Assembly (NCBI RefSeq): GCF_005406125.1
Contig: NZ_BIXZ01000007.1
Span: 1-64,000, forward strand
DNA from: Haloarcula mannanilytica
Lineage (GTDB): Archaea; Halobacteriota; Halobacteria; Halobacteriales; Haloarculaceae
DNA length: 64,000 nt
Reading direction: 5' to 3'
This document shows positions 1-64,000 of this stretch, piece by piece. The number at the start of each line of letters is the position of its first letter. The first letter of the stretch is position 1. Made by a program: the position numbers and the translations under genes. The notes beneath the pieces are model-generated. The model was not told the origin of the DNA and ran no database searches. It saw only the letters and a program-made list of their open reading frames with translations.

Positions 1-52
1 GTTTAGCTAGATGCCGACACTCTTCAACGAAGTCGAGGATGTCGATTTCCAT
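1..52 (-). mobile_element. 5' end of an IS5-type transposase gene, cut by the window edge
   Basis: Reading leftwards from an ATG at 52, the first codons give MEIDILDFVEECRHLAK, and the frame runs off the window. This matches my recollection of the start of haloarchaeal IS5-family (ISH) transposases. The frame is closed upstream by a TAG, so the ATG is a sensible start. Only 17 codons are visible, so intactness cannot be judged. The terminal inverted repeat should lie in about 53-240, but I could not define it without the other end. Confidence 0.5.
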
Positions 53-245
53 GACAGAGTCGATTTCCTCGGCTTCGTCCTTCTACTCCGCGATAACAGC
101 TAATTAGATCGCTATTCAACAGAGCAGAACAACGGGGATCCATTGAGCCCAGTACCCTCCCGCTTCGAGAGAACGAAGGGGAACACTACGGGAGGCGTTC
201 AAGTGAATCACTGGGCCAGACTCATCTACTGCGACAGTGGGGTCT

Positions 246-353
246 TCAGTCAATAGCGAGCGACTGTCCACACGACGGGCACCGCTCATCGACAATCGTC
301 ACCTGTGTGTCACAGTCCGGACAGTACTCTCGGTAACAGGCCGGATCGCCCAT
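246..353 (-). CDS. Small zinc-ribbon protein, 35 aa
   Basis: A short reading frame encodes a 35-residue protein with two zinc knuckles, CPDC at residues 11-14 and CPSC near residues 26-29. This is the layout of the very small CPxC proteins common in haloarchaea. The start at 353 is supported by an AT-rich TATA-like element at 371-384 on the same strand, about 25 nt upstream, giving an essentially leaderless message. Function is unknown; such proteins are presumed to bind nucleic acid or protein. It lies between the transposase fragment and the molybdoenzyme operon and is divergent from the latter. Confidence 0.65.
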   Translation of the reverse strand: MGDPACYREYCPDCDTQVTIVDERCPSCGQSLAID

Positions 354-544
354 GTCCAATTTTTCAGTAGAGGGAAATAAAACAGTTTGGCAGACAGTCG
401 GAATTCAATTCAGAACATAAGCCCGTTTTCGCCGAATATCTTCGCACCCTGTCTCACCAGTTGGGAACCTGTGATATTGTTCATTTAGCAATGGCCATGG
501 GTTCCGGACATGCAGAAACGCGCTGTCCAATGGAGTGATGGTCG

Positions 545-3500
545 GTGAAACTGTCACGGCGTGACTTCCTGACCGCGGCCGGCGCGGGGGCGGTCGGTGC
601 GCTCGCCGAAGGCGCATGGGGCGCAACACAGTCCACGGAACCGATAACGAGCGTGGACAACCCGCTCAAGTCCTATCCGAACCGGGACTGGGAGCAGGTG
701 TACCACGACATCTACGCGTACGACGAGGTGGACTGGACGGTGTGTCACCCCAACTGCACCCAGTCGTGTGCGCTGAACTTCTACATGAAAAACGGGGTGC
801 CGATACGGGCCGAGCAGGTGTACCACAACGAGGAGCCCTCCGTCGGCCCGTCAGGCTACGAAGACGCCGGTGTCAGCCAGCACTGGAACCCCCGGGGCTG
901 TATGAAGGGGCTCTCGCTGCACCGTCGCACCTTCGAGCCGTCCCGCATCAAGTATCCGATGGTCCGGAAGGGATGGGACCCCGAAGACCCCAACCCCGAG
1001 GGACGGGGCGAGGACGAGTTCGAACGGGTGTCCTGGGAGGAGGCCATCGACCTCATCGCCGAGAAGATGGCGAGTCTGGAGGACAACAAGCGGTTCCACA
1101 TCTTCAACGCCATCAAGGCGGACGGCCTGTTCACCCGCCACGGGTCGGGCCGTCGACTCGCATCTGTCTTCGGCGGCTGTGAGTGGACCGAGTACGACTG
1201 GTATGCCGACCTGCCGCCGGGCCACGTCATCACGACGGGCTATCAGACCTCCGACGCCGACGCCGCCGCCTGGCGGAAAGCCGACTACACCATCATCCAG
1301 GGAAAGAACCTCATCCACAACAAGCTCGCGGACAACCACTTCCTGCAGGAGACCCGCGAGCGCGGCGGCAAGATGGTCGGCGTCTATCCCGACTACTCGC
1401 CGACAGTTCAGAAGTGTGACCGGTGGCTCCCAGTCCGTCCCGGCAGTGACCCGGCGTTTGCGCTCGGGATGGCGCACGTCATCATCAACGAGGGCCTGTA
1501 CGACCCCGAGTTCATGCGGAAGTTCACGAGCCTTCCCCTACTGATCCGGGCGGACACCGGCAAGTACCTGCGGGCACACGAGGTGTTCGAGGATCACGAG
1601 GAGCCCCCGGAGGACCTCGACACCCAGCACGAGCACAACGACTGGGGCGATTTCGTCGTGCTGGACGAGAACGGCGAGCCAGTGCCGATGACCCGCGAGG
1701 AGGTCGGCGAGGAGATGCCGACCACGCCGCAGCTAGATGTCGACACTGATGTCGCACTGGTCGACGGTTCGACAGTCACCGTCCAGAGCGACTTCGCCCG
1801 CCAGCGGGACAACATCATCGAGAACTACGACCCGGAGACGGTCGAGGAAATCACGACGATTCCGGCGGACAAGCTCGCCCAGACGGCCCGCGAGTTCGCC
1901 GACGCCGAGAAGGGGCAGTGGTTCACCGGTGAGGGTATCAACCACTGGTTCCACTCTAACGACGCACTCCAGCGGGCCGTGTTCCTCGTCCAGGCGATGC
2001 TTGGCAACATCGGCGACGCCGGCCAGGGGTACTACAACTACTCCGGCCAGTACAAGATCGAACTGCTGGACGGCTACCCGCATTACGTCAACCCCGACGG
2101 CCACTCGGCCCACGGGATGTATCCGGGCTACGCCTTCGCCTTCTTCGGCGGCGAGAAGCTCGACCCCCACGAGGTTCGGGGCGACTTCGACCGCGAGCTG
2201 GACCTCGTGGCCCAGGGTGACGCCGAGGAACCGGTGATGCCGAAAAACGCCGGCTCGTACACGATGTCCAAGCCGTCGGTCCTGTGGACGATGAACTGCA
2301 ACCTCCTGAACCAGACCAAACATCAGGAGCACGTCATCGAGAACTTCGTCAAGCATCCCGACACCGAGAATGACCTGTTCATCGTCTCGGACATGCACAT
2401 GACCTACTCCGCCCGGCACGCCGACATCGTGCTCCCGGTGCCGTCCTGGCTGGAGTGTGAGTATCCCGACATCACCGTCGGGCCGGAGAACCCCTTCGTC
2501 CAGATGGACCACGGCGTGATGGAACCCATCTACGACACCAAACAGGACGGGGAGGCCGTCGCGATGGTCGCCGAGAAACTGGACGAGAAGATTCCGCCCG
2601 AGGAGCGCAACGTCGACTCCTACCGGGCGTACTTCGAGGAGTTCCTGGAGGAAGACGGCGACGTGACCAACTACATCCAGGAGACGTTCGACCGCGGGAT
2701 GACGACCCAGAGCATCGATGTCGATGACTTAGAAGACGGCCCGGAACGGCTGGATCTGAAGACCTATCCGCGGATTCCGTTCTACTCGCAGGTCCACGAG
2801 GACCGGCCCTTCTACACGAAGACCGGTCGGATGGAGTTCCACAAGGAGGAGGACCGCTTCATCGAACTCGACCGGGACGACATCGACCACGTCGAGAGCG
2901 TCGAGGGGACCCCCTACGGCGTGAACAAGAAGTGGGAGGAGGCCAAGGACGAGGAGAACCCCCTCTATCACGACGAGGGCAACCAGTTCTACTACAACAC
3001 CCCACACCCGAAGTACCGGACCCACTCCTCGTGGGGGATGACCGACTGGAACCTCATCTGGGCCTCGCGTGACTTCGGCAGCGTCAGCGGCGACCCGGAG
3101 GGAACCGACCGCCTCGTCGACGACTTCTCGTTCCCCACCGGCGACGGCGAGTCCGAAGATGTCGCCCCGCTCGGGGAGGCCTTCGTCGAGATGCACCCGA
3201 GCGACGCCGAGAACATTGACGTGGAAAACGGCGACTACGTCCGGATCACCGGCAAGCGCGGCGACCTCGTCGTCAGGGCAATGGTCAGCGAGCGCCAGCG
3301 CCCACGGTCGGCCGGCGACATGGGACAGCTGACGCTGTGGCACGGCTGGTGGCCCCAGCACTTCCCCGACGATGAGGCCGACGAGGACGGCGTCAAGGGG
3401 TACAACACGATCACGAACATCTGGCTTGACCCGCTGCAGGAGACCGACGACCTCGTCCACAAGGCGGTGTTCGGCGACCCGAACGTCTCCGATATCGTCG

Positions 3501-3736
3501 ACGAGGACATCGCCTGGCACGGCGCGGAACTGGAACACGGCTACGAGGAGACGGTGTGGGCCCCGACGGGGACCAACCGGGACGACCTCGTGGATGTCGA
3601 GAAGTACGAGGAAGCGGACTGGTGGCCCGGCGACGCCCGCCGGGACGACCTCGTCGAGGACTACATCGGCGGGTCGCTACAGCCCAGCGGCAGCGGTAGC
3701 AGTACCGGAACATCGACCCCAGGAGGCGATGACTGA
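545..3736 (+). CDS. Type II DMSO-reductase-family molybdopterin oxidoreductase, catalytic subunit
   Basis: This is the catalytic alpha subunit of an exported bis-MGD molybdoenzyme. Residues 1-26 form a Tat signal (SRRDFL, then a small hydrophobic stretch), so it works outside the membrane. The N-terminal [4Fe-4S] site is visible as C67, C71, C75 and C119, with H68 next to C67. The motif YDWYADLPP at 217-225 is the segment that carries the aspartate molybdenum ligand in NarG/EbdA-type enzymes, which places it in type II. At 1063 aa it is longer than SerA/DdhA/EbdA and shorter than NarG. The GTG start at 545 has GGAG upstream; an ATG at 538 is out of frame and stops quickly. The stop overlaps the beta start by 1 nt. 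The A-B-D-C gene order matches selenate, chlorate and dimethylsulfide enzymes. The physiological substrate cannot be read from sequence. Confidence 0.9.
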   Translation: MKLSRRDFLTAAGAGAVGALAEGAWGATQSTEPITSVDNPLKSYPNRDWEQVYHDIYAYDEVDWTVCHPNCTQSCALNFYMKNGVPIRAEQVYHNEEPSVGPSGYEDAGVSQHWNPRGCMKGLSLHRRTFEPSRIKYPMVRKGWDPEDPNPEGRGEDEFERVSWEEAIDLIAEKMASLEDNKRFHIFNAIKADGLFTRHGSGRRLASVFGGCEWTEYDWYADLPPGHVITTGYQTSDADAAAWRKADYTIIQGKNLIHNKLADNHFLQETRERGGKMVGVYPDYSPTVQKCDRWLPVRPGSDPAFALGMAHVIINEGLYDPEFMRKFTSLPLLIRADTGKYLRAHEVFEDHEEPPEDLDTQHEHNDWGDFVVLDENGEPVPMTREEVGEEMPTTPQLDVDTDVALVDGSTVTVQSDFARQRDNIIENYDPETVEEITTIPADKLAQTAREFADAEKGQWFTGEGINHWFHSNDALQRAVFLVQAMLGNIGDAGQGYYNYSGQYKIELLDGYPHYVNPDGHSAHGMYPGYAFAFFGGEKLDPHEVRGDFDRELDLVAQGDAEEPVMPKNAGSYTMSKPSVLWTMNCNLLNQTKHQEHVIENFVKHPDTENDLFIVSDMHMTYSARHADIVLPVPSWLECEYPDITVGPENPFVQMDHGVMEPIYDTKQDGEAVAMVAEKLDEKIPPEERNVDSYRAYFEEFLEEDGDVTNYIQETFDRGMTTQSIDVDDLEDGPERLDLKTYPRIPFYSQVHEDRPFYTKTGRMEFHKEEDRFIELDRDDIDHVESVEGTPYGVNKKWEEAKDEENPLYHDEGNQFYYNTPHPKYRTHSSWGMTDWNLIWASRDFGSVSGDPEGTDRLVDDFSFPTGDGESEDVAPLGEAFVEMHPSDAENIDVENGDYVRITGKRGDLVVRAMVSERQRPRSAGDMGQLTLWHGWWPQHFPDDEADEDGVKGYNTITNIWLDPLQETDDLVHKAVFGDPNVSDIVDEDIAWHGAELEHGYEETVWAPTGTNRDDLVDVEKYEEADWWPGDARRDDLVEDYIGGSLQPSGSGSSTGTSTPGGDD

Positions 3737-4917
3737 TGGCACAAACGTACAACCCACAACTCGGCCGCGAGCACAGCTATCCCTACGAACACCGCGAAGA
3801 GGAGCGGGACTACCACTGGGGGATGGTCATCAACACGAACCGGTGTATCAACTGCAACACCTGCTCGTTTGCCTGTAAGTCCACCTGGACCAGCGGTGAG
3901 GGCGAGGAGTACATGTGGTGGATGAACGTCGAGACCGAACCCTACGGCGGCTACCCGATGGGCTGGGACATGCGGCTGCTCGATGACCTGGAAGCCGACC
4001 AGACCATCTTCGACGCCGCCGAGAACGGCGAGCAGGTCCGCGGATACATTGCCGAGAAGCAGGCCTGGGAGTACCCCGCGCTGGGCGACGACCAGGTCCA
4101 CGGGGAGTACCCCGAAGGGGAGGTCGTCGAATCCGACCTCGAAAACGACGAGTACCACGACATCTGGCAGTTCTACCTCCCGCGGCTCTGTAACCACTGC
4201 AAGAACCCCGCCTGTCTGGCGGCCTGCCCGCGGAAGGCCATCTACAAGCGCGAGGAAGACGGCATCGTCCTGCTGGACCAGGAGCGGTGCCGGGGCTACC
4301 GCCGCTGTGTGAAGGCCTGTCCGTACCACAAGCCGATGTACAACCCCGAAACGGGCGTCACTGAGAAGCCCGTCGGCTGCTACCCCCGCATCGAGGAGGG
4401 GAACGTCCCGCGGTGTGTCTCCTCCTGTATCGGGAAGACGCGCCTACATGGCAACATCAACCGCGGGCCGGACGCCGGGCCGGCGGGGGGCAAATCCTCC
4501 GCTGCATCTGGCCGCTCGCCCATCAACTACCTCGTCCACTCCGACGAGAAGGTGGCCCTGCCGCTGTACCCGCAGTTCGGGACCCAGCCCCAGGTGTTCT
4601 ACATGCCGCCCTACCACGTCCCGCCGGAGTTCCTGACCCAGATGTTCACGCCGAACACCGAGGTCAAGGAAAACGAGTGGCCGGGCGACACCTACGAGGA
4701 GTCGGTCCGCATCGTTCAGGAGCGGGCCCGCAACCCCAGCCACGAAGTGCTCGGAATTCTCCAGTTGTTCGGTGCGACGACGCGGCTCATCGAGACCTAC
4801 AACGTCAAGGAGAACCGCGTGAAGGGCTGGGACCGCAACGGCGAGAAGGTCGTCGACGTGCCAATCGAGGAGCCCATGGAGGTCCGCGAGGGCGAACAGT
4901 GGACCAACCAGCCGTGA
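3736..4917 (+). CDS. Type II DMSO-reductase-family Fe-S (beta) subunit
   Basis: This 393-residue electron-transfer subunit relays electrons between the haem gamma subunit and the catalytic subunit. Cysteine groups resemble NarH/SerB/DdhB: C37/C40/C43/C47; C152/C155/C160/C164; C185, Y188, C191, C195, where the non-cysteine at 188 is expected for a [3Fe-4S] cluster; and C215/C227/C231. In the last group the first cysteine of the usual C-x2-C-x11-C-x3-C pattern is proline 212 (codon CCC), so one ligand appears to be missing. The stretch TWTSGEGEEYMWWMNVET after the first group is typical of this family. AGGAGG at 3721-3726 is a clear ribosome binding site inside the end of the alpha gene. No signal peptide is present; co-export with the alpha subunit by Tat is known for the family. 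Confidence 0.9.
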   Translation: MAQTYNPQLGREHSYPYEHREEERDYHWGMVINTNRCINCNTCSFACKSTWTSGEGEEYMWWMNVETEPYGGYPMGWDMRLLDDLEADQTIFDAAENGEQVRGYIAEKQAWEYPALGDDQVHGEYPEGEVVESDLENDEYHDIWQFYLPRLCNHCKNPACLAACPRKAIYKREEDGIVLLDQERCRGYRRCVKACPYHKPMYNPETGVTEKPVGCYPRIEEGNVPRCVSSCIGKTRLHGNINRGPDAGPAGGKSSAASGRSPINYLVHSDEKVALPLYPQFGTQPQVFYMPPYHVPPEFLTQMFTPNTEVKENEWPGDTYEESVRIVQERARNPSHEVLGILQLFGATTRLIETYNVKENRVKGWDRNGEKVVDVPIEEPMEVREGEQWTNQP

Positions 4918-4927
4918 GGTGCGTACA

Positions 4928-5647
4928 ATGAAGAACACGCCACAACACCACACACGACGCGCCGCGCTGTACGGGTTCGCCGCGACGGTCTTCCAGTACC
5001 CCGACGAGGCCGTCATCGCTGATTTGCAGGACGAGGCGGTACAGGACGCTGTCCGACAGGCCGGTGCTGCGCTCGACCTCGAAACGGAGGTCGACGCACT
5101 GCTTGACGCGCTTGACGGTGTCGACCGGGACGCGCTCGAACCGGCGTACAACCGGCTGTTCGGGCTGCCGGGCGACGGGGGGACCTATCCGGTCGTCCCC
5201 TACGAGGCCCACTACACCACCGGCGAGGAGGTCAACGAGAGCCAGCGCCGCATCGCCACGGTCGTCGGCCTACTGGAGGAGTTCGGCCTCGAAATCAGCG
5301 ACGAGTTCGACGAACGGCACGACCACGTCACCGTGGAACTGGAACTGCTGCAGGTGCTCGCCGCACAGCGGGCGGTCGCCCTCGACGGCGGCGACGACGA
5401 GACGGCTGTTCGCCTCGCACGAGCGGGCGCGACGGTGCTGGACGAGCATCTCGGTGACTTCGTTCCCGCGTTCGCTCATGGGATCCGGGAGACCGTCAAC
5501 GGCGACGGTACGTCCGACCGTGACCTGCCCGAAACGAGCGCCGTCTACGCCGCTGCCGCGGACCTGGCAGCGGCCCTCGTCGAGTTCGACGAAGCGATCC
5601 ATCCCGACCCGGTCTCGCCCGGAACGGGGGTGAGAGCCGATGGTTGA
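4928..5647 (+). CDS. TorD/DmsD-family chaperone for the molybdoenzyme (delta subunit)
   Basis: This 239-residue, mostly helical protein has no signal peptide and carries the TorD-type core around PAYNRLFGLPG and YPVVPYEAHYTTGEEV (about residues 75-105). Proteins of this family bind the Tat signal and apo-catalytic subunit, and assist cofactor insertion before export. I chose the ATG at 4928 because GAGGTG at 4916-4921 is well placed as its ribosome site; a GTG at 4919 would sit inside that site. Its place between beta and gamma is the D position of ABDC operons. The 3' end overlaps the gamma gene by 8 nt, which suggests translational coupling. Confidence 0.85.
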   Translation: MKNTPQHHTRRAALYGFAATVFQYPDEAVIADLQDEAVQDAVRQAGAALDLETEVDALLDALDGVDRDALEPAYNRLFGLPGDGGTYPVVPYEAHYTTGEEVNESQRRIATVVGLLEEFGLEISDEFDERHDHVTVELELLQVLAAQRAVALDGGDDETAVRLARAGATVLDEHLGDFVPAFAHGIRETVNGDGTSDRDLPETSAVYAAAADLAAALVEFDEAIHPDPVSPGTGVRADG

Positions 5648-6677
5648 ACTGGACTACGAGGCGGCCCGCCGGGCGACGACGGCGACGGCGCTCGTCATGG
5701 CGCTGCTGGTCGCCGGCCAGATGGCCGTCGCCGCGGCCGTCACCGGCGGCCAGCAACCCATGGTCGCGACCGACGAAGTGCCACAGACCGCCGAGAGCGA
5801 CCGCTGGTCAGAAGCGCCATCACGGACCGTCTCACTGTCGAAACAGCAGATGGCCGTCCCCTACGGCGGCGGGAGTATCGACGAGATGGATGTGCAGGCG
5901 CTGACCAACGACACCCACGTCGCCTTCCGGCTGACCTGGGAGGATCCGACGAACGACACGAACATCCGATCACCGCGGAACTACAGCGACGCGGCCGCCG
6001 TGATGCTCCACAGCGGCGAGAAGCCGCCGATTACGATGGGGGCCGGCGGTGACCCGGTCAACATCTGGTACTGGCGGTCCCAGTGGCAGTACGGGACCGA
6101 CCAGGAAGCCGAGTGGAGCAACGACATGTACGCCTACCCGCACCCAGACGAAGAGACAAAGCCGGGACTCGCGGCCGGAAACCCGCTGTCACAGGATCAG
6201 TACGAGACGTACGGGCAGAACTACTACGCGGCCGGCTACGGGTCGCTGAGCAACGCGCCACAGCAGAACGTGGACGCACAGGCGACCCGCAACGGCGACG
6301 AGTGGTCCGTCGTCTTCGTCCGGGAACACACCGGCGAAGGCCAACACGACGCGACCTTTTCGCAGAACGAGACGATGTATCTGGCCTTCGCTGTCTGGAA
6401 CGGCAGCGCGGACGAGGTCAACGGCAAGAAGTCACTGACGATGCAGTACAGCACGCTCGACACCGAATCCGGCGAGCTGGCGGCTGCAGAGAGCGGCGGT
6501 AGCGGGGACAGTTCGAGGTCAAGTAACACCGCCGGCGGCGACAGTGGTTCCAGTGGCAGCGACGGCGACGGCAGTTCCGGCGGCAGCGGCGGCGGGAACC
6601 CGCTGTTCACCTCGATCGGAACGCTCGTTGCGGCAACAGTCGCCGGCTGGACAGTCCTCTACTGGAGGCTGGCGTGA
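5640..6677 (+). CDS. Haem b-binding gamma subunit, ethylbenzene dehydrogenase-related
   Basis: This 345-residue protein has an N-terminal hydrophobic segment (about 17-37), an extracytoplasmic beta-rich domain and a Ser/Gly-rich linker (about 285-320). It ends in a membrane segment at about 322-343. The central domain, with FRLTWEDPTNDTN and VNIWYWRSQWQYGTD, resembles the ethylbenzene dehydrogenase haem-b domain, the third subunit of DdhC/SerC/ClrC/EbdC enzymes. It probably passes electrons between the Fe-S subunit and the respiratory chain. Bacterial homologues are periplasmic and soluble; here the C-terminal anchor would tether it to the outer face of the membrane. Axial ligands (Met/Lys in the family) were not assigned. 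It overlaps both neighbours. Confidence 0.8.
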   Translation: MVELDYEAARRATTATALVMALLVAGQMAVAAAVTGGQQPMVATDEVPQTAESDRWSEAPSRTVSLSKQQMAVPYGGGSIDEMDVQALTNDTHVAFRLTWEDPTNDTNIRSPRNYSDAAAVMLHSGEKPPITMGAGGDPVNIWYWRSQWQYGTDQEAEWSNDMYAYPHPDEETKPGLAAGNPLSQDQYETYGQNYYAAGYGSLSNAPQQNVDAQATRNGDEWSVVFVREHTGEGQHDATFSQNETMYLAFAVWNGSADEVNGKKSLTMQYSTLDTESGELAAAESGGSGDSSRSSNTAGGDSGSSGSDGDGSSGGSGGGNPLFTSIGTLVAATVAGWTVLYWRLA

Positions 6678-7591
6678 TGAGCTACGAGAACTGGAGCGCA
6701 CGCGGTCGGACGCCGGGCGAGACGGAGCCGGAGGTCCGTGACGCGCTCGATGCGTCACGAGTCCGAACCCGACAGGACGCCGCCATCGCGCTGGTGGATG
6801 CGGCCGAATCGGGCCTCGACAGGGCGACGATTGACGCGCTCGGAACACGCGCACTAGAAGACAGCGACCCCGAGGTGCGGCAATTTGCCGTCGAAGCGCT
6901 CGGTGTCGCCGGGGCCGAACCCGCCGTTGTCCGGCAGGCATTGGACGACCCCGAGCCGTGGGTCCGCGCCGAAGCCGTCGTTGCCCTCTCGCGGGTCGGC
7001 GGCGACCCCGACCAGCTGAAGGGGGCGCTTGACGACGATAGTGGTTGGGTTCGACGGAACACCGTCATCGCGCTGGGCAAGCGCGGCGATGCCGACCAGC
7101 CGCTGCTCGTCGACTGTATCAAGACCGACCCCCATCCGGCGGTCCGGGAGTACGCCGCGCAGTTCCTCGGCGGCGTCGCGGAGGACGTATCGGAGGCCGA
7201 ACGCATCCTGGCCGCGATGCTGGCCCGGGAGCCAAACGCCTTCGCCCGGGCAAAAGCCGCCGAGAGCCTCGGCGAACTCGCGACCGGCCGAGCGGAGCAG
7301 GCGCTCGAAGCCCACGGCGTGACCGACCAGAGCGAGGACGTTGCCCGCGCGGCCAAGCAGGCGCTCGCAAGCGCCCGCGGGACCGACCCGGAGAACCTGG
7401 ATGTCGAAATCGGGCCGCCGTCGGCCCCCGGAAGCGGACCGGACACGCCCGCCGAGCAGTCCGTCGACGGCTACGACCCCGCCGGTTCCTTTGGCTCCGC
7501 ACGGTCTGGGAGCGGGTCGCCGGCCCCCGGCGGCGCGCCCGGATTCGACCCACGACGTGACCTGAACACCGACCCGGAGGACAGGACCTGA
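6677..7591 (+). CDS. HEAT-repeat protein in the molybdoenzyme operon
   Basis: This 304-residue cytoplasmic protein carries at least four HEAT/PBS-type repeats between about residues 45 and 235, recognisable as D-P-x-V-R-x-x-A-x-x-A-L-G-x-x-G units (for example SDPEVRQFAVEALG). A Pro/Gly/Ser-rich, probably disordered tail follows. GGAGG at 6664-6668 is correctly placed for the ATG at 6677, which overlaps the gamma stop codon; a GTG at 6674 is an alternative. HEAT scaffolds bind other proteins. Its place after the gamma subunit suggests, by inference only, a role in assembly or maturation of this enzyme. Confidence 0.75.
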   Translation: MSYENWSARGRTPGETEPEVRDALDASRVRTRQDAAIALVDAAESGLDRATIDALGTRALEDSDPEVRQFAVEALGVAGAEPAVVRQALDDPEPWVRAEAVVALSRVGGDPDQLKGALDDDSGWVRRNTVIALGKRGDADQPLLVDCIKTDPHPAVREYAAQFLGGVAEDVSEAERILAAMLAREPNAFARAKAAESLGELATGRAEQALEAHGVTDQSEDVARAAKQALASARGTDPENLDVEIGPPSAPGSGPDTPAEQSVDGYDPAGSFGSARSGSGSPAPGGAPGFDPRRDLNTDPEDRT

Positions 7592-7593
7592 CG

Positions 7594-8205
7594 ATGCCAT
7601 ACGAACTCGACTCGACCGGCACGGCAGCGGCACAGGACGAAAACGAGTCAGAAAGCGACGATGGCGGCGACGCTGAGTCGTCGCTGGGCATGACCATCCC
7701 GGACGACCACGTCGGCGCGTTCGTCGCCGAGGCACTGGAAGACCCCGAGCGAGCGACCGCCTGGGACGACGTGGTTGATACGATGGTCGCACCCGCCGCG
7801 CGGGACGCCTGGGCGGCACTGAGCCCGGTGGAACAGGCCACCGAAGTACTCTCGAAGGCCGCCGAGTTCGACCGGCGGGCTATCGAGCACTTTGAGGCTG
7901 TCCCGCTGGACGGGGACCGAAGCGAGGCAGAAACGGACATCGACGAGGGGCTGCGGTGTCGGCGCAACGCCGACACGTTCCGGGACGGCGTCGCCGCCGC
8001 GTACGGCGACGGCCGGCTCGACGATGATGGCCTTGTCGACGCCCTGGAAGCCGCTACGTTCGACACCGAGGTCATCGCCGAGCGTGAGGACCTGCTAGAG
8101 CAGATGGACAGCGTGTTCGACATCGAATACAGCCCCTACGGCGGCACGCTGATGGATGATGACGACGGCCCCGAACCCGAGACCGAACACGGGGAGACGT
8201 GGTAA
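7594..8205 (+). CDS. Conserved acidic protein of unknown function in the molybdoenzyme operon
   Basis: This is a 203-residue, very acidic soluble protein with no membrane segment and no motif I recognise. Residues 1-35 are low-complexity Asp/Glu/Ser. The core (about 40-170) looks all-helical, with several A/E/D-rich amphipathic segments. A short tail contains IEYSPYGGTLMDDDDGPEPE. It starts 2 nt after the HEAT gene stop and ends 1 nt before the Mrp gene, so it must be expressed with them. By context it is an accessory or maturation factor; a second chaperone is possible. Confidence 0.7.
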   Translation: MPYELDSTGTAAAQDENESESDDGGDAESSLGMTIPDDHVGAFVAEALEDPERATAWDDVVDTMVAPAARDAWAALSPVEQATEVLSKAAEFDRRAIEHFEAVPLDGDRSEAETDIDEGLRCRRNADTFRDGVAAAYGDGRLDDDGLVDALEAATFDTEVIAEREDLLEQMDSVFDIEYSPYGGTLMDDDDGPEPETEHGETW

Positions 8206-8206
8206 C

Positions 8207-9454
8207 ATGTCTGAACAGGAGACCGAACCCACGGAAGACGCGGTCAGAGAAGCGCTTCGAACTGTGTCCGCTCCCGACGGCGACGGGGACGTGATCGCTG
8301 CGGGGTTGGTGGCATCCGTGACCGTCGCCGACGGGACCGTCAGCGTGGAGACGGCGCTGTCGGGCATGGACCCCGCTACAGCCGACGCGCTCGCTGACCG
8401 GATGCGAGCGGCGGTACTCGAATGTAGTGGTGTCGAGCAGGTCCGGGTAAACACGGACGTGGCGGCGCCGGACCACGGCACCGTCGTGCCCGGCGTGGAC
8501 CGCATCATCGTCGTCGCCAGCGCGAAGGGTGGCGTCGGCAAGACCACCGTTTCGACCCAGTTGGCGCGCGGTCTGGCCGCGTCGGGCGAGCGGGTCGGGC
8601 TGTTCGACGCCGACGTGTACGGCCCGAACACGCCGGAGTTGCTCGGTATCGAGGGGCCGCTGGATTCGACCGACGACGGCCGCGCGGAACCGATCGAGGT
8701 CGACGGCCTGCAGGTCGTCAGCGTGGGCCTGATCGCCAATGACGAACCGATGGCCTGGCGCGGCGCGATGGCTCACGAGGCCGTCGAGGAACTGCTGACC
8801 GACGCCGCCTGGGACGTTGATACGCTCGTACTGGACCTGCCACCGGGAACCGGCGATATCGTGTTGACGACGCTGCAGTCGTTCCCCGTCGACGGCGCGG
8901 TGTTCGTAACGACGCCGTTCCCGACTGCCGCCAGCGATACGGAGCGTTCGACGGCGCTGTTCCGGGAGGAAGGCATTCCGATACTCGGCGCGGTCGTCAA
9001 TATGGCCGGGTTCACCTGTCCCACCTGTGGCGACGAGCACGCCCCCTTCGGCAGCGACCCCGACATCAGTACGGACGTGCTCGCGGAGCTGCCCATTGAT
9101 GAATCGCTGCGCTCGACCGAGGGAGACGTTCCCGCAGCCTTCCGTGATTTAGGCGACGACGTACGCGAAGCCCTGCCCGACAATGAGACGGTCTCCGTAC
9201 CGGAAACGGCACTTGACCTCCGCGGCGTCCCCGATCAGGCACGCATCGAGCAGGTCCGCGTCGAGTTCGATGCGCTCGCGCCTGGCGAGTCTCTCCATCT
9301 CCTGACGGACACCCGTCCAGGTGATGTCAGAGGGGTCCTCGAAGACCTCACTTCGGTACCGCTACGGGTGGCTACGGATCGGAAAGGGCCCGGTTTGTGG
9401 GCACTACAACTGTCCAAAGCCGACCCCGACGGAACCGAGGAAGTGACTTGCTAG
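8207..9454 (+). CDS. Mrp/NBP35-type Fe-S cluster carrier ATPase fused to a DUF2249 domain
   Basis: The 415-residue protein has three parts. Residues 1-90 are a MIP18/DUF59-like domain. Residues about 98-320 are the Mrp ParA-type ATPase, with the deviant Walker A KGGVGKTT at 107-114 and a CPTC pair near 271-274 that in this family bridges an Fe-S cluster. Residues about 325-410 resemble DUF2249 (LDLRGVPDQARIEQV, then FDALAPGESLHLL). I start at the ATG at 8207, with GGGGAG upstream at 8191-8196. Mrp proteins carry [4Fe-4S] clusters to apo-proteins. Being last in an operon whose enzyme needs about five clusters, it is probably a dedicated carrier (inference). The DUF2249 fusion is unusual. Confidence 0.85.
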   Translation: MSEQETEPTEDAVREALRTVSAPDGDGDVIAAGLVASVTVADGTVSVETALSGMDPATADALADRMRAAVLECSGVEQVRVNTDVAAPDHGTVVPGVDRIIVVASAKGGVGKTTVSTQLARGLAASGERVGLFDADVYGPNTPELLGIEGPLDSTDDGRAEPIEVDGLQVVSVGLIANDEPMAWRGAMAHEAVEELLTDAAWDVDTLVLDLPPGTGDIVLTTLQSFPVDGAVFVTTPFPTAASDTERSTALFREEGIPILGAVVNMAGFTCPTCGDEHAPFGSDPDISTDVLAELPIDESLRSTEGDVPAAFRDLGDDVREALPDNETVSVPETALDLRGVPDQARIEQVRVEFDALAPGESLHLLTDTRPGDVRGVLEDLTSVPLRVATDRKGPGLWALQLSKADPDGTEEVTC

Positions 9455-9682
9455 GACCACGGTCGAGAGCCACATCGGTGAAAAGATCGTACCGCCCGTA
9501 AGTCTCAGTTGTATGCACTGAGGACGGCGATCTCACCTTCTGTCTGCGAGAAGAAGGGCCACAGGTTCGGCAAATGACAGCCGACAAACTAGTACGTGCG
9601 AGAGATGTCTAGATAGTAGTTACCGTTGAGACGACTGTTGATCGCTGAAAAATAGCGTATCCCAGTCGAAAAGGCATATCGC

Positions 9683-12157
9683 CTAGGTTGTGGGACGGAG
9701 ACGCGCCTTTAGATCGATATCCCACTGGTGTACTCGTTCCCAGAGCAACACTGCGGGTGGGAGTGCAATCACCGCCGCAAGGAACGAATAGGTGACACTC
9801 ATGCCAATCAGGACCCCGAAGTTGCCGAGAATCGGGGTAATGGCGAGTGCGAGCGCACCAGTTCCCAGCGCAGTTGTCAGCATACTGCCGAATAGTGCGC
9901 CACCGGTTCCTGTCAGCGTGATCATCATCGCCTTGTGGGCATCTGTCGTCGCGTCGTATTCGTCAATGAACCGATGTGTCGTATGCACTGAATAGGCGAT
10001 TCCAACCCCGACTGAGATCGAAAGAATCGTCGCTGTCAGTGCATTCAGCGTGATATCCATATATCGCATCGTCCCGACCAAGAATGCAATCGCCACCAGT
10101 ATCGGGAAGATGTTAACCACTCCCAGCAGCGGCTTCCGTTCCAGGATGCCGTAGATAATCACAAGGAATACAGCAGTCAGTGCGACTGCCATGACGAGCC
10201 CCTGAATTGCAGACTGGAAGATGCGATCCATCACCGCCGCAAGGACGACGACACTTCCCGTGGCTGTCGCGTCGAACCGGAGCCTGTCTGCTAGTTCAGC
10301 CCCGCCAGCCGTCACTTCCGTCTGTGTGGCATCGGAGTCAGTCTGATATTCGATCTTCGCGGACCGGTAATCCTCAGTGAGGTACCGTTCGGCCCGTTCA
10401 CTCGCCGAAGACGCGAACAGTTCGTCGTAAATCTGTTCGAGATTCTGGTCGGGAATGCCGTTGTCGTTCTGGTCGTTTCGGTCGACCAAGGTAGCGAATT
10501 CTTCGTTTTCGTTCGCGTGCGATTTGATGACGGTGATGATGCTCTGTGCCTCTGCCTGCCCACCGGAGCCAACGGCGAGTGGGTCTGGCGGATTGTCGTT
10601 CGGAGCGGCGAGGGCTTCAAGAGCGTGGTCTTGCTTGAGGTTCCCCTCGACATATACTGTCACGGTACTACCCTGACTGCTCCCGAATTTATCGTCGAGC
10701 AAGTTGATCGTCGACGTTATTGTATACTCGCCTGGACTAAGCGACGCAGGCAACTCTGTGAGGTAGGCTGGAATCTCCTCGGGCGGCAGGAAATCCTCGT
10801 TCTCGAAGGAGGTGCCGACGCCCGACCCATACGCGCCCATGGCGCCGCCTGACAGGAGTAACCCGACGACGATCACCGTCGGAGCGTACTGGCTCACCTG
10901 TGCAGGAAACGCCAGTATTCGCCCGAGTGCGGAGTCCTCCGACGCAATCGGAGATGAGTTGAACTCCGGAACGCCCAGACGCGTCCGTACGTCGTCGCTC
11001 ACCAACTTGGCCGCGGGTAAGAACACCCCAAAGAGGAGGAACGTGAAGAGAATCCCAACTGCTGACGCGATGCCCAGGTTCCGAATCGGATCGAGGGTCG
11101 AGATAACGTTCGCACCGAAGCCAAACACTGCGGTCACGGTCACAATAATGAACGCGACGATGAGCTGGCTGTTCGCTTCTCGCATCGCTTCGATCGCTGA
11201 GAACCCGCGCTCTGTCTCTTCTCGATAGCGATTGATGATGTGGATACCGAAGTCAACACCAACAGCAAGCAGTAACACCGGAACTGAGATCATCTGTTGG
11301 CTAAACGGAATCCGTGCGTATCCGAGGAAGCCGAACGTCCAGATAATCGTCATCACGAGCGTAATCAGTCCCAGCAGTACGTCGATGGGATCACGGTATG
11401 CGACAATCAGGAAGAACAGTAACAGTAGTATCACCACTGGCATCACAATCCCAAGCGAATCCGTCATCGACTGCCGTATCTCTGCTTCGGTCGTCCCCGA
11501 CCCGAACGCACGAACATCGCCCGGCATATCGTCAGCAACCGTCTGCAGATCTGTCTGGACAGCGGTCACATCGTCGAAACTCTCGGGGAAGTCATGCGAG
11601 ATTATCGTGATCGATGCAGACGCCGAGACGCTCGTGGGATTGAAATCGTTCGATACCGATCCGCTCAGTCGGGACTCTTCTTCGAGTTCGCGGACAGCCT
11701 GTCTGATATCAGACGGTGGCGCACGTTCGAGCGTCCGCCGATAGTCTTCCGGGGTTGACGCTGACGGGTTCAGCTGCCGCGCAATAGTTGGAGCCGGCCC
11801 ATTAGCCGACTCCATCCGAAGGTCATCACGGTCCGAAATACGTTCGATAAGGCGTGCGTCACGGACAAGTGCTTCTTTGGTCAGCACATTGCTGTCCGTC
11901 CGAATGAGTTGGGTCGTGTCCTGTGTGTCCGACTGAAACGGACCCTGGAAATTCTCGGTGACTTGGTCTTCGGCTTCCTGTTCCGGGAGCCCCTCCGTGA
12001 ACGAGTCAAGTCCGCCGGCACTCACTTGTATAGACCCTAATCCGCCAACAAAGACCCCCGTAACAAGGAGAAATACGACGATAACCGCTCGTGGCCGATC
12101 CACGATTGTCGTGTTGAGGCGTTCTGTCGCCGTTTCAACCGTCTCCGCAAGTGACAT
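9683..12157 (-). CDS. RND/MMPL-superfamily transporter
   Basis: This is an 824-residue membrane protein with the duplicated RND/MMPL plan. One membrane helix lies near residues 22-45, followed by a large extracytoplasmic loop. Five to six helices follow at about 235-410, containing GVDFGIHIINRYREE. A second loop leads to a second helical block (about 640-815) containing GVGIAYSVHTTHRF. The family exports lipids, isoprenoids or hydrophobic compounds using the proton or sodium gradient; the substrate here is unknown. The start codon overlaps the stop of the upstream S-layer-like gene by 1 nt, so the two form one operon and probably one complex. Confidence 0.85.
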   Translation of the reverse strand: MSLAETVETATERLNTTIVDRPRAVIVVFLLVTGVFVGGLGSIQVSAGGLDSFTEGLPEQEAEDQVTENFQGPFQSDTQDTTQLIRTDSNVLTKEALVRDARLIERISDRDDLRMESANGPAPTIARQLNPSASTPEDYRRTLERAPPSDIRQAVRELEEESRLSGSVSNDFNPTSVSASASITIISHDFPESFDDVTAVQTDLQTVADDMPGDVRAFGSGTTEAEIRQSMTDSLGIVMPVVILLLLFFLIVAYRDPIDVLLGLITLVMTIIWTFGFLGYARIPFSQQMISVPVLLLAVGVDFGIHIINRYREETERGFSAIEAMREANSQLIVAFIIVTVTAVFGFGANVISTLDPIRNLGIASAVGILFTFLLFGVFLPAAKLVSDDVRTRLGVPEFNSSPIASEDSALGRILAFPAQVSQYAPTVIVVGLLLSGGAMGAYGSGVGTSFENEDFLPPEEIPAYLTELPASLSPGEYTITSTINLLDDKFGSSQGSTVTVYVEGNLKQDHALEALAAPNDNPPDPLAVGSGGQAEAQSIITVIKSHANENEEFATLVDRNDQNDNGIPDQNLEQIYDELFASSASERAERYLTEDYRSAKIEYQTDSDATQTEVTAGGAELADRLRFDATATGSVVVLAAVMDRIFQSAIQGLVMAVALTAVFLVIIYGILERKPLLGVVNIFPILVAIAFLVGTMRYMDITLNALTATILSISVGVGIAYSVHTTHRFIDEYDATTDAHKAMMITLTGTGGALFGSMLTTALGTGALALAITPILGNFGVLIGMSVTYSFLAAVIALPPAVLLWERVHQWDIDLKARLRPTT

Positions 12158-14097
12158 CAGTTGCGCCTCCAGTAGACGACTGCGACACCACCGACAATAA
12201 CGACTCCCGCCCCTAGAATGAGCGGGAGAGGCAGCCCGCCGCCGCTCTGGGGAGCCGCATCGAGTGGCTTCCGTAACGTATCCGACAGATGGGTATTCCC
12301 ACTACTGTCCGTATACCGGAAGTCGAACGAAATCGGATACGTGCTTCCCGCTGTCGCGGCGGCCGCCGCTGACACCTCGAAGTTCAATGTCGTGGACTCA
12401 CCGGGCTCTAAGGACTCGATGTAGCTGGTGTCCGGGCCACTGGTGCTGAGTGGGTCATCGGCAAACAGCCGCGCCTCGATGTCGGAAACCGTCTCGTTGA
12501 GGTTGTTCGTCACTTCGACCGAGACGACCCGTGAGTTCCCCACGGTAATCGTTCGTTTTTCGAGCGCGAGGCCGAACTCGTCCTCACCAGCGGCAACGTC
12601 GGACTGGACAGACAGCGTATCGCTCGTCTGCTGGTCGCCGGTGTCGTCCTCGTAGCCGACAGTGAAGTCGAACTGGCGTGGCCCCGCACGGGCACTATCA
12701 GAGACATCAACGCCGAAATCCACGGTCGTCGACTCGCCGGATTCGAGAGTGCCGAGGGCGTACTGGGTTTCCTGCGGAGAGAGATTGGAGTGGTCGCTCT
12801 CCCAGTTGACCACGGCGTTTTCGACAGTCCGGGGGCTGTCATTGACGAGTGTGGCTTCGAGCGTGCCGTCCTGGCCCGCCTGCAACGTTCCGGACACGTC
12901 CGACAGCGAGAACTCCTGTTTCGGTGTGGTCTCGATACCCATCGAGAGAGAGTCGTCGGTACCCGTGTCGCCTTCGGGGTCGTCGTACTGGACCGACGCC
13001 GACAGCGCATATGAACGCACCTCGGCGTTCGAGTTTGCCGTCGCGTCGACGGTCACCGTTCGGACCTCGTCGGGGCGCCATTCCCCGACGAACTGCGAGG
13101 TGGAGCTGGCGTCGCCGAAGGTGATATCGCTGCTCTGTGAGGAGACCGACACTGTGGCGTCGTCAACGGTGACCGGCCCGTCATTGCGAAGCGTCAGTTC
13201 GTACTCGCCGGTGTTGCCGACGGCCACCGTACTGGAGGTGTTGACGACCGTGAACGACTGTTCGGGCGCGGGGGCGATGCCGACCGTACTGCTAACGGAT
13301 TCCTCCCGGACGCCTTTGGAGTCATCAAACGCCACGGACAGGCCGAAGTTATATGGCTCAGGGTTGGCGTCGCTACCAGCGCCGACGCGGTACTGGAAGG
13401 TGCGGTTCTCGCCGGATTCCCACGTATCGACAAAGCGGGAACTTTGCTCGCTACCGCCGACAGTGAACTCGCTGTTCTGGCTGGTCAGCGTCACCGCGGC
13501 ATTGGTTGCGGCGGTCTCACCCGTATTCTGGACGGTTAGTTCGACACCACCAGTCGATCCCACGCGAGCGTCGGAGTCGACGTTGATCACGTCGAACGTG
13601 GCGTCATCGCTGATATGGACGGTGACGTACTTTGTTCGGGAGACGCTCCCCTCATTACGGGTTCCCGAAGACTCGGCGACGAGGCTGTAGTAGTCGTACT
13701 CCAATTGCACGGGGATGCGATAGGTGCCGGCCTCGGCGCTGTCGTTGACGCTGATGTCAAACGACACCGTACGGGGCGACCCCGTGGCGAGGTCGCCAGT
13801 CTGCTGTCGGTTAGTGGTAATCGCCATGGGGGCATCGCCGGAACTAACATCGACACTCAGACCCCGGGCGGTCGTCACCTCGCTGTTGAGACTTGGGTTC
13901 GTAGATGACCCGGTGTCGAGGTCGCCGCTGTTCGAGAGTACAACGTCGAGTGTCGTCTCCTCGCCGGGGGCGACAGTGTGGTCGGCAAACGTAACCTCGA
14001 TTTGGGGACTTCCGGTCACGGCGGCGACGGCAGTGCCACTCGCAACCGACACGACGATAGCAGCAAAGAGGATACTCCCAATACTGCTACGATTCAT
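12157..14097 (-). CDS. Secreted COG1361-type protein with CARDB/NEW3-like repeats and C-terminal anchor
   Basis: This 646-residue protein has an N-terminal signal sequence (about 1-27) and four or five repeats of roughly 110 residues. The repeats share a CARDB-like opening (VAPGEETTLDVVLSNSGD, VAVGNTGEYELTLRNDG, LQAGQDGTLEATLVNDS). The chain ends in a membrane helix at about 622-643 followed by Arg-Arg. It is therefore an exported, membrane-anchored surface protein. In haloarchaea such proteins are often encoded next to an MMPL/RND transporter, as here, and may act as its extracytoplasmic adaptor (inference). The sequence shows no enzymatic motif. Confidence 0.8.
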   Translation of the reverse strand: MNRSSIGSILFAAIVVSVASGTAVAAVTGSPQIEVTFADHTVAPGEETTLDVVLSNSGDLDTGSSTNPSLNSEVTTARGLSVDVSSGDAPMAITTNRQQTGDLATGSPRTVSFDISVNDSAEAGTYRIPVQLEYDYYSLVAESSGTRNEGSVSRTKYVTVHISDDATFDVINVDSDARVGSTGGVELTVQNTGETAATNAAVTLTSQNSEFTVGGSEQSSRFVDTWESGENRTFQYRVGAGSDANPEPYNFGLSVAFDDSKGVREESVSSTVGIAPAPEQSFTVVNTSSTVAVGNTGEYELTLRNDGPVTVDDATVSVSSQSSDITFGDASSTSQFVGEWRPDEVRTVTVDATANSNAEVRSYALSASVQYDDPEGDTGTDDSLSMGIETTPKQEFSLSDVSGTLQAGQDGTLEATLVNDSPRTVENAVVNWESDHSNLSPQETQYALGTLESGESTTVDFGVDVSDSARAGPRQFDFTVGYEDDTGDQQTSDTLSVQSDVAAGEDEFGLALEKRTITVGNSRVVSVEVTNNLNETVSDIEARLFADDPLSTSGPDTSYIESLEPGESTTLNFEVSAAAAATAGSTYPISFDFRYTDSSGNTHLSDTLRKPLDAAPQSGGGLPLPLILGAGVVIVGGVAVVYWRRN

Positions 14098-14366
14098 TGC
14101 GTCTCCCCTCGTGATAGCCGTGAGCGGGCTCGCAGCCCGCAGAGACAGCGTAATCGTAGTCGTTGTCTGGAAAGTGTGTGCTGGAACGGTTCTCGTATCA
14201 CGAGAGAATGGAAGGAGAGTGAGGAATTAAACAGAGATGCAGATTTTCTACGCCAGAAAAACTGCTCTAGAGCCGGGTAGAGCGTTTGTTTGGCAGTCAA
14301 ACACACACGCAGAATACTCTCGTGGAGAGATGCTGAGATGGCTCGTATTCTGAGTGAGCAAATAGT

Positions 14367-14780
14367 GTGAGTACATTTTCAGAGCCAGAAAATCAGCAAT
14401 CATACCAAGCATGCCTGCGTGAACACCTACACGTGAGTGAGGATATCCAGTCGAGCGAGATTTACGCCCTCCTCGATGATGAGTACGCTCGCGCTATCCT
14501 CACGGCAACAAACACGACGGCAAAATCGGCGAAGGAACTCAGTGAGGAATGTGATGCGTCGCTCCCGACGATTTATCGACGCACTGAACGCCTCATCGAG
14601 TGTGGACTCCTCGAAGAACAAACCCAGATCGAAGACGGCGGCCACCACTACAGTGTCTACAAGGCACGGCTCAAACGTCTCACAATAGAGTTAGAAAACG
14701 ATGAACTCAAGATCGAAATCGAAGAACAACCGACAGAAAAGATGGCGGACCGGTTCACCGAACTGTGGGGAGAGATCTAA
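14367..14780 (+). CDS. ArsR-like winged-helix transcriptional regulator
   Basis: This 137-residue soluble protein has a winged helix at about residues 28-100. SSEIYALLDDEYARAILTAT is followed by the helix-turn-helix KSAKELSEECDASLPTIYRRTERLIECGLL. The GTG at 14367 is used as start but is weakly supported; a GTG at about 14432 is another option. It overlaps the downstream membrane-protein gene (TAA/ATG), an arrangement seen repeatedly in haloarchaea for HTH plus three-helix membrane proteins. It probably senses a signal together with that partner and may regulate the divergent COG1361/RND operon (inference). Confidence 0.75.
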   Translation: MSTFSEPENQQSYQACLREHLHVSEDIQSSEIYALLDDEYARAILTATNTTAKSAKELSEECDASLPTIYRRTERLIECGLLEEQTQIEDGGHHYSVYKARLKRLTIELENDELKIEIEEQPTEKMADRFTELWGEI

Positions 14781-15118
14781 TGCAATCGGCCCAAGTTAAC
14801 CCTTCGGCGATTCCCCCCTACCATTTTGTTCTCCTAGCAGTGACGTTACTCGCTGTTGGGATGGGGGTATTTATTGTCTATCAAGCCTATCAAGGATATC
14901 GTAGAAGTAACAGACGACAGATGCTGTTTCTCGCGGCCGGGCTCGCACTCATTACTGTTGTTTCTCCAATTGCATCGCTTATACTTTCGATTGTTGGATT
15001 ACAGTTCAGTCTTGACCTGATCGTATATACTTTTTATTCGCCATTCGTGAGCAATAGCATCAAAATTATCGGTATCGGATGTATTATTTACTCGCTTTCG
15101 TTACGGAGTCATTCGTGA
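14780..15118 (+). CDS. Three-helix membrane protein paired with the HTH regulator (DUF7521-like)
   Basis: This 112-residue protein has three predicted membrane helices (about 15-36, 45-70 and 78-105) and a short basic loop RRSNRRQ between the first two. The ATG at 14780 overlaps the regulator's TAA, so translation is coupled. A GTG at 14765 is in frame but lies inside the regulator gene. The shape and the pairing recall haloarchaeal DUF7521-type proteins. Its role is unknown; membrane sensing or sequestration of the regulator is an inference. Confidence 0.65.
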   Translation: MQSAQVNPSAIPPYHFVLLAVTLLAVGMGVFIVYQAYQGYRRSNRRQMLFLAAGLALITVVSPIASLILSIVGLQFSLDLIVYTFYSPFVSNSIKIIGIGCIIYSLSLRSHS

Positions 15119-15313
15119 GTCGTGAGACGGAGAGCTGACAGATAATTCAATTATGTCTCGGTGAAATAAATTCATGGATATAGTCCGCTTTCTATCGACC
15201 GTCCTGATGAGTGCCGTCCAGAATATTCGCCAGTAATCAACACCTGCACGTTGGTCCACAGACTGGTGTTCACCGCGAAGGATTGGCCGACCGCTGTTGT
15301 GGACACAGGGACA

Positions 15314-16564
15314 CTACCAGCGTGCCAGTGCGTCCGTTCCAAACCGTCTAGAAATAATTCCAAGGAATGTCAGTACCCCGGTCAAAGCAGTTCCGCCGGC
15401 TACGAAGAACACCCACTCCATTCCCACAGAGTCCATCAGGTACCCACCCAGAAGGGGCGCAAGCAGCGCGCCCGGCCGCCACACGAGTCCACGGATTCCA
15501 ATGCTGCTCGTAATCCCGTTGCCTTTCCCTTCGTCAGCAAAGAGGGCCATACTAGCAGGTTCACGGACACTGTCTGCAAACCCAAGGAGGCCATTCAGTA
15601 GCAACACGACGAAAAACACGCCAGGGACGGTCCCGAGTAGTGGCAGCGTCACTGAGATTCCGAGCCCCCCACCTGCCGATGACGCCAGTGGGATCGCGAC
15701 TGCGATGAGACCGTACAGGCCGCCCCCGACCGCAATAAAAAGCCCTCGGCCATAGCTGTCCGAAAACCGGCCCATGAATGGCTGGCCGAGCATATTGGTG
15801 AATTTTTCAGCGGCAACGACAGCACCCACAGCAGTGGCACTAAGCGCAAGCCCACCACGAGCCACGGAGACACCGACAAATATCGGAACCCAATTTCGAA
15901 CTAGCGTCACAGAGACGGCATACTGGGCACGAAAACTCGTCACCGTCAGAATCCGCTCGTTGAGTGCCAGTTCAAAGAAGGCAAATCCTTCGATGGTCGA
16001 ATCGTCTGCCTCGACGAGAAACCAGACACCGAGAAGCGCGATGAAAAAGAGAACAACCAGGACTGCGAAGATCGGATCGAATCCGAACGCATCGTAGAGA
16101 ACACCCGCTCCAATTGTTCCAATAATCCCCGCTGCCATCCGCCATGAGTTGTACTTCCCGATCTGATTTGCGCGTTCGTCTTCGGCGGCGAGTTCTCCGA
16201 CAAGAGCGAGGCTGATAATGCCGGTCCCGACGATACCCAGCCCCTGTAGTATCCGTGCAAGGATGAATCCCGCCGACGAGTCGACAAAGACGAACAGTGC
16301 GTAGGAGACGGCACTGAGTAGCATCGAGAGCAACAGCAAGAGACGCTTATCGTACCGATCTGCGGCCCATCCAAGTGGGACGAGTGCTACCGTCCGACCG
16401 ATGCCAAGCGCTGTGACGAAGAGTCCGACAACAACACCCGTCGCGCCAAGTTGTTCAATATAATTCGGGAGCAGTGTGAGCAGTGTTATGAACCCAAGAC
16501 TCGCAACGAACCGAGTCAGATAGAGGGGATAGAATTGGAATCGATCAGTCACACGGAAAGGCAT
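15314..16564 (-). CDS. Major facilitator superfamily transporter
   Basis: This is a 416-residue protein with about twelve membrane helices in two halves. The MFS motif A-like loop between helices 2 and 3 reads GWAADRYDKR, and the matching loop in the second half reads GRFSDSYGRG. The family covers drug, sugar and metabolite transport, mostly by proton coupling; the substrate cannot be read from the sequence. It stands alone, 99 bp from the convergent nikR gene stop. About 195 bp of empty sequence separates it from the membrane protein to its left. Confidence 0.8.
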   Translation of the reverse strand: MPFRVTDRFQFYPLYLTRFVASLGFITLLTLLPNYIEQLGATGVVVGLFVTALGIGRTVALVPLGWAADRYDKRLLLLLSMLLSAVSYALFVFVDSSAGFILARILQGLGIVGTGIISLALVGELAAEDERANQIGKYNSWRMAAGIIGTIGAGVLYDAFGFDPIFAVLVVLFFIALLGVWFLVEADDSTIEGFAFFELALNERILTVTSFRAQYAVSVTLVRNWVPIFVGVSVARGGLALSATAVGAVVAAEKFTNMLGQPFMGRFSDSYGRGLFIAVGGGLYGLIAVAIPLASSAGGGLGISVTLPLLGTVPGVFFVVLLLNGLLGFADSVREPASMALFADEGKGNGITSSIGIRGLVWRPGALLAPLLGGYLMDSVGMEWVFFVAGGTALTGVLTFLGIISRRFGTDALARW

Positions 16565-16663
16565 TATATCCCGGTAACTAATGCTCTCTTAAATAGGTGC
16601 TGAGTCATAGCTAGAGTGGCTCACAGAGCGGTTCTATGACACGCTGTCCTGTGGTAGGCGATA

Positions 16664-17068
16664 CTATTGATCAGGTGGAGTGGTTTCCCTGAGTAACATT
16701 GTTTTCACGCGACCAACCCCATCGAAGTCCCGAAGGCGATACACGAGTTCGCGGACTCGTGCCGCATCACCGTGACAGAAGACCGTCTCTAAACACCAGT
16801 CTCCCTGGTGGGTGTGACTCATCGTCTCGATTATGTCTTGGAAGTGGTGCTGGGCGGAGTGAAGATCCTGAATCACCTCATGATGCTTGTAATCGAAGGC
16901 TACTACGGACACGACATCACCTGAAACCTCTTCAAGCTGTGAATGCCCCTCGATATATTCCTGCATTGCTTCACGGATCGCTCGCGAGCGAGAATCCAGT
17001 CCTTCGGCTTGCCACGTTTCGTCGAATGCTTCGAGGATGTCATCTGAGACGTTCAAGCTTGTTCGCAT
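16664..17068 (-). CDS. nikR: NikR-type nickel-responsive ribbon-helix-helix regulator
   Basis: This 134-residue regulator has an N-terminal ribbon-helix-helix (MRTSLNVSDDILEAFDETW) and a C-terminal ACT-like metal domain (about 52-130). Candidate nickel ligands are H74 or H75, H85, H87 and C92. They match the H...HxH...C set of E. coli NikR, though C92 is one residue closer. I start at MRTSLNV; an ATG at 17137 adds a 23-residue extension unlike the family. The gene is divergent from a NicO-type transporter gene starting at 17171. The 100-bp spacer holds an inverted repeat over the transporter TATA box, so repression of that gene by nickel-loaded NikR is likely. Confidence 0.8.
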   Translation of the reverse strand: MRTSLNVSDDILEAFDETWQAEGLDSRSRAIREAMQEYIEGHSQLEEVSGDVVSVVAFDYKHHEVIQDLHSAQHHFQDIIETMSHTHQGDWCLETVFCHGDAARVRELVYRLRDFDGVGRVKTMLLRETTPPDQ

Positions 17069-17136
17069 AGTCTCCAGTTGATCTCCCTCTGACTTGATTC
17101 CTCGATTATTACGGCAACCCCATTTCAGTCCTAACA

Positions 17137-17156
17137 ATCCCTATATAAGCGGGGAT
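17137..17156 (+). promoter_or_regulatory. TATA box and short inverted repeat in the nikR/NicO spacer
   Basis: TATATAAG at 17142-17149 lies about 27 nt before the ATG at 17171, fitting a leaderless transcript. It is flanked by ATCCC (17137-17141) and GGGAT (17152-17156), an inverted repeat with a 10-nt spacer. A repressor bound here would block TBP. Assignment to NikR rests on context; the motif is not the bacterial NikR box. Confidence 0.4.
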
Positions 17157-17170
17157 AGAGGACTCGATAT

Positions 17171-17977
17171 ATGCTACACGGTGAAGCGTTTCCGCTATTG
17201 GTCGGTGCAATTGGGTTGGGCATCGTCCACGGTATTGAACCCGGGCATGGGTGGCCGGTCGCTGCGAGTTATGCGCTTGATCGATCTAATAAGTGGCTCC
17301 ACGGGCTCGCCGCCAGTTCACTCATTGGTATCGGACATCTCATCAGCAGTCTGGCGATGGTCGGTGTGTTCTTCTACGCGAAATCGTACTTTCATTTAAC
17401 CAAGGTGAACCAACCGATCTTGATCGACGGTGTCGCCATTGGCGGCCCGGTGAGTATCATTGCCGGTGTGTTACTCATAGGGCTCGGCATTCGAGAGTAC
17501 ACACACGGACACTCCCATCAGCATGATCACGACCACGATGAGCCGACGACGGACCACTCCGCCCACGGCCACGCCGCCACGTCATCTACGCTGGAACACT
17601 CCGCAAGTGGGCTATATGAACGGCTGAAAGCGCGGCTCACAGGAATTGAGGGACATTCGCATGCACATAACACAGAATCAGCAACCGACTCCAATCGTAG
17701 CCTGTTCGGAATCGCCTGGTTCGCATTCGTTCTCGGGTTTGCCCACGAAGAAGAATTCGAGATTATCGGGCTCTGTGCAGGCTCGGTCTATTGTCTGGAA
17801 CTAATGACCGCATATGCGCTGACGGTCATTCTGGGGATTGTCGGGCTTACGATGCTGCTTATCGCTGGCTATCAGGAGTACGAGGCAACAGTTGAGCGAT
17901 ACACACCATACCTTTCGCTGTTTTCGGCGACCGTCCTCGCCATCATGGGGATCGGATTCATCGTTGGCGTCTTCTGA
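17171..17977 (+). CDS. NicO-family nickel/cobalt transporter with His-rich loop
   Basis: This 268-residue membrane protein has about six helices. The first contains GIVHGIEPGHGWPVAASY, equivalent to the H-x-x-x-P-G-H signature of NicO/RcnA-type transporters. A cytoplasmic or loop segment at about 112-175 is very rich in histidine (HGHSHQHDHDHD, later HSHAHN) and probably binds metal. A second conserved segment reads FVLGFAHEEEFEIIGLC. It may import or export Ni2+/Co2+. The divergent nikR gene and the repeat over its promoter favour nickel control. Which direction it works cannot be told from sequence. Confidence 0.75.
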   Translation: MLHGEAFPLLVGAIGLGIVHGIEPGHGWPVAASYALDRSNKWLHGLAASSLIGIGHLISSLAMVGVFFYAKSYFHLTKVNQPILIDGVAIGGPVSIIAGVLLIGLGIREYTHGHSHQHDHDHDEPTTDHSAHGHAATSSTLEHSASGLYERLKARLTGIEGHSHAHNTESATDSNRSLFGIAWFAFVLGFAHEEEFEIIGLCAGSVYCLELMTAYALTVILGIVGLTMLLIAGYQEYEATVERYTPYLSLFSATVLAIMGIGFIVGVF

Positions 17978-18220
17978 ACGGAAATGTGCCGTTCCCAGCG
18001 TCGCACCGTTCTGTAGGGGGTTCGATCGATACCGGTACGAGTGAAATATCTCACCGAAAAGAACGCAAATAGAACCGGTCTGAAAGTGCTTCAAAAGCGC
18101 TACCCATATTTAAGTTTAAGAGAGACGGTGCGTGACAAATAGTGGGGATCATGAAGAACACTCACATGCTCAAATCGAGAATATTACATAACATCAGATC
18201 AGTTTAGAAGATGACAGGGA

Positions 18221-18901
18221 ATGACAGGATCCGAACTATCTGCTGATGATATCAAAGAGGAGGTCCGGACGTACTGGAACGAGCGGGCTGAGACGTATGA
18301 CGACGATAGTCACCATGCACTTCATGGGGAGGACCAGCATGAAGCATGGCTGTCGGTATTAGATTCTTGGACAGCTGACCCACCACAACGGACCCTTGAT
18401 GTCGGCTGTGGTACTGGCGTAATTTCGTTCCTGTTATCAGAACTCGGTCATGATGTCACAGGCGTCGATTACTCAGTTGAAATGCTAGAGAAAGCCCGTG
18501 AGAAGGGCAGTGAGAAGGACGCTGCCCCCAATTTCCGTGTTGGAGATGCCGAAGCGTTAGAACAGCCCGACAACACGTACGATATGGTGACCTCTCGTCA
18601 CCTCATTTGGACGCTACCATCTCCAGCCCAGGCAATAGAGGAATGGTGCCGAGTTGTCCGCCCCGGTGGTCGTCTCATTCTCATCGAAGGTCATTGGGAT
18701 TTCACAGGTGCGTTCGACGGATACGAGGACATCCACGAGGACTTGCCACTGTATGACGGCCGTCCTCCCGAGGAACTATCAGAACTACTGAGTAAGCACG
18801 GAGTTGAAAATGTCGAGTCCGAACCGTTAATGGATACGGTATTCTGGGGCGAAGAACCCGACTATCAACAGTACATAATCGGGGGCGACATCCCGGGATG
18901 A
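18221..18901 (+). CDS. Class I SAM-dependent methyltransferase
   Basis: This 226-residue soluble protein has a Methyltransf_11-type fold. Motif I is TLDVGCGTGVISFLLSELG at about 58-76, the acidic residue ending strand 2 is in GVDYSVEML (about 82-90), and motif IV lies around NTYDMVTSRHLIWTLPSP. The post-I region resembles ubiquinone/menaquinone-type and small-molecule methyltransferases, but the substrate is unknown. A TATA-like ATATTACA lies at about 18181-18188, just upstream. It stands alone downstream of the NicO gene, with 243 bp of AT-rich spacer. Confidence 0.8.
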   Translation: MTGSELSADDIKEEVRTYWNERAETYDDDSHHALHGEDQHEAWLSVLDSWTADPPQRTLDVGCGTGVISFLLSELGHDVTGVDYSVEMLEKAREKGSEKDAAPNFRVGDAEALEQPDNTYDMVTSRHLIWTLPSPAQAIEEWCRVVRPGGRLILIEGHWDFTGAFDGYEDIHEDLPLYDGRPPEELSELLSKHGVENVESEPLMDTVFWGEEPDYQQYIIGGDIPG

Positions 18902-19133
18902 GCCAAACCACGTTCTGCCTATCCAATTAGAATAGCACCGCGTCGTGATTCTGTCTGAAAGTGTGATGATGTCGTGCAAGACCAAACCTTGCCTGTTGAG
19001 AGTGTCATATAACGGCTTATATACCCAGTTTTCGCATCCTCGCGTTGGTCAGTGTAGAGTAGTGATGGATCGGTTAGCCAGAGAATCCAAATAACAGCCA
19101 AGATATTATGCCGATAAAGATAGATGTAGAATT

Positions 19134-19421
19134 ATGGTCGAGGACAATACAATCTCCAATTCTGTCCTCTCTACACTTTCCCGAGAGCCCCGAAGAACCA
19201 ATCTCTCGTGGATTATGCTTGCACTTGCGATCGCGTGGACGATATGGGTAGGTTGGACATCCGTTCCAACCGCAATTGTTGGAGCACCATGGGTTCTTCT
19301 GCTCACATTTGCAGATGTCCTTCCAAAGGATAGACGAAAAATGGCGACTTGGTTTCGCGTTATTGCGCTGCTCTATATGTGCGTGGCTCCCTTCGCGTAC
19401 GTGGCCATCTCAACTATATGA
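19134..19421 (+). CDS. Small membrane protein of unknown function
   Basis: This 95-residue protein has three hydrophobic segments (about 23-40, 44-62 and 69-93) separated by short charged loops (ADVLPKDRRKMATW). No family is recognised. A TATA-like GATATTATG at 19104-19112 is centred 27 nt before the ATG, so leaderless expression is plausible and supports this start. The gene is bordered by AT-rich spacers of about 200 bp on both sides in which I see no further gene. Confidence 0.5.
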   Translation: MVEDNTISNSVLSTLSREPRRTNLSWIMLALAIAWTIWVGWTSVPTAIVGAPWVLLLTFADVLPKDRRKMATWFRVIALLYMCVAPFAYVAISTI

Positions 19422-19619
19422 CTCGCTCAGTTCGCAGACGTACTGAACAATAGTTCTCCCCGAAAGTTCTGGATTAAACCCCTTTGTGAACTGTTTTAAG
19501 ACACTCTAGGTGCCTGTTTCCGATTCTAGAACCCAGTACAGTCAGCATTCGCAGTTGACTGCAATCCACGACGAGCGGAAGTTAACACATATATCCGAGA
19601 CCGTGTGCTCCTCTGATAT

Positions 19620-19937
19620 ATGCAATTCTGTGATGAGTGTGGGTCGCTGATGCACACGGAGGGCGACACGTGGGTGTGTCGCTCCTGTGAGAACGAGGAG
19701 CCGCGGGACTCACAAGCAGAAGCGGCGATGGCAACGGAGGATGGACAGCAGGACGATGGGGCTCCCGCCGTGGCCGACGCGACCCAGGGATCCACCGAGA
19801 CGATACAGGAGTCCTGTCCGGCGGACAACTGTGATAGCGACCGGGCCTACTACGAGATGCTGCCGAAGCCTGGCGGCTCCTACGAGGTCCGGCTGTTCAC
19901 CTGCGTCGAGTGTGGCCACAAGTGGCGCGAGTCCTGA
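19620..19937 (+). CDS. TFS/RPB9-like zinc-ribbon protein lacking the TFIIS catalytic hairpin
   Basis: This 105-residue protein has the TFS layout: an N-terminal zinc ribbon (CDECGSLM, then CRSC) and an acidic linker (about 30-65). A C-terminal ribbon follows (CPADNC, ending CVECGHKWRES). Canonical TFS carries an RSADE-type acidic hairpin between the last two cysteine pairs, which enters the RNA polymerase funnel and drives transcript cleavage. Here that place reads LPKPGGSYEV, with no Asp-Glu pair. The first C-terminal knuckle is C-x4-C, where C-x2-C is usual. It is therefore a paralogue that may bind RNA polymerase without cleavage activity. A TATA element at 19586-19595 is correctly spaced for a leaderless ATG at 19620. 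Confidence 0.7.
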   Translation: MQFCDECGSLMHTEGDTWVCRSCENEEPRDSQAEAAMATEDGQQDDGAPAVADATQGSTETIQESCPADNCDSDRAYYEMLPKPGGSYEVRLFTCVECGHKWRES

Positions 19938-19965
19938 CGGCACATTCCCAAGCGGTGGATGCAGG

Positions 19966-20278
19966 TTATTTCAGGTGCTCGTAGTTCCAGTTTTCCAGTA
20001 TCGATGCCACGGGAGCGGGTTCCCCGCCGCGAGCTCGACAAACGCCTTGTGCAAGTCCGTCACCGACACGTCCTTCGAGCGCATATCGAGTTCGTCGGCC
20101 ACGTCAACCCTGGTCTGGCCTTCCAGTTCAGCGTATTCGTCCCGCAGGAATGCAACGTGCTCGTTGTCACGGTCTTCCTTCACGGTCTGGCGACGGATGA
20201 CATACGGAATCTGACCGGCACCTATGTCGTTACTAGTGTCGCTTTCGGGTTCGGTTATCGGGTCATCGGGACAGTCAT
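19966..20278 (-). pseudogene. Decayed small haloarchaeal gene with two apparent frameshifts
   Basis: The reverse strand reads as an acidic, well-formed protein (IPYVIRRQTVKEDRDNEH..., LDMRSKDVSVTDLHKAFVEL) that lacks an in-frame ATG. An ATG at 20278 begins in another frame and would join after a one-base shift. Near 20005-20015 the frame breaks again: a -1 shift gives a convincing C-terminus, VASILENWNYEHLK, ending at TAA 19966-19968. The unshifted frame instead ends in an odd WHRYWKTGTTST. Two shifts suggest an inactive gene, although sequencing errors could mimic this. No function is recognised. Confidence 0.5.
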
Positions 20279-20384
20279 TTCAATCGGTAGAAAAACAGTG
20301 ACTGCAAAAGAGTCAGCTGGATAGCAGGCACTCACTCGGTTTCAAATAGACATCGAATGGTCTAGTCCGAAAGCGGAAGCCCTC

Positions 20385-20804
20385 TCAGGAGAACGTCTCG
20401 AACTGCGCTTCCAGCTGGTGTTGTGTGTCCAGTCCCGTGTGAAACCGGTTGATGATCTCGGATTGGTGTCTCGGACACGCGAGTAGGGCGACAGCCCCGT
20501 CCTGAACCTGCACTACCGGCTGCTGTGGGTTGTGTACTGCCAGGTGACAGCTCGGACAGCCCACACCGCCAGCCGGTCTGTGGTTTAGCAGTTCAGCGGT
20601 GGCTGTGGTCGTATACCCACAGACGGTTTTGAACTGCGTCAGGTGGTCAGTACAGCCGACAAGTGGAACCGTCAGCTGATCGAGCAGCAGGAACGACGGC
20701 ATCCCGTCAGGGGACTGCAGCGCAGCCCGACACGCATCACAGCGAATCGGCGGGTACTCCTCGTGTTCGTCCGGCGGATGGTGTAGTGACTCTCCGGAAA
20801 CCAT
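20385..20804 (-). CDS. Cys/His-rich putative zinc-binding protein, unknown function
   Basis: This is a 139-residue soluble protein if started at MVSGESLHHPPDEH (20804); an upstream ATG at 20969 adds 55 residues of less convincing composition. Four metal-type pairs are visible in order: CDAC, CTDH, CPSC and CPRH. They suggest two zinc knuckles with Cys2-CysHis composition. No catalytic motif is seen. It lies about 500 bp from orc1, in the same direction, just outside the origin-type repeats at 21257-21298. A link with replication is possible but not shown. Confidence 0.55.
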   Translation of the reverse strand: MVSGESLHHPPDEHEEYPPIRCDACRAALQSPDGMPSFLLLDQLTVPLVGCTDHLTQFKTVCGYTTTATAELLNHRPAGGVGCPSCHLAVHNPQQPVVQVQDGAVALLACPRHQSEIINRFHTGLDTQHQLEAQFETFS

Positions 20805-21317
20805 GATAAGTCGGGTACCTCCCAGTTGATCACCCACACGGGTAAGTGATGTGTCTAGAGTAGTCAGTAGCGGATACCCAACACCGAATCGGATACCGGA
20901 TGTTCTTGCTGGGAGGTCACATGCCCGAAGGATGTCTGTTCTCACCCAAGCGATCCCGAAGCGATTCACGGTTCTTGAACTGCGTCCGGAAAGCGGTCTC
21001 AGTGGGACAGAACCACCTCACTGGGAACGAATCGAACGGCTGCTCGTGTGGTTCTAGAGGTCCGGAGCCTACACCCCGTCGCTTATCGAACGTCACTGTC
21101 TCGCTGAGTGTATGGACTGAATCATATGGGCCGCCGTGATGCTGTTCGACAGGTACGAATCGCTGAGAACACGGTTTTGCGCCTCAAGATACTCGTGAAG
21201 CTCTATCAAACTCGGTCACGAACGGACCATGCCAGTCCGAAAAGTGGACACCAACACACACCACCGTTTCCGGAGCTACACACCGCTGTTTCCGGAGCTT
21301 TTGAAGCCGGGTCAGAC
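20805..21317. repeat. Gene-free spacer holding two origin-type 20-bp repeats
   Basis: No gene is supported in this 513-bp stretch. Two copies of the origin repeat lie on the reverse strand at 21257-21276 (GCTCCGGAAACGGTGGTGTG) and 21279-21298 (GCTCCGGAAACAGCGGTGTG). Their starts are 22 bp apart, about two helical turns. They sit just beyond the 3' end of orc1, so initiator boxes bracket the gene. The remainder is unremarkable. Confidence 0.6.
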
Positions 21318-22574
21318 TCAGTAATTCGAAAGGTTAGACTGCAGCAAATTGTTGTCTTCGGCGGTCGACTGAATGATGTTCGCGACATCTTCGAACCGCG
21401 AGGTCGACAGTAAGACATCGAGGACAGCTTTGAGCGGAACGTCGAGTTCGTACTCATGATAGCGGCCGGCGGACAGTCCCTCGTTGCGCTCGTACACGCT
21501 GATGAGTCCGAGCATGTTCATGTCCGACAGGTGATCACGGACACGCCGTTCGCTGACGCTATCGGCGTCTAATCGGTCACAGATTTTGATATACCGGTCG
21601 TAGAGGTCACGGGAACGGACTGGAACCTCATCGAGTGCCTGATGATACGCAAGCGCACACAGGACGGCGTGTCCCTGCGTCGTAAGTTCCTGCATCCCCT
21701 GGTAGAGTTGGTTCTTTTCGAGTTCGTCCTGGGCGTCCCGAACAAAGTCGCCAGTCACGGCCTCGGCTTCTTCGGCTTGAGCGATTTCACCGGCTTCGCG
21801 GAGGAGACGAATGGCTTGTCGCGCCGAGCCGGTGTCCTGTGCGGCGAAAGCTGCACAGAGCGGGACAACGTCGTCTTCGAGTACGTCGTCGTGAAACGCC
21901 TTTTCCGCCCGCGGGTGGAGAATCGACCGCAACTGATTGGCGTCGTACGGTGGAAACAGAATTTCTTTCTCTGCCAGCGTATCCTTGACTTTCGGCGAGA
22001 GGTTCTCCCGGAACTGGAAGTCGTTACTGATGCCGACGATAACGGGACGAACATCCTCGACATAATCGTTCGACCGGGCACGGGGCAGTCCATAGAGGAT
22101 ATCGTCTGATTGCCCGATGTTGTCGATTTCGTCCAGTACGATCACGACAGTACCACCGAGAGAGTCCAGTTCGTCGTAGAGCAGATCGAACACCCGTTGC
22201 TGTGAATACCCCGTCGTACTGATCCGATCTTTGCCCTGGCCAAGACGGAGTTCGTTCACGAGCGCAACGGCGACCTGATACGACGAGGAGAGGTTCTCAC
22301 AGCTGACCCAGATAGTCGAGAGTTCGACATCGTCGTATGTAGCCGCGTCCGACTCAAGATGGGAGAGCATGAACTTCGTCGCGACGGTCTTTCCGGTGCC
22401 GGTCTTCCCGTACAGGAAAATATTGGACGTGGGCCGGTTGTCGATGATCGGTTGGAGAGCACGCTGATATTTTTCCAGTTCATCATCTCGTTCCCGAATG
22501 TCCTCTGGCTCGTACGAATCGTCGAGGGGAGTCGCATCCGCAAACACCTGCTGATCCCGCTCAAACATCCCCAT
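21318..22574 (-). CDS. Orc1/Cdc6-family replication initiator
   Basis: This 418-residue AAA+ initiator has Walker A GKTGTGKT at about 56-63, Walker B VIVLDEID at about 144-151, and a C-terminal winged-helix domain (about 310-395) that reads origin boxes. I place the start at the ATG at 22574 (MGMFERDQQVF). A TATA element at 22595-22606 lies about 27 nt before it, fitting a leaderless message; a GTG at 22589 would add five residues. It probably binds the 20-bp repeats on both sides of the gene and melts the AT-rich core at 22725-22930. It is likely one of several Orc paralogues in the cell, each with its own origin. Confidence 0.92.
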   Translation of the reverse strand: MGMFERDQQVFADATPLDDSYEPEDIRERDDELEKYQRALQPIIDNRPTSNIFLYGKTGTGKTVATKFMLSHLESDAATYDDVELSTIWVSCENLSSSYQVAVALVNELRLGQGKDRISTTGYSQQRVFDLLYDELDSLGGTVVIVLDEIDNIGQSDDILYGLPRARSNDYVEDVRPVIVGISNDFQFRENLSPKVKDTLAEKEILFPPYDANQLRSILHPRAEKAFHDDVLEDDVVPLCAAFAAQDTGSARQAIRLLREAGEIAQAEEAEAVTGDFVRDAQDELEKNQLYQGMQELTTQGHAVLCALAYHQALDEVPVRSRDLYDRYIKICDRLDADSVSERRVRDHLSDMNMLGLISVYERNEGLSAGRYHEYELDVPLKAVLDVLLSTSRFEDVANIIQSTAEDNNLLQSNLSNY

Positions 22575-22594
22575 GCGGGAGTTACTCACAGCAT

Positions 22595-22606
22595 GATATC
22601 ATAAAA
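22595..22606 (-). promoter_or_regulatory. TATA element of orc1/cdc6
   Basis: On the reverse strand this reads TTTTATGATATC, centred about 27 nt upstream of the ATG at 22574, which fits a leaderless transcript. It lies between orc1 and the nearest reverse-strand origin repeat (22663-22682), so initiator bound to that repeat could also autoregulate the gene. Confidence 0.5.
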
Positions 22607-22662
22607 CCACCGGTTCCTAAGCTTCCGAAGCGTCCGAAGCTTGTGTTTTTATAAGTGTGACG

Positions 22663-22724
22663 CACACCGGCGTTTCCGATGCTCTATTACTTATAAAACA
22701 CACAGACACCACTATTTCCGAAGC
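22663..22724 (-). repeat. Two reverse-strand origin repeats left of the AT-rich core
   Basis: Copies lie at 22663-22682 (GCATCGGAAACGCCGGTGTG on the reverse strand) and 22705-22724 (GCTTCGGAAATAGTGGTGTC), starts 42 bp apart, about four helical turns. Just outside, two tandem TCCGAAGC half-sites occur at about 22623-22640. These copies face the forward-strand cluster across the AT-rich core. Confidence 0.75.
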
Positions 22725-22978
22725 TTTCGGAGATCTGTCTGGGGCCACACCGTCACTCTGATTATGAATTAGGCAAGTTTTATTACAATATATAGCTAAC
22801 AGCATCCATAAAGCAGTAAATAAAACTATAGCAAATGTAAAATCACTAAGAACTACTAGAGGTAGATCGTTCAACCGATCAGAATTTCTCAAATCGAGTT
22901 CGAATGAGTTCGGATTAGCCCCAAACCAAGTAATTCTAGCTGGTATCTACAGCCCTCCCCCCACACGTTGCTCCCATA

Positions 22979-23416
22979 GCTTCGGAAACAGTGGTGTGAG
23001 GGTTGGTCTCTCCTTGAACTGTGAAAAGCTTCGGAAACGGTGGAGGGTTCTATACCAAGATCTACCACCGATCTTTGTCAATTCTCAACAGATACACCCT
23101 CAAATCCGGGGATGGGCGTTTTCGTACTGACTCAGGATCTACATAGTGTCAACAGCTGCTTGGTGTGTAACGCCTGCGTATTGACCCCGATAGCTTCGGA
23201 AACAGTGGTGTGTCTCTGTCGTCGTTGGACCACTATTTCCACTGTAACTCTATCCGGGCCTTCTACGAAGTATAGACCAATTTCGCAGTGATTACTTCGG
23301 AAGTGGTGGTGTGTTTCAGAGCTCCGTCAGGGCGCTCTATTCACTGGTACCCTGAACGCGCGAACTCCTTCCGACTCGGACTGCTAGAACTGCAAAGCTC
23401 CGGAAACAGTGGTGTG
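22979..23416 (+). repeat. Five forward-strand origin repeats right of the AT-rich core
   Basis: Copies lie at 22979-22998 and 23193-23212 (both GCTTCGGAAACAGTGGTGTG). Others are at 23028-23047 (GCTTCGGAAACGGTGGAGGG), 23294-23313 (ACTTCGGAAGTGGTGGTGTG) and 23397-23416 (GCTCCGGAAACAGTGGTGTG). A reverse-strand partial copy (GGAAATAGTGGT) is at about 23229-23240. Spacing is irregular, unlike a CRISPR or a plasmid iteron ladder. Confidence 0.8.
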
Positions 23417-23546
23417 TCAGTCTTCGCTTGGCTTTCCTCAGAATGTGTTTAGACCGATTCTCTTTGGAATCCAAACCTCAGGTGTACTATGACCACTTTT
23501 TCAAAGGGAGAATTCCCATAAGAATGGAGACCCTATGCCGTTCTGT

Positions 23547-23744
23547 ATGCCGACGACTATCACCGTGGAGGGCATGTCGTGTGGTCACTGCGAACAGACA
23601 GTAGAAGAGGCGCTTCAGGACGTATCCGGTGTTACTGACGTGACTGTCGACCGAGAGACGGAGCGTGCAAGCGTCGACGGTGACGCCGATACCGCCGCTC
23701 TCGTAGACGCCGTCGAAAACGCCGGGTATACTGCTCACGTCTGA
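23547..23744 (+). CDS. Heavy-metal-associated (HMA) domain protein, CopZ-like metallochaperone
   Basis: This single HMA domain of 65 residues has the metal site MSCGHC at about 8-13 and a beta-alpha-beta-beta-alpha-beta pattern ending GYTAHV. It binds Cu(I) or a similar soft metal through the two cysteines and delivers it to a P-type ATPase or regulator, none of which is adjacent. The start is uncertain: an ATG at 23535 has a GGAGA site upstream and adds four residues, while 23547 fits family proteins and a TATA-like CATAAGAA at about 23516. A strong hairpin follows at 23759-23795. Confidence 0.8.
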   Translation: MPTTITVEGMSCGHCEQTVEEALQDVSGVTDVTVDRETERASVDGDADTAALVDAVENAGYTAHV

Positions 23745-23758
23745 GTACTGTTCTTTCA

Positions 23759-23795
23759 GTGAATGTTCCCTTCGACACTTTCAGGGAACGTTCAC
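23759..23795 (+). terminator. Thirteen-bp hairpin after the HMA gene
   Basis: GTGAATGTTCCCT at 23759-23771 pairs with AGGGAACGTTCAC at 23783-23795 (12 of 13 positions, 11-nt loop), starting 15 nt after the HMA stop. It may end the transcript or stabilise its 3' end. A protein-binding site for the ABC operon downstream is an alternative. No U tract follows directly. Confidence 0.4.
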
Positions 23796-23985
23796 TTCGA
23801 CAGCATCGGTGTGTCTACTGCTGATATTCCCGTAACAACTTGCCCGACCGCCACGACATTCCTATTGTAGTTTTCGTCGCCAAACCAGACTCCCTGAGAT
23901 TGATTAATTAGATCGTTGGCTCTGTCTACCGCCGTTCTGTCTGGTTTGGTAAAATATAATCAAATGGCCTGAGTTGCACCATCCG

Positions 23986-24876
23986 ATGCGTTGGTCCCCG
24001 CTTGCTCGCAAGGAAGCACGAACAGTGGCGAAATCAAAGGGTGTCTGGCTCTTGGCCACTCTCCTTGTTCTGTGGAGCTATCGGCCGAGTTACGTCGGCT
24101 GGGATGGCCTGGGAGCGAACATCACGGCTGGATACGTGCAATTGGCCGGAACAGGACTGCTCCCGCTTGGCGTGTTACTGCTGAGCTACCAGTCGGTTGT
24201 CGGCGAACGGACCTCGGGAAGTGTCAAGTTCATCGTCGGACTCCCGCTAACGCGAACGGAGATTCTCCTCGGAAAGATCGTCGGCCGGACGGCCGGTATT
24301 GCTGGTCCCGTCTCCGTCTCGTTTCTCGTTTTGGCTGGCATCGGTCTGGTGAACCACGGGCTGTTTGACCCACTCCTGTTTCTTGGGGTCGTTCTCGTGA
24401 CCCTCGCCTACATCGGCGTACTCGTTTCGGTTGCCGTGTCCATCTCTGCGGTCGCCAAGCGAACCGTCACGGCCGCTGGCGCTGTTTTCGGTGTGGTGTT
24501 TCTGCCGTTTCTCGTGTTCTGGTCACGGATCAGTACGGTGATCTACTCGCAGGTGACGGGTCGGCCCGTCAACCCATTCGACCCCCCGGCGTCGGGGCCG
24601 CTGTTTGTTCTCCACCGGCTCTCGCCCAGTGGGGCATACAACGTCGTCTCGAACTGGGTACTCGGCGTCGGAAACTCCGCAAGCACGTACAGTTCGGTTC
24701 TCTCGGAACTCAAGCCAACGATATCGACGAATGCGCTGGTCGTCGAAGCGACGTTCCAGCCCGGCACGGTTCCGATCTACCTCCACGAATCGGTCGGTCT
24801 CCTCATCCTCCTCGCGTGGCTGGTTGTGCCGTTCGGACTCGCTCGGGTCGTCTTCTCTAGGAGGGATTTGGTATGA
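23986..24876 (+). CDS. ABC-2 type transporter permease
   Basis: This 296-residue membrane protein has about six helices and the ABC-2 topology of the NosY/CcmB type. After the first helices comes SYQSVVGERTSGSVKFIVGLPLTRTEILLGKIVG-like sequence, with the conserved E-R-x-x-G-S-x-x-x-x-L-P-x-x-R core at about 72-90. The ATG at 23986 is preferred. AAAATATAATC at about 23950-23960 is a good TATA box 27-30 nt upstream, and the in-frame TTG at 23974 is weak. The stop overlaps the ATPase start by 4 nt. Together with the ATPase and the lipoprotein it forms a three-gene export operon; the substrate is unknown. Confidence 0.85.
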   Translation: MRWSPLARKEARTVAKSKGVWLLATLLVLWSYRPSYVGWDGLGANITAGYVQLAGTGLLPLGVLLLSYQSVVGERTSGSVKFIVGLPLTRTEILLGKIVGRTAGIAGPVSVSFLVLAGIGLVNHGLFDPLLFLGVVLVTLAYIGVLVSVAVSISAVAKRTVTAAGAVFGVVFLPFLVFWSRISTVIYSQVTGRPVNPFDPPASGPLFVLHRLSPSGAYNVVSNWVLGVGNSASTYSSVLSELKPTISTNALVVEATFQPGTVPIYLHESVGLLILLAWLVVPFGLARVVFSRRDLV

Positions 24877-25634
24877 CTGAGGCCGTTATCGAAACCGACG
24901 GGCTCACGAAACAATACGGATCGACGGTCGCAGTTGACGACCTCGACCTCACCGTCACCGACGACGAAATCTACGGCTTCCTTGGCCCCAATGGCGCGGG
25001 AAAGTCGACGACGATCGGACTCCTCATGGATTACGTCCGCCCGACGGCGGGAACTGTCCGCGTTCTGGGCGCTGATCCCCAAGCCGATGTCGTCGAGATA
25101 CACGACCGATTGGGGATCCTCCCTGACCGGTACAGTCTCTACGACGGGCACACCGCACGACAGCATCTCGCACTCGTCAGCAACACGAAGCGAGCGAGTG
25201 ATTCCCCCGAACAGCTGCTGGATCGTGTCGGGCTCGGCGATGTAATCGACCAGGATATTGCGACGTATTCGCAAGGAATGGAGCAGCGGCTGGCGCTCGC
25301 GATGGCACTCGTCGGTGACCCCGACCTGCTCATTCTCGATGAACCGTTCACCGGCCTCGACCCTCACGGGGTCAGGACCGTCCGCGAAATCGTCCACGAG
25401 GAAAACGAGCGCGGGGCGGCCGTCTTCTTCTCAAGTCACGTCCTCGGCCAGGTCGAACTGGTCTGTGACCGGGTCGGAATCCTCCACCGCGGGCAGATCG
25501 TCGCGGAGGGAACCGTCGATGACCTCCGGACTAGCGCCGACGTGGATGCGGACGCCTCGGTGGAGGAAATCTTCGTCTCGATCACCGACGAGGCGGTCAC
25601 TGCAGACGACCGGGCCGTGGAGGGGGAGCGATGA
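24873..25634 (+). CDS. ABC transporter ATP-binding protein
   Basis: This is the 253-residue ABC ATPase partner of the preceding permease. Walker A is GPNGAGKST at about 36-44, the signature region is SQGMEQRLALAMAL at about 132-145, Walker B is LLILDEP at about 151-157, and the switch histidine is in FFSSHVL at about 188-194. The degenerate signature (SQGMEQ) is normal for ABC-2 exporters of the CcmA/NosF type. It overlaps both neighbours by 4 nt, so the three genes are translationally coupled. Confidence 0.9.
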   Translation: MTEAVIETDGLTKQYGSTVAVDDLDLTVTDDEIYGFLGPNGAGKSTTIGLLMDYVRPTAGTVRVLGADPQADVVEIHDRLGILPDRYSLYDGHTARQHLALVSNTKRASDSPEQLLDRVGLGDVIDQDIATYSQGMEQRLALAMALVGDPDLLILDEPFTGLDPHGVRTVREIVHEENERGAAVFFSSHVLGQVELVCDRVGILHRGQIVAEGTVDDLRTSADVDADASVEEIFVSITDEAVTADDRAVEGER

Positions 25635-26203
25635 GACGACGCGCCTTGCTCACCACCGCGGGGGCCTCGATGGCGAGCCTTGCGGGCTGCCTGGGTGACA
25701 CGGAGTACACGATCACGAATGTTGCGGTGACGGCAGCAGCGCCGTTCGAGTTCGACGTGACCGTCACGGAGCCAGATGCCGTCATCGAACACCCGGCGCG
25801 GCTCGAGTTTGAACTCCGCAACCGTGCGGATCAACCGCTCCGCGTGCGGAATAGGGGTGTGTGGCCGTTCGGCCTCCTGAAGCTCGTCCGCTCGCCCGAT
25901 GCCGAGGGTCCGGGCGGGACGCTGCTGTATACGGAGCAGTACGAAACCAGCCAGTACGTCGACATCGAGAGCCGCCGGAACTACAGCACTGAATCGACAC
26001 CGCTCGTCCAGACACTTGCCTCCGGACAAAGGTTCAGTGAAACCTACGAGCTGCATGGTGACGGCATTCGTGGGGCAGGGACTGCATACGTTCGGGGCGA
26101 GCACGAACTGCCGATATTCGAATATACCAGCGGCGACTCCGACGAATGGCAGTCGTTTACTCCGGAGATAGCGGTGACAATCACGACCAAACAGTTGTGG
26201 TGA
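25631..26203 (+). CDS. Tat-exported lipoprotein of an ABC-2 operon
   Basis: This is a 190-residue protein. Residues 1-20 (MRRRALLTTAGASMASLAGC) form a Tat-type signal with a lipobox ending at C20, so it is probably a lipid-anchored surface protein. The remainder looks like a single beta-sandwich domain (TVTEPDAVIEHPARLEFELRNR), similar in style to haloarchaeal DUF-type lipoproteins that handle no obvious ligand. It overlaps the ATPase gene by 4 nt. A role as exported partner or cargo sensor of the ABC-2 pump is an inference. Confidence 0.75.
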   Translation: MRRRALLTTAGASMASLAGCLGDTEYTITNVAVTAAAPFEFDVTVTEPDAVIEHPARLEFELRNRADQPLRVRNRGVWPFGLLKLVRSPDAEGPGGTLLYTEQYETSQYVDIESRRNYSTESTPLVQTLASGQRFSETYELHGDGIRGAGTAYVRGEHELPIFEYTSGDSDEWQSFTPEIAVTITTKQLW

Positions 26204-26230
26204 GTCGCGGTCCGTCTCGATTGGTCGTGA

Positions 26231-26270
26231 TTGACATCCTCCCCGCACTAAAGCACGGGGCTTCCTCCTC
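26231..26270. mobile_element. Solo right-end hairpin of an IS200/IS605-type (TnpB) element
   Basis: The segment starting TTGACATCCTCCCCGCAC and continuing through TAAAGCACGGGGCTTCC matches the hairpin that ends many haloarchaeal tnpB-type elements. Stem CCCCG at 26241-26245 pairs with CGGGG at 26256-26260. No tnpA or tnpB frame adjoins it, so it is a remnant or a non-autonomous end. It may now act as a terminator after the lipoprotein gene. Confidence 0.55.
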
Positions 26271-26366
26271 AACTCTCCGGAACTCGGAAGCGGAGTTCGT
26301 TTGCACCTCTCGTCCGACGAGACGTTACGCTAACATTTTGTATGAAGCTAGTAAAACGAGCGTTTG

Positions 26367-27590
26367 ATGCCCTCCACGTTGCGGCGATCATTCCTCGGAA
26401 TGGTCGCCACCGGAGCAGTCGCCAGTATCGCTGGCTGCTCGTCGTCGTGCCCTGACGACGGCACGCCAGATCCGTCCTACACGGTCGAATCGGGTACCGA
26501 CAACGCAGGCTTCGAGACGGTCCCCGATGGTTCATGGCCCGCGCCGCGATTCGACGCAGCGAACACAGGATATGCCCCGGTCCGGATGGAAACGACAACA
26601 CCGTCGGTCCAGTGGCACAGGGATATATCTACAACGACCTCGGGCGTTGAAAACATCGGTGCGAGTCCGGTAGTTGTCGCCGACGACACTGTCGTGTTGA
26701 CAACTTCAGCAAGCGTCGTTGCGTTGTCGCTCCGTGACGGGACAGAACAGTGGCGACGCGAGCTCACACCAGTGACCGTTCAGACACCGGCCGGCATCGG
26801 AGACCGCCCTGCGCCCCCGGTGATGGCAAACGGCCGGGTCTTCCTCGCAACGACTGGCGGCGTCGTTGCCCTGGAGGCTGACGACGGAGCAGTTGCGTGG
26901 CGCAATACCGAGGTAGTCGGGGCAGGTGTTCCGGCGGTGATTGATGACGCGCTGTTCGCTCCCACGACCGATGGCGTAGCCAGATTTGACACCACCGACG
27001 GACACCGACAGTGGACGGTCTACGTCGATGGGACGAGGCTGGCCGTGGCCGAAGGCACCGTTGTCATCGTCGGTGAGGAGCTAATAGCAGTGGACGCCGA
27101 AACCGGCGAGATCCAGTGGCGACAGTCGGATCGGCCCGCCGGATTTCCCGTTGTATCTGACGGGACAGTCTACGTGGCAAGCTCGTACACCGATATACTC
27201 GGACGATCACTCGCTGATGGGACCGAGCAGTGGCGTATCGACCGGAGGGGTTCCATGGAGCTACCTGTCGTGACGCCCGAAAGCGTGTACGTAATCGAAC
27301 GACCCGGTGAAGCATCCAGCGCGACGTTCGCGTTCAACCGGGTCGATGCGGGAGCGCCGGAGCCCCGTTGGTGTTCGGAGATCGATATCGGTGGTGCCGT
27401 GACTGCCGCGTCCGAGGACGCCGTATTCACGTTCCAACACGACATTGGGCTCACCGCGTTCACTACGCGTTTCGGCGACGCAGTTTGGCAGTACCCGTCC
27501 GAATATCAGGCCGTCTCACTGGCGGTACTCGACGGCGGCATTGTGAGCGTGTCACCAGAGGGCACTGTCGTGGCGCTCGGAGGGGAGTGA
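26367..27590 (+). CDS. Tat lipoprotein with PQQ-like beta-propeller repeats
   Basis: This 407-residue exported protein has a twin-arginine signal (TLRRSFLGMVATGAVASIAGC) with lipobox cysteine C24. The rest is a series of about seven PQQ/WD-like blades, visible as repeated VVALSLRDGTEQWRRE, VVALEADDGAVAWRN, DTTDGHRQWTVYVDG, VDAETGEIQWRQS and LADGTEQWRI units. Such propellers often act as scaffolds, and only some bind PQQ; no dehydrogenase active site is evident. A TATA-like element at about 26334-26344 lies 27 nt before the ATG. It is followed by a membrane-protein gene 6 nt downstream. Confidence 0.85.
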   Translation: MPSTLRRSFLGMVATGAVASIAGCSSSCPDDGTPDPSYTVESGTDNAGFETVPDGSWPAPRFDAANTGYAPVRMETTTPSVQWHRDISTTTSGVENIGASPVVVADDTVVLTTSASVVALSLRDGTEQWRRELTPVTVQTPAGIGDRPAPPVMANGRVFLATTGGVVALEADDGAVAWRNTEVVGAGVPAVIDDALFAPTTDGVARFDTTDGHRQWTVYVDGTRLAVAEGTVVIVGEELIAVDAETGEIQWRQSDRPAGFPVVSDGTVYVASSYTDILGRSLADGTEQWRIDRRGSMELPVVTPESVYVIERPGEASSATFAFNRVDAGAPEPRWCSEIDIGGAVTAASEDAVFTFQHDIGLTAFTTRFGDAVWQYPSEYQAVSLAVLDGGIVSVSPEGTVVALGGE

Positions 27591-27596
27591 CCTGCG

Positions 27597-28223
27597 ATGG
27601 GACAGCGCTTCCATCGGGCTGCCGGTTTCGTCCTTGCTCTGAGTGCAGTGTGCTTGCTCATTGCCACGGTTCCGCTGGACTTCTGGCCCACACCGCGGCC
27701 GGGAGATTCGTATGTCTTTGACCCACCGCTGTTTAGCGCAATTTGGGTACAACGGACGCTCATACCTGTGCTCGTCATGTGTGCGAACGTGCTGTTTCTC
27801 ATCGGCTTGAGCGCGTTATTTAGACGCGACAGCGCGTCGATGTCACACTTACAGCGCGTGTTCGGGTTCGCCAGCCTCGTCGGGACTGGCATCTGTGTGC
27901 TTGGAACGTTACTGTTCACCACAGCCGGTCCAAACGACATCGGGACGGAACTCACCGCGTTACTCGTTTTGGCCCTTTCGTTCGGACTCATATTCTCCGG
28001 CCTTATCGGATGGGGTGCTGGCTACCTCCGGTCCGGGGAGCTTCGACTCGGCGCTGCGCTCACTGGTGTCCCGGTGTTTATCGGCGTGTACTTCGGGCTC
28101 TCGCTTGCAGGGATCGAACTCCCATCCGGTGGCGGGTTGCTGTTGAGCACGCCGCCGAGTCTCATGGCACTTGTTGTCGGCTATGACCTGTGGGTCGACG
28201 ACAATGCGTCCGACACCGGCTGA
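27597..28223 (+). CDS. Six-helix membrane protein, DUF998-like
   Basis: This 208-residue integral membrane protein has about six helices (roughly 7-27, 48-72, 85-110, 118-142, 150-170 and 175-195). A polar loop lies after the first helix (DFWPTPRPGDSYVFDPPLFSAIW). The topology is like DUF998-type proteins, though this is a loose match. It begins 6 nt after the propeller lipoprotein, so the two are co-transcribed. No residues suggest an enzymatic role. Confidence 0.65.
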   Translation: MGQRFHRAAGFVLALSAVCLLIATVPLDFWPTPRPGDSYVFDPPLFSAIWVQRTLIPVLVMCANVLFLIGLSALFRRDSASMSHLQRVFGFASLVGTGICVLGTLLFTTAGPNDIGTELTALLVLALSFGLIFSGLIGWGAGYLRSGELRLGAALTGVPVFIGVYFGLSLAGIELPSGGGLLLSTPPSLMALVVGYDLWVDDNASDTG

Positions 28224-28415
28224 AGACGTTCCCACTCTCGACGCCATCGGTAGCGACTCCAGAGGTAGAGAGTGAACGCGAAGAGACGTTGTCAACGACG
28301 GGACCGAAAAATTGCTACTCGGTCGCTGACGGTGTCTCAGAGGTGTCCGTATCCAGGAGAGAGTCCATATGTTCGCCGCTATTACGGCCGGGAAATGCTC
28401 AAACTCTCATCTCGT

Positions 28416-28719
28416 GTTGCGGGCACGGTAATCGCCGCATTGGCCTTCTTTTCTTCGTCATCCACATCAGCGGCGTGTTTATGTCGCAGACGACGGGCCA
28501 GGTATTCCCGATCCGGAGCGCGAGCAGGTGTTCGATATGAGATACACGACGCACGACGAAGGCACCGGGCTCGGGTTGAACATCGTACGCGATATCGCGT
28601 CCGCACACGAATGGCCTCTCGTGCTCACGGAGAGCGCTACCGGGGGTGCGCGCTTCGAATTCCGCGATGTCGACCGCGACAGCTCTCGACCCAGCGAGGA
28701 TGACACTACTATCGACTGA
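28416..28719 (+). pseudogene. C-terminal relic of a sensor histidine kinase
   Basis: The reading frame ending at 28719 holds the nucleotide-binding end of a histidine kinase. It has G1 box [10 protein letters not shown] at about 28483-28512, then [18 protein letters not shown] with the G2 box at about 28549-28600, then [13 protein letters not shown]. Upstream the match continues in another frame (AGTVIAAL from about 28416), implying a frameshift near 28478. The dimerisation helix, phospho-histidine and any sensor domain are absent. This is a truncated, frameshifted relic. Confidence 0.65.
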
Positions 28720-28894
28720 AATCGTGGGTAAATGAGGCTAAAACAGTATCAGAAGGACACTGAGGAGTACCACAGCAACAGGATATCGTCCCTGTGAGAG
28801 TCCCCCCTTCAGCTGTGTGTGTAGCGGTCACTTGATCCTGCTGGCTCTATCAAACCCGGAACACTACAGTCGGGTTCTCGGGAGTATATTTTAT

Positions 28895-29320
28895 ATGGAT
28901 CCACGGTGTGGTGATAATTACGTGGTCAAATCAACGGTCCGGTTTCCCGAAACGGTGATGGACTGCGTTGAGGAGATGGTAGACGATGGTGTCTTCTCCA
29001 GCAAGTCCGAATTTCAGCGGTTCGCCGTAGAGTACGTCCTTTCTGAAATTGACGGTTACGAGCCGGAGATGGTTGATTTCACGGACCTCGAAAGCGAGGT
29101 TTTTCAGCATCAGTCCCCTGACACCGGCACCGAACTATCGACCGAGATTAACGAGAATTTCTATGAGAACGCTGCCCGAGTCCGCCAGTTCGCCATTCGA
29201 GGCGAAATCGAGACCGCAGAGGAGTACATCGACACCGCGTACCCGGTCACGGATCCACGGTGCCTGCTCCTCGATGATTTGCTCGAATCCTATCGACAGC
29301 GCATAAACGAAGACGAATAA
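28895..29320 (+). CDS. CopG-like ribbon-helix-helix protein
   Basis: This is a 141-residue protein. The N-terminus VVKSTVRFPETVMDCVEEMVDDGVFSSKSEFQRFAVEYVL (about residues 10-50) is a ribbon-helix-helix DNA-binding motif, followed by an acidic helical region probably used for oligomerisation or ligand sensing. The start is uncertain: the ATG at 28895 has GGAG 10 nt upstream, but a TATA-like TATATTTTA at about 28885 would favour the GTG at 28922 (MVKSTVRFPE). No clear partner gene adjoins it; the upstream neighbour is a kinase relic. Confidence 0.7.
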   Translation: MDPRCGDNYVVKSTVRFPETVMDCVEEMVDDGVFSSKSEFQRFAVEYVLSEIDGYEPEMVDFTDLESEVFQHQSPDTGTELSTEINENFYENAARVRQFAIRGEIETAEEYIDTAYPVTDPRCLLLDDLLESYRQRINEDE

Positions 29321-30973
29321 GGGTCGCCGTGATGCTAGTGGCTATCTGATATTTCGAAGGCTACTATAGTGAGGATTACAGGGGCTGATATGTCTTCACC
29401 TGCAGGAGTGTCCCGAAGCCTACCGTTCGCATGTGTGCCAAGCGACCCAACCCTCCTAAGAGAGCCGACCGCGGCACTGACTGACACTGCCGAACAAGCG
29501 CAGTATCGACTGGTTGGTCTTGAGTGAGTAGTTTAGGGCAGCAAAGATGGGAGAAATGGTGGGCAGCCGGGGGGAGTGGCGTGCAACGCACCATTGAAAG
29601 TCGTCATCCACGACGACGGGTTCCAGTCCCAGGCCAATCGATGAATCGGATAGGATTCAAGGGGAACGGAGCGGGGACCAGAACCCAACCGAGTGGTATG
29701 TAGTTGGTATCAAAAACAGTTGTGATTTGTATTCATGTGTCACACATGTCTCTGAGATACAGGTTGTGGTTCTTTTCATCTCGGATTCGCCCGTACTAGA
29801 ACAGTGGTAGATTTGTATCTCTCTCCTCTATCGCTCATTCTCGTGACTATCAAAAAATATAGTTACAGGATAAAACCGGAGATTACACCCCTATTTATAG
29901 TTATTATTGGCAAAATTACCTGCTACAATAGTATCTATGCAGATTTCTGTCGGTACTTGGGTATAGATAAGAAAATATAAAACCATATTCGATCAAAAAA
30001 GAAAGTCGATCTATAAAACGGTGTTAACTATCGTAACGTTCGATGGAACGAGCTCCATAGCATGGCCGTCCATCGTCGGCCGGTTGTACCGTTTCTTGGA
30101 ACTAGCGAAAAACGGAGAGTTCGAGCGAGTCCACTCTTTTTTTAAGTCCTAATATATCTGCGGTGAATCCGACGTACCAGTTCCTCTCTCGTAGTTCATC
30201 ACTACCTGTGATCTGCAAAAATCGCCAGACTCACTCAGGGATACCTCTCGGACTACTGTGACATTCGTCTACGTTTCAGTAGTAGCGCAATCCCATCTGG
30301 AGCAACAGATCCAAACACCCCTTCGGGAGTACTGACAGCCGAAAGTGGCTGCGATGAGGCAGCCACGAATACCAGAGGACCCGTGGGCTTTACGTGGACT
30401 ACGATGTGCAGGTGGTCACGGGACCCACCTGTACGGACTGGGAGACGGAAGTTAAAAACACAGGAGGACTGCAACGTGGTTTTATACGTGTTCTCAGTCA
30501 GGCCCGGGAACAGTAAGAGATGACGTGGGTACCGGTCTGTCTGTGGGCCTGAAAAATCATCCCCCTCAGACGGGGGATCCAGAATGAATCCCACCTGGGT
30601 AATCGTTGTATCACCAAAGGAGGACTCAGTTCGTTCCCTCACGAGTGATCCAGCGGCTCGTCAGAGACGAGACTTACACAGGTACACACTACAGATGTAT
30701 ACCGTGGGTGCCCCCTGATTTCGCAGTAGTTATCTCGCCTTCGGTGATACGACAGATTCAACGCTATCTGGCCCCTAGTTGGGGAGCGTCGTTCGTAAAC
30801 CTCTGTGAATTATAGTTGATTGATGGTTTGAAATCTGCCAGGGAGTTCCAAACTTCTTAATTAACAGTATGTGTCAGCTTGAGGATTATAATAACAAAAG
30901 TACGATTGTTATCTAAACACAGGAACAACGGTGTACAGTGCCTTTTTGCCTCTACTCCTCATATACGCATGCA
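29321..30973. other. Long AT-rich gene-poor region with several hairpins
   Basis: No reading frame here has convincing haloarchaeal composition. 29740-30060 is strongly AT-rich. Around 29545-29640 short inverted repeats occur, such as GTCGTC/GACGAC, but no tRNA can be folded. Three stronger hairpins lie at 30345-30366, 30406-30434 and 30559-30578. A short frame at about 30361-30513 (RTRGLYVDYDVQVVTG) has GC-rich third positions and may be a gene remnant. The region looks like an insertion graveyard or non-coding RNA territory. Confidence 0.4.
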
Positions 30974-31606
30974 ATGGATTCACGGGAACAAGAGCCTGCG
31001 CCCACACAGGACACTGCGACCCAACCGACAAACAGCTTTGACGAAGAAAAGGCACGACGCGGCGCGCGCCTTCTGCTTGAAGCCGCTGGCCGCGATCCCG
31101 ATTCGACGGGCCTGTCGGATACGTGGAGCCGACGCGTCCCGGAAATGCTTGAAACGTTGACCGAAGGGTCACGGTCCGAGTCCAAGCCGGTAATGCGGAC
31201 CTTCGAGTCGGAGACTGACGGACTGATCGTCAAGACGGGGATCCCGCTTCAAAGCATGTGCGAGCATCACATGCTTCCGTTTCAGGGAGTCGCCCACGTG
31301 GCGTACAGGCCGGGCGAAGAAATGGTTGGCCTGTCGAAGCTTATCCGGTACGTCCGGTGGCAGTCGCGCCAGTTGACGACACAGGAGACGCTCACACGGG
31401 ACATCGCAGTCGGTCTGGCTGAGGAACTCGACGCACACGGAGTGGCCGTCGAAGTGACGGCGACGCACATGTGCGAGGTAATGCGAGGCATCGAAACGGA
31501 GACTGAAACGACCACCAGGGAACGCGTCGGAACGATCGGCGAGGCCGACCGCACACAGTTCAGAGAGTCAATCCGACGGCACGCCGGCGGACCCAGTGAC
31601 CGCTGA
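30974..31606 (+). CDS. folE: GTP cyclohydrolase I
   Basis: This 210-residue enzyme converts GTP to dihydroneopterin triphosphate, the first step to pterins and folates. The zinc and catalytic residues are present: C96, H98 and H99 in MCEHHMLPF, and H165 and C167 in THMCEVMRGIE. The ATG at 30974 gives the usual family length, and a T-rich TATA-like element at about 30943-30949 fits a leaderless start. The gene opens the THF-related half of the window and may supply folate to the C1 enzymes encoded nearby. It is separated from them by about 400 bp and is probably its own transcript. Confidence 0.9.
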   Translation: MDSREQEPAPTQDTATQPTNSFDEEKARRGARLLLEAAGRDPDSTGLSDTWSRRVPEMLETLTEGSRSESKPVMRTFESETDGLIVKTGIPLQSMCEHHMLPFQGVAHVAYRPGEEMVGLSKLIRYVRWQSRQLTTQETLTRDIAVGLAEELDAHGVAVEVTATHMCEVMRGIETETETTTRERVGTIGEADRTQFRESIRRHAGGPSDR

Positions 31607-32014
31607 GTACCAGCCACTGAATCTCGGTTGGCGGAGTTGCCGGTCCGAGTGATCTGTTCGTTACATCGTTTCTATCGTCAGCCAACTGTTTGCCTTCGTC
31701 GGCAGTTCAAAACTCAAATTATTAGATATTCAATAGTTTGAGTGTGCGATTCTGGTAGTATCAGCTACAGAACACGAACTTGTGGCCGTAGGCCTGGCTA
31801 GCGTTCGTCTGGGGTTTCGGCGTTGCGAATTCTTCCAGGTAGCGGCCACCGATGGGTGTCAAGCGGACCGGGAATACTTAAATCACCTCAGAACTGTGGA
31901 GTCTGCTTCATTCTGGAATCACGCCACCTTCAAGACGTACGATACGATGTTGAGAGCTATTAGCACGAGAGTAGAGCGCACGGTTCGAGACGCCAGCACA
32001 CGGGTGAGACTGCA
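31607..32014. promoter_or_regulatory. Upstream region of the first FAD-GcvT gene
   Basis: No gene is supported in these 408 bases; a 78-codon frame overlapping the next gene has poor composition. A 32-bp inverted repeat lies at 31712-31743 (listed separately). A TATA-like ATACTTAAAT at about 31874-31883 would give a leader of roughly 110 nt before the ATG at 32015. Confidence 0.35.
31712..31743. promoter_or_regulatory. Inverted repeat, possible operator for the dimethylglycine dehydrogenase-like operon
   Basis: ACTCAAATTATT at 31712-31723 pairs with AATAGTTTGAGT at 31732-31743, 11 of 12 positions, with an 8-nt spacer. The symmetry suits a dimeric regulator. It lies about 130 bp upstream of the probable TATA element. 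A transcription-termination role for folE, whose stop is 105 nt upstream, is possible but there is no stable GC stem. Confidence 0.35.
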
Positions 32015-34549
32015 ATGAGTTCGGACTCGCTCCCGTCACAGGTCAGTACAGCAATCATCGGTGGCGGTATCGTCGGGAACAGTCTCGCGTATCACCTCGC
32101 CCGAATGGGACGAGATGACATCGCAATCGTAGACAAGGGACCGCTACCCGACCCTGGAGGTTCGACGGGTCACGCCTCGAACTTCCTGATGCCGGTCGAG
32201 CACTCGAAGGAGATGACCAATCTCACCCAGCGGAGCATCGAGCAGTACAAAGACATGGACACGTTCACCAACAGCGGCGGTATCGAGGTCGCTCGAACCG
32301 ACGAGCGCGTCGAGGAATTGAAACGGCGTGTCCAGTCGGCCAAGGCGTGGGGTGAACCGGCGGAGCTGTTGACCCCCGAGGAAGTCGAGGATCTCGTCCC
32401 GTACGTCAACACCGACCTCATCAAAGCCGGGTTCTACAGTACCGGAGCAGGCACCTGTGATCCGCTCCGAGCCGGCGAAGTGATGCGAGCGCGGGCAGAC
32501 GAGTACACCGACGGCGGACTGCACGTCTCGCCCAACACCGAAGTGCTCGACCTCCACGTCGAGAACGGATCGATACAGGCGGTCGAGACTGACCGCGGGA
32601 CTGTCACGGCCGATGAGGTGGTCATCGCGGCCGGGCTCTGGAGTCCGAAAATCGCCGAGATGGCCGGCGTCGACATCCCACTCACGCCGGCAGTCCACCA
32701 GATGGTCAGCGTCGGCCCGATCTCCTTCTTCGAGGACTACGAGGGTGAGATCTCGTTCCCGGTCGTTCGTGACATGGACACGCAGATGTACGAGCGCCAG
32801 CACGGAAACGACCTCGAAGTGGGCTCGTATCAGCACCGGCCGATACTCTGGGATGTCGAGGACATCCCGTCCATCGACGAAGCGCCGCTGTCGCCGACAC
32901 AGCCACCGCTGACCGAGGACGCCTTCGAGCAGTCGATGGCCGACGCGCTGGAGATCGTGCCGGAACTCCTCGACGACCCCGAAGCCGGTATCCGCCACGA
33001 AATCGACGGCTTGCTCTCCCAGACGCCCGACGGGGCGCCGCTTCTGGGACCACTGCAAGATGTCGACGGGCTGTGGTCCTGTGCCGCGGTCTGGATTAAG
33101 GAGGCCCCGGCCATCGGCGAGGCAGTCGCCCAGTGGATGACGCGTGGCTGGTCAGATATCGACCTCCACGGGGCCGACGTGAACCGGTTCTACGAGTACG
33201 GGAACTCCCGCTCGTTCGTCAAAGATCGGGCCAGCGAAGGCTTTCAGAAGATATACGACATCGTCCACCCGGCCGAGCAGTACCAGTCTGCGAGGGAACT
33301 CCGGACGAGCCCGTTCTACGAGAAGCAGGCGGACCTCGACGCGGAGTTCTTCGAGGCAGCCGGCTGGGAACGGCCACAGTGGTACGAGTCAAACAGCGAC
33401 CTGCTGGACCGGTACGAGGACGAACTCGCCGAGTTCCAGCGACCGAACGAGTGGGACTCGCGGTGGTGGTCGCCGATTATCCTCGCCGAACATCTCCACA
33501 CCCGCGAACACGTGTCGATGATCGGCGACATGGGCTTCAGCATATTCGACTTCCGCGGGTCGGATGTCGTTGACTACCTCGAACGGATGGCCGTGGGCCG
33601 AGTCGATGTCGAGGTCGGAAAGACCGTTTACACCCCGATACTCGCCGAGAACGGTGGCTTCGTCTCGGACTTGACCATCGCTCGCCTCGGTCCCGAACAT
33701 TACCGGGTCGTCACCGGCGGCGCGGCAGGCGGGTCCGACCGAGCCTGGTTCGGCGACCACATCCCGGACGACGCCGACGTGACGATGATCGACCGGTCTG
33801 AATCGCTGTGTACGCTGGGCGTCTGGGGACCGAACGCCCGCGATGTGGTCGACAGCGTCACCGAGGAAGACATGTCCCATGACGCGTTCGAGCCGTACAC
33901 GGCACAGAAAATCACGGTCGGCGAGGTTGACGCCTGGGCGATGCGACTCTCCTACATCGGCGAACAGGGCTGGGAGATCTACGCCCCGATGGGCCAGGGT
34001 CGCCGCCTCTGGGACGTGCTGTGGGAAGCCGGACAGGATCACAACGTCCGACCGGCCGGCATGGGCGTCTACGGAACGACCGGACGGCTCGAAAAGGGGT
34101 ACCGGCTGTTCGGCCATGAGCTGGAACTGGAGTACAACCCCGCAGAGGCCGGGCTGACGTTCCACGGCGTCAAAGATGCTGATTTCATCGGCAAGGAGGC
34201 CTACGCCGAGGCGATTGACGAGGAGAACACCGCCACGCTGTGTACGCTGTCCGTCGACGACCACGCGCCCGAGGGCGGCGAGCGCCGCTTCATGCTCGGT
34301 AACGAACCGGTTCTCGACGAGAACGGGGATGTCCTGGTCGACGACGAAGGCCGTCGGTCCTACGTGACCAGCGCCGGCACCGGCCCGAGCGTCGGGAAAC
34401 ACCTCCTCATGGCGTACCTGCCGCAGTCCCACGCCGAGGAGGGGAAGCGCCTCCAGGTCGAGTACATGGGCCAGCAGTATCCGGTGACGGTCGAAGTCGT
34501 CGGGAGCCGCCCGCTGTTCGACCCGGAGAACGACCGCATCAGGAGCTAG
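32015..34549 (+). CDS. FAD oxidoreductase with fused GcvT domain, dimethylglycine/sarcosine dehydrogenase type (copy 1)
   Basis: This 844-residue protein has the N-terminal Rossmann FAD motif AIIGGGIVGNSLAYHLAR (about 13-30). H53 in GGSTGHASN matches the histidine that binds FAD covalently in mammalian dimethylglycine and sarcosine dehydrogenases. A DAO domain reaches about residue 370, then an FAO_M segment, and a GcvT plus GcvT-C folate-binding half at about 430-840. The family oxidises an N-methyl group, gives electrons to ETF and the methylene unit to THF. It is followed 43 nt later by etfB and etfA on the same strand. The segment after H53 (SNFLMPV) differs from the APGIMFQ of the other two copies, suggesting another substrate. 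Confidence 0.87.
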   Translation: MSSDSLPSQVSTAIIGGGIVGNSLAYHLARMGRDDIAIVDKGPLPDPGGSTGHASNFLMPVEHSKEMTNLTQRSIEQYKDMDTFTNSGGIEVARTDERVEELKRRVQSAKAWGEPAELLTPEEVEDLVPYVNTDLIKAGFYSTGAGTCDPLRAGEVMRARADEYTDGGLHVSPNTEVLDLHVENGSIQAVETDRGTVTADEVVIAAGLWSPKIAEMAGVDIPLTPAVHQMVSVGPISFFEDYEGEISFPVVRDMDTQMYERQHGNDLEVGSYQHRPILWDVEDIPSIDEAPLSPTQPPLTEDAFEQSMADALEIVPELLDDPEAGIRHEIDGLLSQTPDGAPLLGPLQDVDGLWSCAAVWIKEAPAIGEAVAQWMTRGWSDIDLHGADVNRFYEYGNSRSFVKDRASEGFQKIYDIVHPAEQYQSARELRTSPFYEKQADLDAEFFEAAGWERPQWYESNSDLLDRYEDELAEFQRPNEWDSRWWSPIILAEHLHTREHVSMIGDMGFSIFDFRGSDVVDYLERMAVGRVDVEVGKTVYTPILAENGGFVSDLTIARLGPEHYRVVTGGAAGGSDRAWFGDHIPDDADVTMIDRSESLCTLGVWGPNARDVVDSVTEEDMSHDAFEPYTAQKITVGEVDAWAMRLSYIGEQGWEIYAPMGQGRRLWDVLWEAGQDHNVRPAGMGVYGTTGRLEKGYRLFGHELELEYNPAEAGLTFHGVKDADFIGKEAYAEAIDEENTATLCTLSVDDHAPEGGERRFMLGNEPVLDENGDVLVDDEGRRSYVTSAGTGPSVGKHLLMAYLPQSHAEEGKRLQVEYMGQQYPVTVEVVGSRPLFDPENDRIRS

Positions 34550-34592
34550 TACAGCCAGTGAATCCACCACACCCAATCAAGAGAGACACGAC

Positions 34593-35363
34593 ATGGACAC
34601 CGTAGCTTGCATCAAGCGCGTGCCGGACACCGGCGCGAAACTCACGCTGACCGACGACGAACAGCACATAGACACGAGCCATCTGGGGTTCACGATATCG
34701 CCCCACGAGGAGTGCGCAATCGAGGAGGCGATCCAGGTGGCCGACGACCACGACGGCACGGCCACAGTGCTGTCGCTCGGCCCGGCAGACGCGGATGAAC
34801 AGCTCCGGACAGGGCTCGCAATGACAGCCGACGAGGCGACGCTACTGGAAACCGACGGGGCGGAATGGCGGCCCCGCGAAACGGCGGCCGCCCTCGCGGA
34901 CGCCCTGAGTGGTGACGCCGACGATCCTGACTTCGATCTCTGCCTGTTCGGCAACGAGTCGGCCGACGTAGCGAACCACCAGGTCGGGATTCGCGTCGCA
35001 GAACAGTTGGATATCCCGTTCGTCGCGGGGGTGACGGATCTGACGATTGCGGATGGGAAAGCCGTTGCCGAGCGCGACGTGACCGGCGGGACCGAGGTGT
35101 ACGAACTCGATCTCCCGGCGGCCGTCGGCGTGAAGGAAGGAATGAACGAACCCCGCTACGCCTCGATGCGTGCCAAGATGCAGGCGCGCAAGCAGTCAAT
35201 CGAGCGGCAGGATCCGGTCGCCGGCGAGTTCGACGGCGCTATCGAGAAAGTCAAGTTGGAAGCCCCGGAGAGCACGGACGGCGCAGCCGAGGTGCTCGGC
35301 GAGGGGACGGACGCCGTGCCTGCGGTCATCGACCTGCTCCGAGACGACCTGGAGGTGGTCTAA
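34593..35363 (+). CDS. etfB: Electron transfer flavoprotein beta subunit
   Basis: This is the 256-residue ETF beta subunit, with typical opening DTVACIKRVPDTGAKL and the signature region GVTDLTIADGKAVAERDVTGGTE followed by LPAAVGVKEGMNEPRYASM (about 175-195). It binds AMP and, with EtfA, accepts electrons from flavin dehydrogenases. It lies between copy 1 of the FAD-GcvT dehydrogenase and etfA, which begins 2 nt after its stop. A DgcB-like Fe-S protein encoded at 37548-39719 is the probable next acceptor. Confidence 0.92.
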   Translation: MDTVACIKRVPDTGAKLTLTDDEQHIDTSHLGFTISPHEECAIEEAIQVADDHDGTATVLSLGPADADEQLRTGLAMTADEATLLETDGAEWRPRETAAALADALSGDADDPDFDLCLFGNESADVANHQVGIRVAEQLDIPFVAGVTDLTIADGKAVAERDVTGGTEVYELDLPAAVGVKEGMNEPRYASMRAKMQARKQSIERQDPVAGEFDGAIEKVKLEAPESTDGAAEVLGEGTDAVPAVIDLLRDDLEVV

Positions 35364-35365
35364 TC

Positions 35366-36328
35366 GTGATACTGAGTTTCGTCGAACACGCTGGCGGGAG
35401 CCCCGACGAGGCCTCGCTAGAGGCGCTCACGCTGGCCCGAGAACTGGCGACGGCGACCGATGCGTCGCTCGAAGCCGTCGCGTTCGGCGCTGAAGCGGCG
35501 GCGCTCGGGGAGTCTCTCGGTGCCTACGGCGTCGAGACGGTCCACCGGGTCGCCGACGAGCGACTAGACACGTACGCGCCCGAGGCCTGGGCGGAGAGCA
35601 TCGCCCAGTTGGTCGACGACCTCGACCCAGAGGCAGTCGTCGCTCCGGGGACCGACCGCGGACAGGAGGTGCTGGCCCACGTCGGAGCCAAACGCGACCT
35701 GCCGATGGCGGCAAACTGCCTCGATGTCGAGCCAAGCGATGTGTACGAACTGTCGCGCCAGCGGTGGGGCGGCAGCCTCGTCGAACACGCACGCCTGGAC
35801 GCCGACACGAAACTGCTGACCGCGGCGGCACACGAGTTCTCGCCGGAAACGGCTTCCGAAGCAGCCGAGACTTCTGTCCAGCCGTTCGAGCCGGCGCTCG
35901 ACGAAAGCGCGTTTCGGGTCAGTGTCGACCGCGTCGAAGAGTCCGACGAAACCGGTGTCTCGCTCGGTGAGGCCCGCGTCGTCGTCGGTGGCGGCCGCGG
36001 CGTCGGTGGCGGGGAGGACTACGACAAACTGGAGACACTGGCGGGGAGCCTCGGTGGAACTGTCGGCGCATCGCGGGCCGCCGTCAACGAGGGCTGGCGA
36101 CCACACGATGACCAGATTGGACAGACAGGCACGAAAATTAGCCCGGACCTCTACGTCGCCTGTGGTATCAGCGGTGCCGTGCAGCACATGGTGGGCTGTA
36201 AGGGTGCGGACAACATCCTCGCAATCAACACCGACCCGGAGGCGGCCATCATGCAGAAGGCCGACTACGCCGTCGTCGGCGACTTGCACGAGGTCGTTCC
36301 GGAGCTAAACGACGCGCTGGACGACTAG
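35366..36328 (+). CDS. etfA: Electron transfer flavoprotein alpha subunit
   Basis: This is the 320-residue ETF alpha subunit. The C-terminal FAD-binding part (about 190-315) contains VVGGGRGVGGGEDYDKL and LYVACGISGAVQHMVGCKGA followed by INTDPEAAIMQKADYAVVGD, all family signatures. The GTG at 35366 is the only sensible start, 2 nt after the etfB stop. It carries electrons from dimethylglycine/sarcosine-type dehydrogenases to a membrane acceptor. The gene ends the operon; a convergent cupin gene follows. Confidence 0.92.
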   Translation: MILSFVEHAGGSPDEASLEALTLARELATATDASLEAVAFGAEAAALGESLGAYGVETVHRVADERLDTYAPEAWAESIAQLVDDLDPEAVVAPGTDRGQEVLAHVGAKRDLPMAANCLDVEPSDVYELSRQRWGGSLVEHARLDADTKLLTAAAHEFSPETASEAAETSVQPFEPALDESAFRVSVDRVEESDETGVSLGEARVVVGGGRGVGGGEDYDKLETLAGSLGGTVGASRAAVNEGWRPHDDQIGQTGTKISPDLYVACGISGAVQHMVGCKGADNILAINTDPEAAIMQKADYAVVGDLHEVVPELNDALDD

Positions 36329-36386
36329 CGCTGAGACGGTCGCCCGTTCCGTGTGCGGACCGGACTGACGGGCTGGCCGCCTTAGC

Positions 36387-36764
36387 TCATTCTTCGACGA
36401 CGTACTCCCCGAAGTTCTGGACAGTTCCGACGGGCGGCGCACCGAAGGCGAGCCAGACGTGTGTCTCAGCAGTGTGATTACAGAGGTTTCGGACTGTATC
36501 CGGGTGGACGCGGACGACTCCGCCTTCGGGGACTTCGTGGACATCCCCCTCGATAGCTATTTGCCCGCCGGTCATCGCCACGAACAGCTCCTCCTGCCCG
36601 TCGTGCGTGTGCGGTGTCGTCACTTCGTCCGGTTCGACGACGACCTGGTTCACCCGCATCTCGGTACACCCGAGTCGGTCCGTGAGCTTCCGGACCTCGG
36701 TCTCGCAGGTGTTGAACTGCTCCGTCGGTACCGTCGCTGGCTGGACGATTTCGTACGAGGACAT
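36387..36764 (-). CDS. Small cupin-domain protein
   Basis: This is a single 125-residue cupin domain. The metal motif reads PHTHDGQEELFVAMTGG (about residues 51-67), with the second motif around EGGVVRVHPDTVRNLCNHT (about 80-98), giving two or three histidines and a glutamate for metal binding. Many such proteins are isomerases, dioxygenases or ligand sensors, and the sequence does not decide. It lies convergent to etfA and divergent from the fchA-like gene, inside the C1 cluster. Confidence 0.8.
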   Translation of the reverse strand: MSSYEIVQPATVPTEQFNTCETEVRKLTDRLGCTEMRVNQVVVEPDEVTTPHTHDGQEELFVAMTGGQIAIEGDVHEVPEGGVVRVHPDTVRNLCNHTAETHVWLAFGAPPVGTVQNFGEYVVEE

Positions 36765-36918
36765 CGTTAGTTATCTTGACACAGTTCGATGATAGACTTT
36801 GTGACGGGCAGTCAGATTCGATACCGAACACCTCCAGGGAAACCATTAGGCGAGTGCGCCGAGAGCGCCACAGTATGGACAGTCAATCACTAGCGGCGGC
36901 CGGTATTGTGCCCAAAAG

Positions 36919-37512
36919 ATGACGTTCGCGAACCAGCCGCTCGGCGAATTCCTCGACGACGTTGCCTCGGGACAGGTAACTCCCAGCGGCGGTGCGGTCG
37001 CGGCCGTCGGCGGGGCAATGGGTGCGGCGCTCTGTGAGATGGTCTGTATTCACACTCTGGGCACGGATCTGTCTGAAAGCGAGGCAGGTGAGCTACGGGA
37101 GGTCAGTGACGCACTGACCGACCACCGGGAACGACTGCTCGACCTCGCTGACGAGGACGCGGCAGCGGTCGATGCGGTCGGGGCCGCGTTCGAGACCGGT
37201 GATGACACCCAGATTCAGGCGGCCGCGAAACGCTCGACAGCGGTCCCACTGGAGGCGGCTGAGGTCTGTCTTGCAGTCCTTGAGCACGCTCGAACGGTCA
37301 CTGCGAAGGGAACGCCCGTCGCCGTCCCCGACGCGGCTGTTGGGGCACTGCTTGCACTGGCGGCTCTGCAGGCGTCGGTCTCGACTGTTCGGGCCAATCT
37401 CGACATGATAGACGACGAATCGGTTGTGGCAGACCTGTCCCGGCGGGCAGACGAGGCAGAAGCGGCCGGCGAAGCGGCGCTCGACGAAGCGATCACAAAC
37501 GCGGACCGCTGA
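36919..37512 (+). CDS. Cyclodeaminase/cyclohydrolase family protein (methenyl-THF cyclohydrolase, FchA type)
   Basis: This 197-residue helical protein matches the formiminotransferase-cyclodeaminase C-terminal family. LGEFLDDVASGQVTPSGGAVAAVGGAMGAALCEMV at about 8-42 holds the conserved P-S-G-G-x-x-A loop. In FchA-type proteins this family converts 5,10-methenyl-THF to 10-formyl-THF; in histidine degradation it deaminates formimino-THF. The neighbouring formate-THF ligase and dehydrogenase genes favour the cyclohydrolase role. Alternative: cyclodeaminase for histidine or glycine-reductase-type metabolism. Confidence 0.8.
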   Translation: MTFANQPLGEFLDDVASGQVTPSGGAVAAVGGAMGAALCEMVCIHTLGTDLSESEAGELREVSDALTDHRERLLDLADEDAAAVDAVGAAFETGDDTQIQAAAKRSTAVPLEAAEVCLAVLEHARTVTAKGTPVAVPDAAVGALLALAALQASVSTVRANLDMIDDESVVADLSRRADEAEAAGEAALDEAITNADR

Positions 37513-37547
37513 TCGCCTCGCTATCGCAGAAAGTCGATCTCCAGCCA

Positions 37548-39719
37548 CTACCCGTCGGCCGGTCGTTGCATGAGCGATTCGACGCTGTCGGACTGCTCCT
37601 CGACCGCTTCGACGAGCAGTTCGGCCACGTCCACGATCTCGATGTCGTCCTCGTAGCCGCCGGTCTTGCGGCCGTCCTCGTACATCGTCAGGCACATCGG
37701 ACAGGCCACAACGAATTTCTCGACCGCATCGCCGGCAGCGGTGTCCTGTAAGGCTTCCCGTAACCGTTCCTCACTCGGCTTCGGTTCGTCGTCGAAGTCC
37801 AGCCAGAGACCGCCCCCACCGCCGCCACAACAGAACGAATCGTCCCTGTTGCGGGGCATCTCGACGAGGTCACAGCCGGTCGCCTCGATCAGGTCCCGCG
37901 GCGCTTCGTACTCGTCGTTGTACCGGCCGAGATGACAGGGGTCGTGGTACGTGACCGTGTCGTCCAGTTCCGTCCCGGAGAGACCGAGCGCCCCGGATGT
38001 CACCAAGTCCTCGACGACTTGCGTCCAGTGGAACACGGGCGCACCATCCCAGGAGCCGTCGACTGGTGTGTCCATCATCGGATCGTCCTCGAACTTCCCG
38101 AAGTCCACCTCGGGGTACTCGTTTTTGAACGTGTTGTAGGAATGGGGGTCCGTACAGACGATTTTGTCGAACTCACAGTCTTCGAACGTCTCGACGTGGT
38201 GGCTAGCCTGCTGCAGGAAGAGGAACTCCTCGCCGGCGCGTCGGATGTCGTTCCCGTCGTACTGTTCGTCGTCATAGAGGATCCCGTACTCCACGTCGGC
38301 GTGGTCGAACAGCGTCGCCAGCGACCGCGCAACAGCCTTGTTGCGCTCGTCGAAGCTCGGGTAATCGCCGACGTACCAGAGGTATTCGACCTCGGTTTCG
38401 CGGGCGTCCGTGACATCGAACTCCAGTTCCGATGTCCATGCCCCGCGGTCGCGCTGTGGGTTCCCGAAGGTGTTGCCGTCCTGCATCACATTCTGGAACG
38501 TGTCCTGTAGGTTTGTGTCGACCTCGCCCTCGTCGACCAGCTGCCGGTTCAGCCGCGTGAACGACTTCAGATGCTCGACATCCACCGGACAGGCGTCCAT
38601 ACAGGCCATACAGGCCATGCACGACTCCATTGTCCGACTATCGATAACGCTCGTCCCGCCATCAGCGACAATCGGGACCGACTCGGCACCCGCGTTCCGG
38701 GCCTCACGGTACCCCTTGAGATCGAGGATCACGTTACGCGGGTCGAGGTCGCGGCCGGAGGCGTTGGCCGGACAGGCCGACGAACAGCGCCCGCACTTGG
38801 TGCAGGCGTCCTGATCGAGGCGGTCCTTCCACGTGAAATCATCTATCGAGGTCGCGTTCGTCGCGTCCAGGTCCGACGGGATACCGGGGAGTCGTCGGCC
38901 TGCGTCGTCGTCGCTTGCGACGACGTTGGCGAACGAGGCGAGCATGTGAAACGGCTTCCCCTGCGGGATCGCTGCGACGAACACGAGCGCAAGCAGCGAA
39001 TGCGACCACCAGATGACTGGGTACACTGTCGCTGCGAGTTGTGGCGTCACGCCAGCGCCTTCGAGCACGATTGCAAGTCCCCAGCCGACGAAACTGACGG
39101 TCTCGAAGCTGGGGAACCCCTGTCCCAGAATACGGATCCCCTCGGTGAGGTAGCCCCCGACACCGAGGAGAAACAGGGTCCACAGAAAGAGGTCGTCTTC
39201 GAGGCCAGTGTGCCGGCCCAGGAGTCGGTCGGTTCGAGCGCCGTATCGACGATAGATTGCGACGCCGAGACCGACAACGAACAGCAACCCCATGGCGTCG
39301 ACGACAAAAGAGTACGAGAGGTAGAACTGTCCCACGAAGAACGAATCGCCGGTCAGCGGTCGGTAGAGGTCCATGTCGATACCCAGAATCGTCGTGGCGA
39401 TGAGCAGCGTCAGAAATCCCCAGAGGATCATCGCATGCATCGCTCCGGCGACGAGATCACCCTCGAAGAGCGGTCGATTCGAAAGCACGGCCTTTGCGGC
39501 ATCGACCACCCGACCCGGCAGTTCGTCGAGTCGGGAAAGCTCGTCCGGCCCGCCGGCGAGATACTGCTGTACTCGCCGATAGCTACTCACGAGGAAAACA
39601 GCGATTGCCAGGGCGGCGAGGTAGTAGAAGATTGCTTTCTGTATCGGCCCGATACGCCAGAACGTCGGCCGTGTCACCTCATCGGTTGCCTGGAGTAGTA
39701 GCACGTTGTGTGGTATCAT
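37548..39719 (-). CDS. Membrane-bound (Fe-S)-binding/CCG-domain oxidoreductase, DgcB-like
   Basis: This 723-residue protein has about six membrane helices in residues 20-275, similar to nitrate-reductase gamma/HdrE-type cytochrome domains. Two [4Fe-4S] motifs follow (CTKCGRCSSACP and CMACMACMDACP, about 310-390). The heterodisulfide-reductase-like half includes one full cysteine-rich set (YHDPCHLGRY then SFCCGGGGGG, about 595-645). The first CCG repeat is degenerate, with no CCG in its expected place. The architecture matches DgcB of bacterial dimethylglycine catabolism, which works with DgcA and ETF. It probably passes electrons from ETF to the quinone pool (inference from family and neighbours). 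Confidence 0.82.
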   Translation of the reverse strand: MIPHNVLLLQATDEVTRPTFWRIGPIQKAIFYYLAALAIAVFLVSSYRRVQQYLAGGPDELSRLDELPGRVVDAAKAVLSNRPLFEGDLVAGAMHAMILWGFLTLLIATTILGIDMDLYRPLTGDSFFVGQFYLSYSFVVDAMGLLFVVGLGVAIYRRYGARTDRLLGRHTGLEDDLFLWTLFLLGVGGYLTEGIRILGQGFPSFETVSFVGWGLAIVLEGAGVTPQLAATVYPVIWWSHSLLALVFVAAIPQGKPFHMLASFANVVASDDDAGRRLPGIPSDLDATNATSIDDFTWKDRLDQDACTKCGRCSSACPANASGRDLDPRNVILDLKGYREARNAGAESVPIVADGGTSVIDSRTMESCMACMACMDACPVDVEHLKSFTRLNRQLVDEGEVDTNLQDTFQNVMQDGNTFGNPQRDRGAWTSELEFDVTDARETEVEYLWYVGDYPSFDERNKAVARSLATLFDHADVEYGILYDDEQYDGNDIRRAGEEFLFLQQASHHVETFEDCEFDKIVCTDPHSYNTFKNEYPEVDFGKFEDDPMMDTPVDGSWDGAPVFHWTQVVEDLVTSGALGLSGTELDDTVTYHDPCHLGRYNDEYEAPRDLIEATGCDLVEMPRNRDDSFCCGGGGGGLWLDFDDEPKPSEERLREALQDTAAGDAVEKFVVACPMCLTMYEDGRKTGGYEDDIEIVDVAELLVEAVEEQSDSVESLMQRPADG

Positions 39720-39932
39720 GATTGAGTGGCTAACAGCTCCGGACGCAGCGCTGCACGCGCTGGCGATGTAGGATTCTGCTGGTCGGGTCCCGAAGGACCT
39801 GCCCCCTCAATTCTGTTGGCTTTAATAAGGGAGAGCTTACTGCCAGACGCCCACGCCCCGTTACTGGGGCCGAACCGGTGACAACGAAAGCCGCGACGAC
39901 GCAAAAAAGAGCTGGGACGCGAGTCCGATTCG

Positions 39933-41678
39933 TTAGAACAGTCCGGAGATGTTGCCGTCTTCGTCGATGTCCATGTCTGCGGCGGCCGGCCGGGCCGGGA
40001 GGCCGGGCATGGTGAGTGCGTCGGCCGTCAGCGCGACGAGGAAGCCAGCACCGGCAGACGGGTAGACTTCGCTGATTTCGAGCTCCCAGCCCTCCGGTGC
40101 GCCCTTCCGACTCGCATCGTCACTCAGCGAGTGGAACGTCTTGGACATGACGACCGGGTAGTCGTCGAAGTCGAGTTCGTTCATCTGCTCGATATCGTCG
40201 AGTGCGCTTCCAGTGTATTTCACGTCGTCCGCGCCGTAGATCTCGGTCGCAACGGTGTGGATCTTGTCCTTGATGCTGTCCTCATCGTCGTACAGCATTC
40301 GGAAGTCTTCCTCGTTGCTCTCCTCGGTCGCCTCGATGACGTTCTCCGCGAGGTCGACACCGCCCTCGCTGCCGTCGGAGAAGACGTTCGACTCCGCGGC
40401 ACGGACGCCGAGGTCCTCGCGGCAGTGGTCGAGTACGGCCTGAATCTCCCCGTCGGTGTCGTCAGGGAAGCGGTTGACCGAGACGACGACCGGGACGCCG
40501 AACTTCTGGAGATTCGTCGCGTGCTTGTCGAGGTTCGAGAAGCCCGCTTCGACGGCCTCGACACCGGCTTCGTCGATTTCGTCGTAGTCGACCGGCCACT
40601 GGTCGAGTCCGTGGTACTTGAGTGCGCGAACCGACGCCACGAGGACGACGGCGTTTGGCGTCATGTCGCCCATCCGGCAAACCACGTCCATGAACTTCTC
40701 TGCGCCGAGGTCGGAGCCGAATCCGGCCTCGGTGACGAGATAGTCACCCATGCCGAAGGCGGTCTTGTCGGCGACCAGCGAGTTCGTCCCATGGGCGATG
40801 TTGGCGAACGGGCCGCCATGGACCAGCGCCGGCGTACCCTCGATGGTCTGGACGACGTTCGGCTTGATCGCGTCCCGGAGCAACATCGTGGCAGGGCCGG
40901 TCGCCTCGATGTCATCGACCGTGACCGGGTCGCCGTCCTCGTCGTAGGCGACGATGATGCGGCTGACCCGTTCCTTGAGGTCGCCGATGTCGGTGGCCAG
41001 ACAGAGGACGGCCATCAACTCAGAAGCGGCGGTGAGGATGAAGCTGTCCTCGCGCGGGGTCCCGCCGGTCTTGCCGCCGAGGCCGACGACCGTCTCCCGG
41101 AGCGCGCGGTCGTTCATATCGATCGCACGCGGCCATGCAACGTTGTTGATGTCGATGTCCAGTTCGTCGCCCTGTGAAATCTTCGCGTCAAGCATCGCCG
41201 CGATGAGGTTGTGCGCGGAGGTGAGCGCGTGCAGGTCACCGGTGAAGTGGAGGTTGATGTCCTCCATCGGCAGCACCTGTGACCGGCCGCCACCTGCTGC
41301 ACCGCCTTTGACGCCGAACACTGGGCCAAGCGACGGCTCTCGAATCGCGATCATCGCTTCCTCGCCGACGTGATTGAGCGTCTGCCCGAGGCCGACAGTC
41401 GTTACCGTCTTGCCCTCGCCTTTCGGGGTTGGCGTCATCCCGGTTACCAGCACGAGGTTCTGCTCCTTGTTTTCCGCCTGGTCGCGGAGGCGTTCGATGG
41501 CGTGTTGTTTGACCTTCGCGGTGTATTCGCCGAAGTACTGGAGGTCGTCAAGGCCAAGCCCCCACGGCTCGACAAGCTCCCAGATCGGCTCCATATCTGT
41601 CGACTGGGCGATATCGTAGTCTGTAGGGATCGGCTCCTGTGTCTCATCCGTCGCGGATTCCTCGTCCTGTGAAGACAT
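39933..41678 (-). CDS. fhs: Formate-tetrahydrofolate ligase
   Basis: This 581-residue enzyme interconverts formate, THF and ATP with 10-formyl-THF, ADP and phosphate. The ATP loop TPTPKGEGKTVTTVGLGQ is at about 83-100, and the conserved EPSLGPVFGVKGGAAGGG follows at about 115-132. Length is slightly above the usual 555-560 because of an acidic N-terminal extension. I start at MSSQDEES (41678) and not at the in-frame upstream start at 41729. In a catabolic setting it can run backwards, releasing formate and making ATP. Position between the DgcB-like and AlaX genes, all on the reverse strand, suggests shared expression. Confidence 0.93.
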   Translation of the reverse strand: MSSQDEESATDETQEPIPTDYDIAQSTDMEPIWELVEPWGLGLDDLQYFGEYTAKVKQHAIERLRDQAENKEQNLVLVTGMTPTPKGEGKTVTTVGLGQTLNHVGEEAMIAIREPSLGPVFGVKGGAAGGGRSQVLPMEDINLHFTGDLHALTSAHNLIAAMLDAKISQGDELDIDINNVAWPRAIDMNDRALRETVVGLGGKTGGTPREDSFILTAASELMAVLCLATDIGDLKERVSRIIVAYDEDGDPVTVDDIEATGPATMLLRDAIKPNVVQTIEGTPALVHGGPFANIAHGTNSLVADKTAFGMGDYLVTEAGFGSDLGAEKFMDVVCRMGDMTPNAVVLVASVRALKYHGLDQWPVDYDEIDEAGVEAVEAGFSNLDKHATNLQKFGVPVVVSVNRFPDDTDGEIQAVLDHCREDLGVRAAESNVFSDGSEGGVDLAENVIEATEESNEEDFRMLYDDEDSIKDKIHTVATEIYGADDVKYTGSALDDIEQMNELDFDDYPVVMSKTFHSLSDDASRKGAPEGWELEISEVYPSAGAGFLVALTADALTMPGLPARPAAADMDIDEDGNISGLF

Positions 41679-41819
41679 CTCGACTAGCCCTTCCCTACAC
41701 CACCGTAATAATGTTAGTGTACCTGACACTACTGGGATAGGATGTGTTCCAGACGGACAAATCCCACATCGTGTCGGTGACGTTATATGAGTGGTTACCT
41801 CACGGACCGAATAGACAGT

Positions 41820-43022
41820 TCAGGCGTCCCGCAGGTATTCGACGACAGCCTGGGGTTCGGTGTCTAGACCGCCTCCTTGCGCGAGGGTCGGTCGACCACC
41901 GCCACCACCGCCGAACTCCTCGGTCAGGTCATCGATAACGGTGTTCGCGTCCCTCTCGCCGTTCGTCCCGACGACGACGAACGTGGCCCCGTCCTGTCCG
42001 GCGAGGACGGCGATGTCAGCACCGAGATCCTCTCGAGAGCTGAGGCGGTCCGCGACAGTGTTCGGACCGACAGCGTCGACAGTGCCCACGAGCCACTCGT
42101 CGCCGTCCCGGCGGTGGGTGTCCTCGGCTAACGCCGCCAGCCGGGCGTCGAGGAGTTTCTCGCCGAGTTCGTCGCGTTCGCTCTGCATTGCCTGTTTCTC
42201 TTCGAGCAGTTGCTCTGCCCGTCGTGCGAGCGAGTCAACGCTCGTATCGAGTGTGTCTGCCGCGCGGGTGGCGTTTCGCGTTTCGTCGATCTGTCGTTGA
42301 ATCGCCGACGGACCGACGGCGTACTCGACACGGACGAGGTCTGCGCCGGGGTTGGAAACATCGAGGACTTTTATCGGCCCGACTTCGCTGGTGGTTCGGA
42401 CGTGCGTGCCGCCGCAGGCCGCGATATCCCACTCCCCGATTTCAACGATACGGACGGTGTCTGTCGGGTCAGCGTCATCTCCGAGGTTGAACACGATGTC
42501 GTCGCGTTCGCTCGCCGCCTCCACATCCATCTCGTACCAATCCACATCCAGGTCGTTCCAGACGGTTTCGTTGGCCATCCGCTGGAAGGTCAGCGGATTC
42601 ACGTCCCCGTCGCTCGTTGTCGTCTCGAAATCCAATCGGATACTGTCTTCGCCGATATCGAACCCACCGTAGGCGTGATCGTCGAACAGTTTCCGCCCCG
42701 CGCCGTAGATGATGTGACTCGCGGTATGGGCTCGCATACTGTAGGTCCGGGCCGAGTCGTCGATGTCGCCCTGAACTGTGTCACCCGCTTCGACACCCGG
42801 CTCAGACGCGAGTTTGTGGACGGTCACGCCCTCTTGTTTCTGGACATCGACCACGTCGACGCCGGCGATTGTCCCCGTATCAGCTGGCTGTCCGCCGCCT
42901 TCCGCGTAGAAATACGTCTCCGCAAGGGTGACTGTCCGGCCGTCGACAGTTCGTACTCGTGACTCGAAGGACCTGACGTACGGCTCCGCTGCTGCGAGGT
43001 TGACTGGTCTCGATTCGCCCAT
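41820..43022 (-). CDS. Alanyl-tRNA editing protein AlaX with DHHA1 tail
   Basis: This 400-residue protein hydrolyses mischarged Ser- or Gly-tRNA(Ala). The N-terminal part has ETYFYAEGGGQPADTG (about 37-52). Zinc ligands lie in HTASH (about 97-101) and CGGTH (about 200-204). The C-terminal DHHA1 domain ends with EEFGGGGGGRPTLAQGGG. This corresponds to the long AlaX form. I start at MGESRP (43022), which removes a poor 22-residue extension. It is divergent from folCP by about 95 bp. A connection with C1/serine-glycine metabolism is conceivable, since its substrates are Ser and Gly mischarging, but this is speculation. Confidence 0.85.
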   Translation of the reverse strand: MGESRPVNLAAAEPYVRSFESRVRTVDGRTVTLAETYFYAEGGGQPADTGTIAGVDVVDVQKQEGVTVHKLASEPGVEAGDTVQGDIDDSARTYSMRAHTASHIIYGAGRKLFDDHAYGGFDIGEDSIRLDFETTTSDGDVNPLTFQRMANETVWNDLDVDWYEMDVEAASERDDIVFNLGDDADPTDTVRIVEIGEWDIAACGGTHVRTTSEVGPIKVLDVSNPGADLVRVEYAVGPSAIQRQIDETRNATRAADTLDTSVDSLARRAEQLLEEKQAMQSERDELGEKLLDARLAALAEDTHRRDGDEWLVGTVDAVGPNTVADRLSSREDLGADIAVLAGQDGATFVVVGTNGERDANTVIDDLTEEFGGGGGGRPTLAQGGGLDTEPQAVVEYLRDA

Positions 43023-43117
43023 ACGATGTTTCGTTGGGCGGTCGCAAAAAGTTCCGCGCCTCCGTGATCCGACCGATTGGCGATACATTAATCAGGCCGC
43101 CGCCGACCAGTTATGGT

Positions 43118-45517
43118 ATGGAGTACCACGAGTCCGCGGACTACCTGCAGTCGCTACAGCGGCGGCGGCCCAAATTGGGGACCGACACGACGGCGCGGAT
43201 GCTTTCACACTTGGGCGATCCGAACGACAGTTTCGACAGTGTTCAGATCGCGGGGTCAAACGGCAAGGGCAGCACCGCTCGCATGACTGAAAGTGTACTC
43301 AGAGCCGCGGGCCTCGATGTCGGGTTGTTCACCTCACCGGGCCTGAACGGGTTCCGGGAGCAGATTACCGTCAACGGCGGCCGAATACCCAAAGAACGGG
43401 TAACGGAGTTCGTCGAGCGAATGGAGCCGTGCATCGACCAACTGGCCGCCGAGGACGACAAGCCGACGCATTTCGAGGTACTCACTGCGCTCGCGCTCTA
43501 CCATTTTGACGTTGAAGATGTCGACGTGGCCGTGCTGGAGGTTGGTATCGGCGGTCGATACGACGCCACGAGTGCTGTCGACCCGGTGGCGAGTGCCGTC
43601 ACCAGTATCAGTCTGGAGCACACTGATCTGCTCGGTGAGACAGTCGAGGAGATCGCCCGTGACAAAGCACAGGTTGCGCCACGGAACGCCCCACTGGTGA
43701 CGGGAACGACCGGCGCTGCCCTCGAAGCGATCCAAGAGAGTACCGACACCGTTACCGTCGGTGGCGAGGACGCCGATGTCACCGCCGTCGAGACCGGCAT
43801 GCGCTCGGCCGTCGAGAACCGCATCTCGCTCACCGGGCCGGACTGGGCGCTCGAATCGAACCTCAAACTGCTCGGGCAGCATCAGGCCGAAAACGCCGGG
43901 GTCGCCGCAACGTTGGCACGCCAGCTGATTGATGTCGACACGGCAACCATCTCCGAGGGACTGCGGGCGGCGTCGCTGCCGGGGCGGTTCGAGATCCGGT
44001 CGACCGACCCGATGGTGGTTCTCGATGGGTCCCACAACCCCGGCGCGATGGAGACGCTGACCGAACTCATCGAGCGGTACGACTACGACGACCTCCACGT
44101 CGTCTTCGCCGCGATGCATGACAAGGAATACGGGCAGATGATCGAGACGCTGCCTGCCGTGACGACAGCCTTTGCCGCGCGGCCGAATCTTGACCGAGCA
44201 GCCAGCACTGCGTCACTGGCTGGGGCGTTCGAGGGGCAAGCGTCCCGAATACAGCAGGTCGCCTCCGTCCCAGAAGCGACGGAGCGAGCGATAGCTGCGG
44301 CCGACGCGGACGATTTCGTCCTCGTGACCGGATCCCTCTATGCAGTTGCCGAAGCCCGGGACCGATGGAGCCGACTGGTCGTTCCCAAGGACACCTGCCA
44401 GCGGACCCCACCGGCAGGGGCGAGTGAAACTGACACCGGGTCCGACGTTCGCCAACGCGTGCTTTCAGTCACGGTGCGGCGCACCCAGGCCGATGTCGTG
44501 AAACAGCAGTTCGAGGACTTGGGTGGCACCTGTACCTGCTCGACGCTGGGGACGCCGGAGAAACTCGTCGAGACGACCCTCTCGGGAACGCCACAACAGT
44601 TTCACCAGCTGACCGACCGACTGCCTTCAGCGGGGCTCGGACTCGGTCGGCTCGCCACACAGTTCGAAAACACGCTGTCTGACAGGGAGTTCCAACCACC
44701 GTTCGACGGCGAGGAAGCAGCCGTGATGGGCATTCTCAACGTGACGCCGGACAGCTTCTACGACGGCGGCAAGTACAACCGCCGTGATCTCGCGGTCAGT
44801 CACGCGGAACAGATGATTGAATCCGGAGCAGACATCATTGACATCGGCGGCGAGAGTACTCGCCCCGGCGCAGAGCCGGTGGCTGTCGAAACGGAGATCG
44901 ACCGCGTGGTGCCCGTTATCGAGGCCGTTTCGTCGCTCGATACCACGGTTTCCGTCGATACCCGGAAAGCCGCTGTCGCCGACGCGGCGCTGGACGCCGG
45001 TGCCGACATAGTCAACGACGTGTCGGGCCTATCGGACCCCGAAATGCGGTTCGTGGTCGCCGAACACGACGCGTCCATCATCTTGATGCACAGCCTCTCG
45101 GCGCCCGTGGACCCGGGGCGGTCCGTGACCTACGACGATGTCGTCGGAGACGTACTCCGGGATCTGTCGGAGCAGATACTGCTTGCCGAGCAAGCCGGCA
45201 TCGACCGTGAACAGGTGATCGTCGACCCGGGCTGTGGCTTCGGGAAGAACGCTGTCGAGTCGTTTGAACTCGTTGACCGGCTCCACGAATTCCACGCACT
45301 CGGGTGTCCGGTGCTGCTGGGACACTCGCGGAAGTCGATGTTTGCGGACATGAGCGATCCGAGCGCGGACAGGCTACCGCCGACCCTGGCCACGACAGCG
45401 CTGGCCGCTGAACGCGGGGCCGATGTTGTCAGAGTCCACGATGTCTCAGAGAACAACGCCGTGCTCAAGACGGTCTCAGCGACGGCATCGAGAGCGTCCG
45501 AAGCCCGGAAACACTGA
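43118..45517 (+). CDS. folCP: Bifunctional folylpolyglutamate synthase / dihydropteroate synthase (FolC-FolP fusion)
   Basis: This 799-residue fusion has a Mur-ligase-like FolC half at residues 1-425, with ATP loop IAGSNGKGSTARM at about 44-56. A linker domain follows (about 450-530), then dihydropteroate synthase from about 537 (MGILNVTPDSFYDGG). Further DHPS motifs are SVDTRKAAVADAAL, DPGCGFGKN and GHSRKSMF near 735. It makes dihydropteroate from the pterin and pABA and adds glutamates. Such fusions are known in haloarchaea. The ATG at 43118 (MEYHESADYL) is preferred over in-frame upstream starts. Presence with folE shows a THF-using organism. Confidence 0.92.
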   Translation: MEYHESADYLQSLQRRRPKLGTDTTARMLSHLGDPNDSFDSVQIAGSNGKGSTARMTESVLRAAGLDVGLFTSPGLNGFREQITVNGGRIPKERVTEFVERMEPCIDQLAAEDDKPTHFEVLTALALYHFDVEDVDVAVLEVGIGGRYDATSAVDPVASAVTSISLEHTDLLGETVEEIARDKAQVAPRNAPLVTGTTGAALEAIQESTDTVTVGGEDADVTAVETGMRSAVENRISLTGPDWALESNLKLLGQHQAENAGVAATLARQLIDVDTATISEGLRAASLPGRFEIRSTDPMVVLDGSHNPGAMETLTELIERYDYDDLHVVFAAMHDKEYGQMIETLPAVTTAFAARPNLDRAASTASLAGAFEGQASRIQQVASVPEATERAIAAADADDFVLVTGSLYAVAEARDRWSRLVVPKDTCQRTPPAGASETDTGSDVRQRVLSVTVRRTQADVVKQQFEDLGGTCTCSTLGTPEKLVETTLSGTPQQFHQLTDRLPSAGLGLGRLATQFENTLSDREFQPPFDGEEAAVMGILNVTPDSFYDGGKYNRRDLAVSHAEQMIESGADIIDIGGESTRPGAEPVAVETEIDRVVPVIEAVSSLDTTVSVDTRKAAVADAALDAGADIVNDVSGLSDPEMRFVVAEHDASIILMHSLSAPVDPGRSVTYDDVVGDVLRDLSEQILLAEQAGIDREQVIVDPGCGFGKNAVESFELVDRLHEFHALGCPVLLGHSRKSMFADMSDPSADRLPPTLATTALAAERGADVVRVHDVSENNAVLKTVSATASRASEARKH

Positions 45518-45542
45518 TGTCTGTCCCGCCCATACGTTCGGT

Positions 45543-45776
45543 ATGCTACTGTTTCAGCTGCAACTCGGTTCGGGCCTGCTGGAGTCTGTCGGTCAGATAG
45601 CGGCCGTCGCCGGCACTCTCGTTCTCTTGCTGATGATGGTCGGTCTTGGGGCATTTGCGTACAAGAGCCTCAGGGGAGACGGCATCCGCTGGCCCGACGA
45701 CACAGAGGAGACAGAGGGTCCGGAAGACGGCGGCGTCACCCAGGGGAGCAACGAGGACGAGTGGAAGTACTACTGA
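45543..45776 (+). CDS. Small single-pass membrane protein, unknown function
   Basis: This 77-residue protein has one membrane helix (about 15-40, IAAVAGTLVLLLMMVGLGAFAY) followed by a basic residue and an acidic cytoplasmic tail (WPDDTEETEGPEDGGVTQGS). It starts 25 bp after folCP on the same strand and is probably co-transcribed. Comparable short proteins are common in haloarchaea; I cannot give a function. Confidence 0.6.
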   Translation: MLLFQLQLGSGLLESVGQIAAVAGTLVLLLMMVGLGAFAYKSLRGDGIRWPDDTEETEGPEDGGVTQGSNEDEWKYY

Positions 45777-45830
45777 CGGTCGGCCCCTGCAGAGAGCGGT
45801 CACGGCGCTGTGTTACGACTGCAGTCCGCG

Positions 45831-46259
45831 TTAGCTGTCGTAGGAGTGGTCGAACTCCCAGTGGTAGCGACAGCCCGTACAGGTCGCCCATTCGGGAATC
45901 TCGAATCGCTCGGGGTGGCGCTGCCCGTGTTCCATCCGGTTTCGGCAGACGGGACAGGTGAGATACAGGAGCTTCAGGTCGGGGAACTCGTCGTGACTGT
46001 ACTCGCCGACACACCGCGGGCAGTCAATGCTGTCACGCACGTTGTGTTGGAAGATCTCGGACTCACATCGCGGACACTCGACCGTTGCCGGGGGTCGACT
46101 GGCCCACCCGATATCGCCGTCGTACGTCGTCGTTGCCGTGTCCACACTTGACAGCCTGAACTTGTTCGGCCCGTCACTCCGCTGGAGCGGCGCGGCGACC
46201 CGCTTGCCAACCCAGACAAGCTTCGCGAACAGGACTCCGAGCCATCCAGACACTGTCAC
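45831..46259 (-). CDS. Zinc-finger protein with four CxxC knuckles
   Basis: This 142-residue protein has a short N-terminal hydrophobic segment (WLGVLFAKLVWVGKRVAAPL) followed by four zinc knuckles in order: CPRC, CPRC, CPVC and CTGC, implying two zinc ribbons. The GTG at 46259 fits a TATA-like element at about 46279-46287 on the reverse strand for leaderless expression; the in-frame TTG further upstream is unlikely. It may be membrane-associated. Function is unknown. Confidence 0.65.
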   Translation of the reverse strand: MTVSGWLGVLFAKLVWVGKRVAAPLQRSDGPNKFRLSSVDTATTTYDGDIGWASRPPATVECPRCESEIFQHNVRDSIDCPRCVGEYSHDEFPDLKLLYLTCPVCRNRMEHGQRHPERFEIPEWATCTGCRYHWEFDHSYDS

Positions 46260-46357
46260 ATGGTATGTATTCTGACGGCTTAAATTTCCGGGCAGCGCCA
46301 ACGCTGACCCGGCGTTGCGGTCGGTAGGTTTTCACGGCGACCCACAGTAAGTACGGT

Positions 46358-46960
46358 ATGGGTTTTGATGCAGTCGGCAGTCTCGCGCTGAGCGTCCTGG
46401 GACTGGCAGCGGAACCAGGCACTCTCGTTGTCGGACAGCTGGGGCCCGCCACCGAGCTATCCAGGCCGCTCCGAGCACTCGTCTCGTTCGTTGTCGTCCT
46501 CGTGACCGGCGCACTGGTACTCAGACTGCGCCAGGCCTACGTCGAGGAGGCTATCGATGCGATCTCGGACAGCCCGGCAACTGCCGTTCTCTACGGGGTC
46601 GCGGGGTACGTGATAGTCGGTATTGTTGCTCTGTACGGGACAACGACGCTGGCCCGGCTTAGTGTCGCCGGCGGCATATTGGTCCGCATCGGGATCGTCA
46701 TCGGGAGCGCGCTTCTCCTGCTACTCACCGCGTTTGGGTTTTTAGTGGTCGGGACGCTCCTCACCCACCTTCTGGGTAGTCGCCATCCATCACGCGGGCT
46801 CCTTCTCGGCGCGTCGCTCAGTGCGGTCACGTGGGTCCTGTTCTCGCCCGCTGGCAGTATCGTGTCCAGTCTCGCTATCGCCGCGTTCGGAATCGGCGGC
46901 TCCGCACGCGTCTGGATTCACTCCGAACGGACGGTCGAGACAGAACTAAACGGCCGGTAG
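46358..46960 (+). CDS. Multi-pass membrane protein, unknown function
   Basis: This 200-residue protein has about five hydrophobic segments: near 7-27, 42-60, 80-100, 108-135 and 145-178. Charged residues are short and confined to loops (RLRQAYVEEAIDAISDS). No transporter or enzyme motif is recognised. It is divergent from the zinc-finger gene and convergent with the BCCT transporter gene. Confidence rests on length, codon use and clean topology. Confidence 0.6.
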   Translation: MGFDAVGSLALSVLGLAAEPGTLVVGQLGPATELSRPLRALVSFVVVLVTGALVLRLRQAYVEEAIDAISDSPATAVLYGVAGYVIVGIVALYGTTTLARLSVAGGILVRIGIVIGSALLLLLTAFGFLVVGTLLTHLLGSRHPSRGLLLGASLSAVTWVLFSPAGSIVSSLAIAAFGIGGSARVWIHSERTVETELNGR

Positions 46961-47039
46961 TAGGAGCGTTTTCGGCCGCCGTAGCCCGGCGAGTACCGAC
47001 GCTACCGGATCCGTTGGAAAGCGTCAAAACGAGAGACCT

Positions 47040-48800
47040 TCAGTCAGTACCTGTCGGCGTGTCGTCACTTGGGTCGGAGATGTCCGTTACCATCTCGTCG
47101 CCGGCTGTCACGACATCCACGTCTTCCCGGTCAGAGAGGTCCTGGATCGTTTCTGCGAACTCCTCGGATTCGAGTATCTGATACTCATTGTCAAGCCCCA
47201 GATACACCGTGTAGCACATCAGGCACAGGATGAAGGCGAAGGGCAGTCCTGTGGTGATAGCGGCCGTCTGGAGCGCAGTCAGTCCACCGCCGATGAGCAG
47301 GATGGACGCAACAAGGCCTTCGGTAAGGGCCCAGAAGATCCGCTGCGTTCGTGGCACGTCGTGTTTCCCGCCCGAGGTCAGGTGGTCGATGACCAGTGAC
47401 CCCGAGTCTGACGACGTGACGAAGAACGTAATGACCAGTACGGTCGCGAGGAGTCCGCTAATCACGCCAAGCGGGAACTGCTCCAGCAGGGCGAACATCG
47501 CGACGGTCTGGCCGAGTTCGTTGTAGGTTGCCAGTGCCTGCCCGTTCCCCTGAAGGGAATTGAACATCGCGCTGCCGCCGAACACCGACAGCCAGAGCGT
47601 CGAGAACAGGGACGGCAGGAACAGGACACCCAGGACGAACTCCCGGACCGACCGGCCCTTCGAAATCCGGGCGATGAACATCCCGACGAACGGCGACCAC
47701 GCGATCCACCAGCCCCAGTAGAACACTGTCCAGGCGGTCGGTGTCCCGTTCGCAGCTTCGTTGAGCGTCCCAGTGAAGAACCCGAGCGCGAGGATGTTGC
47801 CGAAGTACGCGCCAAGCCCTTCCACCCAGGTGCCGAAGATGTACACCGTCGGGCCCACGATGAGGAGGAACCCGAGCAATGCAAACATCAGGTAGAGGTT
47901 GAGCGTACTCAGGCGCTTGACGCCGCCATCGAGTCCCGCCGCGACCGAGAGGGTCGCGATGAGCGTGATTCCGGCGATGAGCGCGACCTGCGGCCAGGTC
48001 CCCGTCGGGACACTCACTGCACCGAGCATGTCACCGCCAACGTAGGAAAGGCCCGTGTTGACCTGTGCAACACCGAGCCCGAGCGAGGTTGACAGCCCGA
48101 ACAGCGTCGCGAACACCGTCACGAGGTCGATAATGTGGCCCGGCCAGCCGTAAATCCGCTCGCCCAGCAGGGGCCAGAATATCGACCGGAAGGTAAGCGG
48201 GAGCCCGCGATTGAACGAGAAGAACGCGAGGCCGAGTCCCACCAGTCCGTACACTGCCCACGGGTGAAAGCCCCAGTGGAAGAACGTCTGTGCCATCGCG
48301 GCGGACGCTGCCGCACCGGTTCCGGCCTCGGCCCCGAAGAAGCTCGGGGTGTTCTGGAAGTAGTACAGCGGTTCCGAGACGCTGAAGAACATGAGGCCGA
48401 TACCCATGCCGGCGCTGAACAGCATGGCCATCCAGGAGAAGTCGCTGAACTCCTTCTCGGCCTTGACGCCGCCGATTTTGATTTTACCGTACTTGCTGAA
48501 GGCGAAGTACAGCAAGGTGATGATAAAGATGTTTACGGCCAGCAGGTAGAACCAGCCGAAGGTATCCCCGATGGTGTTGAACAGCCACGTATACGCCGAT
48601 GACGCGGTCTCACCCATCAACACCGTCACTGCGATAAACAGCGCGATTATCACGAGCGCTACCGGGAAGACAACCGGGTGAACGTCGAAACCGGCCGCCT
48701 GAATGTTCGTATCACCGGGTTCGCGGTCGGACTCTGGATGGAACAATTCGACCTGGAGTCCGTCCGACATCTCCCCGGTTGCGTCATCACTATCTGGCAT
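47040..48800 (-). CDS. BCCT-family betaine/choline/carnitine transporter
   Basis: This 586-residue transporter has twelve membrane helices. The BCCT signature is clear in FYWGWWIAWSPFVGMFIARISKGRSVREF. The third-helix motif GMGIGLMFFSVSEPLYYF matches the glycine-rich stretch of BetP-like sodium-coupled carriers. An acidic N-terminal tail and the acidic C-terminal tail (VVTAGDEMVTDISDPSDDTP) may sense salt stress. The likely substrate is glycine betaine, either as osmoprotectant or, given the neighbouring demethylation genes, as carbon and nitrogen source. It is monocistronic in this window. Confidence 0.9.
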   Translation of the reverse strand: MPDSDDATGEMSDGLQVELFHPESDREPGDTNIQAAGFDVHPVVFPVALVIIALFIAVTVLMGETASSAYTWLFNTIGDTFGWFYLLAVNIFIITLLYFAFSKYGKIKIGGVKAEKEFSDFSWMAMLFSAGMGIGLMFFSVSEPLYYFQNTPSFFGAEAGTGAAASAAMAQTFFHWGFHPWAVYGLVGLGLAFFSFNRGLPLTFRSIFWPLLGERIYGWPGHIIDLVTVFATLFGLSTSLGLGVAQVNTGLSYVGGDMLGAVSVPTGTWPQVALIAGITLIATLSVAAGLDGGVKRLSTLNLYLMFALLGFLLIVGPTVYIFGTWVEGLGAYFGNILALGFFTGTLNEAANGTPTAWTVFYWGWWIAWSPFVGMFIARISKGRSVREFVLGVLFLPSLFSTLWLSVFGGSAMFNSLQGNGQALATYNELGQTVAMFALLEQFPLGVISGLLATVLVITFFVTSSDSGSLVIDHLTSGGKHDVPRTQRIFWALTEGLVASILLIGGGLTALQTAAITTGLPFAFILCLMCYTVYLGLDNEYQILESEEFAETIQDLSDREDVDVVTAGDEMVTDISDPSDDTPTGTD

Positions 48801-49200
48801 ACGTTACCCCTCTCGAACGCGGTACTGGTCTCTGTTGTCTCATTGTCATGGTCGCGGTTTTGTTCTGTCGTAATGTGTGGCCACCTTCACGCAAGGACAT
48901 CCCAGCGCAGTATGCCTGCCTCACTCACATCCCGATTGTTTGACTGTGCTCCACTCGACGGGCACACCGTGCCCGCAGTTAGACGTTTTATGTGCTATAC
49001 ACTCTCATACACATCAATTGATGCAAGTATTATAAAAGTTCACCTTAGACCCCATATTTGACGGACCACAGTGGAATGCTGGTTCGCCTCGGCAAATATG
49101 TATGGATATTTAGGGAATGAGTTTTCCGAGTCGCCACCAACGTGTCACTAGGCCTTGCAGCATGGCGCGTCTTTATTTCGGCCTCACTCTTACTACCACT
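48801..49200. other. Gene-free upstream region of the BCCT gene
   Basis: I see no gene in these 400 bases. An AT-rich patch with a TATA-like TATTATAAAAG lies at about 49028-49037, and TTTATTT at 49172-49178 lies about 27 nt before the small gene at 49201. No clear operator symmetry was found for the BCCT gene. Confidence 0.3.
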
Positions 49201-49362
49201 ATGGCACGGTTACTGGCGACGGGAGCCGCCGCACTAGCAGCGCTCCTGATGGGCATCGGACTCGTGGGGATGACGGTGAGTGACTTTCGGCTCGCGGGAT
49301 TCAGCTTCCTCAGCGCGAGTCTGGTGATCTATCTCCGTGAGACTCGGCTAGTAGATACATAA
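49201..49362 (+). CDS. Two-helix small membrane protein
   Basis: This 53-residue protein has two hydrophobic segments (MARLLATGAAALAALLMGIG and FRLAGFSFLSASLVIYL). The ATG at 49201 is preferred over upstream in-frame starts because TTTATTT at 49172-49178 is correctly spaced for a leaderless transcript. Its stop lies 7 nt from the end of the convergent universal-stress gene. Unknown function; it may be real on promoter and composition grounds only. Confidence 0.5.
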   Translation: MARLLATGAAALAALLMGIGLVGMTVSDFRLAGFSFLSASLVIYLRETRLVDT

Positions 49363-49368
49363 TGGCGG

Positions 49369-49812
49369 TCAGATATCGTTGACGCTCATTCGCTGACTGA
49401 TGACCGGGATACTCGACGTTCGGACTATTTTGTCCGTTGTTCCGCCGATCAGGTTCCCAAGTTTGCCACGGAAGGCCGAGCCCAGAACAATCGCGTCCAT
49501 GTCGTTTTCCTCCCCGAATTCGACAATCTCCTCGCTGGGTGCCCCAGTCCGGAAATGCGTCTCGTAGGTGACCCCGTGTTCCTCGGCAATCTCGCCGAGA
49601 TCCGCCAGAACGTCTTCTCCGTATTCCCGGTACTCCTCGCGCATCTTGTCCTCGTCGTCTCTGAGCGCAAGCGCCCGGGGAGTGCCCGGGAGGTCGATTA
49701 CATACAATGCATGGACTGTCGCACCGAGTGCAGCCGCGAGTTTGATACCGTGTTCTGCCCCCATCTGTGCCTCGTCGCTGCCGTCATACGGGACGAGTAT
49801 GTGTTCGTACAT
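49369..49812 (-). CDS. Universal stress protein (UspA family)
   Basis: This 147-residue protein has the standard opening YEHILVPYDGSDEAQMGAEHGIKLA and the nucleotide-binding loop VLGSAFRGKLGNLIGGTTDKIVR, a variant of the G-x2-G-x9-G-S/T motif. Proteins of this family bind ATP or AMP and modulate stress or transport; several halophile copies lie next to transporter genes. It lies between the BCCT gene and ilvA, so regulation of betaine uptake is possible but unproven. Confidence 0.88.
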   Translation of the reverse strand: MYEHILVPYDGSDEAQMGAEHGIKLAAALGATVHALYVIDLPGTPRALALRDDEDKMREEYREYGEDVLADLGEIAEEHGVTYETHFRTGAPSEEIVEFGEENDMDAIVLGSAFRGKLGNLIGGTTDKIVRTSSIPVISQRMSVNDI

Positions 49813-49903
49813 GCTTCCTGACTCATTTTAACATCCACGACAAACCTGTTATAGGTTTCCCCCACAAATATCAGGATATCGGTCCGAACGCCGATAGGAC
49901 CCG

Positions 49904-51151
49904 TTACTCTTTCCGTGCGATGTTGTCGACCGTGTAACCCGCGTTGCGTATCGCTGTGATAATCGACTGCGCGTGCTCAGTACCGCTCGTCTCGACGTTG
50001 AACACGAGGTAGGCCTCTCCGATTTCCAGATTATCGACGGACCGCTCGTGGCGAACGTCGTGGATGTTAGCCCCCTGGCTGGCAATGACTCCCGAGATTT
50101 CTTCCATCACGCCGGGGCGGTCATCAATGCGAACACGCAGCTGCAAGAGCTGTTGACGTTCCGTCAGCGCGTGTATGAGAACCTCACGCATCTGTGTCAT
50201 ATCGAGATTGCCACCACAGAGCAGCGGCATCACCGTTTCACCCGACACGTCGAGACCGTCGCTCAGGATGGCTGCCACTGAGGCGGCCCCAGCACCTTCC
50301 ACGACCTGCTTGGCCCGTTCCATCAACAGGAGGATCGCCTGTGCGATATCGGTGTCCGAAACGGTCACGACCTCGTCGACGTTCTCTTCGATGATGGCCA
50401 GGGTCGTCTCCGAGATACCGCCGGTAGCGATGCCGTCGGCGATGGTGTTGACCTCGTCGAGAACGACCGGGATCCCCTTGTCCAGGCTTTCGTGGACGGT
50501 TTCCGCGCCGGTCGCCTGGACACCGACAACGCGCGTTTCGGGCGAGAGGTGTTTGATCGCCGTCGAGATTCCGCTGATGAGGCCGCCGCCGCCGATAGGG
50601 ACGACGACCGTGTCAACGTCGGGACAGTCGTGGTACATCTCGGCACCGAGCGTCCCCTGTCCGGCGATTATGTCCAGGTCGTCGTAGGCGTGTACGAACT
50701 CGGCGTCGGTCTCCTCGACGACGGACTGGGCGTGTGCCATCGTCTCCTGGAAGTCGTTGCCGACAAGCTCGACGGTCCCGCCGTAGCCTCTGGTCGCGTC
50801 GATCTTGGCCTGTGGGGCGTTTTCTGGCATGAAGATCGTCGAATCCGCCCCACATTTCGTCGCGGCGAGGGCGACGCCTTGCGCGTGGTTGCCGGCGCTG
50901 GCGGCGACGAATTCGTCTACGCCGTTGGCGACTTCCTGTGAAATCTTGTTGTACGCACCCCGTGTCTTGAACGACCCCGTCCACTGGAGGTGTTCCATCT
51001 TCAGGTACACCTCCGCGTCGACAAACCCGCCCAGCGATGTGCTCTGTTCGACCGGTGTCTTCTTCACGACGGTGTCGTCGTCGAGGCGTTCACGGGCTCG
51101 TTCGATATCTGCGTACGTGACTGGTAGCGTGTCCGATTCGGATTGTGTCAT
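49904..51151 (-). CDS. ilvA: Threonine/serine dehydratase with C-terminal ACT domain
   Basis: This 415-residue PLP enzyme has the Schiff-base lysine in GSFKTRGAYNKI (about 52-63), the phosphate loop ASAGNHAQGVALAA (about 82-95), and glycine loop VVPIGGGGLISG. An ACT domain (about 325-410) has RIDDRPGVMEEISGVIASQGANI. It deaminates threonine to 2-oxobutyrate or serine to pyruvate. It lies 57 bp downstream of copy 2 of the FAD-GcvT dehydrogenase, on the same strand. If betaine is degraded to glycine and then serine, this enzyme could make pyruvate (inference). A classical role in isoleucine synthesis is equally possible. Confidence 0.9.
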   Translation of the reverse strand: MTQSESDTLPVTYADIERARERLDDDTVVKKTPVEQSTSLGGFVDAEVYLKMEHLQWTGSFKTRGAYNKISQEVANGVDEFVAASAGNHAQGVALAATKCGADSTIFMPENAPQAKIDATRGYGGTVELVGNDFQETMAHAQSVVEETDAEFVHAYDDLDIIAGQGTLGAEMYHDCPDVDTVVVPIGGGGLISGISTAIKHLSPETRVVGVQATGAETVHESLDKGIPVVLDEVNTIADGIATGGISETTLAIIEENVDEVVTVSDTDIAQAILLLMERAKQVVEGAGAASVAAILSDGLDVSGETVMPLLCGGNLDMTQMREVLIHALTERQQLLQLRVRIDDRPGVMEEISGVIASQGANIHDVRHERSVDNLEIGEAYLVFNVETSGTEHAQSIITAIRNAGYTVDNIARKE

Positions 51152-51207
51152 GAGTTCGTTTCGTATCGGGTCTTACCCCGGCGTCGTCAGTTCGTTGCTC
51201 GGTCCCA

Positions 51208-53760
51208 TCATTTGAGGATGCGCTCCCGGCCAGGGTCAAACACCGGCTCGTCGCGCACCGTCGCGTCGTAGGTCTCGCCCTCGCACTGTATCTGGACCGA
51301 CGTGCCGGCCTCGGCGTACTCGGACGGGACGTACGTGTATGCGATTGATTCGTCGATGCTGTAGCCGTAGTTCCCGGCCTGCACGTAGCCGATTGCCTCG
51401 CCGTCTTTCAGCACCGGCCGCCCACTCAGCATGATGTCCGTCGAATCATCAAGCGTGAGCGGCGTGATCTTGCTGTCGATGCCCTCGCTTCGTGCGGTCT
51501 CCAGTGCCGCCTTGCCGATGAACTCGGTGTCCATATCGACGGCGAAGGGGAGGCCGGCCTCGAAGGGGTTCGAGTCCGTGTCGATGTCCGTGCCCCAGAG
51601 CCGGAACCCCTTCTCCAGGCGCATCGAACTGAGTGCGCCGCCGCCCATCGGTCGGACGCCGAGGTCCTGTCCGGCCTCCCACAGCGTCTCCCAGAGGCGC
51701 TGGCCGTACTCCGTCGGCGTCCACAGCTCCCATCCGAGTTCACCCACGTACGAGACCCGCAGCGCGATGACCGGCACGTCGCCGACGTACATCTGCTTGG
51801 CCCGGAAGTACGGGAATCCCTCGTTGGTCACGTCCTCGTCGGTACACCGCTGGAGGAGGAGCCGTGCGTTCGGTCCCCAGAGGCCGATCGTCGACTTCGC
51901 TCCTTCCTCGATGTGGACCGACACTGTCTCGGGGGCCTCGTCTTTCAGGTGGCCGCCGTGGATGCCGGGGGAATTGCCGCCGCCGGTCGTCACCATGAAC
52001 TCCTCGTCGTCGAGTTTGACGACGGTGATATCGGCGAGGATGCCGCCGCCCTCGTTCAGCAACAGCGAGTAGCGGACCTGCCCGGTGTCGATGTCCATGT
52101 CGTTGCTACAGACCCGCTGGAGGAACGCCTGGCTCCCCTCGCCTTCGACCATGATCGAACTGAACGTCGTCATGTCGAACATCGACACCTTGTCGCGGGT
52201 GTGAAGATGCTCTGCGGCCTCGATCTTCGAGCGGTTGATGCCCTGCCAGCCGTCCTGGTCGGGAATCCGATCCTCGTATTTCTCGACAAGGTCGGCGTTG
52301 GACTCGTACCACTGTGGCGTCTCCCAGCCGCCGCTCTGGTAGAACTCCGCGCCGAGTTCTTTCTGTTGGTGATAGAACGGACTCGTCCGGATTCCCCGGT
52401 GGTCGTCTGGCTGCCACCGCGGCTCGACGATGCTGTAGACCTGTTCGTAGCGCTTGGCCCCGCGGTCGACGAAGTAGTCTTTCTCGCCCGCGTGGGGTTC
52501 GAACCGACGGACGTGGATGCCACCGGTGTCGACCGGTCCGGACGGCAGTCGTGGCGTCCCGTTTTCCATCCATTCTGCGAGAATACGGCCGTAGCCGCCG
52601 GAGTGAGTCCACCAAATTGCCAGCCCGGTCCAGAGTCCGTCGACCTGTGCCGTCTCGCCGACGGCCGGCATGCCGTCCGGCGTGAACACGAAGATACCGT
52701 TCTCGGTTGCTTCGTATTCAACGTCCTGTGTCGCCGGCAGCAGTTCGTCGAACGCCTGCTTCGCGGACTTGTCCCGTCCGCGGTGGGTCGGCGTCTCCCA
52801 GTGTTTCTTCGTGAACCCGCGAACGGAGGCCTGGTGCTCCTCGGTGTTCTTGCCCATCGCCTCGGGGTCGACGGAGAGGGTCTCGTGATTGTACGACCCC
52901 AGTCCGAGCGCGTCGCCATGGGTCCGGAAGTACAGCGAGTGGTCCTGGTCGCGGCCGACTGGCTGGTGTGGGCCTTCGCTCATGTACTCCGCGATGGAGC
53001 GGTCACCCGGCACGTCCAGCCCGGTCGTATTATCGCCGACAGACGATTCGACATCGGCGAGTTCGTCCATCGGTTCCGTGACGACGTACTGGTGTTCGAC
53101 CGGAGCGATAGGGAGGTCCAGCCCGGCCAGTTGGCCGGTCTGGTAGCCCCAGTTGTTCGTCGCGATGACCGCTCGCTCGCAGTCGATGCGGCCCTGGTCC
53201 GTCTCAACGGCGTTGATTTCGCCACCCGACACGTCCAGATCGGTGACTTCCGTGTTCCCGTAGAACGACGCAGCGGAGTTCTCCATGTACCACTGGAGCG
53301 CACTGATGCCGTCGACACGCCCGTCCGTCGGGGAGTAGTAGCCACCGAGGATTTCCTCTTCGTCGACCAACGGGAGCTGCTCGGTCACTTCCTCCGGTGA
53401 GAGCAGTTGCGGTTCTGGCAGGCCGTAGGAGGTGGCCCACTCGACCCGCCGCCGGAGGAAGTCCATCCGGTCCTCGCTGCGGGCGATTTCGATGCCACCG
53501 ACCTCGTCGTAGACGCCGGCGTCGGAGAGCAATCGACTGGTGTAGTGGGCAGCTTTCGTCTGAATCTTCGACGGCGATGTCTGGAACATGATGCCGGGCG
53601 CGTGGACGGATGAGCCGCCCGTTACCGGGAGCGGTCCCTGGTCAATGACGGCAACATCCTCCGCGCCGAGCTCCGTCAGGTGATACGCGACACTACACCC
53701 GACAGCTCCGGCACCGATAATAACAGTATCCGCCCGAGATGGGGGAGTCTCTGTGCTCAT
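51208..53760 (-). CDS. FAD oxidoreductase with fused GcvT domain, dimethylglycine/sarcosine dehydrogenase type (copy 2)
   Basis: This 850-residue paralogue of the proteins at 32015 and 55916 has the Rossmann motif VIIGAGAVGCSVAYHLTE at about 13-30. H53 in GGSSVHAPGIMF is the presumed covalent-FAD histidine. A DAO domain runs to about 390, and the GcvT/GcvT-C folate half covers about 430-845. Expected reaction: oxidative N-demethylation with methylene transfer to THF. I start at MSTETPPS (53760); a TATA-like TTTTTATA on the reverse strand at about 53792-53800 supports it. It lies in a same-strand run with ilvA, the Rieske oxygenase and copy 3. The shared APGIMFQT after H53 groups it with copy 3. 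Confidence 0.87.
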   Translation of the reverse strand: MSTETPPSRADTVIIGAGAVGCSVAYHLTELGAEDVAVIDQGPLPVTGGSSVHAPGIMFQTSPSKIQTKAAHYTSRLLSDAGVYDEVGGIEIARSEDRMDFLRRRVEWATSYGLPEPQLLSPEEVTEQLPLVDEEEILGGYYSPTDGRVDGISALQWYMENSAASFYGNTEVTDLDVSGGEINAVETDQGRIDCERAVIATNNWGYQTGQLAGLDLPIAPVEHQYVVTEPMDELADVESSVGDNTTGLDVPGDRSIAEYMSEGPHQPVGRDQDHSLYFRTHGDALGLGSYNHETLSVDPEAMGKNTEEHQASVRGFTKKHWETPTHRGRDKSAKQAFDELLPATQDVEYEATENGIFVFTPDGMPAVGETAQVDGLWTGLAIWWTHSGGYGRILAEWMENGTPRLPSGPVDTGGIHVRRFEPHAGEKDYFVDRGAKRYEQVYSIVEPRWQPDDHRGIRTSPFYHQQKELGAEFYQSGGWETPQWYESNADLVEKYEDRIPDQDGWQGINRSKIEAAEHLHTRDKVSMFDMTTFSSIMVEGEGSQAFLQRVCSNDMDIDTGQVRYSLLLNEGGGILADITVVKLDDEEFMVTTGGGNSPGIHGGHLKDEAPETVSVHIEEGAKSTIGLWGPNARLLLQRCTDEDVTNEGFPYFRAKQMYVGDVPVIALRVSYVGELGWELWTPTEYGQRLWETLWEAGQDLGVRPMGGGALSSMRLEKGFRLWGTDIDTDSNPFEAGLPFAVDMDTEFIGKAALETARSEGIDSKITPLTLDDSTDIMLSGRPVLKDGEAIGYVQAGNYGYSIDESIAYTYVPSEYAEAGTSVQIQCEGETYDATVRDEPVFDPGRERILK

Positions 53761-54057
53761 GTATCTCATTCGGGACTGCTTCTGTCACAGGTATAAAAAC
53801 ATCGGTGGCCCGAATATATTCTCAGACGATTTCGACTTTATAGCGGCTCTATGCTGCATATTTGGCAGAACGAGGTCTGTAGCGAGCCGATTCGAAACGC
53901 AAGTCACGCCGAACCTCAGCATTATACGCAGCTTACAGTTTCTGGCAGTCGACTGGCGGACAGGCCATTGCGAACACTGTGGCTGCTGCTGTGAGTGTGC
54001 GATCAAATCAAGGCGGTCAGGTAGGTAGCCGTGGCCGATATGACGGTCGGCGACCCG

Positions 54058-54438
54058 TCAGACAGGCCGGAGGTGGTCGGCGCGTGGTTCCCAGAGCGAG
54101 CCGCTCATACGCAGTTCGTACACTTCGCTCAGCGTGTCCCCGACGGTCCAGCCCTGTTTACTCATCGCGGCGGCGAGAACCCCCAGCGGGACGCCGCTCT
54201 CGAAGTAGTCGTCCAGCGCCCGGAGGACAGCGTCGATACTGTCAGCGTCCGGGGCCTCCGTGACTGCTGGATGGTCCGCGAACTCCCATTCGAGATCCGT
54301 GTCCAGCAGTTCCTGCTGGCGTCGATAGAACGCAATTACCTCGTTCGCCGACGACGCCTCCACGCGAGCACCTGTCTCGGTGGATCGAGCGACGAACGGT
54401 ACGTCTTCCCGCTGGCCCGTCCGTGACACCGAAGTCAC
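54058..54438 (-). CDS. 126-aa protein of unknown function, coupled to the Rieske oxygenase gene
   Basis: This soluble protein overlaps the Rieske oxygenase stop codon by 4 nt, so the two are translated together. The N-terminal 30 residues are polar. A core at about 32-120 (ANEVIAFYRRQQELLDTDLEWEF, then DADSIDAVLRALDDYFESG and TVGDTLSEVYELRMSGSLW) looks mostly helical. No cysteine or metal motif is seen, so it is not an Fe-S reductase, and it does not resemble the NTF2-like small subunits of ring-hydroxylating dioxygenases to my eye. Its role may be as a second subunit, chaperone or regulator of the oxygenase. Confidence 0.7.
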   Translation of the reverse strand: MTSVSRTGQREDVPFVARSTETGARVEASSANEVIAFYRRQQELLDTDLEWEFADHPAVTEAPDADSIDAVLRALDDYFESGVPLGVLAAAMSKQGWTVGDTLSEVYELRMSGSLWEPRADHLRPV

Positions 54439-55574
54439 GCTTCGTAGGCCTCCTGTGCGAGTCGATGCAGTTTGTGGACGGTGTGTTCGTTCGGTCCCAG
54501 TTGCGCCTGGGCAAGCGCTCCGGACTGCAGTCCTTCGTACTGGCGTTCGACGAGTTCGAAGTCTTCCTCCTGCAGCTGGCGGCTCGTCTGGACGAACTCC
54601 TGTTCCGCGTCAGTCATCTCCGCGGAACTGAAGTAGTAGTCAGCGATCAACTGGAACCGCCCCTCGTCGATCGGGTCGATAATGTACGTCCCGTACCCGT
54701 CGGCTGTGCCGTACATGTTCACCGTGAAGTTCGGCCAGAAGTAGTAGAACTTCGCCTCTTTTTCCTCGTGGATTCGCAGTTCGTCGTCGACATCCTCGTC
54801 GTGGGTGTAGTGGAGAATCCAGTGGTAGTCGTTGACTTCGAGATTGGACTCGTCGAGTTCGATGTCGGTTATCCAGTCCTGGTGGTTCGCATGACAGTGA
54901 TCGCATTCGGAGTAGTTGCCGGCGAAGGTCTTCCAGTTGCAGTCGACTTCCGACACGTACCGCGCGGCGTGTTCGTACTCTTCCAGGGGCATGTCTTCCA
55001 GCTCCGTTTTCAGCGTCCCCGCCTGCTCGGCTAGGGGCATGGGATCGTCGGCGAAGTTGAGGAAGACAAACGGTCCGATCCGGTCAGTCTGGACCTCGTT
55101 GAGTCCGTTTTCGCTGGCATCCAAACTGCAGACCTCCTCGTCATCCAGGTCCGGGTTGAGCCCCGCCTCCTCGAAGCTCTTGGGTGTACTTTCGAGGTCG
55201 CCGTCCAGGTCGTACGACCACATGTGGTACGGACAGCGGATGCGACCCATGTTTCCCGGGTTGGTCATGGGCGTATCCTCGACCATCTTCGAGCCACGGT
55301 GTGCGCAGACGTTGAAAAACGCGCGTATCTCGTCGTCGTGGTCGCGGACGATAATCACTTGCTTGTCGCCGATCGTTCGCGTGAAGTACGCTCCTGTCTC
55401 CGTAATTGCGTTCGCGTGTCCGGCGTACACCCAGTACTGGCCAAATATTTTCTCTTTTTCGAGTTCATGAATATCTGGGCTTGTGAAATATTCTGCCGGT
55501 AATGCATTCGTTTCATCGGTTATATCGGGACTAACTGCTGCAACTTCGTCATTATTCGCGTTCCACCTTGTCAT
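54435..55574 (-). CDS. Rieske non-haem iron oxygenase, glycine betaine monooxygenase (GbcA)-like
   Basis: This 379-residue alpha subunit has a Rieske [2Fe-2S] site of C90, H92, C114 and H117 (CAHRG, CPYH) and a mononuclear iron site with H226 and H231 in YSECDHCHANH. The third ligand is probably the Asp in EEDFELVERQ near the C-terminus. The layout is that of enzymes that demethylate quaternary amines such as glycine betaine or stachydrine. Neighbours on both sides are dimethylglycine/sarcosine dehydrogenase-like genes, which supports betaine. The start at 55574 (MTRWNANN) is preferred because a TATA-like TTTAAA at about 55632-55638 implies a transcript starting near 55608; 55616 is an alternative. 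The NADH-linked reductase is not in the window. Confidence 0.85.
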   Translation of the reverse strand: MTRWNANNDEVAAVSPDITDETNALPAEYFTSPDIHELEKEKIFGQYWVYAGHANAITETGAYFTRTIGDKQVIIVRDHDDEIRAFFNVCAHRGSKMVEDTPMTNPGNMGRIRCPYHMWSYDLDGDLESTPKSFEEAGLNPDLDDEEVCSLDASENGLNEVQTDRIGPFVFLNFADDPMPLAEQAGTLKTELEDMPLEEYEHAARYVSEVDCNWKTFAGNYSECDHCHANHQDWITDIELDESNLEVNDYHWILHYTHDEDVDDELRIHEEKEAKFYYFWPNFTVNMYGTADGYGTYIIDPIDEGRFQLIADYYFSSAEMTDAEQEFVQTSRQLQEEDFELVERQYEGLQSGALAQAQLGPNEHTVHKLHRLAQEAYEA

Positions 55575-55915
55575 ACGATTACCTATCCGCTCGGTTATCA
55601 CATCACCGTTCTCCACACATAGTACACCTGTTTAAATGATGGTCGGAGAGAACATAGTAACAATTGAAATGGAGTACACACAGTTCGTACCGGCGTCGTG
55701 TGATTCGCTGCCTCTGACTTGCATACCTACGTAGCGGTATGTCATTTCAAATGACACGATATCGGTAATATAAATGGCCAGCAGTCACAGGTTCGGAAAA
55801 ACAGCAGGCAAACACCGACGGTCAGACCCACGTTCCTAAACGTGCCATTTGAGGCACGTGCAATCACGGCCGCGCTTCCCGATTCGACAGCCAGCGAACG
55901 GTGTGTCCGGTAGTG
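55575..55915. promoter_or_regulatory. Regulatory region of the Rieske oxygenase gene with a perfect palindrome
   Basis: No gene lies in this spacer. TGTCATTTCAAATGACA at 55740-55756 is a perfect 8-bp palindrome with a single central base, about 100 bp upstream of the TATA-like element at 55632-55638. It is a plausible operator for a dimeric regulator of the demethylation genes. A further hairpin lies at 55840-55859. Confidence 0.45.
55840..55859 (-). terminator. GC hairpin downstream of the third FAD-GcvT gene
   Basis: ACGTGCC at 55840-55846 pairs with GGCACGT at 55853-55859 with a 6-nt loop, 57 nt beyond the stop of the gene that ends at 55916. It may mark the 3' end of that transcript and insulate the Rieske promoter. 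No strong T run follows directly. Confidence 0.4.
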
Positions 55916-58489
55916 TCAGGAGACCAGCGGTTCCTCGCGGACGGTCGCCTCGTAGCGTTCACCCTCGTAGAGGATTTCGACGCTGGTTCCCGGTTCGGCG
56001 TACTCGGGCGGTAGATAGGTGTAGGCGACACACGCGCCTTCGGTGTAGCCGTATTCGGCGCTGTGGAGATACCCGATGGTCTCGTCGCCGTCGAGGACTG
56101 GCTTGTTGTCAAGCACAACGGCGTCCTCGTCGTCCAGGGTCAGGCACGCGACTTTGTGGTCGATGTTGTCGCCGTCCGCGGCCGCCGCGACTGCCTCCTT
56201 GCCGATGAAGTCAGTCTCGAGATCGACGGCCCAGCCGAGGCCGGCCTCGTATGGGTTGTGCTCCGTGTGGAGGTCTTTCCCCCAGAGGCGGAACCCCTTC
56301 TCGATTCGCAGGGAGTCCAGCGCGCCGTTTCCGTACGGGCGGATGCCGTACTCCTCGCCGGCCTCCATGATGTGCTCCCAGAGGCGTTCGCCGTACTCCG
56401 AGGGCGTGTAGAACTCCCAGCCGAGTTCGCCCGCGTAGGAGACCCGCAGTGCGGTCACGGGAATGTTTTTCACGAAGAACTGCTGGCTCGTGAAGAACGG
56501 GAAGGCGTCGTCCGAGAGGTCAACGTCGGTGACCTTCGAGAGGACCTTCCGGGCGTTCGGCCCGGTACAGACCATCGCCGCCAGGCTTGAGGTCACGTCG
56601 TTGACGACCACGTCTTCGGGGGACTGCTCGCGCACCCACGCGACGTGGTTGTTCCCGACTTCGCGGCCGGTCGTCAGCAAGAGATAGCGGTCCTCGTCGG
56701 TCCGGGTGACGGTGATGTCGGCCCGGACACCGCCGCCCTCGTTGCACATCAGCGTGTACTTCACGTCGCCCACGTCGATGTCCATGTCGTTCGTACAGAG
56801 GTACTGGATGAACTCGCCGGCGTCGCTCCCGATTACCTCCATCTTGTTGAACGAAGTCATGTCGTGGAGGCCGACGTTCTCCCGGACGTTCAGCGCCTCA
56901 GCACCCTCGATGGGTGACCAGTACTTCGCTTCCCAGCCCTCGCGGTCGGGAATCTGGTCGCCATACTCCGCCAGCAGGTCGGCGTTGGACTCGAACCATT
57001 GTGGCTCCTCCCAGCCGGCCTCGGCCCACAGTTCGGCGTCGTACTTCTTGTGGGTGTGGTACATCGGGGTCCGGCGGATGTCTCGCTGCTTGTCCGTCCA
57101 CACCCACTTCGGGTGCATGATGTTGTAGACGATGCGGTACTCCTCACCGCCGATATCACGGGCGAAGTCCCAACTCCCCTCGTGCTCGTCGAATCGGTTC
57201 ACATCACAGTGGGCGAGGTCGATGGGGCCGTCAGGCAATCGTGGCACGCCGTGCTCCATCCACTCCGCGAGGGCCTTGCCGGCACCGCCGGCGTGGGTGA
57301 CCCAAATAGCGGCCGCCGTCCAGAGGCCGTCGTACTCCTGGACTGGCCCCATCACGGGGAGCCCGTTGGGCGACTCCGCAAACATGCCGTTGTACTTGTG
57401 TTCGAGTTCTTTGCCGGCCGTCGCGGGCAGGAGTTCGTCGCTGGCCTGTCGGGGCGCTTTGTCCGGTCGGTCCGGGTGGGTCGCGTTGTCCATGTGGTAG
57501 TCGGTGAACTCGTGGACAGACCCCTGCTCGCCGTCGGGGTCGTTCCCACCGAGTTCCATCGGATCAGGCACGATTGGCTCGTGGTTGTACGAGCCGATCC
57601 CGTAGGCGTCCCCGTGGTTCCGGTAGTACATCGCGTTGTCCTGGTCGCGGAGAATCGGCCGGTCGGGGCCTACGAGGAGCCGCTTTGCCTTCTCTCCGGA
57701 GACGTTCTCGTAGTTCTCGAACAGCGGGTGGTCGGTGATGTCGACCGCGCTGTCGGCCAGTTCCTCAAGCGACTCCGTCATCGTGTACTGGTGTTCGACC
57801 GGTGTCACTGGGAGGTGAACGTCCAGTTTCTCGCCGAGTTGTCGAGCCCAGATGTTCGTTGCGACGACGACCTCGTTGCACTCGATGGTGCCGTTTTCCG
57901 TGACAACGGATTGTACTTCGCCGTCTTTCGTCTCCACGTCCTCGGTGCGCGTGTGTGGGACGAACTTAGCCCCTCTGTCCATCGCTTCGCGGGCCAGTGC
58001 GTCACACGCGACGACGCCCGACACCTGGCCATCCGTCGGCGAATAGTAGCCGCCCTCGATCTGGTCGGCGTCCACGAGCGGGAGGTGCTCGGTGACTTCC
58101 TCGGGCGAGAGGAGTTGTGGGTCCTCGATGCCCCACGCCTCGGCATATTCGACGCGGCGCTGGAGGAAGTCCATGCGTTCCTCGCTGCGTGCGACTTCGA
58201 TGCCGCCCGTTTCGGAGTACGCTTGGGTACCGTCCGCTCCTTCAAGATCGGAGTACAGTCGGCGGCTGTAGTCCGCGAACTGGCTGAGGACCTTCGGCTC
58301 TGCGGTCTGGAACATGATCCCGGGGGCGTGCGTCGACGATCCACCCGTGGTAGGCATCGGTCCCTGATCGACCACGACAACGTCCTCGCGGCCGAGCTCA
58401 GTCAACTGGTATGCGATGTTGCAGCCGACGATTCCGGCACCGACGATGACGGTGTCGGCCTGAGTCGGCAGGCTATCGGTAGGCTCCAT
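55916..58489 (-). CDS. FAD oxidoreductase with fused GcvT domain, dimethylglycine/sarcosine dehydrogenase type (copy 3)
   Basis: This 857-residue paralogue has the Rossmann motif VIVGAGIVGCNIAYQLTE at about 14-31. H54 in GGSSTHAPGIMF is the presumed covalent-FAD histidine. A DAO domain is followed by GcvT and GcvT-C halves (SFNKMEVIGSDAGEFIQYL, then YTLMCNEGGGVRADITVTRT). It should oxidise dimethylglycine or sarcosine and load THF. It is upstream of, and on the same strand as, the Rieske oxygenase, but the 340-bp spacer with its own regulatory signs argues for separate transcription. A TATA-like ATATATAAC lies near 58552-58560. Confidence 0.87.
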   Translation of the reverse strand: MEPTDSLPTQADTVIVGAGIVGCNIAYQLTELGREDVVVVDQGPMPTTGGSSTHAPGIMFQTAEPKVLSQFADYSRRLYSDLEGADGTQAYSETGGIEVARSEERMDFLQRRVEYAEAWGIEDPQLLSPEEVTEHLPLVDADQIEGGYYSPTDGQVSGVVACDALAREAMDRGAKFVPHTRTEDVETKDGEVQSVVTENGTIECNEVVVATNIWARQLGEKLDVHLPVTPVEHQYTMTESLEELADSAVDITDHPLFENYENVSGEKAKRLLVGPDRPILRDQDNAMYYRNHGDAYGIGSYNHEPIVPDPMELGGNDPDGEQGSVHEFTDYHMDNATHPDRPDKAPRQASDELLPATAGKELEHKYNGMFAESPNGLPVMGPVQEYDGLWTAAAIWVTHAGGAGKALAEWMEHGVPRLPDGPIDLAHCDVNRFDEHEGSWDFARDIGGEEYRIVYNIMHPKWVWTDKQRDIRRTPMYHTHKKYDAELWAEAGWEEPQWFESNADLLAEYGDQIPDREGWEAKYWSPIEGAEALNVRENVGLHDMTSFNKMEVIGSDAGEFIQYLCTNDMDIDVGDVKYTLMCNEGGGVRADITVTRTDEDRYLLLTTGREVGNNHVAWVREQSPEDVVVNDVTSSLAAMVCTGPNARKVLSKVTDVDLSDDAFPFFTSQQFFVKNIPVTALRVSYAGELGWEFYTPSEYGERLWEHIMEAGEEYGIRPYGNGALDSLRIEKGFRLWGKDLHTEHNPYEAGLGWAVDLETDFIGKEAVAAAADGDNIDHKVACLTLDDEDAVVLDNKPVLDGDETIGYLHSAEYGYTEGACVAYTYLPPEYAEPGTSVEILYEGERYEATVREEPLVS

Positions 58490-59010
58490 AACTCTGTATT
58501 GACCGTGTTATGGAGGGCCATTATAGTTACCGCCTGCCCCTTCTCTTTTGCAATATATAACTGAATAATCATGTAGTGTTTCAGAATAACAGGAGTACTA
58601 ATGTTAATAAATTTGCGTCCCCTGTGGCGGTTATGGCTTCGTTCCAGAGCAGGGTCATAGCGTAGGACTGGCTGTTTGTGTGATCAGGTTATGTGTTCGT
58701 ATTTTCTTGATGGGCTACCCGTTACAGATCACTCCGCGTGCGTAAATCGCTCGGCCAGGCAATATGGGACTACAGCGAACACATCAAGCGGTATTCCGGC
58801 GGCACATCTCCTTCTGCCACCGTTTGGCCGTTATAACAGCACATGTGATCTAGACCGTTGTGGTTCGGGACACTCCGCGGGAAGTGGGGAAACATATCGA
58901 CCGCTGACACATCGGGCCTTCTGGTCTGACATACGCAGCGAACCCGTCACATCGGACCGATTCGCGCGTCCTCCCGGTGCTTTTTGTTTGCGCGTCGTCG
59001 GACATAGACT
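58490..59010. other. Gene-free divergent spacer
   Basis: No convincing frame lies in these 521 bases; the forward frame at 58676 has non-haloarchaeal composition. The left part holds promoter-like AT-rich sequence for the gene to its left, and a T-rich element at about 58978-58988 is spaced 27 nt before the ATG at 59011. No repeats or RNA genes were seen. Confidence 0.3.
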
Positions 59011-59967
59011 ATGGAATACGCGCCCGTCACGCACACGGCTACTGATCGACGGCTCGGCGAACTGCCGTCGGGCCGGGACGTGTCCGTGACTGTCCATCGA
59101 TACGTCGGTGGGGCTGGACCGACGGTGTACATCCAAGCTGCACAACATGGCATCGAACTCAACGGGCCAGCAGCGTTACGACGACTCCACGATCATCTGA
59201 TCGACGCGTCGGTCGCGGGGACTGTGATTGTTGTTCCGGTGGTGAACCAGCTCGCCTTTGACCACCGGTCGTACATGACTCCCGGCGAGTACGACGTGAT
59301 GAACCCGAATCTGAACCGTGTCTGGCCGGGAGACGAATCCGGCAGCTTACAGGAACAGTTAGCGGCTCGCCTGTGGGCGCTTGTCGAAGACGCTGATGCG
59401 GCGGTCGACCTCCACACCGGCACGGCAGACATGCTGGCACACGTCAGGTGTCGAGCGGGTGACCCGGACGCCGAGCGCCTCGCCGAAGCGTTCGGAACCG
59501 ACTACAGGCTCATCGACGGCACCGAAGACGCTAGCGACGATGAGCCCGATGGGACCTTCCGTGCCGCGACTGCGGCCGCCGGTATTCCGGTCATCACTGC
59601 AGAGCTGTCGAACAGCCGCCGGATCGCACTGGGTGCGGTCAAAGACGGTGTCGATGGCCTACAGAACCTCCTGCGTGAGCGGGCTGTCCTCCCGGCAGAG
59701 GCGGATCTGCAGGCCGACCAGACAGTGCTCCGAAACGACGCGGACCCGGTTACTGCAACGGCATCGGGGTTGTTCGAGTGCCGAACGGATATCGCCATCG
59801 GCGACACTGTCGACGCGTCGGAGCGACTTGGAACCATTTACGACCCGTCCTCATTTGAACAACAACAAGTCGTCTCAGCGACAGAACGAGGCGTGCTATA
59901 TTCGCTCGCCAGAGAGTCCGTCGTCGTGAAAGGTGAGCGTCTCGCCGGTATCGCGACACCGCGCTGA
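59011..59967 (+). CDS. Succinylglutamate desuccinylase/aspartoacylase-family zinc hydrolase
   Basis: This 318-residue protein has the M14-like AstE/AspA fold. The zinc motif is QHGIELNG (H46, E49), the substrate loop NPNLNRVWPG is at about 93-102, and the third zinc histidine is in AVDLHTG (about 131-137). A glutamate in TAELSN is the probable catalytic base region. The family removes acyl groups from N-acyl amino acids, including N-acetyl-diaminobutyrate in ectoine breakdown. The substrate here is not determined. Proximity to the betaine genes could mean a wider osmolyte-catabolism role (inference). Confidence 0.82.
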   Translation: MEYAPVTHTATDRRLGELPSGRDVSVTVHRYVGGAGPTVYIQAAQHGIELNGPAALRRLHDHLIDASVAGTVIVVPVVNQLAFDHRSYMTPGEYDVMNPNLNRVWPGDESGSLQEQLAARLWALVEDADAAVDLHTGTADMLAHVRCRAGDPDAERLAEAFGTDYRLIDGTEDASDDEPDGTFRAATAAAGIPVITAELSNSRRIALGAVKDGVDGLQNLLRERAVLPAEADLQADQTVLRNDADPVTATASGLFECRTDIAIGDTVDASERLGTIYDPSSFEQQQVVSATERGVLYSLARESVVVKGERLAGIATPR

Positions 59968-60102
59968 TCAGTATCTGTTCGAAAACGTGTTCGGCAGCAA
60001 GTTTAACTTGACTCAGTAGCCTCAGTTCCACGGCTGTTTATAAATGGGTTAGCTATTCCACACTTATCTCTACAGCATAACGTGTCATAGTCAATCAATA
60101 AC

Positions 60103-61290
60103 ATGGGACTTCATACGGCCTTCACGGCGCTCGCTGAGGTAATCGATGCATACGAATCCCGCGGCCGGTCCGTCCGGACCGTCGAAGCATCGCCAGCCGA
60201 GACAGATGGCGCAGTCCTCGACGTGACGGTCTCGATGCCGGTCTCAGTCTGTTCTGGCGAAGGTGACGGGCTCACGCCGAAGAGCGCGATGCTGACCGAC
60301 AGCGGGGATCTGAGAGTCGAATTCTCACCAGCAGCCACTGAGCTGCCCTCAACTGCCGCTGCATCGCTGTCGGTCGGCGACGCCTCGGCCGCTGTTACCG
60401 ACGATGGGTTGCTTCTGACGGTCAACCTGAGAATCGATGCCACGGCAGCAGCAGACGAGGCAGCTAGCGTCGATTCCGGGCCCGAACAGGGTGAAACCGA
60501 TGCATCGGCAGCGATCAGTTCCGTGAGTTCTCCCGACACTGATAGCAATAATTCGCTCCCCGTTTCGGATGTCGCGGACACGGAGGCCGCGCCCGCTGAC
60601 GATGACGCGTCACAAGCACGCGCACAATCAGACAACACGGCGACGGACGATACACAGTCTGAGCCTGCGTCCGAGGGTGAATCGGACCCTTTCGCCGCTG
60701 TTCGCGATGATTCCGTGCCGCCATACGAGGACACTGACTACCTGCAAGCCCTCTATGACGAATGTGACAATTTCAAAGAGATCGCAGAGCAGATCCAGAT
60801 GGACGTATCGTCCGAGACCGTCCGCCGGTACATGATAGAGGCCGATATTCATGTCCCGAACACGTACAACACGTCCAGTGACGACGTGGAATCGGCGACC
60901 GAATCAGGCAAACCGGACGACGTGGCGAGCCAGTCCGGGGCCGACGGCGAAGACGACCAGGTCAGTGTGGCTGATCCCGTCGCAGCCGAGTCACCGGGGC
61001 CCGGGACCGACTCTGTCGGGGACCTCCCTGACGACCAACTGGTCACCGACGGACTTGGACTCCCGGCCGATGTGCAACTCCGCGACGTTGCGGAGGCGGT
61101 CGTTGACTCGGATACGGTGTACGAGGTCCAGCGATGCCTGAGCCTCAATCGGTCCCAGACTCGGAACCTGCTTGAGGAGCTCAATCTGTTAGATCTCGTC
61201 TTGTGTCGGCTCACCGACGAGCCGGACCATGCTGTTTCTTACGGGACCGTGGCTAGCCGAATCCGGCAGTGTACGCCCCACAGCGCCTGA
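60103..61290 (+). CDS. Putative HTH-containing regulatory protein, unknown family
   Basis: This 395-residue protein has three parts. The N-terminal region (1-110) is beta-rich, with GLHTAFTALAEVIDAYESRG and a repeated LTPKSAMLTDSGDLRVEFSP. The middle (about 115-205) is acidic, Ser/Ala-rich and probably disordered. A helix-turn-helix follows at about 207-250 (YLQALYDECDNFKEIAEQIQMDVSSETVRRYMIEA), and a second helical region lies at about 305-385. A TATA element GTTTATAAATG at 60035-60044 gives a short leader. It precedes metF on the same strand and may regulate the C1 or transport genes. I do not recognise the family with confidence. Confidence 0.6.
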   Translation: MGLHTAFTALAEVIDAYESRGRSVRTVEASPAETDGAVLDVTVSMPVSVCSGEGDGLTPKSAMLTDSGDLRVEFSPAATELPSTAAASLSVGDASAAVTDDGLLLTVNLRIDATAAADEAASVDSGPEQGETDASAAISSVSSPDTDSNNSLPVSDVADTEAAPADDDASQARAQSDNTATDDTQSEPASEGESDPFAAVRDDSVPPYEDTDYLQALYDECDNFKEIAEQIQMDVSSETVRRYMIEADIHVPNTYNTSSDDVESATESGKPDDVASQSGADGEDDQVSVADPVAAESPGPGTDSVGDLPDDQLVTDGLGLPADVQLRDVAEAVVDSDTVYEVQRCLSLNRSQTRNLLEELNLLDLVLCRLTDEPDHAVSYGTVASRIRQCTPHSA

Positions 61291-61454
61291 TAGGGATTCT
61301 TGTAGCGATTTACCGGTACGCGCCAACCCCGGGGGCGGCGCTATCCGGAAATAATCTACAATAATCACTATGAGAGATGGGGCGGTTATTTATAAATGTG
61401 TTCGATGCCCCACCCACAGTACAAAGTACGGTTATACCATATCTCTGGTAACTC

Positions 61455-62315
61455 ATGGCCCTCGGAACACGCGCTGTCTCAGACCCACAAGGTGTCCAGA
61501 CGCTGCTGACGAGCGCTCGGTTCGAACTGATGCCGTTCGAGAGCTTCGACGAGGAGATCACCCACCTCCCCGACGACGCCACCATCGCGATCACGACATC
61601 ACCCCAACTCGGTATCGAGCGGACCGTCGAAAAGACGGAGGAAGCCGCGGCGATGGGATACGATGTCGTCCCCCATATTGCGGCCCGCTACGTGGAAGAT
61701 CGGGCGCAACTCGAAGGGATCGCCGAGCGACTGAAACAGGCAGGCATCACGGATATCTTCGTCCCCGGTGGCGACCGCGAGGAACCGGCCGGCGAGTTCG
61801 AGTCGGCACACGATCTACTCACGGTGCTTGCTGATACCGAGTATTCCTTCGAGGAAGTCGGAATCACCGGCTACCCTGAGGGCCACGATTTCATCGACGA
61901 TGAGACTTTGGCGGAGTCGATGGCCCAGAAAGCGCCGTACGCGACGTACATCGTCACGCAACTCTGCTACGACCCGGATACCGTGCTAGAGTGGGTCGAA
62001 GACATCCGGGCTCGCGGTATCGAACTCCCGGTCGAAATCGGTATCCCGGGTGTGATGAACTACCAGCGCCTGATGCAGATCTCCCAAAAGGTCGGGGTCG
62101 GTGACTCGATAAAGTTCCTCAGGAAAACGACGGGTATTCTCGGCTTCGTCAAGCAACTGGTCGGGTCTCGCGGGACGTACGAACCCGATGACCTCATCGA
62201 CGGGCTCGCGCCGTACGTCGACGACGACGAGTACAAGATCCGCGGCGTCCACATCTACACCTTCAATCAGACGCCGGACACCGAGAAATGGCGGCACAAG
62301 CGCCTAGAGAGCTAG
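61455..62315 (+). CDS. Methylenetetrahydrofolate reductase-family flavoprotein
   Basis: This 286-residue TIM-barrel protein has the MetF pattern. FELMPFESFDEEI and then ITTSPQLGIE form the opening; MGYDVVPHIAARYVEDRAQLEGIAERL matches the V-P-H-I-A/T-A-R segment. DIFVPGGDREEPAG equals the L-R-G-D loop region, and VGITGYPEGHDF and YIVTQLCYDP (conserved Q) follow. It would reduce 5,10-methylene-THF to 5-methyl-THF or act in reverse. It is placed with an HTH protein upstream and LivH/LivM permeases downstream. TATA at about 61386-61396 gives a roughly 38-nt leader. Confidence 0.85.
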   Translation: MALGTRAVSDPQGVQTLLTSARFELMPFESFDEEITHLPDDATIAITTSPQLGIERTVEKTEEAAAMGYDVVPHIAARYVEDRAQLEGIAERLKQAGITDIFVPGGDREEPAGEFESAHDLLTVLADTEYSFEEVGITGYPEGHDFIDDETLAESMAQKAPYATYIVTQLCYDPDTVLEWVEDIRARGIELPVEIGIPGVMNYQRLMQISQKVGVGDSIKFLRKTTGILGFVKQLVGSRGTYEPDDLIDGLAPYVDDDEYKIRGVHIYTFNQTPDTEKWRHKRLES

Positions 62316-62388
62316 TCGTCGACCCAGCGGTGCTCCCTGTCGTTGCACTGGTGGCGGTCGGCGGTACAATTACCTGATGGAAAAACAA

Positions 62389-62397
62389 TATTTATTT
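62389..62397 (+). promoter_or_regulatory. TATA element of the livH-like gene
   Basis: TATTTATTT is centred about 26 nt before the ATG at 62418, which fits leaderless transcription. This sets the start, in preference to an earlier in-frame TTG at 62343 that lies inside the spacer after metF. Confidence 0.5.
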
Positions 62398-62417
62398 GGC
62401 AGCTACATTTCCTGCGT

Positions 62418-63836
62418 ATGGCGCCGTCAGCCGGACTGTTGAACGCAATTCTGACTGGGTTGGTCACGGGTAGTATCATTGCCCTCGGTGCTATCGGCCT
62501 GTCGCTGGTCTATGACATCGCCGAGGTCCCGAACTTCGCGCACGGGGACTTGCTGACACTGGGAGCCTACACCGCACTTCTGGTGAACAAACCACAGTCC
62601 GTCCCGCTGTTCGACGTGTTCGCCACGGGCCCGCGTGCGGTCGGTGCCACGGGTGCCGGACTGCTGTTCGCTGCCACAGCGGCGGGGGTCCTCGGTTCGG
62701 TGTACCACCTCGGTGGTGTCGACGCGATACGCGGGGGCTGGTGGGGGGTTGACGTGTCACCGACAGTGGGGACCGCCACGCATGTCGGACTCGCAGTCGC
62801 CGTCGGCGGACTCGTCGTCGCCGGCCTCCCGTCCTATCCCGCCGCACTCCTGTTTTCCGTCGTCGTTCTCGGAGCAGTGGTCCCGCTGACCGAGTCGGTC
62901 GTGTTCCGGAAGTTCCGGGAGAAAGATGTCGAACTGGCGATGATGCTCATCGTCTCCCTCGCGATGGCGTTTATCATCCGGTTCAGCATCCAGACCGTCT
63001 TTGGCGGCGACATCCGGTTCTACGAGGTCGACACGACCATTCAGGCGGCCGGGTCGAGCGTCAACTTCACCTTCGCGAAGTTCATCGACCTGCTTGTATC
63101 GAGCAATGGGGTGGTTGTCAACGTCCTCGAAACCAGGGGTACAGAGAACCTCCAGCTGTTCGCCCTGGGCTATGGCTGGCTGGAAGTGATTGGTATCCTG
63201 GGCGTCACAGCCCTAGTCGCAGGTGCGGCGTACCGACGCCGTCGTGACACCGCGGGTGTCGTCGGCCCGCGCCTGGCTGCGGGACTCGGCGGCGTGGCCG
63301 TGCTCATCGTCGGTGGCGCACTGCTGGCCGGCGGCGGGACGGTCCCGTCGGAAACGCTGTACGAGACGCGCCTGCGAACGTCGCCGCTCAGGCTCGGGAT
63401 TATCCTCATAGCTTTGGCACTCATGGGATTCCTCCACTACCTGTTGCAGGCGACAACGCTCGGGAAGGCGATGCGGGCGACCAGCGACAACCGGGAGCTG
63501 GCGATGATACGCGGTATCAACACGCGTCGCGTGATGATGGTCGTCTGGATTATCGCTGGGATGTTCGCCGCGGTCGCCGGCGTGTTGCTTGGCTTCCTGT
63601 TCAGTAACATCACGATCAACCTCGGCTTTTTCCTGTTGCTCCCGATGTTCGCTGGCGTCATCCTCGGCGGTATCTCGGTGTACGGGGCCATCCTCGGGAG
63701 TTACGTCGTCGGGCTCGCGATGGAAGTCGGTATCTTCGCTATCCCGGGCCTGAGCGCCACCTACCGGGTCCCCGTCGCGTTCGTCGTGTTACTGCTCGTC
63801 TTGCTCATCAAGCCGGAAGGCATAACGGGGGACTAA
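62418..63836 (+). CDS. LivH-type ABC transporter permease, unusually long
   Basis: This 472-residue membrane protein of the branched-chain amino acid/urea permease family opens LLNAILTGLVTGSIIALGAIGLSLVYDIAEVPNFAHGDLLTLGAY, the classical LivH pattern. It ends with KAMRATSDNRELAMIRGINTRRV and the final helices. Usual LivH proteins have about 290-300 residues. Here extra hydrophobic segments are inserted at about 65-150 and a further loop plus helices at about 215-315. It probably imports an amino acid, urea or a betaine-like compound. LivM follows 4 nt later, cut by the window end. Confidence 0.85.
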   Translation: MAPSAGLLNAILTGLVTGSIIALGAIGLSLVYDIAEVPNFAHGDLLTLGAYTALLVNKPQSVPLFDVFATGPRAVGATGAGLLFAATAAGVLGSVYHLGGVDAIRGGWWGVDVSPTVGTATHVGLAVAVGGLVVAGLPSYPAALLFSVVVLGAVVPLTESVVFRKFREKDVELAMMLIVSLAMAFIIRFSIQTVFGGDIRFYEVDTTIQAAGSSVNFTFAKFIDLLVSSNGVVVNVLETRGTENLQLFALGYGWLEVIGILGVTALVAGAAYRRRRDTAGVVGPRLAAGLGGVAVLIVGGALLAGGGTVPSETLYETRLRTSPLRLGIILIALALMGFLHYLLQATTLGKAMRATSDNRELAMIRGINTRRVMMVVWIIAGMFAAVAGVLLGFLFSNITINLGFFLLLPMFAGVILGGISVYGAILGSYVVGLAMEVGIFAIPGLSATYRVPVAFVVLLLVLLIKPEGITGD

Positions 63837-63840
63837 CAGA

Positions 63841-64000
63841 TGGCAGTATCAGATGTCGTCATCTCGTTCATCGTGTTGGTCGCCATCTACGGCATCCTGT
63901 CGTACGGGCTGACCCTGAAGTACGGCCACACCGGGCTGTTGGACTTCGGCCACGTGGGATTCTTCCTCGTTGGCGCGTACACGTCGGTCCTGTTCGTTCT
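63841..64000 (+). CDS. LivM-type ABC transporter permease, 5' part
   Basis: The first 53 codons read MAVSDVVISFIVLVAIYGIL, then SYGLTLKYGHTGLLDFGHVGFFLVGAYTSVLF, the N-terminus of a LivM-type permease with the conserved G-x-x-G-x-x-x-x-G-H core. It begins 4 nt after the LivH stop and runs off the window, so ATPases LivG/LivF and the binding protein should lie beyond 64000. Confidence 0.85.

Follow-up and report, generated by a model that had tools for sequence, protein, structure and literature searches.

Halophiles commonly use glycine betaine as a compatible solute, and haloarchaea are mostly discussed as importers of it. The bacterial clusters for betaine degradation, described in Pseudomonas, Chromohalobacter and Vibrio natriegens, comprise gbcAB, dgcAB-fixAB, soxBDAG, glyA1, sdaB and purU (PMC12093977). 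For haloarchaea, the passages of Anderson et al. 2011 that deal with these genes report dimethylglycine-oxidase genes adjoining BCCT carriers in four haloarchaea, propose the use of betaine, dimethylglycine or sarcosine, and cite betaine as being without growth benefit for H. walsbyi and an absence of growth for H. utahensis (PMC3102087). The open-licence literature yielded neither growth nor enzyme data on haloarchaea that carry the gene island described here.

We analysed a 64,000-nt stretch of Haloarcula mannanilytica (GCF_005406125.1, contig NZ_BIXZ01000007.1, positions 1-64,000; hereafter the window) and called gene families by Pfam/NCBIfam profile matches with family cut-offs. The island at 30974-62315 is predicted to hold a nearly full gene set for glycine betaine demethylation and methyl oxidation via folate (Table 1). 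Judged from its genes, it quite probably serves to break down glycine betaine, and the compounds left by its partial demethylation, through folate. All gene families listed by an earlier sequence-only reading of this DNA were found within the island, together with four genes that it did not list (the ammonia-lyase, the 126-aa protein, the AstE-like deacylase and the HTH-like protein). Its start for FolE, 30974, is an in-frame ATG inside the gene. The island goes on beyond the window with serine hydroxymethyltransferase, a DmdA-like GcvT protein, dihydrofolate reductase, FolD, PabAB, a second BCCT carrier and a formate dehydrogenase, the alpha subunit of which scores above cut-off. FolD and GlyA, for which the sequence-only reading had proposed a genome search, lie, like the DmdA-like gene, on the window's contig just outside the window, and the idea that the island lacks FolD and GlyA was rejected.

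Table 1 Genes called in the window, with profile or structure matches.
Feature	Position	Strand	Evidence
FolE, GTP cyclohydrolase I (folate synthesis)	30938..31606	+	PF01227 174 bits; NF006826 162.4 bits (cut-off 162)
FADT1, FAD-GcvT N-methyl dehydrogenase, ETF-linked	32015..34549	+	A. globiformis dimethylglycine oxidase 483 bits
ETF beta subunit	34593..35363	+	PF01012 110 bits
ETF alpha subunit	35366..36328	+	PF00766 110 bits; PF01012 102 bits
FchA-like methenyl-THF cyclohydrolase (FTCD_C family)	36919..37512	+	PF04961 146 bits; NF045657 111.7 bits (cut-off 275)
Membrane Fe-S/CCG oxidoreductase (ETF:quinone oxidoreductase-like)	37548..39719	-	Fer4 x2, CCG, 4 TM-like segments
Fhs, formate-THF ligase	39933..41729	-	NF010030 800.8 bits (above cut-off 652)
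FolCP, fused folylpolyglutamate synthase/dihydropteroate synthase	43034..45517	+	TIGR01499 321 bits, TIGR01496 311 bits (both above cut-off)
BCCT carrier	47040..48800	-	PF02028 597 bits; NCBIfam glycine-betaine BCCT 515 bits (best; cut-off 650)
Universal stress protein	49369..49812	-	PF00582 100 bits; order beside carrier conserved
Threonine/serine ammonia-lyase (serine to pyruvate)	49904..51151	-	TIGR01127 435.9 bits (above cut-off 378.75)
FADT2, FAD-GcvT N-methyl oxidase/dehydrogenase	51208..53769	-	1pj5 (dimethylglycine oxidase) 609 bits over 15-850
126-aa HVO_B0008-family protein	54058..54438	-	PF25215 (HVO_B0008_C) 89 bits
Rieske oxygenase, quaternary-ammonium type, haloarchaeal clade	54435..55616	-	PF00355+PF00848; CntA 134 bits
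FADT3, FAD-GcvT N-methyl oxidase/dehydrogenase	55916..58489	-	1pj5 (dimethylglycine oxidase) 583 bits
AstE/DoeB-like deacylase, cluster-conserved	59011..59967	+	PF24827 98 bits
HTH-like conserved protein	60103..61290	+	homologues 32-71% identical in most loci
MTHFR-family protein (proposed methyl-THF oxidation)	61455..62315	+	PF02219 55.5 bits (cut-off 24); TIGR00676 (MetF) 67.5 bits (cut-off 293.7)

The island follows the same logic as the bacterial clusters: a Rieske enzyme at the start, demethylation by way of flavin, ETF and Fe-S proteins, THF, GlyA with a serine deaminase, and a BCCT carrier (PMC12093977). It differs from them in having dimethylglycine-oxidase-type FAD-GcvT enzymes in place of DgcA and SoxBDAG, Fhs in place of PurU, no GbcB, added folate-synthesis genes, a DmdA-like/MTHFR pair as an alternative first step, and an archaeal megaplasmid as its setting; in H. 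mannanilytica the carrier replicon is probably a large plasmid of Haloarcula. The haloarchaeal pairs of Anderson et al. 2011 are of the same gene kind and come from the same organisms, but their account, in the passages on these genes, is without the Rieske oxygenase, the DmdA-like/MTHFR module, the serine/pyruvate branch and the formate branch (PMC3102087). The sequence-only reading had thought an organised archaeal betaine-degradation locus noteworthy; the idea was already present in outline in those passages. Of that reading, the analysis supports the THF-linked N-methyl-amine catabolic island itself, with a betaine-family carrier, dimethylglycine-oxidase-type demethylases, passage of C1 units to formate and a folate supply. 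The GbcA identity of the Rieske protein, a pathway-specific Fe-S protein, a general ETF link and the pairing of the MetF-family gene with the Rieske route were not supported.

Each of the three FAD-GcvT proteins carries DAO, FAO_M, GCV_T and GCV_T_C domains in one chain. They share this full-length architecture with Arthrobacter globiformis dimethylglycine oxidase and mitochondrial dimethylglycine dehydrogenase, and all three keep the four tested residues (His48, His225, Tyr259 and Asp552, A. globiformis numbering). Unlike those enzymes, they occur as three paralogues (37-50% identical), one of them paired with ETF. From these likenesses we infer dimethylglycine and sarcosine as substrates: the enzymes would convert dimethylglycine to sarcosine and then glycine, with the carbon passing to THF as methylene-THF. 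Electrons from FADT1 would reach the quinone pool through the adjacent ETF and the membrane Fe-S protein, and for FADT2 and FADT3 either O2 or ETF may serve as acceptor. The Fe-S protein, read as DgcB-like, has the two 4Fe-4S motifs, CCG domain and membrane N-terminus of a CCG-type ETF:quinone oxidoreductase (Fer4+CCG; top PDB match 9ojn, 'iron-sulfur-binding reductase', 251 bits). A pathway-specific role was rejected, as the family is present in 10/10 haloarchaeal genomes tested, that is in 9/9 others including one without the island; the island copy is an extra one, the second, of a protein general to haloarchaea. Of the three FAD-GcvT enzymes, FADT1 alone is linked with ETF and the Fe-S protein. 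The H. marismortui locus lacks the Fe-S protein as well as FADT1-ETF, and ETF coupling is therefore not general.

The Rieske protein has the motifs of group V oxygenases (CAH...CPYH at 104 and NYSECDH, with the bridging Glu, at 234). It was read as GbcA-like, an identity rejected on score, residue and partner. The GbcA model NF058607, with a cut-off of 670 bits, scored 142.2 bits on residues 33-256. Tyr at CntA position 203, within NYSECDH, marks the carnitine/choline-type group Va and Asn marks group Vb (PMC7948474); Tyr is found in the protein of the window and in almost every other haloarchaeal copy, Asn in GbcA and Stc2, and four Vb-like references show NNRECYH at the same motif. A genome search, as proposed by the sequence-only reading, found no GbcB-type or other dedicated Rieske reductase gene; the sole PF00175 protein of the genome is a 365-aa frame on another contig, with no obvious 2Fe-2S domain by eye. 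In the Rieske tree the haloarchaeal clade is supported at 97/91, the deeper forks at 56/19, and there is no supported join to CntA or to Stc2/GbcA. The protein thus has the Rieske and Fe motifs, the bridging Glu and the Tyr at 203 in common with CntA and other group V oxygenases (PMC7948474), but forms its own clade, has ECDH rather than ECYH, and is paired with an HVO_B0008-family protein where CntA has a CntB-type reductase. The start of this 126-aa protein overlaps the Rieske stop codon, and in almost all loci its gene comes next after the Rieske gene. A fold search with its structure model (pLDDT 88) found nothing in the PDB at E<=0.001. Winged-helix DNA-binding domains are among the best partial matches, all of which lie at E > 0.9, and the protein may have a winged-helix part.

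The same gene set in the same order was found on H. marismortui pNG700, on H. hispanica pHH400 and in Haloarcula sp. JP-L23, and partial sets on plasmids of Natronococcus, Halarchaeum and Haloterrigena and in more than 20 further loci. Because this synteny is kept across haloarchaeal families, mostly on megaplasmids, a chance grouping can be excluded. We then scored co-occurrence in 242 Halobacteria genomes, with the FAD-GcvT set defined by FADT3 at E<=1e-150, a threshold that misses some FADT1-only genomes. On this threshold FAD-GcvT enzymes are present in 72/242 genomes. The Rieske gene occurs in 34, all of which (34/34) also have FAD-GcvT (Fisher p 1e-21), at a distance of <= 30 kb in 32. 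Nearly every FAD-GcvT genome (71/72) has a Rieske or a DmdA-like gene: 23 the Rieske alone, 37 the DmdA-like gene alone and 11 both, an anti-correlation with p 1e-9 by genome and 0.005 by genus. The window's MTHFR gene is present in 53/53 DmdA-like genomes and in 0/23 Rieske-only genomes. H. hispanica has the DmdA-like gene and lacks a Rieske gene at the locus, H. marismortui has both genes, and the Rieske gene alone is seen in Haloferax. Some of the five DmdA-like genomes without FAD-GcvT are FADT1-only misses of the threshold (one, G017, has FADT1). Loci of Halarchaeum and Priestia combine FAD-GcvT with a Rieske gene, BCCT and a monomeric sarcosine-oxidase-like gene.

Since most of the genomes have either a Rieske or a DmdA-like gene and the MTHFR gene goes with the latter, we suggest that the two are interchangeable first-demethylation modules. 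In one, the Rieske oxygenase would strip the first betaine methyl using O2, releasing formaldehyde. In the other, the DmdA-like GcvT protein would move a betaine methyl to THF and the MTHFR-family protein would oxidise the resulting methyl-THF to methylene-THF. The MetF-family gene is present as read, but its link is to the DmdA-like methyltransferase encoded beyond the window rather than to the Rieske route, and its product is a superfamily member that fails the MetF model. More tentatively, and with more doubt than conviction, the DmdA-like/MTHFR pair could be an O2-independent methyltransferase system from glycine betaine, or another trimethylammonium compound, to THF. This would be a new way of demethylating betaine, exchanged among haloarchaea for an O2-dependent Rieske demethylase that needs no dedicated reductase, with a third route, of the corrinoid MttB/MtgA type, in a few relatives. 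A corrinoid MttB-family gene lies beside the cluster in Halomicrococcus; as the family is found in 6/242 genomes and not in that of the window, it was rejected as the general first step. The modular first step appears new to the literature, and no description of the haloarchaeal Rieske or DmdA-like genes was found in open-licence sources.

Betaine would be taken up by the BCCT carrier, which is present as read but below the NCBIfam equivalog cut-off. Downstream, methylene-THF and glycine would yield serine (GlyA), which would be deaminated to pyruvate by the IlvA-like enzyme; this serine/threonine deaminase, kept in most clusters, completes the predicted glycine to serine to pyruvate route. 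Alternatively, methylene-THF would be converted to formyl-THF (FolD/FchA) and on to formate with ATP gain (Fhs), and formate to CO2 by formate dehydrogenase. The FchA-like protein misses the FchA equivalog, with PF04961 well above cut-off. The folate cofactor would be supplied by FolE, PabAB, FolCP and dihydrofolate reductase. The HTH-like protein, with no match in Pfam or NCBIfam, is likely the cluster regulator.

Other readings of the island have to be weighed against betaine catabolism. It may degrade dimethylglycine and sarcosine, perhaps derived from creatinine, with the Rieske enzyme acting on choline or carnitine and betaine as one entry only. Creatininase-family genes are indeed present in some clusters, the group-Va Tyr is found in the haloarchaeal Rieske copies with the exception of a few divergent ones (PMC7948474), a betaine-aldehyde-dehydrogenase-like gene is located at 76.6 kb on contig C7 and has a homologue close to the Rieske gene in two other loci (L027, L032), and a 3-keto-acid cleavage enzyme is encoded near the Rieske gene in L023. 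We nevertheless consider this rather unlikely: the closeness of the Rieske gene to FAD-GcvT and its replacement of DmdA-like/MTHFR across genera fit the same step, the tree gives no supported join to CntA, and in Haloarcula amylovorans (L018) it is directly followed by a formaldehyde-dehydrogenase-like gene, for which choline oxidation has no need.

For the DmdA-like protein, DMSP demethylase is the closest named family (NF009133, 250.7 bits) and the P. ubique DmdA structure (3tfh) the top PDB match, and like DmdA, a GcvT-family enzyme making 5-methyl-THF, it would produce methyl-THF. It could accordingly be argued to demethylate dimethylsulfoniopropionate, being co-located since both activities feed methyls into THF. 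The score is, however, under the cut-off of 410, and the DMSP-contact Trp (PMC7487153), present in P. ubique, is Phe in all haloarchaeal copies, although an annotated Phaeobacter DmdA has Tyr. Moreover, the gene sits among N-methyl catabolism genes with an MTHFR-family partner, lies <= 30 kb from the N-demethylating FAD-GcvT genes in 45/48 genomes, and no dmdB/C/D-type genes are annotated in the clusters of H. hispanica, JP-L23 and H. marismortui, so that we think a DMSP substrate quite unlikely. Folate-synthesis and C1 genes make up a large share of the island, and Sorokin et al. 2017 saw C1 supply in a similar haloarchaeal gene set (PMC5437934). A biosynthetic island, making purines, thymidylate and methionine from formate, glycine and serine while FAD-GcvT enzymes salvage minor N-methyl compounds, is nonetheless very unlikely, given another copy each of FolD and GlyA on contig C1 of the same genome, the lack of FAD-GcvT in 170/242 genomes at the threshold used, and the presence of BCCT carriers, a deaminase and a formate dehydrogenase, as in a catabolic unit.

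If betaine is burned by this pathway, haloarchaea would feed on the solute, methyl groups included, in brines, by way of an organised plasmid pathway repeatedly exchanged among them. If true, the exchange of an O2-dependent for a folate-dependent first step would also bring to light a hitherto unassigned GcvT-family demethylase and a Rieske oxygenase with an electron donor still to be named.

The island is real and conserved, and it is probably catabolic. Profile searches recovered every gene that the sequence-only reading had placed in a possible THF-dependent glycine betaine island, and added to this span a threonine/serine ammonia-lyase that exceeds the cut-off of its family, a conserved HTH-like protein, an AstE-like deacylase, a universal stress protein and a 126-aa HVO_B0008-family protein. 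The start of this last one overlaps the stop codon of the Rieske oxygenase gene. An AlaX-like alanyl-tRNA editing protein (41820-43088) sits between Fhs and FolCP. The contig (C7) carries further genes past the end of the window, so that the pathway has more of its steps than that reading could see. Between the MTHFR-family gene and GlyA, UrtABCDE-like ABC transporter genes and an unassigned 424-aa gene (window 62343-64000 continuing in locus L045, 343-7956) form a stretch that H. marismortui and H. hispanica lack.

Genes on C7 at and beyond the window's end (for PabA and some of the ABC genes, the names come from reading frames and annotated relatives)
Feature	C7 position	Score
UrtABCDE-like ABC genes	62343-69956	
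GlyA	70144-71391	
DmdA-like GcvT protein	71703-73079	
Dihydrofolate reductase	73326-73952	
HTH_10 regulator	74358-75011	
Betaine-aldehyde-dehydrogenase-like gene	76601-78121	
ProV-like ATPase with CBS domain	83036-84022	
FolD	86750-87700	
PabB/PabA	87921-90040	
Second BCCT carrier	90062-91918	
NuoF-like and formate dehydrogenase alpha	94610-99612	TIGR01591 822 bits, cut-off 666

C7 is 165 kb long, of which the window covers the first 64 kb, and belongs to a 4.2-Mb genome of 33 contigs. Relatives carry the same cluster on megaplasmids, namely pNG700 in H. marismortui, pHH400 in H. hispanica and further plasmids in H. sinaiiensis and Haloarcula sp. JP-L23; the island is likely to be plasmid-borne here as well. 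By its Rieske protein, which shares 94% identity with that of Haloarcula japonica and 88-89% with those of H. vallismortis and H. marismortui, the host belongs to Haloarcula. In two stretches with many short reading frames (14000-24000 and 28000-32000), GC content drops to 50-57%, while the gene blocks on either side have 60-69%; these stretches look like plasmid-type or inserted DNA. An operon at 545-9454, encoding a molybdopterin oxidoreductase with Fe-S, nitrate-reductase-delta-like and ethylbenzene-dehydrogenase-gamma-like subunits and a ParA/NUBPL protein, is probably an anaerobic respiratory reductase.

Each of the three FAD-GcvT proteins (FADT1-3) matches dimethylglycine oxidase from end to end (483-609 bits). 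In a MAFFT alignment, His48, His225, Tyr259 and Asp552, which we take to be the FAD-linking, active-site and folate-side residues of that enzyme, are conserved in all three. FADT2 and FADT3 are 50% identical to each other and 37% identical to FADT1. FADT1 and its ETF genes are a separate, optional unit, since they are present in the H. hispanica cluster and missing from that of H. marismortui. The island's Fe-S protein combines a CCG domain with two 4Fe-4S motifs and four hydrophobic segments. Its best match among solved structures is 9ojn ('iron-sulfur-binding reductase'), presumably a protein of the ETF:quinone oxidoreductase kind. The protein is a general one, of which the island carries an extra copy: the host encodes another on contig C2, and each of nine other haloarchaeal genomes examined has one, including one genome without the island.

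The Rieske protein has intact ligand motifs. Identification as GbcA was rejected: it scored 142 bits where the family cut-off is 670, no GbcB-type reductase was found in the host genome, and it has Tyr, not Asn, at the position telling group Va (carnitine, choline, benzalkonium) from group Vb (glycine betaine, stachydrine) (PMC7948474). Haloarchaeal copies carry NYSECDH, except for a few divergent Natrialbaceae ones, and form their own clade (support 97/91), with deeper forks weakly placed. Context is therefore what points to its substrate. A role in N-demethylation is favoured by the FAD-GcvT neighbours and by a formaldehyde-dehydrogenase-like gene (346 bits, cut-off 637) directly downstream in H. 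amylovorans. Both in the window and in H. marismortui, FADT2 and FADT3 flank the Rieske gene and its 126-aa partner. In H. hispanica no gene separates FADT2 from FADT3, and the gap measures 216 bases. Tandem diverged copies, 49-63% identical to the window's, occur in Natrialbaceae and Halegenticoccus (loci L019, L020, L021, L026, L027, L029-L031 and L053), possibly with different substrates. On a plasmid of the bacterium Priestia megaterium, from a hypersaline lake (L061), FAD-dependent oxidoreductase, SolA-like, Rieske and BCCT genes form a cluster that matches the one in Halarchaeum sp. CBA1220 (L054) in make-up. The sequence-only reading was right in outline; it erred in calling the Rieske protein GbcA-like, given score, residue and partner, and in the generality it gave the ETF/Fe-S branch, of which FADT1-ETF is optional and the Fe-S protein a general one.

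The 242 Halobacteria genomes compared are at least 90% complete; 34 have the Rieske gene, 53 the DmdA-like GcvT gene and 72 FAD-GcvT (query FADT3, E<=1e-150). FAD-GcvT was present in 34/34 Rieske genomes (p 1e-21) and 48/53 DmdA-like genomes (p 8e-27). The 72 FAD-GcvT genomes divided into 23 with Rieske only, 37 with DmdA-like only, 11 with both and one with neither (p 1e-9); the same split by genus (7, 10, 5 and 0; p 0.005) is fairer because genomes are not independent. Every one of the 53 DmdA-like genomes has an MTHFR-family gene, and in 40 of them the two genes lie no more than 10 kb apart; two other genomes have one, and 0/23 Rieske-only genomes do (p 1e-51). A GcvT-family methyltransferase making methyl-THF would need a partner to oxidise it, whereas a Rieske demethylase would not. 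This pattern, the main new result, suggests two interchangeable modules for the first demethylation; it is a correlation and does not establish the substrate.

MttB-family genes, absent from the window's genome, occurred in 6/242 genomes and would mark a third route; all six genomes also carry the DmdA-like gene, and the Rieske gene is missing from each. One lies in a corrinoid methyl-transfer locus (L076, G007:C1:1760000-1779900) of a haloarchaeon with a 2.1-Mb genome, together with an MtgA-like methylcorrinoid:THF methyltransferase, an AcsV-like activator, an AstE-like protein and MTHFR. Directly beside this MttB-family gene (L076:7012-7416) is a 47% identical homologue of a small conserved protein without a Pfam match that adjoins ETF in the window (36387-36764).

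Anderson et al. 2011 (PMC3102087) found that four haloarchaea have dimethylglycine-oxidase-like genes close to BCCT carriers, and suggested that betaine, dimethylglycine or sarcosine is used. For Halodesulfurarchaeum, a THF-linked C1 metabolism leading to formate has been proposed (PMC5437934), and a non-DmdA clade of homologues has Phe at the DMSP-contact site (PMC7487153). Some accessions in that clade appear to be haloarchaeal. Our search of open-licence papers found no description of a haloarchaeal Rieske gene or of first-step module exchange. The existence of the cluster is not new; what is new is its proposed modular first step.
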